64,000 bases of DNA from Phanerochaete sordida (Eukaryota; Basidiomycota; Agaricomycetes; Polyporales; Phanerochaetaceae), in NCBI GenBank assembly GCA_019973155.2, contig BPQB01000029.1:124001-188000 (forward strand). The letters are read 5' to 3'. Below are positions 1-64,000 of this stretch, one piece after another; position 1 is the first letter of the stretch, and each line of letters starts with the position of its first letter. Made by a program: the position numbers and the translations under genes. The notes beneath the pieces are model-generated. The model was not told the origin of the DNA. It searched no databases and saw only the letters and a list, made by a program, of their open reading frames with translations.

Positions 1-3000
1 CCATCGAGGCTTCGGCCAGCTTGGCACGCTTCGAGACGGCCATGTCCAGGAGAGTGCTAAGCAACGCAGAGCTGGTGGCCCGCTCGGGCGAGGCTGCGCG
101 AGAGCTTGCCGCGAGTTGTTCCAGAGCGCAACAAACGAAGACGAGGATGGCGTGAGCCTGTCTCTTAGGTGTGTTGGCGTGCGGACCACGTTCCTCGTCC
201 CTGGGTACTTGGTCAGCATCTCAACGCAGGGCCGCCGGATGAGATACGTACGGAGTTGCTTCGAGGAAAGTGCTGGTTTCAGGCGCGAGCTTCAGCTCAA
301 CGTTGATGAGACGGTGTGCCTCTTGGAGCATCTCGGCGAGCGTCTGCGCATTCTGTCAGACCAGAACACCTCACCCACGCCAATGACGACTCACCCAGAA
401 CTGAACATCCGCACTGTGGCGCCCCAGAGTCGCAAGCGGGAGCGCCAGGGTGGTGACGACGTCTAGTGAGCTTTGGCGCACGACCTTGCTCGAGACCTTG
501 TCCACAAGGAGCAGACAGACCGGGGAGAGGAAGTCGCTCGGACCGAGCACGTCCGCAAGGTGCGCGAAAAAGTGTGTGCGCCGATGCCGCGGGATGTGGT
601 TCGCGGCGTCCGTGAAGATGCGCAAGAATGAGCGCGAGGCGATGGCCAGCGCCAGCTTGTCACCATGCGAAGTCTTGAGAGAATTGGCCATGACAGGGAC
701 AATACCGTCGATAGTCTGGATGGAACTTATCAGCAATAAATTCGAGGACTGCACCAAGGACGCTGACCTTCTGCACCACGCGGAAGCTGTACGTATCATC
801 GCGGTGGAAGACATTCGAGCCCATGAATGTGAAGATGGGCATGACGTTGCGGAGCACGGCGTCCGGCGCGAGGCGCGTGAGCGTCGCCATGAGGAGCAGC
901 GCCTGGTTGAACGTCTGCGGGTTCTCTGACACTCGTATGAGCTCAACGAGGACGTCCAGGCGGACGTTGGCGCCAGAGAGCGAGACACCGTCGGGGATGT
1001 TGACGGCGGCGTTCTCGAGCGCGGACATGAGGAGCTGCTCGGCGTAGGTCTTCTCGGCCGACGAGGACGAAGTGTCGTGCACGACCTTGCTGAGGGTCTC
1101 GAGCAGACAAGAGACGAGGTCGAGAGAGCCTGGCAGCGGCTTCGAGCCGAGGATCTCGCCGAGGAAAGAAAGCAGGGAGTAGACACCAGTACTCCGACTG
1201 CGTGATCAAGGATGAGCTGGAGGACCTAGCGAGCAGGAAAGATACACACCTGTCGACCTTGGCGCGCTTGGTAGCACGCTGATCCACGACGTTGGGTTGG
1301 AGGGTCGACAGAAGGTCAATAATGACATCCACGTCGGCCAGGACAGCACTAAGAAGGACTCTGCAGTCGCTCGCCTGCAACTAGGTCAACAAATCGTCAT
1401 CACACGAGGCTGAAAAAAAGAAAGACTCACAACGTCGGCATGCTCTTGCCCTTGCTCGAGCAGCACCTTGCACAGCTCAACCTTGCGCTCGACGCGCAGC
1501 TTGGCGAAGAGTCCACTCTGCAGCTTGGTCGCCAGCACCGCCCTCGCCGCGGCAGGCGCGTCGTTCTGGAAGTAGTGCCGGACGACCTTGAGGTACGCGT
1601 TCCACGGCTTATCAGAGCGCTCGTGGAGGAGGTCGGCGGCAGTCGCGTCGAAGGCCGCAAGGACGAGGCCCTGGAGCGCCTCCGCGTCTGCGCCCGCGCC
1701 GGCCAGCTCGCCCGCAGCGAAACGCTCTGCGACGGGCAGGAGCATCTGTGCCTTCGCGGGCGCCGCGACCTGTTCGAGGCTGCGAAGAAGCGCGAGCTGC
1801 ATCGGGAGGAGTGCGCAGCTCGTGACGTGCGCGAGCAGGAAGCATACGACTCGCTGCTTGTAACCGGCATCCTTCTTCGGCTCGCTGCGCACCGGGAGCA
1901 GCTGCTGTTGGTGCAGAATGCGCAGGTACGAGGCGTCGTTGACGAGATGCTCGTGCGAGGCGTGCACGGCTTGGATGTACCGGTTGAAGTCGGACCAATC
2001 GAGGTATTGCAGATCGACTGGAATAGTGTCAGACTTCGATGAAATTTGCAAGATAAAGATATACGAGCACACTGACCAGAGCTGGCACCGTAGATCGCAT
2101 CAAACGCATACACCGCACTCGGGCTACTCGCCTGCGCAAGGCGCACGAGCGCCGCAACGCACTCAAGGGCCGCCTCGCGGAGGCGCCGCTCGGGGAACTG
2201 CACCGCGACGAGGAGCGCCGGGAGCACCGTCTGGAAGTCCACGAACCGCTCGGTCGAGTAGTGCGCCTCGAGGAACGCCGCGGCGTGCTTGAGCGCGGCG
2301 TAGCGCACGGACGCTGCGACGGGCGCGAGCCAGAGGCCCGCCAGGAAGCGCAGCGCGTCGTCGCCGATGCTCACGAAGAGCGCGGTCACGAGGTTGGATG
2401 CGAGGCCCGGCGGCGCGCCGCCTGCGTTGACGAGCGCGTACAGGCGCCGTGCGAGCGTGACATACTGTGCGCCGGACGTGCCGTCCGCGGCTGGTGCGAG
2501 CCAGTTCAGCTGGCCGGCAGGCCGTGAGATGCGCGAAAGGAGCGCGAGGATCGCGACCTGCAGCCGGTGGAAGGTTGCGAGCTTGTTCGGCTTCAGCACA
2601 ACGGCGGTGCTGAGGGAGGCGTCGTGCAGGAACTACAGATGAATGGGTATATGCGCTGGATTTCAAGGAAAAAGGCGACTCACGACTTGCAGATCGTTAG
2701 AACCCCGCATGAAGTCCTCCAACTTGTCCAAGCTCTCCAGCTTCATCGCGTTGACGATCTTGTGCGCAACATCGACCTGGCGCTCGCCGCTGAGGTTGCC
2801 GAGCAGTGCACGGCACACGAGATACGCCAGCGCCCGTGCGTGCGCATCGCTCGCATTGAGACGCTCCAGCAGGAACTCGAGGTGCGCCGCGTACGCCGGC
2901 GAGCCAACGACGTTCTCCGCGATCTTCGCCGCGAGGGTGACGTTCGCCTTCGCGAGCGCCTCGGTCGCGCCGTAGCCGTCCTCGGCGCCCGCAGGCTTCT

Positions 3001-5050
3001 GTGCCTGCTCCCAGCGGAGCGCGTCGACGGCGCCGCCGAGGAGCTCGAAGCGCCCCAGCTCCTCGCTCGCCTCGATGACCTCCCACACGAGCGCAGCCGT
3101 GCGCTGCCGCGGCTTGCTGTGCAGGAGCAGCGGGAAGAATACGTGCTGGAAGACCGCGGTCGTCAGTGTGCCAGCGTCCGGCAGGGCGGCAACGGCGGGA
3201 TAGAGGTGCCCCGCGATGAACGTGAGGTGCGCTTTGATGACGGTGCGGCTCGGCGTTGCCTGCGCGTGCAGGACCTGCGCGACGGTCTCGAGGTATTCGG
3301 AGGGGTTCTCGAGCACAAGCGGGAGGAGTGCGGCTGGCTTCGAGTACAGAGCTTCGACGATGGAGGCGTGGGTGTCTTGGACACGGGCAAGTAGTGCTGA
3401 CCGCGTCGAGGCCTGGAAGGACAGATGTCAGCGCTATCGTACTCTTAAAGCTAAAATATTACTTACAAGTTCCGACGAGGACAGATCGCCCTTCTCGAGC
3501 TTCTCGTACAGCTCGCGGACGGCGATGACACGTACAGACGCGTCTGCGCTGGTCGATGCGACAACCATATCGGCATCCTGCGCGGCTTCAGCGCCACCAG
3601 AAAGGTCCACCGAGAGCGAGATGAGCAGCTGCTCGAGCGCGTCGCGGTTCTCCCCTGCATCCTTGAGAGCAGCCTCAAAGCATGCCTGCAGGGTCTCGGG
3701 ATGGCGCTGCTGGATGTGCACGAGGAGCGACCTGGCGCAAGCACGCGTCGCAGACTCGGCGTCCTCAACTTGCATCTGCTCGATGAGAGCGTCTGCCAGC
3801 GCGCGGACGACAGACAGCGGCACCGCCTGGTATGTGACGAGCGCAGTCAGGATTTCCGCCGCGCGCTCGTCGTCGAGGCGGCCTGCAAGGGCTTGTGCGA
3901 CGGGGCTGACAAAGCGCTCCGTGCCCGCAAAGCGCAGCGCGTCGCAGAGCTCTTCCGCAACGCCAGGCAGGCGCGAGACCGTCTTCACGACGGATTTTGG
4001 AAGTGGCGCCGCGGCCTCTGCTGGCTGCGACGCGCAGATGCTCGCGAGCGTGCGGATGAGTTGTTTCGTCGACACGCGAGCCGCGCACGCGGAGGCGGTT
4101 TTGAGGAGGGCGGAGAGCGCTTTCGGGGCGAGCGGCGTCGTGTGCGCGAGCGCGGAGAGAAGCAGGTACGACGAGAGCACGACTTCGCTGACGACTGCGT
4201 TTTTTGCACTTTCGAGCTCGAGCTCGGCGCAGAGCTGCAGGGGCTCGACGGCCGCCGGGAGGACCCAGGCGAGCGTGCCTTCGTCCAAAGGCCCCGCGCG
4301 GAGGTCGCGCATGCGCTTGACGAAATCCATGAGCGTTCCGGCATGAAAGGCGACGAGGGCGCGGTGCACGCCCGCCACGCCTGGCGTCTTAACTGCAGCC
4401 AAGAGCAGGCCTCCAACGAAACGTGCGAGGTCGGTGTTCGTAGGCTTCAGCATGAGCTCGACCAGAGCATTGTGCGTGAGAGGCGCGGACGTGGACTTGT
4501 AGGGCAGGAGCGCAGCAAACGCAGATTTTTCTCTGTGACTATGTCAGGATGTGCGCGAGAATGGCTAGCAGGGCACGCACGAGATGTGCAATATCGACAG
4601 CATTTTTGCGAAGTGCGGGGACTCCTGGTACGGCAAGAACAGTGCAAGGACGGCCTCCACATTAAACTCGTGGACGCGGAATCGTCGGACAAGCCATTCG
4701 ATAATCTTGCCAGTAGGTGTCTCGAGGAGGTAGGGCCCAAGCAAGGGCAAGAACGAGTTCAGGCTCGCATTGAGCCGGGCGTTCGCCTCGGCATTTTGGA
4801 GGGTCCGGTCTGTCGCCTTCGCGGCGTCCGAGAAGAGGGCATCTTCGTAGGCAGACAGCGCAGGCTCTACCGTGCGCAGACGGAAGAAGGCGTTGACAGC
4901 GAGCGCATGTATGGACTCGAGGTCGTGGTGGTCGGCTTCGCGGGCGGTGAAGAGGTAGGACGCGGTGGGCTTCCGACGTGTGCGGTCAACGAGGAGAGAG
5001 CTGTTGAGCGACGCAGACTGTGCGAGCTGCTGCGCGAGTGAGGAGGTCAT
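1..5050 (-). CDS. UTP10: UTP10, U3 snoRNP / SSU processome HEAT-repeat protein (3' end cut off by window edge)
   Basis: Large scaffold protein of the t-UTP module of the small-subunit processome, needed for pre-18S rRNA processing in the nucleolus. The start at 5050 gives MTSSLAQQLAQ, the usual UTP10 N-terminus; an in-frame Met at 5089 is less likely. The stretch EWLVRRFRVHEFN follows about 100 residues in, which is diagnostic of the family. The rest is helical HEAT-like sequence, and near 700-850 a PIFTFMGSNV segment followed by NHIPRHRRTHFF marks entry into the conserved BP28 C-terminal domain. At least six short introns interrupt it (about 4530-4582, 3415-3466, 2640-2690, 2030-2085, 1385-1430, 1200-1250, and probably one near 700-780). 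Roughly 1,500 residues are present against about 1,800-2,000 for fungal UTP10, so only the last few hundred are missing. Many long antisense frames are shadows of this GC-rich gene. Confidence 0.93.
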
Positions 5051-5251
5051 GAGAGGCGTGCCAGCCTGCTGGAGAGGGTATGAAGTCAAGGTCTCGAGAC
5101 CGTCTTCACTTTCGGTTTACAGAATGGGCGCTTAGCAAAAAGCTGCCCGCTTCACGTGAGAGCCACGTGGACCGGCCTTGGGAGCCGTAGGCCGGTATCG
5201 CGACGAAATGTCTGAGGCGGGGGCTTTGCAAGTTGCCACATGCTCTTTTCG

Positions 5252-6969
5252 TCAGAGAGCTGGCGTCGCTATTTCTACGCTACCCAGAAAATATTCCGAC
5301 CCCGCGCCATTCAATATCTCGTCAGGTTCTTCCAGTCCAAACACCCTCTCCCATTTCCTCCATGGTTCCTGCCCCGCTACGAACGACGCGCCAGTCGCCC
5401 AGTACACCCACGCTTCCACTCGCTCGCTGACGATGCCCCCCAAGAGCACAAGGTATGTCGCCACGCTTGAGAGCTTCGCTTCCCTCTCTGCGTCGATGGC
5501 ATGCTGCTCCGGTATCTCGAGCCCTGGGCGACCTTGTCGCAGCTGTTCCGGAAGCTGAAGCTTTCGGAGCTTCTGGGCCATGGTCGTCGAGCTCCTCGCC
5601 TGCTGCTTGTCCGAGTCCCTCGTGTCAGAGAAGACTTCTCGGAAGAGCTCCTCGGATGAGACGTGGCAGCAGCCAGACGTCTGACACAGGAGCCATGCAT
5701 GTGCGAAGGAAGGTGCAGTGAAAAGGGCCGTGAAGAACGCTGATGATAAGTACGAGATTATCAAGTGGCGAGTCTCCTCGCTTGTCGCGTCGGGGCTGAA
5801 TTCGTTCGTAGGAATAGTTGGGTCCCCAGCGATGAGCGTGATCTTGATCTCAGTTTCGTGGACGCGCTCTCGAAGGAATGCCTCGACTCGCCGCCGCGCG
5901 AACGCCTCGGCCCACATCTCGGACTGCCATCCTACGCCTCCGCCTTTCCGCGTCTTGCCAGCCAAACCGTCCACTACAGGCCGCGGATCCGGCTTCGCGT
6001 ACACGCACAGGCCTTTCCGGTAGTGCAAGCGCCACGCTTCGTACAGGATCCGCGGCGTGGAGACGAAGAGAACGAATGGCTGCAGGAGAAGCGACCATAG
6101 GAAATTGCGAGACGTCCATGGTAAGCTTGTCGTTGGCGTCAGAAATGCCGCGAGTTTGAGAGGGCCGACGCCAGGTTCTCCGGGAGGCATTGCGGTGTGC
6201 AAGAGCACGCGTACTCGCGGCATGGGCGGAGGCGTGTCTGGCGCGGATCGACTGGGCGCTGTGGGCATGTTGACGGAGACGCGATAGTAACCCGAGCGGT
6301 CGTTGAAGGGCGAGACGTGGAACTCGCGTGGAAACGTCCACTCGTGGGTAAATCTGTAGAGCGAAAGGTGAACACATCTTCATGCTGCATGTACGACTCT
6401 TCTAACCCTTTTGGCAAAGAGACATCTTGCGCGGAGGATGTTGCTAATACATGGACGTGCCGTTCGCCGAAGGTGTTGTGTATCTGGACGGTCTTGTGAG
6501 GTAGCCAAGGAAGAGTAGACGCCGCACTCACCTCGAGGACGACCACCCACGGCTCGCCTCCGTGCGCGTAACAGAAGTACACCGTCAGCGGGTTAATCCC
6601 CTCGAATCCACAGTAACTCGTCATCGTGAGCATCCACGCATCCTCCATCTCTCCAGAATCCAAACCCCTCTCCCTCAACACCCCTCCCAACTTGCGCAAA
6701 ATGCTCTGCTCGCCTCCCGGCGTGAGGTATGCTGTCGCGCGGAGGCCAGCGATCCGCGCGTGTATGCCACCATAGCCGAAAAGCCAGCCGCGCGCGAGGT
6801 CGAGGGCGTGTGCCTCGAGCGCACGCAGCGATACAAGCACGAAGAGCGTCGGGTAGGCGAAGGTGTGCGTGGCGGTCGTGGGGAGCAGCCGCGTATGCGT
6901 CACCTTGCTCGGCACGATGTACGCGCTTGGCACTACAACACGAGGACCTGGTGTAGACGTGGCGCGCAT
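5252..6969 (-). CDS. DUF1365-family membrane-associated protein
   Basis: Conserved protein of unknown reaction; bacterial relatives often sit beside fatty-acid cyclopropanation genes, so a lipid role is possible. Family hallmarks in order: PSKVTHTRLLP near the N-terminus, WLFGYGGI, DAWMLTMTSYCGFEGINPLTVYFCY, HNTFGERHVHVL, THEWTFPREFHVSPFNDRSGYY, then a hydrophobic stretch with PRILYEAWRLHYRKGL, and GGGVGWQ. Two introns are clear: a 48 nt in-frame intron between VVVLE and IHNTF, and one of about 54 nt (about 6363-6416) before the FTHEWTFP segment. The C-terminal third has two further likely membrane segments (LIISYLSSAFFTALF and VATYLVLLGGIV). The Met at 6969 is the only in-frame ATG, but the frame stays open and hydrophobic upstream (LVAALAVLSAISF), so a small upstream exon with the true start is likely. 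It ends 200 bp from the UTP10 start, in the same orientation. Confidence 0.85.
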
Positions 6970-8070
6970 GAAGGATATGGCGGACAAGACCGCTAGAGCA
7001 GCGACCAGTATATGGGGTATAAGCGGTCCGGCCCTATGTGTTGGATGGCGGGGCTGTTGCTCGGGCCTCGAGGACGTCAGTGCGCAGCCTGCTCGCTACA
7101 TATTTGGAGTGCTAACTGATGGCGTCTGACCAGCGAGGTACTACAAAGCGGTAGTTGGATTGCCCCGCAGGACCGTCAGCTTCCAATCAGCGAGCTAGGG
7201 TACAGCACTGTAATCTAGGGACCAAGCTTCAAGCTCAAGCTCCAAGTGCCCATTGAGAGTTCGTGACGTGCTATTATCTATAGGTATGCGCCGCATGCGA
7301 GGACCGGAGCTGCATGTGCCTCATATCGCTTGTGGCGGTGTGCACTATAGGGGCGTACGGTATAACGTCAAGGTGACAAATCTAAACGGGAAGCCCCCAA
7401 GGCAAGTATATGTATGATAGGGAACCCGCGCAATATCATCCACAGCGCCTCGACAGCGCCTCGACAAGGAGGCCTGGCGCATGGCAGACGACAAAGACGG
7501 CGGCCGAGTCTGCTAGAGCGGCGATGGTGACGACTATGAAGAACAATATTGGCGGTGACGGCCTGCAAGCTCGATGGTAGGTCGCGACTGGAGGAGAGAA
7601 GACTGATATGTTCCGTACAGACATTCATGAGTATTCATTCCGCTTTCTTCCCGCTCTTCTTCGCACCTTCATCCGATGCTCCGTTTCCCGAACCTCGTCT
7701 TATGCTTTTACTCTTTCCACCTTCCAATCCATATACAAGGACGCCGGCGCTCGCTCGTGTACTTAAAGGCCTCAAGCTCTCGGGACTGATCGAACTACAC
7801 CACACCCCAATGTCCTCTACAACGATTCCGCTCGGCAAAGTTTCCGCTTTGGGTGGCGCTTTGGGCTCTAGCAATGTCAGTACACGCCTCTTCGCTAACT
7901 CCATTCGCTGGTAACATGCGTAGGCCTTGCAGCCCAGTACCACTCCGCGTTGCGCACAGGTCGGAGGCTCTCACAAGTCTGCCCAGTACAGCGGCGATGT
8001 ACGCACTTTCTGAATTACTGTCATACGCCGTATTCTCAAATGGTGATTGCCGGCGGCTGCCGTGCTTCAG
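6970..8070. other. Intergenic, no supported gene
   Basis: About 1.1 kb. On the minus strand two open stretches, 7635-7943 (102 codons, Lys/Ser-rich end) and 7436-7624 (containing a hydrophobic run FFIVVTIAALADSAAVFVV), could be fragments of a small membrane protein, but I cannot join them by clean splice sites or recognise a family. An 11-bp unit agcgcctcgac is repeated back to back near 7443-7464. A segment near 7340-7390 recurs in degenerate form near 9915-9965. Confidence 0.4.
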
Positions 8071-8552
8071 ATGGATTCAGTCGACTACACATTGGCCACT
8101 GGCAAGCAATTGCCCGATGACCATGACTCGTGGTTGGGGTACTGTGACCCCTCATCGCAACACCCTCACACCTTTGGCCATGATGCGGATCCATATAGTG
8201 CCAGCATAACCCATCCAAATTCCCTGCCGCCCTCTCATGTTGCGTGCAGCCTTTTGACATCCTCAGAGTCGTGCAAGCAGGAGCGATATGTGCACTCTGC
8301 TGGTACCGAACGCCGCGGCGGCCCTCATGATGATACGAAGGTCACTTCACTGTGCTGTACATGCAATTTTCCTCTTTACTGACAGGCGTCTAGTGTTCAA
8401 ACAAATGCCATTCAGGCCAGACGAGGAACCCTTATCCTCGCGATGCGCGCGCTCGAGACGCGTACCGCACATCCAAGAATCCTTCCTATCGTACTCCTGT
8501 AGGTGCTTGGCTGCACATAATTGATTGCATGCTAAGTTGAGGGCTACAGAAA

Positions 8553-9356
8553 GTGGAGCGGTGGGATTCCAGCTTCGAATCTAATTGCGCACCACCGTCG
8601 TCGAGCAGCACTGGCGAGTCCAGCTTGCTGAACAGCCAGGATTACCAAGCTAGCTACCCCAATGGTTCATGGCTCAACGATCCGACGAAGCAGACGTTGG
8701 AACCAGAGCCGTTTCTCCCCCTCGATAGTCTGGCGCTCGGTTCTAGCCTTGAAGAGTTGGTACACGTCCGCCAGCAGATCCACACGGCGTCCAAGAGTAC
8801 CAAGGTATTTGTGGAGCTAGTGCCGATATCTTTCGCGCCCCTCGGCACCGCGGTGCACCTGAGTAGTGTACTCCAGAATGGTCGGAATGCAACGGCTACA
8901 GTGCTTGAGACGTGGAAGTCAGAGCCGGCTGTCCACTGCCCTGACGACGTCGGGCAGAAGATACAGCTAAGACTCCACGTGAGTCTTCTTTGGTGCTCCT
9001 GGCTGGCATATCTCATCCACCTCTCGAAGTGGCCAGGATATCGTCCCCAAGTCAGGGCACTCAACATCAAGGACTTCACGAAGGACGAGAACCTTGTGAC
9101 GAAGGACAAGCTGTTCCAGAGGGTGCGCGGCGCCATCAAAGACATGATGCAGGTCAGCCCGACTCGAATTGATTATCTCGTATCTACCCAGCTCAACGTT
9201 ACGAAACAGGAGCTCGAGCAATTCACTGTCGATCCGCAACAATCGTGCTGGCGTGTAGGAAAAGAAGGCTATCAATTCGAGGACGTCTTCCTGGTTTCTG
9301 TCGAACGGAGGTCGAAGGGAAGTTGGCAGCCAGAGGTCTATGTTCGGAACAAGTGA
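8553..9356 (+). CDS. WS1: divergent member of the WPGY/SWQP small-protein family, with N-terminal extension
   Basis: Unknown function. The family frame is seen in the last two exons: exon 9030-9152 opens with WPGYRP, and exon 9210-9356 carries VFLVSVERRSKGSWQPEVYV. Introns 8979-9029 (51 nt) and 9153-9209 (57 nt) are in frame, so the genomic frame reads straight through; removing them gives 231 residues from the Met at 8553. The N-terminal exon is unusual, Ser/Gln/Leu-rich, and lacks the clear FH-x-F and VPQ motifs of other members. The gene may start earlier: a coding-looking frame from the ATG at 8071 (LPDDHDSWLGYCD...) and a short exon ending near 8511 (SKNPSYRTP) could be spliced on through an acceptor near 8549. 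The segment LVTKDKL resembles LITKGRL of WS4 and WS6, so it may belong with them. The last two exons are secure; the 5' part is tentative. Confidence 0.75.
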   Translation: MERWDSSFESNCAPPSSSSTGESSLLNSQDYQASYPNGSWLNDPTKQTLEPEPFLPLDSLALGSSLEELVHVRQQIHTASKSTKVFVELVPISFAPLGTAVHLSSVLQNGRNATATVLETWKSEPAVHCPDDVGQKIQLRLHVSLLWCSWLAYLIHLSKWPGYRPQVRALNIKDFTKDENLVTKDKLFQRVRGAIKDMMQVSPTRIDYLVSTQLNVTKQELEQFTVDPQQSCWRVGKEGYQFEDVFLVSVERRSKGSWQPEVYVRNK

Positions 9357-10154
9357 TACGTTTACCATGGCTGAGCCTGATGTATGCTTATGTTTTGTCG
9401 CTGCTTCGGCTGATTTGGCGGGCCCCGGTGACCCGAGTCAACTGAAGAAGGTGTTCTAGAATATGGGCGGCTCCTCTCCACATCTTAGGCTCTGTAGGGT
9501 GTAGAATATTATATAGGCTTCTGTAGGCGCGATACGCCATCGCGGCGTTTCGTAGGTATCTGTAGGCGGTGTAGATAGACTGGTGTATACTATTTAGGCT
9601 AACTATATCGATATGGAAACCTATGTACTGTCAGGTAGGACGGTGTGCTTTGCTGTAGCGCTGTCCTAGCTACTGCCCCAAATATCGAATGAAATCAGAC
9701 CGCCGATTGGTGATGATGTGCTCGCACACCATGGCACTCGAGCTTTGCCTCTCGACTGCGTCCCACCTTGTGAGCTATCGAGCTTGAGCTGCCAATGTAG
9801 CTTCACGGACGACTGAATGCCGTCCCTGACTTCTCACGAAACACGTCCTTGCTTCAGCTTGATTTGGGTTCTATGAAGAGCCTAAAGGCCACATTATCAC
9901 AAGAAGTTAGCATGAGCACTATAGGCATACAGTAAAACGTCGAGGTCACAAATCGAAATCAGAACTTTTCCTGTCGACCCAAGTACAGATAACTTCGCTG
10001 CACCAGGCAGCATGAATAGAACTTCGAATATAGTACATACTGAACAAGATATTAGGGTGCGGGTCGTACTGCTACAGCTCGAACGAATATTGGGCTGTTG
10101 TGCCGCCGGCAGCAGTCTATATATTCAATACTTCCCCTCGCCATGGACCACCGT
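9357..10154. other. Intergenic between convergent WS1 and WS2
   Basis: About 0.8 kb, AT-richer than the genes, with no supported ORF. Near 9485-9590 the word tctgtagg occurs three times (degenerate short repeats). The stretch near 9915-9965 matches one near 7340-7390 (cactatagg followed by a shared aacgtc, aggt and cacaaatc pattern). Confidence 0.5.
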
Positions 10155-10760
10155 CTAATCCACAACCCAGCTCAGAAGGGGCTGCCATGACCCCTCAGAC
10201 ACGTGGTGTAGCTCGACAAGGATAATTCTGCTCGACGACCGTCTGGTGACGTCCCATTCCGGTCTGGTGCAGCGAACGTCCTGATGATCCTGTGAAGGCC
10301 AGTTTCAACACGATATAATCAGTATGGAAAGCCAGTTGAACGCACATGCAGGAATCTGGCGATTGCAGTCGCTATGCGCTGCTCCAGCTGCCACAGCATA
10401 ATAGGTCCAAACGACCCGTCGTTGCGGCGTTCGCGAACGTTGATCGGCGCCGACCACGGTGGGAAGCCAGGCATCTACTCAGTAATTAACGACCCAACCA
10501 CAAAGTATGCAGGTATCATGCTTACGTCGAGCCTTAACGTGATCCTAAAAGTCCTCTCGTCGGTGATGACTATTGGCGCGTTGTATTCCGGACAATTCGA
10601 AGGAGCGGCTCTGAGACTCGCGCCCTGCGCGATGCTTATATTCATGGGGAATACGACCGCGGGTCTTCGAACGTATGTCGCAGACCTCACGTAAATTCTC
10701 TGTGGGATTATAAGCCCGTCTGAGCCGCGAGCGATAACGTTCATGAACGAGTGGTAGTCT
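10155..10760 (-). CDS. WS2: WPGY/SWQP family member (first exon not placed)
   Basis: Read on the minus strand: an exon from about 10760 to 10526 starting DYHSFMNVIARG and carrying GLIIPQRIYV and FRITLRLD; intron 10525-10475; exon 10474-10346; intron 10345-10290; exon 10289-10155 ending LVELHHVSEGSWQPLLSWVVD and a TAG. The helix exon begins MPGFPPW instead of the usual WPGY, a visible change at the most conserved tryptophan. Its C-terminal helix (EQRIATAIARFLH) is preserved, and both late introns are phase 0 at the family positions. The first exon, usually only a few codons, is not certain; the acceptor near 10761 does not fit the usual phase. About 165 residues are placed. It lies on the same strand as WS3 and converges on WS1. 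Closest in appearance to WS3. Confidence 0.78.
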
Positions 10761-11834
10761 CTGTCTCGGTTACTGTTTCCGGCCTAAACAAAGTTGTGAA
10801 CCAGCATGTCGGCGCATTTCTCTGCAGTGCTGAAGTATCTCGATGCTCACCATGTATCCTAATGTGGGGTTGTGCTGTGCCCAGAGGATACGCTAACGCA
10901 GCTTATATGCCTGTCCTACTATGCAACGCTGGCCACCAGAAAGCCCTCACATCGTCATCTTCCAGGATTATTGGAGGACCAGTGGACAAAGCATGTCTTC
11001 GTCGCGACAGAGAATCCCAGGTATCTGCATGCCCGGTTGGTAAAGAGCAAAGGATATCTGTCTACTGGAATGATGATGTGCAGATCTGCGAGGCCCGGGC
11101 GATTGGATCCCGGAGGACACAAGCCATAAGCGTGCCCTCCCGAGGCATACGACGACCAACTCAGGATTTCGTGCCTGCACGCCGGAGGCTAAAGCCAAAT
11201 TCTAGCGTAAATCCAAGGATATCTGGAGAACCGCACCCCCGCACTCCGAGGCCCGGTGACGTACGAAGCGCGTCCCGCTTACGCCACACGCCGAGTTGCT
11301 ACAGCAACTTTAGAATTCAACCCGCAGCCGCGTTCTGCGAGAGGGCCGCGACGGCGGGCGCACCAGCGCTGCATACGCACTAGGCCGCATTTCTGACTGG
11401 ATAACGCGTTTATTTTCGCGCAGATATCCTTTGGCGCAGGGACGGCGTCGGGGAACGCGCCAGACCGCGTCGCCGTTGAACGGGCGCTTGCGCCACGTCC
11501 CGTTTTGCTCATTTCGTCACTCCCGGGTGCGTCGTCTATTCGGGCCGACGATGATTGCGTGCATATATCCCGCACATCATGATACTAGGTTTCTGACTGC
11601 GCTTCCAGTGGATACGCTGCGCGCGCTCGGCGGGTCGGACGCTCCGCCGCTTCCGTCGTCCACAAGTCCGCACTTCCGCGCTCCGTGCATAGGCGGCATT
11701 ATTTCCGCAGAATCGCATTCACATAGGCATACAGATCAAGAATTACGAGACCAATCAGCCGTGGTATAAGGTCGCGAACTGGAATCCCGTCCAGCTGCCG
11801 CAGTATCCCTTCGACGACGCTCAAAGTGGACGCT
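10761..11834. other. Intergenic between WS2 and WS3
   Basis: About 1.1 kb, GC-rich from 11200 on. A plus-strand frame of 210 codons (10751-11383) is open but has no recognisable domain and starts over the WS2 coding exon, so I do not call it. This stretch should hold the WS2 promoter and first exon. Confidence 0.4.
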
Positions 11835-12483
11835 TCACGCGTCGTAGCACAAGACAGGCTGCCAGGACCCATCGGAGACATGGCGCAGCTCGAGAAGGAT
11901 GAGCTTCTCAAACGGAATTCTGGTGACGGCCCAGTCTGGCTCAGATGTCGCCACCTCCGCATGGATCTGTGCCGTCGGTCAGTAGGCGGTGAAGTTATTC
12001 AGAAACGCGCAGCGCTGACCTGATAGAAACTCCTGATGGCGTCTGCGACTCTCTTGGCCAGCATTCCCAGCGTTATAGGCCCTGGAGTATCTGAGCGTTC
12101 CGTCCCCTGGATGACGCGGCCCCAAGGCTTGTAACCAGACCACTGTTCGAGATCAGCGAGTGCAGACCTTGGCTAGCAGGGCTAAACTTACCGCCAGGCG
12201 GAGAGTAAACTTCAGCTTGTCGCAGGCGGAAGTCGTCACCCGAGGTCTATAGGCAGGATGATCGACGTAATGCCTTGCTTCAGCCCTCCAGAGATAGGTC
12301 CCTCTGGGGAATATGACCGGCTCGCGTTTGTCGAAGTGGCTGTTAGCGACGTAACCCTTCTGCGGAACGACGATGCCTTGCGAATTCTCGATAGTCATGA
12401 AAGTGTGGTAAAACTGATCGTGAAGTGAATGAGCGAGGGGCTCTATGCGGTTGAACTGCACGACGCACCCCTTCGGCTGCCAT
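11835..12483 (-). CDS. WS3: WPGY/SWQP family member
   Basis: Exons on the minus strand: 12483-12469 (MAAEG), 12413-12192, 12142-12020 and 11966-11835, giving 163 residues, with introns of 55, 49 and 53 nt, all phase 0. The second exon starts FYHTFMTIENSQGIVVPQK and ends TLRLA. The third starts WSGYKPWG (proline of WPGY replaced by serine) and ends with a helix IRSFYQ. The last has IPFEKLILLELRHVSDGSWQP followed by VLCYDA. The last intron carries an early stop if read through, so splicing is required. All family motifs are present, so the gene is probably functional. Same strand as WS2. Confidence 0.88.
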
Positions 12484-13226
12484 CGCTTCGGATTCGTTGC
12501 GTGTGCTGGAGATGCATCGTTCGTCTTTCCGCCCCGACGTTTATACCTCGGAGGACCGTGCGCCGGTGTTCAAGTGGACAAACGTCCAGTATATCCTGCA
12601 GCGGTTATCCGTCAATGTCGAGTCCGCCAATTTCTGGATGGGGGCCAGCGTTCCGCGTCGCTTTGTCCACTCCCGGCATGGGGCAGGGTCCGTGTGCTGC
12701 GATCCGCTGCTGTCGCGTAATCTTGGTCCACTAGATGACAGCTGAAGCGTGATAGGCGGCGGCGAGCCACACAGTGGGCCCAGCGTTCCACACCGGCATC
12801 GCCGCGACCAATGTCTGGGATCGCGGCGCGTGATGTCGGCGTCAAGGACGAAGGGTACTCCTAGGAAGGTGATAGCGTCATGGACAACGGGATTTCTGTC
12901 TGCGGCGCATCTTCTATCAAGGCCCACCGTTTTCATGAGTCAAAGTTACGATATGCATGGCAACTCCGGGCGCGGTGGACACAGCTGCGCTGCGATGGCG
13001 GGTCTCGCGGGCAACAGAAACAAGGAGATAGATCCAAAATACAGCCTGCGGGGACTGCCGGGCGCCACAATGCCTCCGTTAAGCGCCAGGCAAATGTCTG
13101 CAGCAAACGCAAGGCTCAGGCTCGCGCACAAAATGAGACGTATGTGGCAAGAGATAGTTAGACGTATCCGAGGGTAATGATACACAGAAAGACCTAGCAT
13201 TACAGAGGGGGAGAGCCGACGAAGAA
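12484..13226. other. Intergenic upstream of WS3, unassigned open frames
   Basis: About 0.74 kb between the WS3 start and the 3' end of the PP28 gene. A plus-strand frame near 12536-12700 (DVYTSEDRAPVFKWTNVQYI...) and another at 12749-13177 look mildly protein-like but match no family I know and have no clear join. They could be remnants of an older gene. The WS3 promoter must lie here. Confidence 0.35.
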
Positions 13227-14145
13227 CTAGCCCCGCCTCTTTCCCATCTGCTCCTTCTTCTTTGCCTCGGCCTCGGCGGCCTTCACTGTGCGGGATGTAG
13301 TGAGGATACGGCAGGCACGGTAGACAGATCATCAAACCTTCCGCCTCGGCCTTGCGTTTGGCTGCCGCCGCCTCGCGCTCCGCACGGATCTTTGCAAGTC
13401 GAGCGAGGTCTGCCTTTGCCTGGTCGGTCTTGCCTTGCTCATGGAGCTGTCGCGGCGATCAAAACGGGACCACAGAACTCAAAGCAACATACGCACCTTC
13501 CAGTAGCGCTCCTTCTTCTCCTTCTCGTCCTTCTCCTCCCTGCAGGACCATGAGCACTGGACAGGCACCCGGCCTACATCACGCGACGTACCTCTCCCGA
13601 CGAGTCAGTTCGCGGGGCGCGTTGAGCGAAGCAAGGCTGCGCTGCTTCGTGGTCGGGAGGTTGGGGTTGGCCGCGAGGGGCTCAGCGCCCTCTTCCTCTT
13701 CCTCCTCCTCGTCGCCCTTGGCAGCGGCTTCTTTCTTCTTCTTCTTGAGCTCCTTGCGCTGCGCGCGGGTCAGCTCAGCCTGCTGGGGCGTTTCCTCCTC
13801 GGACTCTTCTTCCTCGGACTCCTCCTCCTCCTCAGATTCCTCCTCGCTCTCCTCTTCCTTGTCCTTGTCGCGTCTGCCCCTGCAAAAGGTCATCGTCTGG
13901 ACTGGACTGGCTAAGCGTGATAGACCTACCATTTGTCGACGGCTACGGCAGTGCCCTCTTCGTTGAGCTCAAGGTGCCGGCTAGTCACAAGGAATGTCAA
14001 GACGGCAGCGAGGACAGCGGGCGATAAGCGGGTACCTAAAGCTGAAAGAACATCCGGCCCTTCAGCATCACGCGAAAACGACCCAGGATATCTGTGCTCA
14101 CTTTCTGCCTCCACCACGCTTCTGCTTGAAGTTTCCGCGAGCCAT
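13227..14145 (-). CDS. PDAP1: 28 kDa heat- and acid-stable phosphoprotein (PP28/PDAP1 family)
   Basis: Small, highly charged, conserved eukaryotic phosphoprotein of poorly known role, linked to RNA binding and translation in other organisms. The start at 14145 gives MARGNFKQKRGGGRK; a short second exon follows (RHLELNEEGTAVAVDKW, ending at a gtaggt donor near 13930). Then comes an exon with a long acidic Glu/Ser tract (about 13790-13860), a Lys-rich stretch (ELKKKKKE), and APRELTRRER, the core PP28 motif. The last exon ends AEAKKKEQMGKRRG with TAG at 13227-13229. At least four introns. The coding Glu/Ser run makes a purine-strand-biased low-complexity DNA tract. It is head-to-head with NDUFA6. 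Confidence 0.9.
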
Positions 14146-14445
14146 CGCTGTCGTTTAGAATGAGATAGATGGGTGACTGCAATCGAGGTCGACGCCGCGA
14201 GGAGAGCTCAAGGACCGCAGCCTCCAGGGCGCCAGATGCACCGCGATTGGCTTTGCACCTGCTGCAATTGGCTGCCGAGAAAACATCTGGGCTCGAATAT
14301 TCTGCACGCCGACGCGGCGGCGGGGCTAGCGTGTGATGGTAACATGCCGCATATGGCAGGTCCGCCACTCCGCCCGAAACACAGCGCGGGCCCGGCTCGA
14401 CGTCGTGCTCGCGAATCGGGACGAGCGCATTCACCACCGTCCGCC
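14146..14445. promoter_or_regulatory. Shared divergent promoter of PP28 and NDUFA6
   Basis: Exactly 300 bp separate the two start codons, so both 5' UTRs and promoters must fit here. The stretch is GC-rich with no evident TATA box, as expected for housekeeping genes. It holds the word ccaattggc-like cgattggctttgcacctgctgcaattgg near 14242-14270, that is two ATTGG (CCAAT) motifs. Confidence 0.55.
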
Positions 14446-14967
14446 ATGACCACCATCCCCTCCCGCCTCGCGCGCGCGACGAAGACGATGCGGGACCCCG
14501 CCGAGGCCCGCGCGGCGGTCTTCACGCTCTACCGCGACTGGTACCGCGCGGTACGTGCGCGCGCCGTGTTCGCCCGCCCTGCCCGCTGACCGCCCGCGAC
14601 GGCGCACACAGGCCCCCGAGATCTGCGCGCTGTACACGCTGCACGTCTCGCCGCAGTACGTGCGCCAGCAGATTCGGCTGCGCTTCGAGGAGAACCGCCA
14701 TGTCACCGACCTCCGCGTGCTCAACCACCTCCTGCTCAAGGGCCGGCAGGAGTACCAGGAAACGATGAACTTCTGGAAGCAGAGAGACCACGTCCTGGGC
14801 AAGCTGATAATACCGAAGGGCCGCCCACAGCGATCGTTCTTGGAGAAGTTCTACGAAGGTGCGTGGCTTGCTAAAGGTGCTCCGTGCCGTACTGAAGTCA
14901 TTTGTCAGGTCGGGACGAGGACCAGGCTCTCCCTGCTGCGACCGGCACCCTTCTTCCCACTCCCTAG
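14446..14967 (+). CDS. NDUFA6: NADH:ubiquinone oxidoreductase LYR subunit B14 (NDUFA6/LYRM6)
   Basis: Accessory subunit of mitochondrial complex I that docks acyl carrier protein on the matrix arm. Exons 14446-14550, 14612-14858 and 14909-14967 give 136 residues, close to the usual size. The LYR signature is present (VFTLYRDWYRA), followed by the family sequence YVRQQIRLRFEENRHV and HLLLKGRQEYQETMNFWKQ. The second intron splits a glycine codon before RDEDQALPAATGTLLPTP. Start: first in-frame ATG, giving MTTIPSRLARATKTM, a basic N-terminus as in relatives. Nearest neighbours share promoter (PP28) and 3' side (the nuclear protein at 15287). Confidence 0.95.
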
Positions 14968-15286
14968 ACTCTTTCAATGTATTCAACGTGGATTCTGCTT
15001 TCGTCAGCTTGAATGTGTGCGAGCCATCATCTACAACAAACGACCAAGCTTGCAGTCACCATGAGCGGGACACCGGAACAGTACTGCTGCTCGTCCAGTT
15101 GTTCAGCTCCGCCTCAGCGGCACCGAGGCCCTGATCAAAGTTGCACTCCTTGGCGAATTTGGGCATCAGAAGTGCGTTGAATATGCTAGCCCAGATATCT
15201 TCGACCACGGGGGAGAGCAAGATATCGAGGTCGATGTGTGTATGCTTCCACACGCTGAGACCATATTCCTCTACATGTACAGAAGA
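14968..15286. other. Intergenic between convergent genes
   Basis: About 320 bp between two stop codons. A minus-strand frame 15056-15253 (65 codons, VVEDIWASIFNALLMPKFAKE) is open and has coding-like composition, but it lies directly after the stop of the 15287 gene and matches no family I recognise. Confidence 0.4.
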
Positions 15287-17527
15287 CTACCTCAGAAAGT
15301 CGAGTTCATCCTCACTATCTTCTATCGCGTCGGGCACAGGGAACATCGACATGCGGGGCTAGGTCGAAGTCAGAATTTGCCGTCCATGTATGCGTTAGGG
15401 TCCTCGTTACCTTTGGTTTCGGCACTTTCGCCTTTGCAGTGGAAGTAGGCTTCTTCGCGTCCTTCGCCGCCTTGCGATTCTCTTTGAGGCTGCTGGAAGA
15501 GGATTTCAGTCTGCGGGTAGACGACGCGAAATCAGACAGTTCGCCCGACCAATGAACTGTAGGACATACCGTTTCGCCTTCCCATCGTCAGCATCCTCGT
15601 TCACAGCAGCCTTCCGTCGTTTCGGCGGCCGGCTCTCCTCGACGTCCACCTCCGGGGCGTCTTCTTCGACGGCGCGAGGCTCGGGCTCCTCACGTTCTTT
15701 CCGCTTGGCCGCAGCTTTGGCGCGCCCCTTTCCCTTCGCTGCGGGCTCCGCGTCCACGGGCTCGTCGTCGTGGGTCGTCTCGGGGGCCTTGTCCGCTTTC
15801 TTCTTAGACGCCGCAGGCTTCGCCGCGTCTTTCTTCCGCCGTTTGGGCGCGACTTCGTCGGCATCGTCGTCGACAGCGGCGCGCCGTTTCGCTCTCTTCG
15901 AAGCGTCGGCCGGAGCATCGTCCACGCTGTCGCCGGCAGCCTTCGCCTTCGCCGCCACGTTCGAAGGCGGTGCCGCCAACTTTTTGCGCCCTTTGGCGGG
16001 CGCGCCCTCGTCCCGCTCCTCTTCCTGCGCAGGCTTCGGCACTTTCAGAGCCTTCGACGGGCCCGCCCGCTTGTCCGCAGTACGGACTGGTGGGTCTTTC
16101 TCTCGAGCAGCCTTCTGCGGTGGAGGCGCCTTCGTGGCCGGAGCATCGGGCGCTTCCCGACGCGCGTCGTGCGAGGGAAGCTGCGTGGCCTTCGTGGCCG
16201 GCACGGCCTTCGATTGCAGGATGGCCACGATGGGCACGTCGTCGCCGTCGTCAGACTCCGAGGCTGGCGGGACGTACGGCTTGGCCCGCTCGCGCCTCGG
16301 AGGGTGCGAGGGCCCGGCGCGCGGCACCGCCTCGTCGGCTGTGGCGGGCGGAGCGTCGCCCTTGTTGTCTGCACGCCGCTTGGATCTTGGGTGGCGTTCC
16401 ACTGCCTCTGCCTTGTGTGCGTCGCCATGGGCGGTATTGGCTGGGGGGACGGCGGGCGGTGAGCGAGACGAAGACGCGCCAAGGCAGGGAGCACTGCGCG
16501 TACCCGGTTTGTCTGCCTTGGTGCGCGAGGAGCTGGCAAGGGTCTTCGCGGTGCCTTTTCCCTTACGGTCGGCCGACACATCGTTCTCTATGCGCTTGCT
16601 AGCTTTCTTTGGAGCAGTGTCCCCGGTATTGTCGGCCACAGGGCGTGCATTGCCGTCGCGTCTCAAAGAGTCATGCTCGTCGGCCGCGCTATTCTTGCCC
16701 TTGCCCGCAGTTTTCCTAGGGCCTGCACGACTCAGTTGAGCATCGCCTCACTTTCTGGACACGCATACGCACCAGGGTGGTCATCCGCCGGCTTGGCTGC
16801 CCGTTTCTGGCGGCCGGGTTTGGATACCGCAGCTGCATCGTCCACGGCCGTAACCTGCTCAGGGACTGCTCGTCCGCAGCCTGTCAGATGGCGGCAGACA
16901 TCGATCGGGGGTGCGTCCATACCAGAAACGTTGCTTTGCGCCTTGCTCTTGCTAGGTCGCGCAGTTCTGGGCACGGCCGGTGGGAGTTTGGATGGGCCTG
17001 TGCGTAAACGCGTGAGATGGCGTCGGCATTGGGCTCAATAGTCCGACCTGCAGCTGCGGCACCGTCTTGTACGGCGGATGGGCGGCCTCCTGCACCCTTT
17101 CCTGACCTCGCTGCTGTGGACTGCGTCTTGGGGGCGCGTTTCGTTGCGGCAGATGCCTTCTTGGGAGCAGGTACAGGCAGCACGTCGTCAATGCCCTGCT
17201 GAGCTTTCGATTTTCGGCCTCGAGCAGCTGATGGCCTGCTCTTGGGAGCCTTGCGCGGAGGAGATGGAGATGGGGCCGTCGACCGCTGCTTCGTGGGCGA
17301 CTCCCCGTTCACGCCGCGCGCGAGAAGCACATCAAGGAGTGGATTTGTATCTGCCGGTACGAATAGTCTGAAGGGGGAAGACACGTCTAGTTCGCCGTCG
17401 TCGCGTGTGTGACCTGAACATACCCGCCTCTGTCTCGATACCGAGATTGCTGCTTCTCCACTCGCTTCACCCGACTCTCTTCCACTGTTCCGCCCAGCAA
17501 AGCTTTCCCTGTAGATGCTTGTGCCAT
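15287..17527 (-). CDS. Disordered Lys/Ala/Pro-rich nuclear protein, unknown function
   Basis: Starts MAQASTGKALLGG at 17527. An intron near 17382-17424 leads to LFVPADTNPLLDVLLARGV, the only ordered-looking N-terminal motif. A long low-complexity middle follows, rich in Lys, Ala, Pro, Asp, with several basic nuclear-localisation-like clusters (PKRRKK, RPPKRRK). The C-terminal end is short and distinctive: after an intron at about 15361-15411 the last exon reads PRMSMFPVPDAIEDSEDELDFLR and stops at TAG 15287-15289. Acidic ends of this kind often bind partner proteins, but no partner is suggested by the sequence. I do not recognise a named family. Convergent with NDUFA6. Confidence 0.75.
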
Positions 17528-18744
17528 TATGGCTGAGAGGCGTGGCAGTCGAGCTGCATAAAGATGGTCAAGTTCAACTCGGGCAATGTCATGGCGCGAG
17601 CGCCGCCTTGCCTTGACTTCAGGTCACGTGATCATCCAAACTGTGCTCCGGGCTCTAGCGCGTCTCGACTCCTGGCTCTCGACACTCGTGTCGGCAGGAT
17701 GCACTACCTGAATGAAGGTTGAAGATATGTGAGTCTTCTTGCTCCTCTTATGTATCGCTTGACTATAACGGTTTACTTCTAGCCGAGCAGCCTCAGAGCA
17801 GTCAAGGTGCGAACTCAGCGCACCTTTCGACGGAACGGATGACAGCGTCGATGCTCGCGAGTGCTTGTCTCAGTGCTCTGATAGAGACCTTGCACCACTA
17901 TGTTTCTGCGCTCCTTGAAGGTGCGATGTACGTCGTGGCCTGTCGTGGCCTGTGGGAACCGCCGCCCGTGTCGGAGCATTTGCCGCAAATCGCCAGTGGC
18001 TGTGATGGTCCCCTTCGACCCATTGTCCCGGACTATTCAGCTCATGATCCGTCCTTAGCGCTCCGAAACCCAGATTACACCCACGACATGCCGAGCGGGG
18101 CCCTGCTGCGCGCTTTCCATTATCGGATGCGCGGTGAGTCCTCTATGCACGCGCCGACTCTTACAAATGCACACAGCCGTCGGCGACATGCACGTATTGT
18201 CATTGCCGCAACGTATGAGCATGCAGTGTTATGATGGTCGTGCGGCGCGGATACCGATGAGGTCTGTCAACCAGTCATACCGAGTTGCCGACGACCGAAC
18301 ACGCATGGGTGGCCCTTCCGACACTACCTACTCAATTTCAGGCCACGGGCGCAGCACCGACCAGGTACTTGGCACTTTCCGGTAAATGGGCTGATCAGGG
18401 CCACCATGGCTGTCCAAGGACGCGCCACTTGAGCCTATCTCGCAGCAGATGTGCTCGCGCTATCCCTCTGCCATCCATCACTTGACGACTGGACGCGCCT
18501 TACGTCCATGGATGACTCTCAGCCCTCGGATCGACACCGAAACTCACAATCGAGTCAGCGAAGGGGAATGGTCACCAAGTACAGCGTTGGTATCTGCGCT
18601 CATCGGGTTGCGCAGACCATGTCCGACTATGTGATGAACAATGGTCTTGCGGCGCTCTTTCTTCTAAGCATCCGCAAAGGTAAGCGGCTGCGCAGGTTTA
18701 AAACCTGCGAGCCCTGTGGCTCTGAAATCTCCAGAACTCCCTCC
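17528..18744. other. Intergenic upstream of WS4
   Basis: About 1.2 kb. A plus-strand frame 17719-18234 (171 codons) shows no recognisable domain. The frame 18451-18753 runs in phase into the WS4 first exon, so a longer WS4 N-terminus cannot be excluded, but sister WS6 argues for the short start. Confidence 0.4.
18691..18709. promoter_or_regulatory. 19-bp perfect inverted repeat in the WS4 promoter
   Basis: CGCAGGTTTAAAACCTGCG: two 9-bp arms around a single A, ending 35 bp before the WS4 start codon. The AT centre could serve as a TATA-like element and the symmetric arms suit a dimeric DNA-binding protein. No comparable copy was seen before WS6, the closest paralogue. Confidence 0.5.
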
Positions 18745-19446
18745 ATGGCCAGCGTGAGTCGTCTACACTTCTTATTCGAACCATTCATATCAACACGACC
18801 CAGTACCACGTCTTCACCGACGTGCGCATGCCCCAGCACCTCCCCGTAGGCGCAGTGCTCGTGCCACAACGCACCTACACCGCCGAGCGTCCCGTGCAGG
18901 CATTCGATGCTGCTGCTCCCATTCGCTTTGTCACGCGCGGCGCGCTTGGCATACGCCTGGTCGACGCCCTTGAGGAGAACACTTTCGCACTCGAAGGAGC
19001 TGGAGAGATGATCCAGATCCCGAGCAGGGGCCAGAAGCTCGGCATCCGAATGGTTGTACGCCAGCCTCTCTTGCTCATACTAGTCCCTGTCACGCTCATT
19101 TCCTGCCTCTGCATCTCAAGTGGCCCGGATACGAGCCTTGGACTAAGCACATCTCGATCGTCGGAGTGGCCCCGAACCAACTCATCACGAAGGGCCGACT
19201 CGCGTATGAGGTCGCCAGAGCCGTCAGGAAGTGCCTCGAGGTCGGTCTACCGCCCTTCCCACGAGCAGCGAGCTCACGAGCGACTAGGAGCTGAGCCATA
19301 AGAGCTCCTCCGAGGCTGCACCCGACTGGTGGGCGACTCAGGTGCCCATCGACCAGCTTGTGCTCCTTGAGCTGCACCAGGTCATGCTGTCCTCCTGGCA
19401 GCCCATCCTCTGCCGCGTCGTCCCGGTCCCGGCCCTGGGCGCATGA
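18745..19446 (+). CDS. WS4: WPGY/SWQP family member (WS4/WS6 subgroup)
   Basis: Exons 18745-18753, 18804-19055, 19121-19240 and 19288-19446 (9, 252, 120 and 159 nt) give 179 residues; introns are 50, 65 and 47 nt, all phase 0. First exon codes only MAS. The second begins YHVFTDVRMPQ, has GAVLVPQRTYT and ends IRMV. The third begins WPGYEPW and contains LITKGRL before a helix. The last has DWWATQVPIDQLVLLELHQV and SSWQPILC. All four exon lengths equal those of WS6, and the two proteins align without gaps, so they are recent paralogues that still differ at many residues. The family serine-glycine before WQP is Ser-Ser here. Confidence 0.9.
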
Positions 19447-20647
19447 TATGGCTTCCTTTGTCAACTGACAATTTTTGCTCGATTTTATGGCTCGCTTGGA
19501 CGCTGTCTTTACTGATGTTTGTGTTAGAAATTTTTACGCCCTATTTACGAAGTGGTGTGTAGTATCACAGTAAACGCGCCCCCTTGCAAATGATAATCAT
19601 GCTGTTTGTGTACACTGCCTCGTCCGAATGAGACAAACCGTGTCTGAAGCTTCTTATATTTTAATATCCAGGCCCAGCCTCAAGCTCGGCTACGCTCAGC
19701 GAGACGGCTGTGTTCGACGAAACGGACGTTGAACGAGAAACGAGGTAAGTAAATTCAACTGACTACGCTTGTGCGCTTGCTCGGCGCCACGAAGGCCAGG
19801 TAGCCAAACAAGGCACCCAAACAAACCGAGCGGTGCCCGCGTCTGCATTTTTTCCGCAGCCCCCATCCCGACACAGAGCTCTCGATCCACGTTGAAGATG
19901 TCTCAACTCGTACTTGAAGCTCTTTTTGAAATTTCTTTTGTCTTTTGCAGCTAGGTTACCAGACCTCAAGGATTTCGCGACTCATGCGTGACGAGTCGCG
20001 AGACCTGCGAAGCTGATCTACGGAGCCCGGCTGCAGCGTATTGGCAGCGTATCGTGTTGAGTTTTTCCATCCGTCGCAACCCATATAACTGACGTCACTC
20101 AGAGGCATGCAGGCCCTCTGTGCGCAGTCGGTGTCCCTAACCAACAAATGGAGTTCTTACTATTCATGACGCCGACGATCGAGCGCCCCAGCGAAATGAA
20201 CTCGGTCCGTTCGTGTGGACAAGCCGAATATTCTGAATATCTGGGCCTGTTCTTCTTCTTGCAATGTCCATTCTACAACCCTCTGCCCATCATAGGTAGC
20301 CCTGATGCTTTCGTCCCTCAGGTGTCCGATGCAGCTGGGGAACCAGCAGACTCCATATCGAATTTCATACAACGCCTCTCGAAATGAACCATCGTATTCC
20401 TGCGACTAACCATAGGCAGGGCCGCGTTGCCAATTTCTACTTGTCCTCTGTACTCAGATATCATGGATCATGGCGGGAAAGGGCGGTGGACGAGCCGAAA
20501 CTGGCTACTGACGGACCGTAGGTAGCGGGGAACACGGAAACGCAAGACCTTGGTCAACCATGGGTGCACTACAAAAGCAGTCCCGCCGGTGAGCTGGTGA
20601 GCACACTTCGGAGTTACCCCAACATCCATTGCATGCGCGGCCTTGAC
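19447..20647. other. Intergenic WS4-WS5, similar to the WS6-WS7 spacer
   Basis: About 1.2 kb with no convincing ORF. Landmarks match the WS6-WS7 spacer in the same order: gcgccac-gaaggc...aaggcac-caaac near 19781 (sister near 23205), gagctctc...ccacg near 19877 (sister near 23278) and tccatcc-tcgc near 20067 (sister near 23490). Confidence 0.55.
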
Positions 20648-21342
20648 ATGGCAAATAATCAGAATGGCCAGGTGAATATTCTCTGCCGCGCCGCTCACGC
20701 CTCGTCAGCTAACTGGTTATACCATTAGTTTCATACGTTCATGATGTACCACGGGCAGAACGTGCAGACGCCAGGCATCATCGTTCCCCAGCGCATGTTC
20801 CCGCTTCCGCAGGGACAGAGCCCCGCCGATCTAACGCTGCAGCCAGTACGATTCTTCGTAGGCGGCCGCCTAGGTGTCCACCTCGACACCGCCCGACAGG
20901 CCCAAGTTTGCGACCTCAATCATGCGAACAGCACACCGCAACTCGCACTTGGCAGAGGCCGACCCACGCTTCGCATCTTGGTACGTGCATCTGTATATCT
21001 CGCGCAGTACCTTAGTTAATGTATTGATTCCTTCAGTGGCCTGGATACTCTGATTGGCATTATCTAAATGCTGTGGACATACATGGCGCCCACCCGACTC
21101 TGGCTCACATTACGCAGCGACTTGCCCAGCTGATCTACGATTTCTACACTGTCAGTCCATCCACTTCCATTTCACAACAGGACGCTAACACGCCGCAGGG
21201 CATGATCACACACGAAGGCAGCGAGACATGCTGGAGACTGCAAAACATCCCCTTCGATACTTTGTACCTCGTCGAGCTGCGTCAAGTGGGGCGGGGATCC
21301 TGGCAGCCGGTTCTCTGCACTAACATCCAAATCTCGCAGTAA
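20648..21342 (+). CDS. WS5: WPGY/SWQP family member
   Basis: Exons 20648-20671 (MANNQNGQ), 20729-20980, 21037-21150 and 21199-21342 give 177 residues, introns 57, 56 and 48 nt, phase 0. The second exon (252 nt, as in WS4, WS6, WS9) starts FHTFMMYHG, has PGIIVPQRMFPLP, RFFVGGRLGVHLD and ends LRIL. The third starts WPGYSDWHYLNAVD and ends in a helix LAQLIYDFYT. The last has CWRLQNIPFDTLYLVELRQV and GSWQPVLC before NIQISQ. Intact and complete; belongs with the plus-strand core group WS5, WS7-WS11. Confidence 0.92.
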
Positions 21343-22273
21343 TTGTATGGCTAACGATTTCTTTGATTCGCTTGAAAGCGTACATGCCTACTGTACATGT
21401 ACCATTACTATCGAATTTACTTGTATCTGTAGCATGTAATATTATAGATTTATCGTTTGTTCGGGCATACGCGCGCTGCACAATTCAGAGTGAGAAGCTC
21501 CGAAGTTGAAATAAAATATATTCCCATGCAGAGCACAACTATCTCAGTCTGGAATGCAGATCATCATACCCAGAACGAGGGAAGTCGGCCGAAGAACGAA
21601 TGGCACTGTCATGGCGCTCCTCTAGATCACTGGATTCTTCGGGATCAGTCCGCGGTTGCCGGAAGGCTAGATGAGAAGGGAGCTCACCCACGCCGCACCC
21701 AGCCTCGTGGCGTCTCGTCAGGTCGGTGCAGGCTGCATTCTTGCCGGGTTTTATTGAATGACCTGCATGGCCACAACATCGCATTGGGATGGAAGCCTCG
21801 CTTGAAGCATCCGGGTTGATGACGATGGTCTCAGGTCGCCATGGTGAGCTGCACGCCATGGATCTGCTCGCCCGTTGACTCTCCATACCCAAATGAGTAA
21901 TTCCAGTGGCGATGGCGTGGATGCCACTGCCTTCAACACAGTGCGTCAATTAACGATGATTTCCATAAAGCGAATTCTGTTCCTCAGTGTTGATCATGCC
22001 CACCGTCCGCGCGAGCTCAGTCTCCCATTCGCACGCCAGATCATGACTAAGCACCATATGTTGGTCACTCATATCCTTGGTACGGCGAATTATACATGCG
22101 GGTCAGTGTATCTTCTGATCGCATAGTACAGCGTTGGATTGCATGCACGCAACATTAGCGTCCGCTCGTATGACGGTCGCTGGTTGATCTACAGCCTCAC
22201 ATTCCGGACATACTCGAGCTGGGTATGTACTTAAGCCGCCGAATGCGATGGGGATGTCTCCATAATCCCCTCG
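21343..22273. other. Intergenic WS5-WS6
   Basis: About 0.93 kb. Open frames on both strands (for example 21457-21819 and its antisense) show no family motif. It must contain the WS6 promoter; a weak 6-bp inverted repeat (GGGGAT/ATCCCC, about 22249-22270) lies just before the WS6 start. Confidence 0.45.
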
Positions 22274-22977
22274 ATGGCCACGGTGAGTCATCTTAGCTCT
22301 TCTCCCATACACTCACGTCACCTCTGGGCTCAGTATCATATTTTTACCTCCGACCGTATGCCCCGAGAGCTCCCTGCAGGCGGCGTGCTCGTCCCGCAAC
22401 GCACCTACACATCCGAGCGCCCTGTTCAGGAATTCGAGCCTGTTGAGCCGATTCGCTTCGTTGTTGGTGGAAAGCCGGGCATCCGCCTGGACGCGGCCCT
22501 CCAGGAAGACACCCTCGAGCTCGAAGGTGCGGGCGACATGATCCAGCTGCCTAGCGGAGGACAAAAAATTGGAATCCGTCTAGTCGTAAGTCACGCATTA
22601 TACAAAATTTCTGTTGGTTCTCACCCGTGCTTCTACTTCTTACCAGTGGCCCGGGTACGAGCCCTGGTTCAAGTACATCTCCGTCTCGGGCACGGCTCCG
22701 GGACAGTTGATCACGAAAGGACGCTTTGCCTTCGAAATTGCACGAGTCGTAAGGCAGTGCCTCCAGGTTCGCGTGCTGCCGTTTTAATGCAAAAGTTTGA
22801 CTTACTCGTAAAATGCAGGAGTTAGGCCAGCAGAGTTCTACTGAGACGGCGACCGATTGGTGGGCCTCTCAGGTGCCGCTCGAGCAGCTGGTGCTCCTCG
22901 AGCTACATCAAGTCCTTCGCTCCTCCTATCAACCCGTTCTCTGTCTGATCATTCCGGATTCCGCTCCCGCAGCGTGA
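22274..22977 (+). CDS. WS6: WPGY/SWQP family member (WS4/WS6 subgroup)
   Basis: Exons 22274-22282 (MAT), 22334-22585, 22647-22766 and 22819-22977: lengths 9, 252, 120 and 159 nt, identical to WS4, giving 179 residues. The second exon starts YHIFTSDRMPRELPAG, has GVLVPQRTYTSERPVQ and ends GIRLV. The third starts WPGYEPWFKYISV and has LITKGRFAFEIAR. The last has DWWASQVPLEQLVLLELHQV, then SSYQPVLC: the tryptophan of the SWQP motif is tyrosine, unique in the family. Upstream of WS7, matching the order WS4-WS5. Confidence 0.9.
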
Positions 22978-24014
22978 GCCGGCGCGCTCTGTCAAACGAC
23001 GAGTGTCCGACGTTTCTTGCTACTAGTACTGACCAGTAGAACTGGGCTACTAGGGATTTATGATCATGTATTTTTGCGATTCTTCTATTATGCAATGTAT
23101 CTCACTATTTATTCACCAATTTCTGCGAGCTGAAGTAGCGGATCTGAAATGCTTACAACGAGCTGCCAACAAGTGCTGAGCACCAGACTACAGCTTACGT
23201 AATGAGCGCCACAAGGCGAAGAACCAAATAAGGCACGCAAACCTGCCGGGCCTGCCGGCTGGCGGCCCACGTTTCCGAGCTCTCCTCCACGCTGACTGCA
23301 CGCTGGAAACCATCCCCTCGCTATCCTGCCCTGAAATCCCCGAAGTAATGAACCAGAAAAGCTAGTATATCAGCGGTTTTTTATTGTATAGCGCGGCGGG
23401 ATACCCGGCCACGATGCACGTCGGATTTCCGTAGCGTCGCGATGCGAAATTCAACTTTCGGAGCGCGCTCCGATCGCGTGGTGAGCGTGTCCATCCATCG
23501 CCACCCTCGTCATGTTTACCTCACGACGACACACGTATCTAGCTGGAAACACGCCTGCCCCGCTCACGCCGGACGGGATATATCTGTTGAGTATGATATG
23601 CCGGCGCAGGCGTGAGCGCCAGACGAAATGAAATGAACGTCACGCGCGGGCACCGCCCACATTTCTGCTTTTCTGGGTGCTGATAATCGCAGACAATATT
23701 TGATTACCCTTCGGCGAGCCTTGTTTGTGTGGCTCTGGGCTCTCTTCACGCACCAGCTGCCGGAGGGCGGCCCCCAAGGAAATCTGCGTCATGCTTCAGA
23801 CGTCGCGCGTTTTCCTTCAATGTGGCGCATCTTTCTCCGTATGGAAGCGCTATTAGTTGGTTTTGTTGTTATATTGACGGAAAGGTGCAGTAGGAAACCC
23901 AGCTGGAAGCGTGGCCTGGGCACTGTCGACGACTCTCCTCAAAAGCGAGCGCGAATCCTGGTCGTGAGTACGTCCACAGCATACTCAACGAAGTGCATAC
24001 TCACTGTCTCTGTC
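22978..24014. other. Intergenic WS6-WS7, similar to the WS4-WS5 spacer
   Basis: About 1.04 kb without a supported gene. It carries the sister copies (near 23205, 23278 and 23490) of the landmarks noted in the WS4-WS5 spacer. An AT-rich run near 23340-23400 precedes a GC-rich part. Confidence 0.5.
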
Positions 24015-24681
24015 ATGGCGAACAGCGTATGCAGCTACTCCGTTTGCTCTGCTTCTTTCGCTCATCTTCTAGACCAGTTTCACACCTTCGTGGATTACCA
24101 GCAGGAGACGCCGTTTCCCGGGATCATGATCCCCCAGCAGGTTTATCGCGTACCAAACTGCCCAGCACCTCCGAATCTGCTTCCTCCTATACAGTTTCTG
24201 GTAGACGGACAGCTGGGGCTGCATCTCCAATCTGCCTTGAGGCCCCCCATTACTTCGCTGCAAAATGCGACGACATTCCCGCCGCTGACTATGACGAACA
24301 ACAGAGTCACGCTCCGCATCAATGCAAGTGTCATCTAGCCCAGGACTACTCGTCCTCTGATCTTCGTGCTGTACAGTGGCCTGGATACGACGACTGGCAC
24401 TACGAGAACGGTGTCGATGCGCGCGTGCAGAATCATCAACGTTCCTTGGAACAAATCGCAAGTCAAGTTGCGAACCGCATCCAAGAGTTTCACAGGGTAC
24501 GTTCCAGCTGCTTCGTCGTTTCTGCCCCAGGTCGTCTGATGTGCCGCAGAGTATGGTTTCTGTTCCTTGTTCCCACAGTGACTGGTCTTTGCGGAATATT
24601 CCATTCGAGAGCCTGTATCTCGTCGAGCTACGCAACGTTTCGAAGGGATCCTGGCAGCCTGTCATCTGCGCCGCCCTCTGA
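24015..24681 (+). CDS. WS7: WPGY/SWQP family member with a GC-AG intron
   Basis: Exons 24015-24026 (MANS), 24078-24323, 24377-24496 and 24550-24681 give 169 residues. The second exon starts FHTFVDYQQETPFPGIMIPQQ, has IQFLVDGQLGLHLQ and ends VTLRIN. Its donor is GCAAGT rather than GT, the strong-consensus form seen in GC-AG introns; reading on reaches an in-frame TAG within six codons. The third starts WPGYDDWHYENGVD and ends IQEFHR. The last, shorter at its beginning, has SDWSLRNIPFESLYLVELRNV and KGSWQPVICAAL. Its position after WS6 mirrors WS5 after WS4. A T12 run follows the stop at about 24711. Confidence 0.9.
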
Positions 24682-25904
24682 TAGCAGGACTTACGAGTCA
24701 TCTAGGCTCATTTTTTTTTTTCATACAGCGAAGCGCGTTTCGCATTGCGTATCCGTGATTACCTATCGCGTTAGATTCGCGCATAGTCTGTCTCCTACAT
24801 CGATTTTATAAAAATCGAATATTTTATGTCGAGACACAGCTTTCTGGCTTTGCAATATTAATATTGCCTATGCTGTGCGCGCACTGCCGCTCGCAACCAC
24901 CTCGTTGTCATAACCTTCCTCAACTACATCTTTTTGATACTTTGGATGCGTCAAATACCCAGTAGACGTCTACATGGCTGTCAGCAGTCAATATGATAGT
25001 GAGCATGGGTTGGTGTAAGAATGCACCACAAAGGGTTCGAACCCCCAGCAAGCGAACCGGGCGTCTAGGATCGCGGGGCAAACCCCCAGGCCTAGGGCGG
25101 CCTCGTGTCCCCCGCACCCCACCCACGACCGCCGATGAGCAACCAGAGGGAAACATACCGCGCTCCTCGACGCATTAGGCTTTACCATGAGGCATGTAGC
25201 TCCCGATGATGCAAGCTCATGGTTTCTACAGCCCTAGCGGATGCATATCGCACTTCCAGCGTGGAGATGCGCGACGTCGACTGGGCCGCAATAATCGCGC
25301 GCCCGGCCCTTCGGACTGCCGGTGAGCTTCATGAGCTACGCTTTGCCCTCATCGAGTGGTCTGACCTCTACATTTTCCGTTGTCTAGGGCCCGCCGGCAT
25401 CCGCGAAGCACGGGCTGTACCTGGAAATTGGCTCGTGGCGCACGCGGCGACCTGGCGCCCATTCCGGGAGACGAGCTGCCCTCGATCGCCTGCAGGGCCT
25501 CAGCCAATGTTATCCCGGGCTCTGCATTTTGCTTTTTGGTGCGCATCATATCCATCCATGCGCTGTTCCTAGGAATAACCCCTTTGCAGCCAGGGGGAAC
25601 AAACCTTCGCCTTTTCTCCTCACTTCGTGTCCCGAGGATATACCCTGTATGGCTGCCGCAGCGTTGCCCTGGCTTTCCAGCGAGGAGTGTACAGGATACT
25701 CCGTTGTATTTTCTATCGGTCGACTGCAGCGGGAAATCATGACTTTGCAATTGAGTGAAGATGCGTGGTCGGCGTAGGCGTCGGTGAGCGCAGCAGCAGA
25801 GCACCCTAGCTGACCTCGCGAGCCATACAAAATGAGGGAGAGGTAGGCTTGGGGAATGCAGCAGCGGCAGCACAGTCTCTCTTTCCACAGCTCATTTCTT
25901 GATT
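24682..25904. other. WS8 upstream region, shared with WS9 and WS11
   Basis: About 1.2 kb. Landmarks at fixed distance from the WS8 start recur before WS9 and/or WS11: a ttcgaac B-box-like word at -869 (25036), a ggc-tccgcgaag block at about -510 (near 25395), ggctttccagcgagga at -234 and ccctagctgacct...agccatacaaaa at -101. A 179-codon minus-strand frame over 25349-25888 is not conserved in the sister regions, so I treat it as chance. Confidence 0.55.
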
Positions 25905-26583
25905 ATGGCGCAGAACCCCCAGAACGCTGTGAGTCGCCGTCTATTTTGGTCATTTCGCCCGGGTTCAGCTCACTATAATACCCAACAGCAGTTTCATTCG
26001 TTCGTCGATTATCTCCCCGACCACCCGCAGGGTATTGTGATACCTCAGCCGGTTTATCAGGCGCCGCCCGGCACACCCTTCGTCCCGCATCAGCCCATCC
26101 GCTTCGAAACTGACGGAGGGCTTGGACTGCCCTTGCAAACGGCGCTCGTGCAGCCTATCCAAGGTCTTCATAACGCAGGTACCGTATTCAACCTGGCGAA
26201 TGGCAGCAACAGACACTCCATCCGTATCTTGGTAAGCAGGGCTACTCTCAGCCGCGAGCCGCGTAATTAAAGCGCACACCGCGTAGTGGCCTGGTTATGA
26301 ACCGTGGAACTATCCGAACGCGTTGCATACTGGACCTCGCACCCGCGCCGAAATTGCGCACGAAGTTGCGGGTCGAGTTTTGGCGTTTCACCAGGTAAGT
26401 CCGACTACAGAGTTCTTTATGTCTACGTCGCAGCCACTTAACGAGCTATAGGGCATGGTACAAGCCCAGGGAAACGAGGGGGACTGGACTCTGCAGAATA
26501 GCCCTTTCCAGAATCTTTACCTCATCGAACTCCGCAACGTTTCGAAGGGCTCCTGGCAGCCCGTCATCTCCCGTAGTGTCTAA
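25905..26583 (+). CDS. WS8: WPGY/SWQP family member
   Basis: Exons 25905-25928 (MAQNPQNA), 25992-26231, 26287-26394 and 26452-26583 give 167 residues; introns 63, 55 and 57 nt, phase 0. The second exon starts FHSFVDYLPDHPQGIVIPQPV and ends SIRIL. The third is the shortest helix exon of the family (108 nt) and starts WPGYEPWNYPNAL. The last starts GMVQAQGNEGDWTLQ and has LYLIELRNVSKGSWQPVI followed by SRSV; the Cys common after PVI/PVL is Ser here. Gene and upstream DNA share a common origin with WS11 and WS9. Confidence 0.92.
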
Positions 26584-27737
26584 GACTTGCCGTGAGGCAT
26601 GTTAGATTTGCCGTAGACCCCTTTACGTGCAGTGTATCGCTAGAGCTGGCGAGGTGGGATAAGAAATAAATACAGCTTGCTAGTACCAAAACTGCCATCC
26701 CGCAGCCAGTGTTCCTCATGTCTCTTTGTTTGTGAGAGAGCGCATAGAAGGCACAAAATCACGACCCAAATATTGCCCGACGCCGTTCACAGCGACCGTC
26801 TGAATTTTCCATGGCGCTGAGAGCTCCAAAAGTTCTTACAGTCGAGAGGATTCGAACATGCGTCCTCACGAGGCGCGCGAACTACACGTGGCTACCAGGT
26901 GGTGCCAGGCTGCCAGCTAGCGCGCCGACTCACCCTTATCCTCACCATTTTCATGAACTGGCCACTGCACTCGAGACCATAACGTCAATGCCACCTCGGG
27001 GGCCATGTCTGGCTATATTTTTCTCCCACCGCGGAGCCGAGAGCAGATGGAAAGCTGTATCTTGCCCATGACTATCGAATGACCGTCATATTAACGACGT
27101 TCGTAACCGCAATGCCGCGCCCTCGCGCGCACAGCTTCAGTTAGTGTGCTTATTTTCGTCTCGTCCTTGTCTCTGATTATGTCACAGCTACGAGCTTTGC
27201 TCTGGTGCTGTGGCCAGCGTCCGCGAAGACCGGCTTGAATCCAGGCCTCGGCTCGGGAGGGACGCGACTGCGGCGCCCATTACAGCAGGCGCGGCGTCAT
27301 GAAGTGCTTCGGATCGGCCAAAGAGCCAAACTCGCGTGGGTCTGTGCTCTCGAGCATTATACTCTCCTGTGTGTGCTCATCTTGCTCACACAGGTCTCCT
27401 GGACCCTGCTCGCCCATGATCGCTGAAAACAAGACTTCAGGCAGAGACGACGCGTGCTGCGGCTCAAGGCATCCGCTTAATGAGCGACATATGGCTCGAT
27501 TAATATTTGCATGGCTTTCCGTAGGGACAACGCTCCTATGCCGGCATTCATTATCTTTTCTAGATATTATAACTGGAAGCCGCGCCATGGGGACGAGCAT
27601 ATGCGCGAGGAGACCGTAAACGACGATTAACACAGCAGTGGAGAGTCTTTGCTGGCAGCCGGGATCGTACAAAAGCCAGAGGGTATTCTTGGTAGGCCTC
27701 GCCAGTTGGCTCTGGGTCCTCCGATATCCTCACAATC
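26584..27737. other. WS9 upstream region, shared with WS8 and WS11
   Basis: About 1.15 kb with no supported ORF. It holds the ttcgaac B-box-like word at 26851 (-887 from the WS9 start) within a ggattcgaac context, and near 27213-27290 a block resembling the WS8 block at about -510 (tccgcgaag, then ctcggctcg and gcggcgcccatt). Confidence 0.5.
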
Positions 27738-28440
27738 ATGCACAACCCCCGTGCCAGCCAGACCAACGTACGTAATCGCGTTTTCGTGTCTGTCGTACAC
27801 GCTCATGATTCGTAGGGCCGCCAGTACCACTCGTTCATGAACTACTCAACAACTCAGCAGCAAATGATTCCAGGCATCATTGTTCCCCAACAAGTGTATC
27901 CACTTCCTGCTGGTCAAACCGCCGACGGTCTCCTACCCCCGGTCCAGTTCTTCTGCAATGACTATCTTGGCATACACCTCGATACCCTGCCTCTCCAGCA
28001 GCTCGTCAATGCCAACGACCAGCGTTACCTATCGATGACGAACAACAGGGTTTCGCTCCGCGTGCTCGTAAGCATTCCTAGCTCTCTGCGCGGATTTTAC
28101 CCTGAAGCGGACGTGGTGCTCATACAGTGGCCCGGCTACGACACCTGGCACTTCGGAAACGCTTTGGATGCTACTGATGGGCAGAAGCGTACCCGTTCCA
28201 TCGCCGAGATTGCACAGCAGGTCGCAGAGCGCGTTCGGGAGTTCTACAACGTGGGTGATGCTTGGACTTCAACTTTGACGACCTACTGACCTCGCCGTCG
28301 TACAGGAGCAGGTCACCGCCGACGGCGGAGTCGCAGACTGGTCGCTGAAGAAGATTCAATTCAAGAGTCTCTACCTCGTCGAGCTGCGGAACGTCTCCAG
28401 AGGTTCCTGGCAGCCCGTCATCTGCTGTCGGGTGGAGTAA
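27738..28440 (+). CDS. WS9: WPGY/SWQP family member
   Basis: Exons 27738-27767 (MHNPRASQTN), 27816-28067, 28128-28250 and 28306-28440 give 179 residues; introns 48, 60 and 55 nt, phase 0. The second exon begins GRQYHSFMNYSTTQQQ, has PGIIVPQQVYPLPAG, VQFFCNDYLGIHLD and ends SLRVL. The third begins WPGYDTWHFGNALD and ends VREFYN. The last has DWSLKKIQFKSLYLVELRNV and RGSWQPVICCRVE. The ATG chosen is the one followed by a good donor (gtacgt); no other in-frame ATG precedes the acceptor at 27815. Confidence 0.9.
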
Positions 28441-29666
28441 TGCAGGTGCTGGGTTCGCTTTATAACCAACGTTATCCGCTACCTGGCATCATGCGAGGTA
28501 GCTTTCAACTTGTTATACTGACCGCTGATACCCCACATAGATCCCTAGATGTTAGTTAGATCAGCTTCATTATAGATTACGCCGCACGGCGACTTTAGAC
28601 TTTAAGCTGCGCTCTTGTGCGCGACACTGGGCCGATCGTCGACCGATCACATATCGCTGCTTCTAGTGCCTATCGGGAAGCTGTCGATGGAACCACTTTC
28701 CTGGCGCACGGCCAGCCCACATACAGCTACTCCGCCTCGACTCGGACGCAGCCAGACCCTGGAAGCCTGCCCTGGTGACGCTTTGTACTCGCGCATCGAT
28801 GCGCGCTTCGGCAGCGCCTGCGCCACCACGCCATCGCCGAGCCGAAATCCACGCGAACAAAAGCCTCCGCGAGCTTCTTCCATCCTTCGACCGCCACGAG
28901 GCCGCCGGCGCAGGCACGCTGCGAGCTCACACGACGGGGCCCGTCCGCGGTAAGCGCAGTCATCAAACATTCTGCGCAGTATGTCGTGCGCGAGCCTGCC
29001 CGTGCCCGCCGTCGCCGCGCCGGGTGGTGCAGCCCGGGGCATGCTGCCTTTCCCGTTTCCCGAAAGCAGGTGACGCGCCCGCCCGCGCACGCTGGGCCAC
29101 GCTCGCGCTATAAATGTCGCGGATCAAGCTGCGCGTCGCGCGCCCGCGGAACATTGCAGGCAGCATTTCCCGCGCCGCGGTGCCTGGTGCCCATACGTAA
29201 TTTCCGCGGGCGAGCGCATTCGGAATTGACCTTGGTTGTTGTAGTCGCGACGCTTGGCATGGCCCGCCTGCCTTTGTCTGTGGGCCGGTGGTGCGCCACC
29301 GCGAGTCTCAGGTTTGGAGTGTTATCTTCCAGCTGTTTCATGACTGAGGTGCATGGGGGAACAGATCGTGTTGGGCGTATACAGATCTGGCCGCGGGCTT
29401 GCCGATGGGAGTGCGCTCGACGCTTACTCTTTCCGACAGGCGGGGCCAAGCAGCCCTTGTTCTGCAGGCGACTTTCATTTTCTGTGTTTAATTCGTTTTT
29501 GCGAGAGGGGCTGCGTACAGCTATCAGTACATGGCGAGTCCTGAGTGCAGCACGTCTTAGCTCTGCTAGATGGAAGACGAAGGTCTCTCGTGTCGTATAA
29601 ATCTTCTTGAAGTCCGGTGAGTCGTTCAGCATCACATCTAGCAGCAGTCCTCATACGCATCTACCA
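28441..29666. other. Intergenic WS9-WS10, GC-rich
   Basis: About 1.2 kb, strongly GC-rich from 28730 to 29210, giving long open frames on both strands that lack motifs, introns or recognisable products. Not similar to the upstream regions of WS8, WS9 or WS11. Confidence 0.45.
29596..29602 (+). promoter_or_regulatory. TATA box of WS10
   Basis: TATAAAT, 65 bp before the WS10 start codon, in an otherwise GC-rich region. Confidence 0.6.
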
Positions 29667-30390
29667 ATGGCTCAGCCTCCTGCTCTCCCTATCGCAACAA
29701 ATCCAGTAGGCACTGGTGAAGCCTGAGCTAATACCTGAGCTGATTGTGTTTTGTTTGATTAGAGCACTCACCACACATTCGTTGACTACACCGAGCCTAT
29801 CCCAAGCCTTCTCCCAGGGCTCCTAGTGCCACAGCAAGTCTACAGGCCGCAGAGCGCCCCCGGAGGCTTCGTGCGGCTCGACAGCATCCCGTTCTGCCAC
29901 AATGGGCGTATCGGAATACGCTTGCGCGACGCGGTGGACTCTGCGCGCATTGCCGGTCTCTACGCCGCGCAGTCTCAGCCCACGCTGTCCGAGACTGGGA
30001 TGCGGGTGACGCTGCGCATCCTCGTAAGTCTGTTCGCGTCCGTAGACGTATGTGCGCTGAGGTCTTCGCAGTGGCCGGGCTATCAAGAGTGGCGCTACGA
30101 GAACGGCATCGACATCTTCGACCACACGTACAACGCGAACCCGCAAACGCTCGAGCGCATCGCGAATAAGGTTGCGAAGCTCATTAGGACCTTTTGCGAG
30201 GTAGGCCGCCGGTCATATCTCTCGAATCCCTTCCGCTAATTGTGTACACAAAAAGGAGATGACCAATGCTAATCCAGCGGAGCCGGGCTGGGCGGTCGGG
30301 GCTGACACGTTCAACCAGCTCTACCTCATAGAGCTGCGCCATGTCTCCAAGGGCAGCTGGCAGCCTGTCATCTGCTGGGATAGGGCTTAA
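29667..30390 (+). CDS. WS10: WPGY/SWQP family member
   Basis: Exons 29667-29705 (MAQPPALPIATNP), 29763-30023, 30072-30200 and 30256-30390 give 187 residues; introns 57, 48 and 55 nt, phase 0. The second exon starts STHHTFVDYTEP, has PGLLVPQQVYRP and IGIRLRDAVD, and ends VTLRIL. The third, 129 nt, starts WPGYQEWRYENGID and has an inserted DHTYNAN before the helix. The last has GWAVGADTFNQLYLIELRHV and KGSWQPVICWDRA. It has the longest first exon of the family among those placed. Confidence 0.92.
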
Positions 30391-31720
30391 GACCCAGACC
30401 ATGCAATTCTGGGGCATACACGACCTCCCGTTATTTTTTAAGAGTTTGATCGGCATGGGCCCTTCGTTTATATGTATGAGGGGTCCTCAACTTCACGGCC
30501 TCAACGACCGCACGACTTTAACGACCCGTAGCTGTAGGCCGGATATTTATATTTGTGCGTGTAGCCACCTGTAGCGTAGCGTTATAAACGTCAGGAGTCG
30601 ATGCCATTATTTCGTATCTTTTGTACCCCGAAATTTCTGGTGTTTTCCTGCGCTCGAAGCTGCAAGAATTATACGACCTTTCCGCGTGTCGGGCAAGGCG
30701 CTTACGGAGAGGCGCATCAGTCGGCAGGCAATGTTTGGCCTCCCGCCGAACTCGGGAAGAGGTCGCCCACCGAGCCAAACAGCGAGGTCTCTTGCCAGCG
30801 CACCACCATCGCCATCGTCGACAACATCGTGAGTCGTCTACGACCGCGGAAGTATAGTCAGGATGCTGAGCTCTAACTTAAAGCGCTGTATTTTATTCAT
30901 TTGGCGGGCGACGAACGACGCAAAGCCACCCACTCATTGCGCCGCTGCCACCTACCTGGCTTTTTGCCAAATGGCTTTTGTTCTTTTTGGGTTGATATAA
31001 GAGCGTACCTCTCGCCTCCGGAGTGCGGTACGCTACCTACCTTGGAGCGTCACCCAAAAGGTGTCCGGAGGGTTGCTGAAGGGCGCTAACGCGATGCTCT
31101 GTACTTTCGGCAAGACTACCGCACTGACAGCCTAGCGTGTACGTCGCCTCCGATGTCGTCGCCTTGCCTCGGCGAGCGAAACTGGTGCTGGTACGTGTGG
31201 AACGTCATCGGCTCATCGCATCTGGGCATGGCGCTTGACATTCACGACCTCTGTGCAGGTCACACAGCGCAGCCCGCTGCTTGTGCAAACAACCAATCCG
31301 CCATCGCCCAGAGTCCCCACGCGAGGACTATCGGGCTCGCTCATTGGGTGCGACGGCGACTTGGTCAGGAAAGGATAGGTCCCGGAGGCACGCGGCAGCT
31401 TGGTAGCCGCCTCATTGTGAACGGGCGCACAAGGCAGGAACACGAGGTGATGAGCTCACCCCTCCTACGCCGACAGTGATTGGTCCTTCAAGCTCCCCCG
31501 CTTCACACGCCCCGACACCCTCGCTATAATCACACCTCTTCACTTTGTTTCGTGCCCGTGCGAACATTTCGAAGCCTCCTTCGTCCGCACCGCCCACCAC
31601 TGGGCTTGTTCGCGACCCCCGCTGCTCAGATGGACCCTCGACGCGACATATGTATAAAAGGGCCTGCAGATATGGCGGAACCTCACCATCGCAGCCCTCG
31701 TAAAGCATTCCCCTCACGAC
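30391..31720. other. Intergenic between WS10 and the zinc-finger gene
   Basis: About 1.3 kb. Short frames such as 30601-30876 have no recognisable product. The last 250 bp are pyrimidine-rich on the plus strand, as common in fungal promoters. Confidence 0.5.
31653..31660 (+). promoter_or_regulatory. TATA box of the zinc-finger gene
   Basis: TATAAAAG, 61 bp before the start codon at 31721, following a CT-rich stretch. Confidence 0.65.
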
Positions 31721-32985
31721 ATGAACTCCTCTCTCTCCGCCTACGCGATGCTCCTCGCTGCCAACCTCGCCCAAGCCTATGATACCTCGGCTCAAGATCA
31801 CGGCGGAATAGAGAACTTCTTCGACTTCGATGCCGCCTCGAGCGACCCTTACCTCGAGACCTCTGTCTCTCCTGCCGAGCTCCCGATGCGACAGTTCGAT
31901 GCTTATAGCCATAGCTTCGCTGATCAGGAGCAGACGTACGTTCAGGAACCCTTGGTGTGCGTTCTCTACTTCATAATCCTCCATATGCCGTCTCACAAGT
32001 ATTACACAGTCCTATGGAGATGGTGGACACGGGCTATTACGCCGTTGCTAATACCGTCCCCTACGCCGCCACTCAAACTGAAGCACTCTGGCCTGCGTCC
32101 ATCTCCCCCATGCCCTCCACCTTCATGCCAACCTTGTTGCCTCCTTGCATCCCCACATCTTCATCTCTCTTCGGCGCTCTCGGGGAAGCTCTGCCTCGCT
32201 CCCAAGTCGGGCTTGGCCCGCACGCTGACGGCGGCATATCTCCTGCTACTACCCAGATCTCCTCGTACTCCGCAGAGGCCTCGCTCCCATCTACTCCCGA
32301 GCTCCAATACTACTCGAGCTCTTCCTCGCCCTCGAGCCCGTCCTCATTCAGCGACAGCAGCAGCAGCTCGGACTACGCTCCCTCGCCCCGCACGAAGCGC
32401 GCTTCGCGTCCCAAGAACGCAAAGCCCTACGCACGCACTTCCCCGTACTCCTCCGCCGCACCCAGCCCGTCCGGCTCGACGTCGAGCCTGGCCAGCACCG
32501 ATGGCGGCGCCGTGCGCACCGCGTCCATCAAGTACACCGCGCGCAGGTCGCGCCCTGCCCTGGACGGCGTGGCGCCCGGCGCACGGACTCGGGAGACGGC
32601 GCCGGGCCCCTGGGACTGCCCGCACTGCGACCACATGCAGACGAACCACTCCAGGCCGGACCTCAACCGGCACATCAACGTTCACTTCCCGCAGAAGCAC
32701 GTGTGCCGTGGCGAGCGCGTCGACCTGCTCGCGGCCGATGCGCTCGCGGACGCGATTGCGCGGCACGGCGCGCCGTACGAGCACGAGGGAAGCCTCTACG
32801 TTGGCGGGTGCTGGGGCGCGATGAGCCGCCACGAGACGCTTGTCCGTCATCTGAGGAACCCGAATATGACGTGCATCGTGCCCTCCGATCTTCACAAGAA
32901 GGTGTACGAGGACGAGGGGAGGGGCAAGGGAAAGGGAAAGGGCAAGGCTACGCGTGGGCCGAGCGCACGCAAAGCCCGCAAGTGA
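31721..32985 (+). CDS. C2H2-type zinc-finger protein, probable transcription factor
   Basis: Exons 31721-31956 and 32010-32985 give 403 residues; the 53 nt intron splits a valine codon. The N-terminal two thirds are Ser/Pro/Tyr-rich and disordered, with Ser runs (SSSSSPSSPSS). From about residue 270 a finger reads WDCPHCDHMQTNHSRPDLNRHINVH: C-x2-C and H-x3-H with an enlarged middle. A second, degenerate finger-like unit follows (GGCWGAMSRHETLVRHLRNP, C and spaced histidines but irregular). The C-terminus is a GKGKGKGKGK tail coded by a gggaaa repeat. Likely a basidiomycete-specific regulator; targets cannot be read from the sequence. It interrupts the family array and is the only gene between WS10 and WS11. 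Confidence 0.85.
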
Positions 32986-34184
32986 TGGCGCGGTCGTTAC
33001 TGTGACCGTCGAGGACGTTCGGTTCCTTCTTATATATGCCTATACGCTTCCGTTTCTGTTCTCTGTACTCTTTTGCGGCCTTTCTCTTCTAATGTCTGCT
33101 TGTAGTTGTACTTTTAGTAACTGCTCATGTATCGCTCCATACCCGCATCGACTCTCAATACCAACCTTTCTGGGCTCTTTAATCCTGCTTCCCTAGGCCC
33201 CCTTGCCCCGTATTCTACCGTTAAGGGCTCAACGCTACCATGCTACATACATAGTAAGCTGGCGAACCCTGCGCGGAAAAATGCTGTTACCAGAAGGATT
33301 CGAACTCGCGCCCTCGCGATGAAAGAGGCGCCGAATTGCCAAACATCACCACACAAACCGCGAGGCTCAGGCCGGGCCTGCTCGGACGAACGCCGAGGCT
33401 GTCTCAACGCTTTCATCACGAAGGGCTCCGGAATTTCGAACCGCAAGTATAGGACCCTACACTAGACTTTTCCTTGCACTTTTTCAGCCAAAGAGCTGCT
33501 CCATGGCGACCAGCGAGCGCGGAGAGGACTGGTAGCTTTCACCGATGCATTTCGAACTTCCATGGCATCGCGACGGGAACGGCGTGCCTTCAACTGCACA
33601 GGTCGTCAGTCAGATATCCTGCGTCTCAATTATTGATGTATCTAATACTCACGAAGTTCGTTGTCTAGGTGCCGCCGGCTTTCGCGAAGGCCGTGTTACG
33701 TCCAGGCGCCACGCATGCCAGGGAACGCGGGTGTGGCGTCGTGAACTGCCTTCGATCGAACAGAGAGAGCCAATTTCACGTGAGTCAGCACACTAGCGCG
33801 TGATACTCTGCGCGACGCGTACTCGCCTCCATGCGAGTTCTCCGCCACGGGTTCCTCGAAGTTCGAGAAGAACAAGAGGTCGGGCAAAGATTTGGTAAGT
33901 CGCGCTCCTCGAAACGCGTAGAATTTCGCAGTCCATGATTTCGCGATGGTATCCTGGCTTTCCAGCGAGGACAGCACTCATACGATGTTCTCTCGGTTTT
34001 CTAGACATTGTGGCCGGAAACAACGCCGTGGCCGAAAGTCGCGTGTACCAGACGATCGTTGGCGGCGGTGAGGGCAACAGCGCAGGACCCTAGCTGTCCT
34101 CTCAAGCCATACAAAACGTAGGAGAGCTCGCTCGGTGGGTTCCTCAGAACACTTCAGCGACCTCGAAGCTCACACACCCTTGCA
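32986..34184. other. WS11 upstream region, shared with WS8 and WS9
   Basis: About 1.2 kb. Contains the ttcgaac B-box-like word at 33299 (-886 from the WS11 start), a gccgccggctttcgcgaagg block at about -515, gatgcattcgaacttcc-like sequence at about -644, cctggctttccagcgagga at about -232 and ccctagctgtcct...agccatacaaaa at -97, matching WS8 in order and spacing. No gene seen. Confidence 0.55.
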
Positions 34185-34898
34185 ATGGCCCAACATAACC
34201 AGTTCGCGGCAAATGTACGTGATCGTTCGCGGCGCTGATATGACCTCGCTCACTATGAACAGGGCCAGTTCCACACTTTCGTGAACATGAATTATCCCGA
34301 GGACGTGTACAGGCTTCTTCCAGGGGTGCTCGTCCCGCAGAAGGTATATACACCGCCTCACAATCAGGCTAACGCAGCACTCTACGCTCCCATTCGTTTC
34401 TCTACCACTATCAATGGGGCTCAGGTTCCTGGCGTGCGCCTCCAAGACGCTTTACGTGGTCTCCTCAACGGGCTCAATGACGCAAACTCGCACCCGACGT
34501 TGAGCGTGACCAACAACAGAGTCGCACTTCGCATCCTGGTATGTCACGCTCATTCACGATGTTCGCAACGCGGCCCTCACCCGCCCCTTTCTAGTGGCCG
34601 GGCTACGAGGGCTGGCATTTTTCCAACGCCATCGACGCCGGCGGCCAACAGCATCCGCGCACCCTCGCACATATCGCCAACCAGGTCGCCAATCGCATCA
34701 ACGATTTCTACAGGGTGAGAGCTCGCGCTAAGGTGGTCCTGATAATTGGTTGCTGATGCAGCGCAGGAACAGCGGGCCGTCGTGGGCACCGAGCCCGACT
34801 GGAACTTGCGCGACATACCCTTCGAGAGCCTGTATCTCGTGGAGCTCCGCAATGTTTCTGCTGGCTCCTGGCAGCCCGTCATCTGCCGCCATGTCTAG
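34185..34898 (+). CDS. WS11: WPGY/SWQP family member
   Basis: Exons 34185-34214 (MAQHNQFAAN), 34263-34538, 34595-34714 and 34767-34898 give 185 residues; introns 48, 56 and 52 nt, phase 0. The second exon, 276 nt, begins GQFHTFVNMNYPED, has PGVLVPQKVYTPP and VPGVRLQDAL, and ends VALRIL. The third begins WPGYEGWHFSNAID and ends INDFYR. The last has DWNLRDIPFESLYLVELRNV and AGSWQPVICRHV. Last member of the plus-strand core run. Confidence 0.92.
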
Positions 34899-36625
34899 GC
34901 CTAAGTCTTCCCCCGTACTCGTAGCAGCTACTCCTAGATTCGCTGGAGCGCACTGGTGGCCCTTTCATTTATTCACGAGCGTGGCGGCTCGACTGTAGCG
35001 ATAGAAATGACTCGGTATCCGCTTGCCCTTGTTATTTATGACAGAATATCATTACATTTGTTCTGCAGGGCCTGCTGGCGGCCTAGAAGACGTCCACATC
35101 GGCCTCCAATACCGGTTTCATCCTACTCAGTAGCCATGTAGCCTGACGTTCGACACTGCGATGTCCTCGGCGGATCAGCTTGCGGATCAGCAGACGCACC
35201 GAGATTCGGCTGTCGCCCTTCTTCATCTGCTACACCCTCCAACATCGCCATACGATTCCTGATTTTCCCCAGGTCCTGACCTTGTGTCCTACTTGTGTCG
35301 CGATTCGCACACCCACGTTTCATTTGTGTGGTGATCTCTTCCCAGCAGTCTTTGGACCGCACAGAACCCTTGTTGAGATTGGAGTCGACCATGCATCGTG
35401 TTCTCTATATTTATCAGTACGTGAGACTCTAATGGGGCGCGGTTCCGAGGTGCTGAACGCTAATCAGACACCGCCACGTCCCAGGCCGACGTCTCTACAT
35501 AGAAGGCAACGCCTGTGCCCAAATTGCTTTTGTTCGGAAGGGCATGCTGGCGGGTCCCTTTTCGGTCGCTAGGTTGGTATGCATACGTCTGCCGCCGTCG
35601 TACCTGCCTTGTGCTCTTCTAGACTTGCGTTACGTGCGGAAAGTATGTACAGAAGACGCCGTAGCACGTTTCTGTGCCATGCTTCCCAAGAATCCCACAG
35701 TCGTCAAATATTCTTCGCATGTGGGTACGCTTCTTGTCTGAATCGTGACGAGAAGCAAACACTGACAGAAACAATAGACTCTCAGCCTGGCGCAAACTTC
35801 CAGATTACCGAGTCACCCGGTATCAAAACAAAGCCTACCTTGCCCGGTCCGGTGACTTGGTCGAGTATCGCAAAGAAAGGGCGGAAGTAAGCGATAGGTG
35901 AGTCGTTTCACGGACTGCATCCGCGAAAGTCTTCGTCAAACCGACTTTGTATAGCAAAGCAGTGCACCACACGAGTGTTACGCGTGGCCAAAGGTGTCGC
36001 ACTGGGTCGTCGCCGCGCGCCGTGTTCCTCGCTGCGGACATCGTCGTTCTGTGCCCAGACTTCCGCTGGTGCCGTCGGATGCCGATCCGAGGACAGCGAG
36101 GACGGGTATGATCGGCGACTTGGTTTAATAGGCTTTGCGGCGTTTTGCGGTTGCTTCCCTCGCGCTTCGTTGGCCAATCTTCCGGGCGCATAGCCGCGGT
36201 CGCCAAGGTCGCCGCCCTGACCTGCTCCCTATCGCTGTTGCGCGGGACGCTCTGCGGTCTGGGCGTCGTGCTGTGCAACCGCGTCTGCACTCTGGCCAGC
36301 GGGTCCTCCACGATTGCACGCTATCAGACCTCGGCACCAACTATCAGCAGGTCCCCGCCGCGTCAGCATGGAAGCGTCGCGACCCGGCCCACCCGAGGCA
36401 TGTGCTCCCATGTGAAGGCATGCCGGGCTGGAGAAGCGTGCCTCTCCACTCGAGGAACGCGAGGCTAACACGGGAGAGGATGGCACAAGCCCGGAGCCAA
36501 TTACACATGGCCGCTTAGTCGCGCCTTCCGGCTCGAAAGCGGAGGCTCTATAAACTGCCCAGACTTACACAGGGGCCGCCGACATTACCCTTCCCCCGCG
36601 TCACTGCGAGACATCGTCTGACGAA
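34899..36625. other. Intergenic between WS11 and the P450
   Basis: About 1.7 kb, the longest gap in the left two thirds. Open frames (35180-35572 plus; 35835-36311 minus, 158 codons) lack motifs and good splice structure. I see no gene and no transposon. Confidence 0.45.
36548..36553 (+). promoter_or_regulatory. TATA box of the P450 gene
   Basis: TATAAA in the context ggctctataaactg, 72 bp before the start codon. Confidence 0.6.
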
Positions 36626-38969
36626 ATGGGCACCGTGGGCTTGGTGCTGCTCTCCTTCGTCGTGGTCTACTGCGTCAAGAAATATATCGACTACCGCGCC
36701 GTCCTCCATTCTATCGGGTATGTGGCGACGCCGAGGACGTAGCATGCGACGAGATACTAACTTCTGGTCGTTTGCTACAGCAACCACCCTGGCTACCGCA
36801 CGCTCTTTCCATCCTATGGCATATACTCCTTCATCTTCAAGAAGCCCATCCCAGGTATCACCAGGGGCGGCATGAGCAGCTGGAAGAGGAAGCATCGCGA
36901 TTTTGCGGAATTTGGCATGGACGTCGTCAGCTTGGTCAGACGCATCGTACGTTTATCTTTGCTCCTGCTGACCTCTATGGGATAGGCTTCAGTCATCCCT
37001 ACGCCACGCAGCATGTTACTGGTCGCCGATGCTGCCGCTATCAAGGTGTGTCTTATTATAGCCCGCCAGCGACCATTCACTGACCCACCGACAGGAAATC
37101 ACCTCATCTCGTACTCGCTTCCCCAAGCCCGTGAAGCAGTACAAGGTGTTGACCTTCTTCGGCGCGAACATCGTCACCGCCGAGGGCGACGAGTGGAAGC
37201 GATTCCGCAAGATCACTGCGCCCGCCTTCTCTGAGCGCAACAACCGGCTGGTGTGGGACGAGACCGTCAAGATCATGGTTGACCTATTCGAGAACGTCTG
37301 GGGCGAGCAGAAGGTGATCACGACGGACCACGCCATCGAGGTCACGCTCCCGGTACGCCGCGCTCATCTCCGCGGGCGCCGCGAGGCTGACCGGACATCA
37401 CAGATAGCGCTGTTCGTTATCGGCGTCGCAGGCTTCGGGCGGCAGATGACCTGGCAGGAGGACGCGAAACTCCCGGCGGGGCACACGCTAACATTCAAGG
37501 CGAGACACCCCGCGCGCCTCGCCCGCGGACACTGCGCTGACGCGCCGCGCACTGGCAGGAGGCCCTGCACACCGTCTCAACCGGCGTCTTCGTCAAGCTC
37601 GCGACGCCCGCGTGGATGCTCCGGCGCGGGCTCACGCAGCGCATGCGCGAGACGAACGTCGCGTTCCGCGAGCTCGAGGTGCGCATCCGCTCCCACGCCA
37701 CGGCGGCCGCGCAGGGGCACGCGCTGACGCCGTGTCTTGGTAGCAATACATGCTCGAGATGATCCAGGCACGGCGCTCATCCGAGAAGAAGGAGGAGCGC
37801 TACGATTTGTTCAGCAACTTGCTTGACGCGAGCGAGGACGACGAGGGGCAACCCAAGCTTGCAGATTCGGAATTGTTGGGTGAGCGCTGCGAAGGCGTCT
37901 GTTGATATTTGCGCGGCAAAGCTGACGGGAGATTACAGGAAATATCTTCATATTCCTGCTTGCAGGCCATGAGGTGAGAAGCTTGTGACGGAATTGGAAC
38001 GTACAAGCAGCTGACCGCCAGGCAGACTACGGCACACACCCTCTGCTTCACGTTTGGCCTGCTCGCGCTCTATCCGGAGCAACAGGAAAAGTTATACCAG
38101 CACATCAAGAGCGTTCTTCCCAGTGATAGGGTACCTGTGGGTGCTAAGGCTCTTCTATCATCACGCCGTACTAAACCATCGCTGCAGACGTACGAAGAGA
38201 TGAACTCGCTGAGCGAATCCGTTGCGTACGTCCATCGACTTCAGGTCTTCGCTTTGTTATATCTCAAGTATTTATGGCATGTAGGGTCTTCTACGAGACA
38301 CTCCGACTATACCCACCTGTGAGTCTCCCGCAGTCCTGTAAAGCCACCATAAATTCTCATCCAGCTACGCAGGTGACTGGTATCCCAAAGATCGCGGCCG
38401 AAGACACGACGCTCGTCGCGACAGACTACAACGGCAACAAAATTACAATCCCAGTCCCCGAAGGCAGCGGCGTCACGCTGCACGTGCCAGGACTGCACTA
38501 CAACCGTACGTGCCTTGCAGAATCACAGCGGTCACTGCGGCTCAGATAATCGCCTCTCAGCGCGGTATTGGGACGACCCGTACGAATTCAAGCCGGAACG
38601 CTTCCGCGGCGACTGGCCGCGCGATGCGTTCCTGCCGTTCAGCGCAGGCGCGCGGTCGTGTCTCGGACGGAGGTGCGCGCGGCCTCCCACATGCCCTGAT
38701 CCCAAACGCTTATGCCAGCGCCACAGGTTCTTTGAGACGGAGGGCATCGCTATCCTGACGATGCTTGTTTCGCGGTACAAGATTGAGGTCAAGGAGGAGC
38801 CCGAGTTCGCTAGCGAGACGTTCGAAGAGCGCAAGGAGCGCATCCTCGCTGCGCGAGGCGGCTTGACGTTGACGTACGTACATTCCCGCCTGCGGCGATT
38901 GGCTACATACTCATGAAGACAATTTATCTTAGCCCCATACGGACTCCACTAGTGTTTAAGAGACGGTAG
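36626..38969 (+). CDS. Cytochrome P450 monooxygenase
   Basis: Membrane-anchored haem monooxygenase of the endoplasmic reticulum; substrate unknown. The start gives MGTVGLVLLSFVVVYCV, an N-terminal anchor. Later landmarks: NHPGYRTLFPSYGIY; FFGANIVTAEGDEWKRFRKITAPAFSERN (helix C WxxxR); I-helix LLAGHETTAHTL; the K-helix ExxR motif in FYETLRLYPP; FKPERF (PERF); and the haem loop FSAGARSCLGRR with its cysteine ligand. About a dozen short introns split it, and some microexons are only 30-40 nt (for example around 37940-37970 and 38286-38320). The final exon begins after an intron ending near 38933 and reads PIRTPLVFKRR before TAG at 38967-38969. Intact in every motif checked. Alone, without a biosynthetic cluster around it. 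Confidence 0.93.
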
Positions 38970-39509
38970 GAAGTGAATGTACCGTCAGTGTAGCAGTATA
39001 TTCATCCAGATCGTGTATCGCCTTTGCTTGAATCGGTTCGCTGTCTTCTAGGCTCCTAGGATCTTCTATCATGCCTCGTGCTCGCCCGTGAAGCTGGTGG
39101 TGACTTGCGGAGATGTATCGTGGATATCTGCACCTCACGATATCAAGCGAGCAGCTGTGAGCCACTCTGACCCCATAGACTGCATGGCTGACAAGTACTG
39201 TCTCTACAGCAGTTATGGTGCTTGCGTCACTAAGCTGCTCCGACATTGTATGCTGTCAACCCCTATGGCACAGTCAGCCAGCCTATCTACGGGTCGATTG
39301 AAAGCGTCCGTTTGTCAACCACAGGTGGACTTGGTCCGCTGGCTTACATAGATGACAGCCACAGGTGTCAGTAGCAGGTACGGGTAAGTGGAAGGAAGGA
39401 AGACCCCTTGCTTCAGAAGCTCCACGTCCCACCCGCCATCGTCCGCTCGGCAGTCACAAGCCCGACACAGCTCAACAGCAATCGCATTCGCAAGGTATAA
39501 TCAGCAATA
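38970..39509. other. Intergenic, nothing recognised
   Basis: About 540 bp between the P450 stop and the next start; no ORF with support and no repeats noticed. Confidence 0.5.
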
Positions 39510-41127
39510 ATGGACAGCCCGCGCAGCCCCTTCATGGTTCCCTCCACCAATTCCTTCCACAAGGACGCCAAGGGCACCAAAGTCGCCACACGCCGCGAGT
39601 TCGACGCATGGAACGAGGAGCCGAAGCTCCCTGCGCTCATGCGCACGACCAAGTCACCGACAACGACGCCCAAGCCGATGCGTACTCCTGCGAAGCCCAC
39701 TCGCAGGTCGTCACCCGAGCCGTATGCACCGTGCAAGCCTGCCGAAGCGAAGACGATTCGCAGGCTGGCACCCAAAGCCCCGCCTACTAAGCCCTTGGCA
39801 TCCTCCCCGCCAGCCAGCAAGAAACCACTGCAGATGGTGACCCCACCGCCGTCGGAGAAGAGGCTGCTGTGCCGCGCGCCGTCGATGCCCACGAAGACCC
39901 CGGAGCCGGAACCGTCCACGAGAGCCTCGCCTGCCACGAAGGCGGTCTCTCTGCCGAAGACCGCCGGCATCGTCCGCAGGAGCACGCCGACCAAGCAGCT
40001 TCCCACCCCGCCGCCGACGCCGCCTCTGGTCCTGAATCCCAGGAAGGTTGCCGAGTGTGGTCCGCGCCGCCAGGCCGTTCACGTCAAGATCCCCAAACCT
40101 GCTTCGCCGGCCCCAGAGAAGCGTGCAAGGTCGACCGTCACGCCAGTTCTCAAGAAAGTCTCAGCAAAGACTTCAGATGCGCAGAAACAGACAGAGGTGA
40201 GCCTGCCCTCGGTCAGAGCGTTCCGAAGCTGACCAGGATGGCCAGACCGTTGGGCATCTATCCGCAAATGGCGCTGCGAGCGCCCAAGAGGCTGAGGGCG
40301 AGGCTGACAGGTCAAGGGCGACAGCAAAAGTCGCTTTGGCCCGCGGAAATGCCGTTGCTGCCCCCAAGAAATATACCACGGTCCATCGTCCCCTCGCAAA
40401 ACCCAGCAGCTGCAAGACAATGGACAAGAAGGTCGCCGAACCCCAGGTCGAGAGAAGCATCGTCCGTGCGGCGAGACCGGTATGTCTCCCATACAGTCAC
40501 GCCGTGAACATGTGCTGACAACATTGACGAAGGCGAGCGGCGGTACCAAGAAGACGCCGTCGGAGGTGCCAGTCGCAGACCTGAAAGAGATCCACTCCCC
40601 AGTGATCTCGCAGCTCAAGGACGCCCTCAGCGGCAGCGGCGGCGCACCAGCTCGTAAACGGTCCGTCTTGATGCCCAAGAAGGTCGACATGCAGCCCATT
40701 CGAGTGATGGATACTCGCAAGGAGAACGTGGTGCCCAGGTACGCATTCGCGTACAAATTGGTTTTGTCCGCGCTGACTTGTGCTCTCCAGTGGCATCCAG
40801 GCCCGCATGGCCGCGCTCTTTGACAAGATAGAGCCTGCGCAGGGGCCAGCCGCGCCCGCGCCCCCGGCATACGTTCGTCGCTTGAAGATGCCCGAGCTTG
40901 CGCAGGGTGCACAAGCGTCGAAGAATGCCAAGATCCAGCGCGAGGTCGAGGCGCTGAGGTCGCTGAACCGCGTCGGTAATGGAGGCCAGAGGCTGTTGAA
41001 GACGAAGGCTTTTGGCGGAAACGGGGTCGCAAATCGTCAAGACCGAGAAAAGCAACAAAACAGGTATTCCTTGGAGTGTATCAGTGTCATCGAGAGGATA
41101 AAGAGGGAGCGCACCGAGAAGGCATAG
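39510..41127 (+). CDS. Basic Pro/Lys/Thr-rich disordered protein, unknown function
   Basis: Starts MDSPRSPFMVPSTNSF. The first exon (to about 40195) is rich in Pro, Lys, Ser and Thr with many TP and SP sites (KSPTTTPKPMRTPAKP), as in substrates of proline-directed kinases. After an intron near 40196-40230 the frame continues with GAASAQEAEGEADR and NAVAAPKKYTTVHRP, then near 40530 with GGTKKTPSEVPVADLKEI. The conserved-looking end is an ordered segment, GIQARMAALFDKIEPAQ, followed by REVEALRSLNRV, possibly a short coiled coil. Splice borders between 40195 and 40530 and after 41060 are approximate; stop at 41125-41127. I do not recognise the family; it resembles cytoskeletal or cell-cycle scaffolds only in composition. 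Confidence 0.65.
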
Positions 41128-41423
41128 ACGAAAATCCCGTACTAAATATTTTTCCACGCTGTGTTCCACGTTATGTCGTTTCACGTATCCTACATGTACA
41201 AAAGCCACAAAATATCAGTGTGTCAGGATCATATACCGATTGTGTCGCCGGCGGGAGGCTGCAACAGCACGATACCTCGCGATATGGTCTGTAGCAGTCT
41301 CAACACCTGACGTAGGCAGCCTTCTAGTAACACACCTTTGCATTCATTCCGAAAGTGTAATACAGATCGACGATAGCAGAGCGATCAAGGACAGCAGTTG
41401 TACAGTAAGCGGAGGAGGTCAAA
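41128..41423. other. 3' intergenic between convergent genes
   Basis: Nearly 300 bp between the stop codons of the Pro/Lys-rich gene and LSM7. Nothing recognised. Confidence 0.5.
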
Positions 41424-41952
41424 CTAGGCTTCTTGAGCGAGGAAGGGGTTGGCAATCTCCTCGAAGCCATCGACGGGACTGAGCAGCGTGATGGTGGGGC
41501 CACGGAGAACAACGAGGCCTAGCTGCCGCGTTGAGGGTCCTGACTCTGCAGTATTGTCAGATAATGCGCCCTTTGAGATGGTCAGACGACATGCCTGAAT
41601 GCAGCTGCTCTTCGACGTCATCGAGGACGAGGTTCAACAGCTGGTCAAAGCCTTTCAGGACACCAGTGACTACGACGAGATCAGGGACGGCCACGGATAC
41701 AGCAACGCAGGGGCTTACCTTCGCGACCACCGGTGAACTTGACCCGTATCCTCTCGTTCTGGTACTTTGCGAGGTCAAGGATGGCTTCCCGCTTCGGCTT
41801 GTCCATCGAGGGCGCCGAGCTCTTGCCACCACGCGCGGAAGGGGCCCCTCCGCGTAGTCCTGCCCCCCGTCCTGCACCACCACGTCCCTGCTGGCTTCTT
41901 AGTACTTTCCTGAGGCCCAGATATCGTCGCCGCCACCCACTCTGTCGGCCAT
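41424..41952 (-). CDS. LSM7: U6 snRNA / mRNA-decay Sm-like protein LSm7
   Basis: Ring subunit of both the nuclear LSm2-8 complex (U6 snRNA) and the cytoplasmic LSm1-7 decapping activator. First exon MADR ends at 41941; the intron has a perfect TACTAAG branch site. The core reads ESILD-like REAILDLAKYQNERIRVKF (Sm1), VTGVLKGFDQLLNLVLDDVEEQL, and TRQLGLVVLRGPTITLLSPVDG (Sm2), ending ANPFLAQEA at TAG 41424-41426. The N-terminal extension is rich in RG/GR (RGGAGRGAGLRGGA), which is longer and more RNA-binding-like than in yeast LSm7. The last intron seems to use a GC donor (gcatgt), because no GT donor keeps the frame; that border is less certain. Head-to-head with KAP95. Confidence 0.92.
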
Positions 41953-42275
41953 TGTTCGCGATGTCGGCGTGTGTGACTCGCGGCTGCGGCGATGTGCACA
42001 GACAAGAATGGACAAAAGTCGGGGGCGACAATAGTGTAGAAACAATGTATTCGTTAGTTGGTCGTGAATGAGGCAAGGGGCAACATGAAATTACCGTGTG
42101 CGATGGCGGTTGATGAAAGTGTGCCAGGGCCAGACGCACTCAGAAAATCCGCGCGTTTCTTCCAACCACCGCCACCACCTTCCGTACGTACAAAAACACC
42201 TCTCCTCCGGCCACCACCACTCCTTAAAACACTGCTAAAAGCTCGCCGTTCAGCACTCTTTCAACGACAGCAAGT
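41953..42275. promoter_or_regulatory. Shared divergent promoter of LSM7 and KAP95
   Basis: 323 bp between the two start codons. The KAP95-proximal half is C/A-rich (cacc repeats near 42165-42225); no clear TATA. Confidence 0.5.
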
Positions 42276-45200
42276 ATGAACGCCAGTGAACTCCTCGCCA
42301 ACACCCTATCGCCAGGTCCGTCTGCAACTTGTTGCCATCTTCTACCCCGACGACACTCGTGCTGACCTGCGTCCTAAAACCTTCCAATAGACCAACGTAC
42401 GCGTCAAGATGCTGAGGTGAAACTCGAGAATGCATCCCAGGAGAACTACGTGCGTTCACTTGCTCCCTGGGCCACACCCACTGTTCCTAACATTCATAAC
42501 ACGACGTGTAGCCCGCGTACATGATGATGCTCGTCGCTGAGCTCGTCAACGACAACTCCCAGCCGCACATCAGGAATGCCGCAGGTCTTGCGCTGAAGAA
42601 CGCCGTCTCCGCGAGGGTGCGTTTTTGCCGTCATTGTCCTTGGTTTCGCCCCGGCCTCACGCTTCGCAGGACGCAACACGGCAACAGGAATACTCGAACC
42701 GATGGCTCGCACTCGACGCCGGTGTGCGCACGCAGATCAAACAAAAGGCCCTTCAAGCACTTGCGTCCCCCAATTCGCGTGTGGGTCAAGTCGGCGCCCA
42801 GTTCGTGGCTGCAATTGCTGCGGTCGAGCTCCCAATGGGCCAGTGGAACGATCTCATCGAGATCCTCCTTGGCTTCATGAACGACCAGGCCAACACCCCG
42901 CTCCGAGTCGCGACTTTACAGACGATTGGATACATTTGCGAGTCGATAGTGAGTGTCGCGATACATGGCATCGGTCCTCGCGCCTCATTGTATGCTCTAG
43001 AAACCAGAGATATTGGCCCTCCGCTCCAACGAGATCCTTACTGCTGTCATCCACGGTGCTCGCAAGGAGGAACCTTCAGCAGAAGTGCAACTTGCCGCCA
43101 TCACTGCCCTCTACAACTCCCTGGAGTTCGTCCGCGACAACTTCGAGCGCGAGGGCGAACGCAACTATATCATGCAGGTCGTCTGCGAGGCGACTCAGAA
43201 CCCTTCAGTGCCCGTGCAAGTAGGCGCGTTCGAGTGTCTGGTCAAGATTATGACACTCTACTACGACAAGATGGCGTTCTACATGGAGCGTGCGCTCTTT
43301 GGCGTGCGTAATTCTGCCGGGTCGGTTATTCTACGTAGCTAACTGTCCATTTACAGCTGACTGTTATGGGTATGAAGCATTCGGAGGAAGCAATTGCTCT
43401 GCAGGCGATTGAGTTCTGGTCCACTGTGTGTGAGGCCGAGACTGAGCTTGCCTGGGAAGCTGCCGAGGTGCGTCCATTATCTTATCTCGGGCATCAACAA
43501 CGCTTATTCCCAACCCTAGGCCCATGAATTTGGCGAGGTTCCCGAGACTGAAAGCAAGTTCTTCGCGAAGGTCGCACTGCCTGAGATTCTCCCTGTGCTC
43601 TTGGAGCTCCTGACGCACCAGGAAGAGGATGCCGACGAGGATGAATGGAATGTCTCGATGGCTGCGGGTACCTGCCTTGGCCTTCTCGCTCAAGCCGTCT
43701 CGGACAACATCGTGGCGGGTGTCATCCCATTCATCGAGGCCCACATCCGTTCGGACAACTGGCATCAGCGTGAAGCGGCGGTTATGGCCTTCGGCTCGAT
43801 CCTTGACGGTCCAGACCCGGTGTTGCTCAACCCGCTCGTGAACCAGGCTCTGCCCATCCTCATCGACATGATGGCTGACCAGAACGTCCACGTCCGTGAT
43901 ACTGTCGCCTGGACTCTTGGCCGTATCTGCGAACTTCTCAGCAGCGCCATCAAGCCCGATATCCACCTCCACCCGCTCATCGCTGCCCTGATACACGGTC
44001 TGAACGACAACCCGCGCATTGTCAGCAACTCATGTTGGGCACTCATGCAACTCGCCGACAACCTCAGCTACGCAGAAGATGAGGGTCAGCCGCCCAGCCC
44101 TCTCGCGCCCTATTACGACAATGTCGTCCAGGCACTTCTTCGCACCACGGAGACGTAAGTGTGTGCTTGCCTCGCATCGTTCTTTGTACTCATTTTCCGC
44201 CCCAGAGCGAGCAACGAGGGCAACTACCGCACTGCTGCTTACGAAGCTATCACGTCGTACATTCAACATGCGACACGCGAGACCGTCTCTATCGTACAGA
44301 GCACAGCGCTCACCATTCTGCAGCGTATGGAACAGCTTCTCGCGATGCAGAGTCAGATTCTCGGCGTTGACGATCGCAACAACTGGAACGACCTCCAAAG
44401 TAATTTCTGCAGCGTGCTTATCAGCGCTGTGCGCAAGCTGGAGAGCGGCATCCAACCCCTCGCCGATCGTGTCATGACTCTCGTTCTGCAGCTCATTCAG
44501 GCTGCGGGCAAGACCTCGACAGTACTGGAAGATGCATTCCTGTTGGTCGGTGCCATGGCTAACGGTAAGTGCTCTCGCCGCATCTGATGCACATCGTCCT
44601 TATAAGTTCTCCAGCTCTGGAGCAGCACTTTGCGCCATACATGAATGCGTTCCTCCCCCTCCTGTACCCCGCGCTCAAGGCTCACGAGGATGCGCAGCTG
44701 TGCACCGTCGCCATCGGCGTTATCGGCGATCTGTCGCGTGCCCTCGGCGAGCAGAGCGCACAGTTCGCGAACGCGTTTATGGGTGTTCTCGTCGAGAACC
44801 TGCAGAGCGACATCCTGAACCGTAACGTCAAGATCACCATCTTGTCATGCTTCGGCGACATCGCACTCGCTATCGGCTCTGCCTTCGAGCCTTTCCTCGG
44901 GACAACGATGACTGTCCTCCGCCAGGCGGGCGGCATCACTCCGAACCCGCTTGACATCGAGCTCGTCGAGTACGTCCAGCAACTTCGCGAGGGCATTCTC
45001 GAGGCGTACACCGGCATCGTCGGCGGTCTCAAGAACACCGACAAGGTTCAGCTGCTCCTGCAGCACGTGCCCTCAATCCTCGAGCTCGTGCAGAAGTGCC
45101 TTGCTGACAGCGAGCGCACCGAGTCTATCGTCAAACTCGCCATCGGTCTGGTCGGTGACCTTGCGGACACGTTCCCCAACGGCGAGATCAAGCAGTACCT

Positions 45201-45359
45201 TCTGGTGGAGTGGCTCGCGGCCGAGCTGCGTCCACGGGGACGCGTGTCGCTCGATACCAAGAAGACTATTCGTTGGGCTCGCGAGGTAAGCGTCACAGTT
45301 AGTCCGTTGCAATCGTGTTACTGACTGGTTTGCAGGTGGTGAAGCGCGCCACAGCATAG
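42276..45359 (+). CDS. KAP95: Importin subunit beta-1 (karyopherin Kap95)
   Basis: Nuclear import receptor that carries importin-alpha/cargo through the nuclear pore and is released by Ran-GTP. Built of HEAT repeats along its whole length, about 860 residues. Start [13 protein letters not shown] at 42276; landmarks include [19 protein letters not shown] (importin-beta N-terminal domain), [17 protein letters not shown], the acidic loop [84 protein letters not shown] and a C-terminal WAREVVKRATA. About nine short introns, densest in the 5' third. The last exon is only the final few codons after an intron ending at 45335. No defect seen. Confidence 0.97.
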
Positions 45360-46293
45360 ATTCCTTTTCACAAGATTTCCTCTCGTGCAATTTCTCTGTT
45401 TTCATACAATGCCTGATGCCATAATGCCCAACAATGCCTCTGAAGGAGGCACCATCGTGCACACATGCAGTAGAGTCCGTGGCCCACGTCGCCACATATC
45501 CCCGGCAGGACTGTCCTTTTGATTTTGCTTGCTTTCCTCTACATCTTCTTCTCTCACATTTCCTCCTTTCCGCCCTCGTCTATCCACACGCGCCTGTTAT
45601 CAATGTATCATTGGGCTTTGCAATCCTGTTTTCGTGGCTATCATGGCGATGCATCTTATTAGTCTGATAATCCTCGCTTTATGACCCCCGACGCTGATTT
45701 CCGTCGACTACCGTAGCTCCTGAAGGGAGACCGTCTTACTCACTAGCCTTACGCATCTGTATCTTGTTGTTCAATAGTATCCACTCGAAATCTGTAGCGT
45801 GCAGTGCCTGCGAACCATGAGTCACGTAGAGAAAGAGCGGCTGACATACGTAGGGCCGAAACCGGCCTGGGGGTCGGAGAGCACCTTCGAGTCGTAGACA
45901 TGCATCCGGGCGTGAAGCTTTCCCGAGCTGCAGGTCGAGTGGGGCGGGGGAGATATCGCACATAATGTCTGATATACAGACGACCATCCTCGTCGCTCTC
46001 CAGTCTAGTCGAAGCTGCTCTGACCTGGAGGCTGATACGGAGGACAGGTGCTCTTAACCGTCCAGACTACGGTAGGTTATGGCGGTGTTCCGCACGGAGG
46101 AAAACCGACTGGTGATATTGCGTCGCCGATGCTCGAGGACGAGTACATACGCCATGAAGGCAAGCTGGCAACAATTTACCGCCTCCCGCTTTCGCCCGGC
46201 GGAAGGGGATTGATTATATTCAGCGCAGACGTTGCAAGGACTATACTAGTGTACACAGAAGAATACCTGGGGAATGGGAGTCCGACGTGCTAC
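45360..46293. other. Intergenic between convergent KAP95 and TFA2, one small possible ORF
   Basis: About 0.93 kb. On the minus strand 45736-45987 reads SDIMCDISPAPLDLQLGK..., and with a 45-nt GT-AG intron near 45807-45851 would end DFEWILLNNKIQMRKASE. Composition looks coding, but family and start are unknown. On the plus strand 46048-46326 is open and overlaps the 3' end of TFA2. Confidence 0.35.
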
Positions 46294-47311
46294 TCACGAC
46301 TTGCCAGGGGCGACGTAGTCCCTTGACAAGTCGATCTGACCCTTCAAATGGGTGTTGGTCAAGCGGATCTGTCGCTGTCTCGGAGCTGACTTCTTGCCCT
46401 TCTTCTTCCCAGGTCCCTTCGGTACCACGGATTCGCCAGCAGTAGCCTGGAGACCTTCGTTCGCAAGCTGCTTGAGAAGATCGACGTCATTTGGCACCTG
46501 AAGTGAGTGCCACAGGTCAAGGAATTCTGCCCGAGGTTAGTCTGCGTAGACGCGGACAAGCACTTCGCGCTCTCTGACGAACCTTTCTCGACCTGGCCGC
46601 CACCGCCCTCCTCGTGTGGCTTGATCTCATTCCAGAAGACCATCCGTAGTTGTCCATCCTTCAACGTTCGGGTGACGTACACCTCTCCTTCTTTCTCAAG
46701 CTCCTCAATCGCCGAAGGCGCTTCCTTCCAGCTCTCCTTCAGAGTGCGGACTGAGAGGCCACCTCCTTTGCGAGTCGACCGCTGTATCTCTGTGAGGAGA
46801 GAGGCTTTGTTGCGCACGTTGAAGTCATGCTGCAGCCGGTGTGTCAGCCATGCTCGTGCGATCAAGCGAGACCACTGAGCGCACTCGGTACGAGTAGAGG
46901 TCTGTTTTTGGATCATGTACAACCCTGTCGTGCGCCTTGAATTTCTCGAAAAGAACTCTGTCCGTATCGAGGGGCAGCTCGGTGATGATAGCCAGGTCTT
47001 GCAGACGCATCGGGTTGCCGTGCGACTTCAAATGGCCCACGGCATATACAAGCTGAGTGTTCACGTCTTGGCCTTTGCCAGTATCCGCAGGCTGAGAGAA
47101 GACGATGTCTGCCCACGACTGTCAGATCCACAACGCAGACGGGAGTGGACCACAACAGACTTGATTTTGGCCGCTTCTTCTTCTTCGACGAGGATGATTC
47201 AGCCGCCTCTTGCGGCGGCTGAAGTGGTGGAGGCTGCGAGTGCCACGACGAATAATCTTGCCTGTTCAGAGCACTTTTGAAGGCAGCAGCGTCTCGAGCT
47301 AGACCAGACAT
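46294..47311 (-). CDS. TFA2: Transcription initiation factor IIE beta subunit (Tfa2)
   Basis: Small subunit of TFIIE, which recruits and tunes TFIIH at RNA polymerase II promoters. Starts MSGLARDAAAFKSALNRQ with a Ser/Lys-rich leader (SSSSKKKKRPKS). After an intron the winged-helix part reads NTQLVYAVGHLKSHGNPM, RLQDLAIITEL, VLFEKFKAHDRVVHDPKTDLYSYR, then HDFNVRNKASLLTEIQRSTRKGGG, WKEAPSAIEELEKEGEVYVTR and MVFWNEI, the tandem winged-helix sequence typical of TFIIE-beta. The C-terminus is basic (GPGKKKGKKSAPRQRQIRLTNTH) and ends LSRDYVAPGKS. The stop codon TGA is embedded in a consensus donor (gtgagt at 46296), so an extra 3' exon cannot be ruled out. Head-to-head with PAN3. Confidence 0.93.
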
Positions 47312-47580
47312 GGTGGTGGGAGCAAAGGAGGAGTGGCGTCTGTTACCGCGTTGAGCGGATGTTAAACAACGCCACGTGGGTTTGAATAGCTCCCTAGGAA
47401 GGTTATTACCGGAGTTCAGCGGGCCGTTGTATGGGAATAACAAAGTGCTTGAAGCATTGCTTCAAAGCGGCTTCTTACTCCGGTAAGTAATCGACTCTCC
47501 AAAGCGCGTTACGCAATGAAGAGACGGCTGCCTTGACCAGTGACCCTGGTTGCTTCACGCCGTCATCCTGTGGCCGCGGG
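47312..47580. promoter_or_regulatory. Shared divergent promoter of TFA2 and PAN3
   Basis: 269 bp between the start codons; a palindromic aagtgcttgaagcattgcttcaaag stretch lies near 47443-47467 (arms ttgaagca/tgcttcaa), and CCAAT-type words are absent. Confidence 0.45.
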
Positions 47581-50172
47581 ATGTCGTTCTTTTCAAGGCC
47601 ATCCTCCTCTGCCGTGAAGATCGTTGCTCCTTCCGCTTCACACTCGGAACCTTCAAGTCCGAAGGCTCCCAGGAAGGGTAAGACTTGGCCTAGAGGTCAG
47701 CGGGCCCCAACTAAGCACGCGTCGCAGACAGCACGCAACGACAATGTAGAAACATATTGATCTATGGGTATGTCACACTCATGGATCCTAGTTTGGCACA
47801 GCTCAGCTTGGTTGTAGGTCGTGTAAATTTCAGGATAAAGGCTGCATCTACTACCATCCTCCTGTGCGTGTTGTCGCGTTCTCCTCAAACACGTTGCTCA
47901 TTCTATCCCCACAGCGAGACTCCTCATCCCCTGTGTAAGTAGCCTAAGCGAGCGAAATACGTTCAGAACATCATGTTCTCCTTATAGACCTCCAGATTCA
48001 CCTACCCCGAGTGCTGCACTGCCCGCACAGGCGGTTAATGCACCTGTGTTTGTACCGAAGAATCCCGCTAGCCCCGTCCCTGCGCCCGCTGTAGCGAGTA
48101 CAAGTCACGTTCCGACGTATGTGCCAATGATCTATCGCCGCTGCGACTGTACTGAACTATCTCTCAGCTTCACTCCCTCCGCTGCCTCACCAGAATATCA
48201 CTATGACGAGACCGACACGTACGATCCCCAAGGACCGATGTCCGATGCCAATGTCGATCAGGAAGCCCTTGACAACTTAGCGGAGCACTTCCAGGCAGTC
48301 AGTCTGCCTATTCTCATACGCAGACCCTCCTTGAATGCGACACACTTAGCTCGACCCCTCCGTGAACATGAACCCATATGACCAGATGGGGGATATGGAC
48401 TACGACGCGGCAATGGATCCATTCTATCAAAGCCAGAGCGCCTTCACGCGCCAGCCGGTTCGTCGCGACCTTTTGCTTCACCTGTGTCGTCGACCATTCT
48501 CTGACAGCCACACAGCTGAACTATCATCTGTATACACATCCACGACCCGAAGCGCTTCAGCAACGCTACTTCATCTCTGACAACGTTCGTGAAGAACTTC
48601 AACGACGTTCAGAGGCGCTATATGCTTCTCCTGCGCCCGGCCTGAACCTGCCAGAAGAGACGCAGGGGTATCACTCACTGATGCCCCTCGAATCGACGGC
48701 CGGCGAGCGACGCAAATTCGGTAACTGGTACTCTGCCGTGTATAAAGCCGTCAACTCTCAAGACGGTGTCGCGTATGCTCTGCGACGCATCGAGAGTCAG
48801 TAATCCCTACACGACTCGTTTACGCTCTACTGATAGCCCATCAGACTACCGACTGAACAGTCAGGCCGCATTCTCCAGCATCGAGTCCTGGGCACGCATA
48901 AAGCATCCGAGCTTGATTTCAGTCAAGGAGGCCTTCACTACGCGTGCCTTCAATGACAATTGTACGTCGAGCTCGTGGCTTTCACTACATGCAACTATTG
49001 ACCGCTCCGTGTAGCCCTTGTTGTCGTGTACGACTATCACCCCAACGCAGAGACCATGTTCGAAGCGCACATCAAGGCGAAAGCTCCCCAGTTCCAGAAC
49101 GGTCGTCTCCAAGCGCAGAGCAATCGCATACCGGAGCGCACGCTCTGGTCATACATAATCCAGATCGCCAGTGCCATCAAGACCGTTCACGACGCCGGGC
49201 TTGCTGTCCGCGTCGTCGATCCCACCAAGGTCCTGGTCACCGGCAAGAACAGGTATGGTGGTGATCCCCCGCGTTTGCATGTGGTTTTAAATTGCCATAC
49301 AGAGTTCGCATCAGCTCGTGCGGTATCGTTGACGTCCTCATGTATGAGGCCCGACAGGACATCGCGATGTTGCAGCAAGAAGATCTGGTCATGTTCGGGA
49401 GGCTGATCCTCAGCCTGTGCTGTAGCAACCTCGGTGCCGTGAACAACCCACAAAAGTCACTCGAGAACGTGGGCAGAAACTATCCGCAAGAGATTAGGAA
49501 CATCATTGTGTATCTCATGCAGAAGCCGAATCCCCTGAAGGTGTGTATTCGACCATAACGCCCTAGAAATGAGGTTGATGAAATCTTGTAGACGATCCGC
49601 CAAGTATGTGACATGACGAAATCTCAGATGCTCCAGGAACTCGACGAGTCGCTGAAGTAATTTTTCTGTAACTTACCCCTCGCCTTCTCTGACATTATGC
49701 CCAGCGCCGCCGACCGGCTGGAAGGCGAGCTGATGAGCGAGCTGGAGAACGGTCGCCTCGTACGCCTGCTTTGCAAATTCGGCTTTATCGACGAACGGCC
49801 GGAGTTCGCGCGCGACCCGCGCTGGTCGGAGACGGGCGACCGGTACATCGTCAAGCTGTTCCGTGACTACGTCTTCCACCAGGTCGACCAGAATGGGCAG
49901 CCTGTCGTCAACCTCTCCCACGTCCTGACGTGCCTCAACAAGGTCCGTGCGGACGCTTTTATCGTGGGGACTACACTCACGGCGCGAGTAGTTGGATGCC
50001 GGTGTCGACGAGCGGATCATGCTCGTTTCTCGCGACGAACAGAGTTGTCTTGTCGTCAGCTACCGCGAGATCAAGTCCTGCATGGAGTCCGCCTTTAGGT
50101 ACGTCGCCCAGTCCTCTTCTGTACTTTGATTGAGGCTCACTTGTCCCTTCCAGCGAGTTGTCTGGGAGGTAG
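47581..50172 (+). CDS. PAN3: PAN2-PAN3 deadenylase complex subunit Pan3
   Basis: Adaptor that dimerises and brings the Pan2 nuclease to poly(A) tails. Start [19 protein letters not shown] zinc finger follows, split by an intron ([11 protein letters not shown], then [15 protein letters not shown]). Then a disordered Pro-rich region with a PAM2-like [22 protein letters not shown], and the pseudokinase ([84 protein letters not shown]). The coiled coil and C-terminal knob read [30 protein letters not shown] and [22 protein letters not shown]. An intron after DESLN at about 49658 hides an apparent stop. The last exons give [21 protein letters not shown] and ELSGR, stop at 50170-50172. About ten introns. 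Confidence 0.95.
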
Positions 50173-51412
50173 GATATCGGTCAATCGTCGCATTTCCAGC
50201 CAGCCGAAAATAGTTAGAACCAGAAAAAGACGCGGAAAATAATAAAAATATTCTTGTACTCTGAACACCTGGGTCGCGGCACTCACCTCCAGCCAACATT
50301 TGCCCTCGCCACAGCTCCTACTACCCCTCGCGTTCACACTCACTGCACAGTGAGAACCTTCCAGGCCCTTTCCTCTTACCCCTTGCTGCTATCCGCGCTC
50401 TCACACGTCACACATCAGAGTTAAGCTCTATTCAAAACCGAGAAGCTTATCATTCGAATCGATAGCCCCTAGCAGCGGCCTTGATGACGGGTGCGCACCA
50501 TGACTTCACCCTCACATCGCCGCTATTGTTGACATCTTCCGATATTTCTCAGCGGATCATCGGTGCTAGTTTTGGGTACGGTGCGCACGGACCAGGCGAC
50601 TCGGTCCCAGGTTTGCGAAGCTGACCTGCGCGCCCAGCACCCACTGTATTGCCCGAGACAAAGCCAAGGGCAGAGCTTGCCCGGCCGCCTTACCGCCCGA
50701 ATGCTACAGGCTCCGTGTGGTAACCAAATACCATCGCTGCTGGGAACAGCTCCGGACGGGTACGAAGGCGTGCGCCACGCGCGGAACTGAGGCTTTACAG
50801 CAGGCTGCCGCATTGCCATGGGCCGCCACGTCCGTTGCATGCCTTGCCCGAACGCGGGCAGGGTCTGGCCGGCCCTGGCTACCCCTCCAGGAAGCAGCAG
50901 GACCAATACCCGAACCCTACTTGGCTTGAGCGGCTGATTGCGATGACGACTGGGTCTTGTTCCCATCCAGACACCGCCTTTGTGCGAGCCAAGGGCGATA
51001 GCTGCGCATGTTCACAGGGCACGTAAGCTGAGTCTGCTGCCGCGTGCGGGGTGCAGACGAGGTCCAGGAGCTGCCTGATCTCGTACGGAGACAGTCTGGA
51101 GGCAGGAAATGTGCTGTCATGAGGGCCCTGGGTGTGCTCCTGTGCAGCGGTGCCTTTCTGTCTGAGCGTTTGAGTGGTTGTTTCAGTGAAGGCGCGGGGA
51201 GAAGGCAATGACCCTTGGGTCAGGGCGGGCATGAGGCAGCGTGAGCCGCTGGGCGCCTAATCGTGCGTTCTATAACGGGGCGAATTGCAGCGTCCCAGAC
51301 TCGCATTTCGGTGGACCAGGCCAGTCTGATCTCGACGTCCACGACCTCCCGCACCCCGAACACCGACCGACACCTGGTGGCAGGATCCCCAGTGCCAGCG
51401 CGCAGCCTACTC
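50173..51412. other. Intergenic between PAN3 and the Cid1-type gene
   Basis: About 1.24 kb. No supported ORF. The frame leading into the Cid1-type gene stays open from 51263, but without an ATG before 51413. Confidence 0.5.
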
Positions 51413-54400
51413 ATGGCTGCCGTATATTCCCCGACGCTCAGCAACGTCCACCACAGCCAGCCGTCGCGGCAGCTACATGCCGTCCAGACGAGCCCGCCAC
51501 GAAGATCCCACATCTCGAGGGCCCAGTTCGCCGCCGAGCTCACACAATGCCTTGTCGAGTTCGTCGTACAGCTGCTCCCGACGCAAGACGAGCTAAGCAT
51601 CAAGGAGGACGTCAGGAAGCTGCTCGAACGACTCATACGCACCATCGAGCCCGACAGCCGGTTGCTATCCTTTGGAAGCACGGCGAATGGCTTTAGCTTG
51701 CGCAACTCTGGTACGTTTCTCCTCGCTTCCGAGGCTATAAGCTGCTTGACGACGTGGGCGCAGATATGGATCTATGCTGCTTGATTGATTCAGAGGACCG
51801 TCTCCCTGCGACGGATCTGGTCAATATGCTTGGGGACCTCTTTGCGCGAGGTGCGTACCCTGCTCCCTCTAGCATGCTACATGCACTCAGACTTCCCTGC
51901 AGAGACTAAGTTCCACATCAAACCCTTGCCTCATGCCCGAATACCGATCGTGAAGCTCTCATTAGACCCCCAGCCTGGGTTACCCTACGGCATCGCCTGC
52001 GACATTGGCTTCGAGAACAGGCTAGCCTTGGAGAACACAAGACTTCTCATGTGTTATGCTATGATAGATCCCATGCGTGTACGCACCTTGGTCTTATTCC
52101 GTAAGTGTTCGCCCATCAGGCTAGGTATATGCTATCTCAATCCGCTTGTGGCATACAGTGAAAGTGTGGTGTAAACGAAGGTAAGTGCGACGTAGCACAT
52201 CGTATTCATCGAGCCTGGCTGACAGGTCTATAGAAAGATCAACTCGCCCTACAAGGGTACTTTGTCATCATACGGCTACGTCCTACTTGTCATATATTTT
52301 CTTGTGCACGTCAAGAACCCACCTGTATTACCAAATCTTCAACAAATACCTCCTCTACGACCTATCTCTCAGGTACGCTTACCTACATCGGAAGGACTCG
52401 CGTCGCTCACGAGCGTACAGGATGAAACTCATATTAATGGATTCAATGTTTGGTGAGTCGTAACGCATCAGCCCTTCCATTCCTTCGCTGACATTGCCCA
52501 GGTTTTTCGACGATGTCAACCTCCTTAGACAACGCTGGCAATCGCAAAACACAGAGAGCGTCGCCGAGCTGTACGTCGCCCGCCGATCTCTATACGGATC
52601 GTTTCGCTGAAACAATACACAGCTTGATCGACTTTTTCAAATTCTACTCACGGGACTTTGCCTATAATACTGGGGTTGCTTCCATCCGAGCTGGTCTTTT
52701 GACCAAAGAGAGCAAAGGATGGGATAACGACGTATGTGCTCTTACAATGGCTTCCCCTTCGCGCTGACAGTGTTGAAAGCCCGACAAGGGGACAGCAAGG
52801 GAGAGGAATCGCCTATGTATAGAGGTATTTTGAGTGAGCTAGGCTGATTGGTCTCGTGCTGATCATCTGCCAGGATCCCTTCGAGACCAACTTCAATGTG
52901 TCGCGCTGTGTTACGAGAGACGGGTTGTACACCGTGAGTTCAACAGCACATGCCAGAGCCAAACCATGCTCAGAGGCGTCGGCATACAGATCCGGGGCGA
53001 GTTCATGCGCGCGTCACGAATATTGGCCGCACGCCCTGACCGCGCATTCGTCGCGTTGGCCCAGTTGTGCGAAGAACGAAAAGATGAAGAGCTTCTACAC
53101 GCTTCTCCGTCTCGATCGTCGTTCGCGCCGCCTAAGCTGCCCTCGGTTCCTAAGGCTGCGCAGACTCCATATACCATCGGCAGCAACCCCATGCGGCCTA
53201 CAGGTGCACCTGAACCCGATCGCCTATCACCTCCCGAGGTTCATCAGATACCTTCTGCCCCATCGCCGCTACCGGCGACATACCCCGCCGCACGACCAGC
53301 CCACATGGCTCCGAAGCGCGCGAAGTGGACCAGTCCCCCGCCACCTGAAGCATCCGAGGAAGACCAGCTGGCTTTTGAAGAGAGCCTAGGTCAAGGTCTC
53401 AGCCTCGCTACTGTCTCTACCCACGCGAGGGAGGCCGACCACGAGACTGCTTCGTCATCGAATAATAGCGAAATATTTACCGACGAGGAAGACCATAGAT
53501 CGGTTGCCGACTCGGATGATGTGGCTTCCATTCGATCCTTTACGGAGGGCGCGCGCTACCATCGACCTGTAGTCTATTCCGCTCAGACCTCGCCGCAAGC
53601 CCCTGCCTACGTGGTCGACCCTTCGAGTTCTCGAGGCGGGCTGCGCTACCCCGCCTCTCTGCATGACGGCAACTCCGACCAACGCCTGCTCAACAGGCTT
53701 CGAGGACGGCCCTCAGCCAGGCCGCTGCACTACGTGCCGGAGAATGGTGATGGTTTCCGAGCACAAGCCAGACCGAGGCAAGAGACAGGCTTCGTCCCTC
53801 CGCCTCGGATGGACACCGGCACCCCGCGCCGAGCAACCTCGGGGCCAGCTCGACCGCTCCAAAGTAATCGGTACTCCATGTCTGCGCTACCAGCAGTTGT
53901 TACACCGCTATCGGTATACCCCACACGAGCGCAAGCAATCAGCCAGCAGCCAGTCCAGCAACGTTCGAATATATTTTACGAAACGTCGTCGCCCATCCGG
54001 GACCGCATGGTAAGGGCTCTGAGCTCTACGTACGCCATGCCGGTTGCGCGATTACCGACCTACGGGAAACTCGATGGTCTCTCTCCCGGCGCTGAACCCA
54101 TGTCACCCCAATTTGAGGGCACCTTACCGTCCTCACCTCGTCATCTTCGTCCGGTCACCGAACATCAGCTGGGTCCTACCCCTCCGCTGTCGACCACACC
54201 CTCACAGTCCTATGTCCAATCTCCTCGCACGACCCAGTCATCGCATTCTCACTCACTCTCACAGTCGACCATAGTTCCGTCGACGCCGCCGTCCGCCGTC
54301 CATCATCTTCCCACCGCCGCCCTCAGCCGCCGCCGGCCGTCTGGATCCCGCGCCAGCTCTGGATCCGTTGACCGTCCGGGGTACTCTCCCACAGCCGCTT

Positions 54401-54738
54401 CACATCTGCACGACCCATCATTCCAGCACCTCCGATCATCGTCGCCCTTCGCCTCGGTCTCGTCGACCAGCGGCTCGCCAGCGATGTCGTACACGAGCTC
54501 CCAGTACGCCGCCTCTGTGTCGCCGATGTCGACCTCACCGCCGTCGCCGTCGCAGAGCGACGTGGTCGCGACACCGGCCGTCGAGTCTGCAGCTCCGCAG
54601 TTCGAGCGGTCTGCCTCGAACAAGGCGGGCCAGAGCCCGCTGCCCCCCGTGCAGGAGCAGCCGCGCATCGCCGTCGTCGACCTCGACCCCCGCAACGACT
54701 TGGTTCATGCTACGGAATCGCTCTCGCTGGAGCCGTAG
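51413..54738 (+). CDS. Cid1-type non-canonical nucleotidyltransferase (terminal uridylyl / poly(A) transferase)
   Basis: Adds uridines or adenines to RNA 3' ends. Catalytic core: FGSTANGFSLRNSDMDLC, made by splicing at 51710/51768, supplies the GS motif and the DxD metal ligands; the third Asp is in CDIGFENRLAL. The PAP-associated domain has SPYKGTLSSYGYVLLVIYFLVH, NPPVLPNL, KESKGWDND and IEDPFETNFNVSR, then GLYTIRGEFMRASRIL. The core resembles fission yeast Cid1 (about 405 residues). A C-terminal extension of nearly 600 residues follows, rich in Ser, Pro and Thr, with no domain recognised (single exon 52966-54738). Start: first ATG of the open frame, MAAVYSPTLSN; an upstream exon is possible. 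Introns near 51845-51902, 52100-52160, 52455-52500 and others are short and partly approximate. Same strand as PAN3, 1.2 kb downstream. Confidence 0.9.
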
Positions 54739-55055
54739 CGCCATGCATCCCAGCCTTCTTGCCGTCATCCCGCGTCTGGCGCAGTAGCACGCGCCATGCA
54801 TCGATAACCATCGCATAGTACGGGTGCTCGATCTGTCTGCTGCGGCTCCGATAATGCAACGTACTTGCTGCCTGGAGCGTTCGCGGCTCCGGGCCTATGT
54901 GACATATCTCGGCGCCCGCACAGCGCATCTACGCTGGCGAGGCGCACGCGGTCCGTACGTCACGGCAAGAACTCAGTGGGCAAGTATTAATTGTGTACAT
55001 TATGGCGCATATAACAAAGTGTCCGGATGCCGTACAGGTTGCGGGAAGGAGCATA
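54739..55055. other. Intergenic between convergent genes
   Basis: About 320 bp between the Cid1-type stop and the WS12 stop. Nothing recognised. Confidence 0.5.
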
Positions 55056-55838
55056 CTAGCGTTGCAGCCGCCTGTTGTTTGGCGGAGGCAGAGGCGGAGC
55101 GCCTGGGGCCGGCTTCCGTTTCACCGGCACACCTGTCCAGCTGAACACGGGCTGCCAGACGTTCGTCGCGACCTCCCTGCACTGGACGAGGTACACAGCG
55201 CGCAGGAAGTTATCCTGCGCCTGGGCGTCTTGGCCCTGGCTCTGGCCGGCGCGTCCACGTCAGGGTCCGCGCGGCGTACGCAGAGCGGCGAGCACGCACC
55301 TGGAGCCAGCCGCGCATGAGCACGCTGATTTCGCGCGCGAGGACGGCGAGCGACCAGGCGCGCGTGTACGACGGGAGCGGCGTGCTCGCGCAGAAGGGCG
55401 CGCGGCCGGGCCACTGGTGGAAACGTCAGTGCCCGCGCGTGGGCCACGCGTGGCGGACGCACCTGCACCACGAGCGTGATCCCGGATGGGAGGTGGTCCG
55501 CGCAGGCGTCGTCGAGGATGTGCATGCGCACGACCTCCGGACGCTCGGCCTCCTTGAGCGTGAGCGGCCCCATGGACATCGTCGGGCCGCCCGCGCTCGG
55601 TGGCCCCGGGCGCTGGACGCGGAAGAGGAAGTCCTGCGGGAACAGCGCGGGGGTCTGGGTCCCGGCAGGCACCCACACCCGCTGTGGGACGATGATTCCT
55701 CGCACCTGCGCGCGCGTGCATGCTAGTGAAGGGTCGGAGAGGTGGTGGAAGGCGTGTGCCTCTGTTGGTGGCGCGACCTGGTATGGACGTCGGTGGCGTC
55801 AGTGGTCCTCGCCCCGCCTGAAGAAATATACATACCAT
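55056..55838 (-). CDS. WS12: most divergent WPGY/SWQP family member, Pro-rich tail
   Basis: Minus-strand exons 55759-55463, 55413-55300 and 55235-55056, plus a possible first exon of only ATG (55838-55836) before a gtatgt intron of 76 nt; total 197 residues. The second exon reads AHAFHHLSDPS then RGIIVPQRVWVPAG. The third starts WPGRAPF (Tyr replaced by Arg). The last has FLRAVYLVQCREV and NVWQPVFSW, so the SWQP serine is Val; it then runs on for about 25 residues of Pro/Arg/Lys-rich tail (APGAPPLPPPNNRR) absent elsewhere. The three late exon borders are clean and phase 0; the start is tentative. Strong GC bias suggests long residence away from the main array. Confidence 0.75.
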
Positions 55839-56864
55839 AATTGTTATAACGGTGTTTGATAGGAAGATCTGCAACAGTAACGTCAAGGTCGTGTTCAAGA
55901 ACCATCACTGTGTTTTGGCCGCGAATGAGTTAACGCCCCAACGGCCCTTTGATAAGTGGCTCAACATCTGCCACTTGGACAGCGTGTTCAAAGCGAGTGA
56001 AAGGAATCTAACTTCATGCACGACACCAAAGCCACGGCGGGTGGGCCTTAGCAATTCTGAACACTGCATCACCATCAACTGCATGAGCCCGTCGGCGCCT
56101 CGCAGAAGAGCACGACCACTGGGTCTGTTGAACATAGTAATCCTTGAAAGGGCACGCAATTAACGTCTGTCTTTTGAAGCTCAGGTCTTTATCGTGATGA
56201 ACGCTTAGCTCGTATAAGTATAGGTTACTTGCTTTGATGTATGGAAAGCTGAGCTTGCCTCGTAAACTTATTATATGTAGAAGCCTGGCCTGAATAATTA
56301 TCGCTAGATGAGGTGAGCCTTGTGGAATGGGAGAGACATGGAAGTGAGGTCGCGATGACGGATGTCGTAGCGGATGGGTTGAAATGGGGTACAAGCCATA
56401 ATAAATGCTGGAAAGAATCGACGGAGAGCTGGGAGTTGTCTTGTTCCCCTGAGTTATGTCGCTAAACCCTTACGAGACCAGGGCAAATTATAGGGCATCA
56501 AACAGGAAGATAACAGATGGGAATGTGTAGATCTGATGCTGCAAGGATGCCAGATATAATTTCGGCATTAGCAGAGAACACGCTAGAAATAGAGAAGATA
56601 CAAGGGCGTAGCTTCCGTGCAATGTGGCAGCTGCAGATTCGGGCCCTCAACATCGAGGCAGTGGGTCGTACACGGTACTGAATGAGATGATTGACACGGG
56701 GCGAATGATATTCACGGCCGTGAGTATGGGTGTCTCAACCAGGGCAGCTGGTGGGTGCATTTTTTCGTGAGAGCTGCGGGGTAAAGTATTTGAGAAGCGC
56801 AGACATGAGATACGAGACCATCAGTTGACATGATAAAGGGCGTTCTGACTGCGCTAGCTCAGTC

Positions 56865-57385
56865 AGCGTGCCGTAACAGCGCGGTAGTGGTGGGTCAGCA
56901 CAAATGTAACCTCCGAGGGTGCGGAACGTGTGGCGAGCAGGCTCGGAAGCTTTGACACCGGTGGGCTCTAACGGAACCTCTGGCGACGAACGTGAGCTGA
57001 CGGTAGCAAATATGGGTTAATGGAATGCGCTCACGAGGAGAGGCACATGTGCCTAAGCATGCACCGAAACAAGCAGAGAATCTTCCAGACGCAACGGCCA
57101 AGATATTTCTGCTCTCTGTGGTGGTTCGTTAGCGTGCCGTAACAGCGCGGTAACGGTGGGTCAGGAGGGACAAAACTCCCGAAACTTCCGAGGGTACGGA
57201 ACGCTGTGGGGAGCAAAACCGGGGGCTTTGACGCCAGATATGTTCTAATGAGCTGTCTGTTGACTAACGTGAGCAGACGGTAGCAATTATGAACGAACTA
57301 AATACGCTCACGAGGACATTATATTATCAAGGTAAGCAGAGCAGATTCCAGATGCAGCGGGCAAAATATTCCTGCTCGCGTGCTT
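56865..57385. repeat. Tandem duplication, two copies of about 266 bp
   Basis: Copy 1 starts at 56865 and copy 2 at 57131, both with agcgtgccgtaacagcgcgg. Further matches keep the 266-bp period: ccgaggg(t)(g/a)cggaacg, ggtagcaa-tatg, cgctcacgagga and the aatatt-ctgctc end (57097 and 57363). Divergence is clear, with small indels, so the duplication is not recent. No coding potential or terminal repeats seen. Confidence 0.8.
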
Positions 57386-57435
57386 GAATTAAAGTTCTAT
57401 GCCGCGAGGCACTCACGACGTTGTATGGCCGTATG

Positions 57436-57774
57436 GGACCCTAGACAGATGAATAGGTAGCGAGGCAGGACCCTAGGCAGATCTTGATGGCGATGTGGAT
57501 CATGGCAGCACCTCACAAGGGTCCATGGATGCTATCGGAGGCCAAGGCCTCGGCAGGATCAACCTTACGTGCTGTATGTGCGACTCACAAGTTGCATTGG
57601 ACCCTAGACAGATCTCCATCATCATAAAACTCCGGTGATTCAATAATCTTGGGACAATAGAGGCAATAAAGCTCCACTGGTTCGGGGCGACTGACGCACC
57701 TACAGGTTCACCGGGTGCGCTCATGTGCTGGAGTTCTGCCGGTCCGAAGAACGTCGCACATAATAGACCCTAGT
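57436..57774. repeat. Dispersed short direct repeats, ggaccctag(a/g)cagat
   Basis: Copies at 57436, 57468 and 57599, with a weaker gaccctagttagac at 57766. Spacing is irregular (32, 131, 167 bp). Confidence 0.6.
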
Positions 57775-58390
57775 TAGACGTGTCGCCCGTCGTCCCTTCA
57801 TTTGCGCGGGATTCTACAAGATCCTGATTAGGTGACTGGTTCGTTGCAGACCTCCGAGTCTTTGCAGCTCGAATAAGGACGCACTGCAGTCCGAGGAGAT
57901 CTCCAGTAGATTCTAAATCTTGCAATCACGAGGTTCAAAGCAGCACAAAATTATCTAGATGGCTATACGCATGCACGAGAGCAGGAGCAAAACACGATGT
58001 AATTACGGAGGAAGGTCGAAACGATAAGTCTGGGCTGAATTGCCCGAAATTCGCCGGTGCCACAAAGCTTGAGCTTACGTAATTCACGGGCGTTTCGCTT
58101 CAGGCGCCTGAGGATATGCTGGCTGGCAGCTGCGTCCATGACGACCCTCGAGACGAAAATAAGATCGCAAGTTCTGGACCCAATAATCGATAATACGATA
58201 ACCTGGTAACTAACTAGGCTGTGGGACAATCCCCCAAATAATGGTACAAGAAAGCTAGCAATACAGCGAGCACGGGCATAGCAGGGGTCACAAAGGTCAC
58301 CCCAACCCCAAGAAACGGAGCTAAAGCCGCAACGGTGCGGATTCTACTGGAAGTCCGGGTGAGTCCAGCGTCCAGGAAGCGTCTAGGGGT

Positions 58391-59055
58391 CTAATGCCTG
58401 TCGAGACAGAGCACGGGCTGCCAGCTGCCCGTCGAGACGTGGCGGAGCTCGAGTAGCACGAGCTCTTCGATGTTGACGTTGTTCAGACTCCAGTCTGGGC
58501 TGACCGTCCCCGACGTGGCCATGTCCTGTGCGCGCGTGAGGTCAGCCTCCACTCTTTCTGTCCACATGAGCGTGTGACTCACGTTCTTCAGTAGCCTGAC
58601 TGTTTTTGCGACTTCATGCGCAAGCTTCGCGAGCGTAATCGGCCTGACCTCGTAGGAGTGGTCGAAGGCGTGCACGACATAGCTCCAGGGCTGGTAGCCA
58701 GGCCACTGCGACCAGACATCAGCTCTCGGCCCCGTCTGTCAGGGCAAGCGCCAGACGTACGTTGATCCTGATGGTGATCTTCTTCGCCTGCTCCGAGAGT
58801 TTCGGGACCTCGTTGCTCTTGGCCAGGTTCTGGAAGACTTTGTTGAGCGCGTTCGAGAGCCGGACACCAGGTCGGCCGCCCTCGGTGAAGCGAATGGTTG
58901 GTAGCTGTGCGAACTGCCCTGGTGCGGTGTACACCGGCTGAGGCACTACGATTCCAGGCAGAGCAGCGTCGCCAAAGTCCATGAAGGTATGGAACGTCTA
59001 GAAGAGTTAGAGACCGTAAGTGCTTGTACTTCTGCAGGCTGATTCTGCTCACCAT
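58391..59055 (-). CDS. WS13: WPGY/SWQP family member, first exon possibly only the start codon
   Basis: Minus-strand exons 58997-58761, 58705-58583 and 58525-58391, introns 55 and 57 nt, phase 0. The only ATG in phase with the 58997 acceptor is at 59055-59053, directly followed by gtgagc; the same frame upstream has a stop without another ATG, so the first exon would be ATG alone, unless a further upstream exon exists. That gives 165 residues. The second exon starts TFHTFMDFGDAALPGIVVPQP, has IRFTEGGRPGVRL and ends TIRIN. The third starts WPGYQPWSYVVHAFD. The last has DWSLNNVNIEELVLLELRHV and TGSWQPVLCLDRH. Core motifs all present. Confidence 0.85.
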
Positions 59056-60400
59056 CTTGTGCAGGGCTTTTGCGGGTGCCTGGGAGGAGTAGTGCGCTGC
59101 TCGTTGGATGCTCTCTGACCGCAGCGTCGACGAGCCTTTTAACACACAGTCTTTTCCACCACCGCGTCAACGCTTGCATGTTCGCAGACATACTCGTAGA
59201 CATGCAGCGGGTCGACTAGCGCAGGACGTCGTCGGCCAGCTAGACCCGTCGTCTGCTTGTGGCCCATCATCGAGACAGGCTGCTGGAAGAGCCATGGACT
59301 GCGCGTGTTCTTGGTCGGCAGGACGCCTAAGGCCGACATGCAACTCCACGAAGATAGAAAGACTTAGCGGGTTCTGCGCTCAGAGCAAGACGCTACGTCG
59401 TGTGTACCACGTCGCGAGCACAGGGCGCAGCTAGCGGGGGGCGGTGAGTGCCACTCTCGCCACCTTCTGGTCTCTTTTTTTTCATTACTGCAGTAGTAAA
59501 TCCATCACGCGCAGCAGGTCTGCAAGAATACGGTGACAGCATCCTATGTGAGGTCACCACCTTCGCAAGGCAAGCGTCCGCGGCGTTTGGGTATGGTAAC
59601 TTGCCGAGCCGAGAAGGCAGATGGACCCTAGCTGCCCATCAACCGAGGGCTGAGGAACTGCCTTCGGGGGAACCACGGTGGATTACTGTGCGAGGAAAAA
59701 CTGCGATATTCCGGAGCACGCGGCCTGCACGGTGCTGCGGACCCGTCCGTTGTTCCGTCGCCTCCGTTGTCGGAAGCTAGCGGGCGTCGACAAAGTGTGG
59801 AGGGCCGCAAAACGTCCGCGCGCCGCTTAGCCTGTGAGATGGGTGTCAATCGGGCGCACTGCGCTCCGTCGACGACCCGTGCGTGTTGGCGCTAGACGAC
59901 ACAGCCTCGGGGAACTGACCCGCACCGGTTCTCAAGGCGCTGGCGCCAACCGTGGCGTACTCGGCGTTGCTAGTAACGTCCTGGCGTTTTGAAAGTACGC
60001 AAGGGCATCCGCTCCCCCGCGATGTCGTCCTAGCCTTTACGTCTATCCGCATTTTGCAACATTTAAGAGGATTTCCAACCACCCTTGAGCAGCAGCCTAA
60101 CCTCGTGTCGCGCCGCCGCACGCCGCTGCGTTCCGGCTGTCAATCGCAGTGTTAGGGTAAGGCCTGGCGGGACCATTCAGGCCTCCTGGTGGGGCACCTT
60201 TGGGGACCATCCATCTCTGCCTCGCTTTCAATCGCAAGGCGTGGTGCCCAAGGGTTCAGATCGCAGGGCTTAATGCATTTCAAGCATGCCACTGAGCCGA
60301 ACACGCCGCACAAATACGCATTCCTCGGATAGCACGCCAGGCCTCAGATATAAAAGGGCTCCGGACAAGCACTGTATCTCAACCCCTCACCCGCATTCTC
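59056..60400. other. Divergent intergenic region WS13/WS14
   Basis: About 1.35 kb between the starts of two family members on opposite strands, so it must hold both promoters. Open frames such as 59108-59434 have no motif. Confidence 0.5.
60349..60356 (+). promoter_or_regulatory. TATA box of WS14
   Basis: TATAAAAG, 45 bp before the WS14 start codon. Confidence 0.65.
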
Positions 60401-61103
60401 ATGGCCCACAACACAGGACTCTTCATACGCAAGACGGTGAGCATCGTCCAGCCACTTTCGCGTACTCTCTGTCTCACTTGCAAATGCACGTCGCCCCGCC
60501 TAGGATGGCTACCACAATTTCACAGAATTCGACAACGCGACGCTCCCAGGGATAGTCGTGCCGCAGGCGGGCGACAACCACCAGAGCCGTGCCGAGTCTC
60601 TGGAGATCGTCTCGTTCGCCGTACGGGGCGCGGGGCCGGGCATCCGCCTTGGCCCTATGGACGCCATTAGCCCACAGCTCGCGTCTATAGACCAAGAGCG
60701 TCAGATGCAGCTCGTGTATGGGGCACCTGAGCTCACCATCCGGATCCTGGTACGCGCCGTGTCCGCAGCCCGGGGCCCCGTCTTCGTCTGAGCTGACGCC
60801 GCGCAGTGGCCAGGGTACCCCGCCTGGGAGAAGCGCGTGCCCGTCGGCGGGCCCAACGTGAAGATCCCGCTCTCGCGTTTTGCAGCCGTGCTCGCGGCAG
60901 CCGTGATGCAGTACCTGAAGGTGCGTCGTGCGCCGCGGCCCAGAGCGCGTCTGACGGGCCCACAGGAAATGTCGGTGACGGCGTCGAGCGAGGGGCGCGC
61001 AGACTGGTGGATCTCGCGCGTCGGCGTCGAGTCGCTCGTGCTGCTCGAGGCGCGGCGCACGGGGCCCGGTACTTGGCAGCCGGTCCTGTGTCGCGTTGTA
61101 TAG
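60401..61103 (+). CDS. WS14: WPGY/SWQP family member
   Basis: Exons 60401-60436 (MAHNTGLFIRKT), 60504-60749, 60807-60920 and 60966-61103 give 177 residues; introns 67, 57 and 45 nt, phase 0. The second exon starts DGYHNFTEFDNATLPGIVVPQ, has GPGIRLGPMDAI and ends LTIRIL. The third starts WPGYPAWEKRV and has a strongly helical, alanine-rich end (FAAVLAAAVMQYLK). The last has DWWISRVGVESLVLLEARRT and GTWQPVLCRVV; the DWW doublet is shared with WS4 and WS6. GC content is high. Intact. Confidence 0.9.
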
Positions 61104-62516
61104 GCGTAGGAGACCCTTTCCAAGTGTACGTCTGCAACTTCCGATACACCTTAACGCTGTCCGGACGTGCGGGAGACGGCCGCCGAGCGCACAACGCCAT
61201 GTGAGCCTCACCCTCCCAATCTCGCCTTATCAAGCCTTGCTATGGTATGTGACTGGACGCGGATGCTGGGACCCTTGCCAGACGCGTCTCACGGGACCCT
61301 TTCCAACTGACATGTGATCAGCATGGAACGTTAAAAGCTACGAAAGGTGCTCACATTTGAGCCAGACCATCCGAGAGGCCACTCTTGAGTTGCCTAGAAG
61401 CGCCGCCAGGCGCCGAAACCCTTGACGGAGCGGAGTGCACGCTGCGAACCCTTGGAGAGAATGTGACGGCGCGCACGACGAGACCTAGTCTCCCAGAGGC
61501 AGACGCTTATCCTGAGACTCCGAGAGGCCTCGGAACCCCTTCAGTGTGGGAATATTCAGGGCAAGGGCCTGACAACGGCTGAGCCTATTGGACAGGCCAT
61601 CCTAATACCTTCGCAGGGCCTGGCAGCCACCCACGCAGCGAGAACCTTGTACGCTACGTTGACGGTCTCGGTAGTATCGATATCCAAATCTCATGTGGTC
61701 GAATGAATGCGGGGAAGGCACAGACATGCGTGATCCACCAACCTTAGAATGCGTGCGTCATTCATACTGTGCAGCGATCGCGACTTCTATTGCCTTCATG
61801 CGGCGGCTCAGCGAGCGGGTTTCACGGTTGGCGGCTGGCGGTATCGGCACCTATCAGCACGCGGGCGATCGATGAGGATCGAGTGGTCTTACGAGAGTAC
61901 AGCTGTTTCCTTGAGCGTTGGACCTGTGCCCAGGACGGTATGTTTGAGCCTCGTCGCTTCCTGTCTGCTGGCAGTTCGATTTCCAGAACATGTCAATGTG
62001 GCACTTGCCTGGACAGGGCTCGTCTACCGCTCGCAAAAGCACCTACATGACAAACACATGAGTCTATAACAGGATGCATCGTTCAATTGCTAGAAAGATA
62101 ATACAGATCGTGCGCGAAGCATTGTCTCTCGTGCGCAAGAAGATAAGGACGGGAGTGGATGTGAAGGCATACAGTCGGTGATGGGAGACACTGAGTAGAA
62201 GTACAAGAGTGGGTGGCACGTGCATGGTTACGGAGCTGAGGGCGAATGAGAGCTTGAGACGAGAAGGAATGAGAGCGCAAAACAGACAGGACAAGACAGC
62301 GGGCGAGAGGGGCACATGAAGTGATACATCGAAGAGCGGGAGCGTGAGTGTGGAGTGCAGTGGGTGTCGTAGAGGAATGGAAGGAAGACGGGAGGTTGCA
62401 GGGAGGCGGTGGCGGCCAAGATGTGTGAAGGTCCATACGTTCGCTTTGAATGTCGTGTTCGGATATCTTAGCGAATATATTAACGTAGAGGGGGATTATG
62501 GAGTGCAGCGCGTATG
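61104..62516. other. Intergenic, nothing recognised
   Basis: About 1.4 kb before the 3' end of the coiled-coil gene. Open frames on both strands (61749-62069, 62344-62510) lack motifs. The part 62080-62440 is purine-rich on the plus strand. Confidence 0.5.
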
Positions 62517-64000
62517 CTATGCAGGGAGCGCCACACTGAGGCGGCGTGCGGTCTTCCTGGCGACAGGCGTGGCTTCGTCGATGTTCTCTTTCTCGTGCTC
62601 GCTGACACTAGCATTGGAGTCGGTACCGGAGGCAAGCTTCCTGCCACGAAGAGGGCCCGATGAAGATATGGTGCGCCGGTGGGTCTGCGTTCCAGGTGTG
62701 ATCGCGTTGGACCGCGGCATCGACGATGGCGGCAAGCGACTTGAGGTCGCGGATGGGGTCACAAGAGATGAGCGAGGTCTCACAGTTGGAGCATTAATAG
62801 ACTCCAGGCGTTTTGTTGCAGCATTCATTACCGTGGTCGGCGGACGACGGGCGAGAGTAGATGTTTTTGTCACCGTCGACGGCTCTCTCGATGTACTGCT
62901 TGCATCGGACATGGCGGACGCCGGGCGGACGATACTTGGTGTCGCAAAAATGGAGGACTCCCGGCGACCGGGTGGTTTGGCTGTCGTCGACTGTCCTACC
63001 GACGCACGGGTACCCATGCGTCGCTTGAGCTAGAAATCACGTTAGAACCCGGCGATAGTCCAGCATGCATGCTACTCACCAGCTCCAGCTCCTGCTGCTT
63101 CGAGTCGAGGGCGATGTTGAGACCCTGCATGTCCTCCTTGTCCTTGGCCCGTTGCTTCGCCGCCTGCGTGAGCTTGACCTCCTTGTCGGCACTTTCCTGC
63201 TGGAGATCGTGCACCTGTTTGCGGAGCCGGTCAACCTCGCCTTGAAGGGTGTCGACACGCTCCTGCAGGCTGCCCGCCTCCACATCGTTCTCCGCCTTCT
63301 CCCGAACAAGCCGCTCCATCGTGTGGCGGGCCTCGACCTCGCGAGCGACGACTTCAGAGATCTTGCGGCTCTGCTCGTCGACGATGCGAGCGTGCTCGCG
63401 CTTCTGCTTCGTGAGGCCCTCGCGGAGCTCCTCGGCCTCGGCCTCGCGCTCGCGCACACGCATCGTCTGCTCCGCGAGCTCAGCGTCTCGCTGGCGCAGG
63501 CCGTCCTGCAAGCGCGACACGTTGTCGTACGCATACCGATGTTCCTGCTCGAGATTTGATACGCGCTGCTCGCGCTCCTGCAGGGCCCTCGTAAGCTCCT
63601 CGGCATGATCCTGTTCCGCGCGCAGATGCTTTTCCAACTGGCCACAGAGAGTGTGAGCTCTATGGAAGTCCTATGAGACAGTGCAGCACATACCTCGTCC
63701 CGTTCTCGATCGAGTTCATCCCGCGCTGCCCACGCCTCTTCAAGCTCTTGCTCAAGCTCGTGATACCGGCTCTCGCGGGCGTCCCAGTCAGAACCAGCGC
63801 CGGCCATCTTCTCCCGGAGCTCGTCTGCCTCCCTTGAGAAGGCGTCCCGCTCTTGTCGGAGCCGCGAGATTTCCTCGCTGCTTTGCTCCGTGTGTTTCCA
63901 CTGCGCTTCGAGTTCCGCCTTGAGGAAGACGAGCTCCTCCTCTTTACGAAAGACGTCCTCGCGCAAGCCGCCGAGTTGAGACTGCAGGGTGAGGTGGTCG
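62517..64000 (-). CDS. Long coiled-coil protein, C-terminal part (5' end beyond the window)
   Basis: Enters from the right edge and ends at TAG 62517-62519. About 300 residues of charged coiled coil (ELEAQWKHTEQSSEEISRL; EELEEAWAARDELDRERDE; LEKHLRAEQDHAEELTRAL; QERVDTLQGEVDRLRKQVHDLQQE) are followed by a basic, Ser/Thr/Pro-rich tail of about 165 residues (RRESSIFATPSIVRPASAMSD) ending RRLSVALPA. Two introns are clear, about 63637-63692 (after ERDE) and about 63031-63078 (after QQELEL). The layout, coiled coil plus basic Ser/Pro tail, resembles spindle-pole or microtubule-associated proteins, but this is composition only; I cannot name the family from the visible part. Confidence 0.8.

Follow-up and report, generated by a model that had tools for sequence, protein, structure and literature searches.

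A tandem gene array in Phanerochaete sordida is part of a many-copy family related by sequence to the uncharacterised domain DUF6741

Contig BPQB01000029.1 of the Phanerochaete sordida assembly GCA_019973155.2 carries, in the 64-kb stretch analysed here (the window; contig positions 124,001 to 188,000), a series of similar small genes for which a sequence-only reading knew no named family. What are these genes, how far does their family extend and what might the proteins do?

Motif search with splice modelling recovered all 14 loci (WS01-WS14) in the window, spanning 8541-61103. For twelve of them the four-exon model is complete; the divergent WS01 and WS12 have three modelled exons each and a provisional 5' end. 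The exon order is an ATG exon, an exon with [FY]HxF, VPQ and a terminal R[IVL]x, an exon opening with WPGY, and an exon with LxLxEL and WQP before the stop. Phase 0 holds for 28/28 late introns, those preceding the WPGY exon and the final exon, as the sequence-only reading had claimed, and for 12/12 first introns. GT donors occur in 39 of the 40 modelled introns, the exception being WS07 intron 2 (GC-AG). Modelled exons are free of frame breaks in all 14 members, and most of the proteins have 163-187 residues, close to the 170 that had been estimated; both claims stood. So did the common exon layout, while the motifs proved looser than described. [FY]HxF is found in 11/14 members (WS10 has HHTF, WS12 FHHL, WS01 none) and [VI]PQ in 13/14. 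WPGY is exact in 11/14 (MPGF in WS02, WSGY in WS03, WPGR in WS12), as is SWQP (SYQP in WS06, VWQP in WS12, TWQP in WS14), and L-x-L-[VI]-E-L is exact in just 6/14.

WS04-WS10 are arranged head-to-tail on the forward strand with a pitch of 1.63-1.93 kb. Scores given here for each gene are bits against the Pfam domain DUF6741 (PF20526). The run consists of WS04 (18745..19446; exons 18745-18753, 18804-19055, 19121-19240, 19288-19446; 16.1 bits), WS05 (20648..21342; exons 20648-20671, 20729-20980, 21037-21150, 21199-21342; 24.6 bits), WS06 (22274..22977; exons 22274-22282, 22334-22585, 22647-22766, 22819-22977; no Pfam match), WS07 (24015..24681; exons 24015-24026, 24078-24323, 24377-24496, 24550-24681; 26.6 bits), WS08 (25905..26583; exons 25905-25928, 25992-26231, 26287-26394, 26452-26583; 13.8 bits), WS09 (27738..28440; exons 27738-27767, 27825-28067, 28128-28250, 28306-28440; 19.5 bits) and WS10 (29667..30390; exons 29667-29705, 29763-30023, 30072-30200, 30256-30390; 31.9 bits). 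Also on the forward strand are WS01 (8541..9356; exons 8541-8978 with a provisional 5' end, 9030-9152, 9210-9356; no DUF6741 match), whose long N-terminus resembles that of the C5 copy PsYK624_030490, WS11 (34185..34898; exons 34185-34214, 34269-34538, 34595-34714, 34767-34898; 24.6 bits) and WS14 (60401..61103; exons 60401-60436, 60504-60749, 60807-60920, 60966-61103; 21.4 bits). The reverse strand carries WS02 (10155..10853; exons 10851-10853, 10526-10783, 10346-10474, 10155-10289; 17.1 bits), WS03 (11835..12483; exons 12469-12483, 12192-12413, 12020-12142, 11835-11966; 22.7 bits), WS12, the most divergent member (55056..55753; exons 55463-55753 with a provisional 5' end, 55300-55413, 55056-55241; 22.3 bits), and WS13 (58391..59055; exons 59053-59055, 58761-58997, 58583-58705, 58391-58525; 30.5 bits). 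Searches returned four deposited window members. The models of WS10 and WS14 equal PsYK624_090840 and PsYK624_091000 letter for letter; those of WS09 and WS11 include PsYK624_090830 and PsYK624_090880, whose deposited N-termini are shorter and lack the first exon. No upstream 10-mer common to at least 4 of the 14 members was found.

Sequence comparison identifies the family as distant relatives of DUF6741, an already named, uncharacterised fungal domain. PF20526 matches 12/14 members at E<=0.1 (WS01 and WS06 are unmatched), and WS10 and WS13 exceed the 27-bit curated cut-off of PF20526.3, with 12/14 below it. Precomputed PF20526.4 annotation lists the domain for deposited WS10 and WS11, not for WS09 and WS14. 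Profile-profile alignment (hhalign) of WS versus DUF6741 gave 98.7% and E 4.2e-16 over 114 columns at 25% identity. The earlier view of a family without a name is half right: a named domain matched, which shrinks the claim of novelty, but DUF6741 itself lacks a known function, so the refuting result named in advance, a match to a characterised domain, has not occurred. Several other candidates were discarded. DUF6699, the initial candidate, was absent from every Pfam scan; a chromodomain likeness through WxGY gave MPP8 only at E 1.4; and single-member Pfam matches (tissue factor, HHH_2, DUF5984; E >=0.02) and a DncV-like match of WS01 (E 0.16) were taken as chance. An NCBIfam scan of two proteins gave no convincing match.

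The canonical DUF6741 gene of P. sordida, PsYK624_010000 on C1 (239 residues), retains WxGY and GxWQP and has two phase-0 introns at the same sites as the WS genes, one ahead of W-x-G-Y and the other following the long helix. These sites, LKIR/WSGY (50-base intron) and HFLQ/ANMIP (67-base intron), were checked in the DNA, and the exon join is present in deposited P0013. Unlike the many-copy WS family, the canonical form has a single above-cut-off copy genome-wide. It also has a basic, disordered, low-confidence N-terminal tail (RRRRHSS), outside the Pfam domain, that is absent in 12/12 complete WS models, further 5' exons being excluded for WS10 and WS14 only. The tail distinguishes canonical proteins from most of the WS branch, which instead has its own N-terminal segment, FHxF/GxxVPQ; because some relatives have longer N-termini (the WS01 type, P0011, P0079), it is not absent throughout the family.

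The array is also not the whole family. All 14 members of the array first described are present, but they belong to about 45 loci on eight contigs of the genome, 29 on the window's contig and 43 with all three core exons. A 257-kb scan found 11 further loci outside the window, after four stray single-exon matches (9.5-17.0 bits) were dropped. Exon HMMs gave 24, 26 and 24 matches above 15 bits in the real 257 kb versus none in four control sequences (reversed C29 and three triplet shuffles; best 12.1); the matches are thus not due to chance. Window members match these HMMs by construction, which does not apply to the 11 outside loci. A tree was built in which 17 of the 48 inner branches are starred and 14 are open; in it WS01 groups with C5_393k (99/89) and WS06 is sister of WS04; the P. 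carnosa placements and the WS05/07/09 group are not starred. Nor is the position of the DUF6741 group, which falls inside the WS family beside WS14 on a long branch (93/75). Since this nesting is not firmly supported, the direction of descent is not proven. Named relatives come mainly from Phanerochaete, Irpex and allies, with one match each in Gyrodon and Lactarius. Those of P. carnosa (PHACADRAFT_211921 and _211919, with nearby locus numbers on contigs of equal length), Trametopsis, Irpex, Phlebia and Phlebiopsis have VPQ, WPGY, SWQP and mostly similar length; a search that depends on shared words and on annotation gave 1-3 proteins per species. The N-termini of P0081 (Irpex lacteus) and P0087 (Lactarius) may be F-box-like; a Pfam scan of both gave no match.

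Models of P0003, a P. carnosa WS relative, and of canonical DUF6741 predict the same element order (helix, strand, strand, helix, strand, strand), read from secondary structure without superposition and with P0003, not a window protein, on the WS side. Mean pLDDT is 88.9, and 91-97 per block across the canonical domain. A PDB fold search gave no good counterpart, and neither ubiquitin-like/beta-grasp nor B3-like domains in the PDB matched significantly. An intracellular location is likely, in line with the cytosolic or nuclear site proposed earlier, as N-termini are not strongly hydrophobic. The yardstick for a comparison with small secreted proteins or effectors, a hydrophobic signal peptide, was judged by simple hydropathy: among the 12 window members whose start is placed, the best N-terminal 12-residue mean does not exceed 1.36. 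Two copies outside the window lie near or above the usual limits (C29_254k, 1.74 over 19 residues; C29_70k, 2.02 over 12).

In a 54-row family alignment (leaving out WS12, C29_307k, P0012 and the DUF6741 rows), conserved sites are chiefly aromatic, Gly, Pro and strand residues, and entropy peaks in segments 37-50, 69-87, 103-121 and 141-148. Near-invariant polar residues (P0003 numbering) are H12 (46/48 rows), Q32 (53/54), R93 (48/54), E164 (47/54) and Q174 (54/54). Such residues could indicate a ligand or catalytic site, and loops that vary are ordinary in soluble proteins; both observations count against a reading of these proteins as non-enzymatic binding modules.

Are the copies maintained? 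Tandem duplication might have left most of them as neutral by-products that do little and are slowly decaying. No last exon can be recognised in C29_96k and no exon 2 in C29_368k, and C29_80k has an interrupted exon 2; the WS12 branch is very long; and dN/dS reaches 0.52-0.62 in four of the 12 unsaturated paralogue pairs. We consider this unlikely, however, because all 14 window members retain open modelled exons and splice sites, neutral coding sequences simulated without indels stay open in only 6% of cases at 0.2 substitutions/site and in 2% at 0.3, and dN/dS is below 1 in 12/12 unsaturated pairs (0.15-0.62; a set that omits nine modelled loci). In addition, pN<pS in 77/78 pairs, a comparison that omits WS01. 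The family thus appears to be maintained by selection, as the sequence-only reading had supposed when it proposed this dN/dS check.

The alternatives on function are each improbable in our view. Nucleic-acid-binding regulators with a B3-like pseudobarrel, descended from a nuclear DUF6741 protein, are about as unlikely as neutral by-products. Slightly less probable still is a role in wood decay or detoxification, either as an enzyme or by binding small molecules, at a site made of the invariant His, Gln, Arg and Glu; this reading would suit the conserved polar residues and the origin of most named relatives in genera that we presume to be white-rot, but H12 and Q32 fall outside the DUF6741-aligned part, E164 aligns mainly with N, H or others in DUF6741, and no convincing enzyme match was seen in sequence or fold. 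Least probable by far is a domesticated or exchanged viral gene carrying a fold common to giant viruses and phages. Foldseek against BFVD matched a pithovirus protein over almost the full length (LCPAC401, A0A481ZAI3; E 1.7e-4, probability 1.00, 167 columns) and two uncultured phage proteins (probability 1.00, E 0.006 and 0.008). Yet the pithovirus identity is 12%, with the sequence relation undetectable, and no convincing relative emerged from PHROGs (nine families with one member each, best E 0.033, taken as chance), phage records (two matches, E 2 and 7) or viral contigs (20 pattern matches, 0 relatives). The canonical gene, moreover, is present in many mushroom-forming fungi and bears introns in P. 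sordida.

Homology, common intron positions and tandem layout characterise the family, with purifying selection in the measurable pairs. We favour, with a probability of about 0.55, the reading that the array belongs to a birth-and-death family homologous to canonical DUF6741 and encodes non-enzymatic intracellular binding modules. The family would have arisen by duplication and divergence of a canonical DUF6741 gene. Each WS protein would be one soluble intracellular alpha/beta domain, made up of the FHxF/VPQ segment at the N-terminus and a beta-beta-alpha-beta-beta core, in which the conserved W, G, Y and WQP residues may form two hairpins and the variable segments may determine the partner. 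As most copies have no basic tail and have their own conserved N-terminal segment, their partners would be related to those of the canonical protein while the function carried by the tail would be missing, and they would act as regulators, decoys or recognition proteins. Far more speculatively, the WS proteins could be a large intracellular recognition repertoire with fast turnover that has grown in Phanerochaete and its white-rot relatives. Such a system, serving recognition or antiviral defence, would stand apart from the known NLR and HET families; it would use the DUF6741 fold, which has no solved relative among those searched and which giant viruses and phages would share.

The array has become a testable family, joining an uncharacterised fungal gene to some 45 related loci that selection seems to act on within a single white-rot genome. 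Since the first exon is missing from two of the four window members found among deposited proteins, counting copies from annotation may give too few. The viral fold match and the absence of a good match in the PDB make a structure worthwhile, and study of the canonical DUF6741 gene and of one array member would inform each other.

The family of 14 small-protein genes in the window (WS01-WS14) is homologous to the Pfam domain DUF6741. The Pfam model (PF20526.3) matches 12 of them at E<=0.1; WS10 (31.9 bits) and WS13 (30.5) pass its cut-off of 27 bits, and the other members fall below it. The precomputed PF20526.4 annotation places the domain on the deposited WS10 and WS11 proteins and not on WS09 and WS14. 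Profile-profile comparison of 19 WS-type with 41 canonical rows gave a probability of 98.7% (E 4.2e-16, 114 columns). A single canonical DUF6741 locus in the genome lies above the cut-off (C1:2310920-2311423), and the canonical gene, PsYK624_010000, has two phase-0 intron sites identical to those of the WS genes, as checked on the DNA.

AlphaFold models were compared for P0003, a WS-type relative from P. carnosa (mean pLDDT 88.9, pTM 0.84), and the deposited canonical protein P0013 (pLDDT 91-97 in the domain blocks; overall mean 67.9, with residues 5-113 mostly below 50). The main elements follow the same order in both. The WS branch differs from canonical DUF6741 in about 40 extra N-terminal residues with FHxF and VPQ, and the canonical tail is missing from most WS members. 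Longer N-termini occur in members of the WS01 type and in a few relatives such as P0011 and P0079. Against PDB chains, the P0003 model had no match at E<=0.001. Its predicted fold resembles an uncharacterised pithovirus protein (A0A481ZAI3, a BFVD match) and two phage proteins.

Loci were located by six-frame motif search, and gene models were then built by splice enumeration. Twelve of the 14 members are four-exon genes. The start exon is 1-13 codons long; the second runs from [FY]HxF (in WS10, HHTF) past VPQ to R[IVL]x; the third begins with WPGY and extends over a helix; and the fourth has WQP close to its end. The introns of these twelve span 45-67 bases and all 36 are in phase 0; other phases for the first and last introns, when permitted, scored lower. 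Intron 2 of WS07 (24324-24376) has a GC donor (GCAAGT...CAG). WS01 and WS12 have the same last three exons, modelled with provisional 5' ends. Exon 1 and all three introns are supported in WS10 and WS14 because these models exactly match deposited P. sordida proteins (PsYK624_090840 and PsYK624_091000). The WS09 and WS11 models enclose shorter deposited proteins (PsYK624_090830 and PsYK624_090880), which start at an internal Met, without exon 1 and the FHxF motif. The YK-624 genome announcement (PMC8530024) gives a size of 41.2 Mb in 341 contigs, with 17,108 genes from BRAKER2 prediction; the genome searched here comprises 40.8 Mb in 222 contigs, and in it the window occupies C29:124001-188000.

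Exon HMMs built from window members (13 for exon 2, 14 each for exons 3 and 4) found 11 more loci on C29:1-257300 and one stray single match (17.0 bits); the three core exons were all present in 10 of these loci. Four control sequences (reversed C29 and three triplet shuffles) gave no match above 15 bits. Searching the whole genome with the Pfam model and with WS11, WS06 and a part of WS01 added loci on C29 at 307, 368, 393 and 410 kb, on C10 (five), C50 (four) and C9 (three), and one each on C68, C87, C30 and C5. The total is 45 loci including the window, a few of them weak (e.g. C29_307k, E 0.03, and C29_368k); more may exist, since the searches were limited. The three-exon core was modelled in 28 of the 31 loci outside the window, with phase 0 imposed and lenient splice choice (one splice site not found in six of the 28). 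C29_410k was complete when the other strand was modelled, and therefore 43 of the 45 loci have all three core exons. Some loci appear damaged or partial: exon 2 is split in C29_80k (C29:80334-81174), C29_96k (C29:95900-97400) has no recognisable last exon, and C29_368k (C29:366524-369595) has no recognisable exon 2, with exons 3 and 4 seen on the other strand.

Among 13 window members, pN was below pS in 77 of 78 pairs (median pN/pS 0.70), ratios that are rough because dS exceeds 1 in most of the 25 least diverged pairs. A set of 33 members, of the 42 then modelled, included 12 pairs below a dS of 1.2 and above 45% identity. Their dN/dS was 0.15-0.62; these pairs are not independent and have members in common. 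When neutral evolution was simulated without indels, 6% of frames stayed open at 0.2 substitutions per site and 2.2% at 0.3.

WS04-WS10 lie head to tail at a pitch of 1.63-1.93 kb. The family tree has 51 rows, with 17 of 48 inner branches counted as supported; well-supported pairs include WS04/WS06 (sisters, 100/99), WS03/C29_87k, C50_32k/34k and C10_395k/398k. Another group comprises WS05, WS07 and WS09 (86/82, not counted as supported). Along 18745-29667 the subfamilies alternate, an order that looks as if a two-gene unit had undergone duplication. Ordinary genes are interspersed with the array. Five of ten window pieces scanned gave matches: a DUF1365 protein gene (5255-6379, minus strand), a cytochrome P450 gene (37062-37724, plus strand; match below cut-off), importin beta-1 (44569-45321, plus strand), a poly(A) polymerase-like gene (51245-51781, plus strand) and a weak low-complexity match.

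A 19-base block, CTGGCTTTCCAGCGAGGAC, occurs with 0-1 mismatch upstream of WS08 (25669-25687, 236 bases before the start codon), WS11 (33954-33972, 231 bases before) and C29_231k. The best match had five mismatches in the 17 other upstream regions examined and four in 400 mononucleotide-shuffled upstreams. A second common block, CCTAGC...GCCATACAAAA, lies closer to the start. The blocks could be a promoter element or a duplication remnant.

Profile searches gave 12 proteins at E<=0.001 and 21 at E<=0.01. Named WS-type proteins come from Phanerochaete, Trametopsis, Phlebia, Phlebiopsis and Irpex, with one each from Gyrodon and Lactarius, alongside unnamed metagenomic proteins; this list does not imply absence elsewhere, because the search finds only proteins with shared five-residue words. 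The canonical DUF6741 search returned 59 proteins, the named ones being, we presume, those of mushroom-forming fungi. P0081 (Irpex lacteus) and P0087 (Lactarius hatsudake) carry about 110-130 other residues before the WS-type domain, which we take to be like the tails of basidiomycete F-box proteins; a Pfam search of these residues found nothing, and the extension may be a fusion or a gene-model artefact. In the tree, P. carnosa genes sit among P. sordida clades on branches not counted as supported (90/97 and 80/44), a placement that would mean that the subfamilies are older than the split between the two species.
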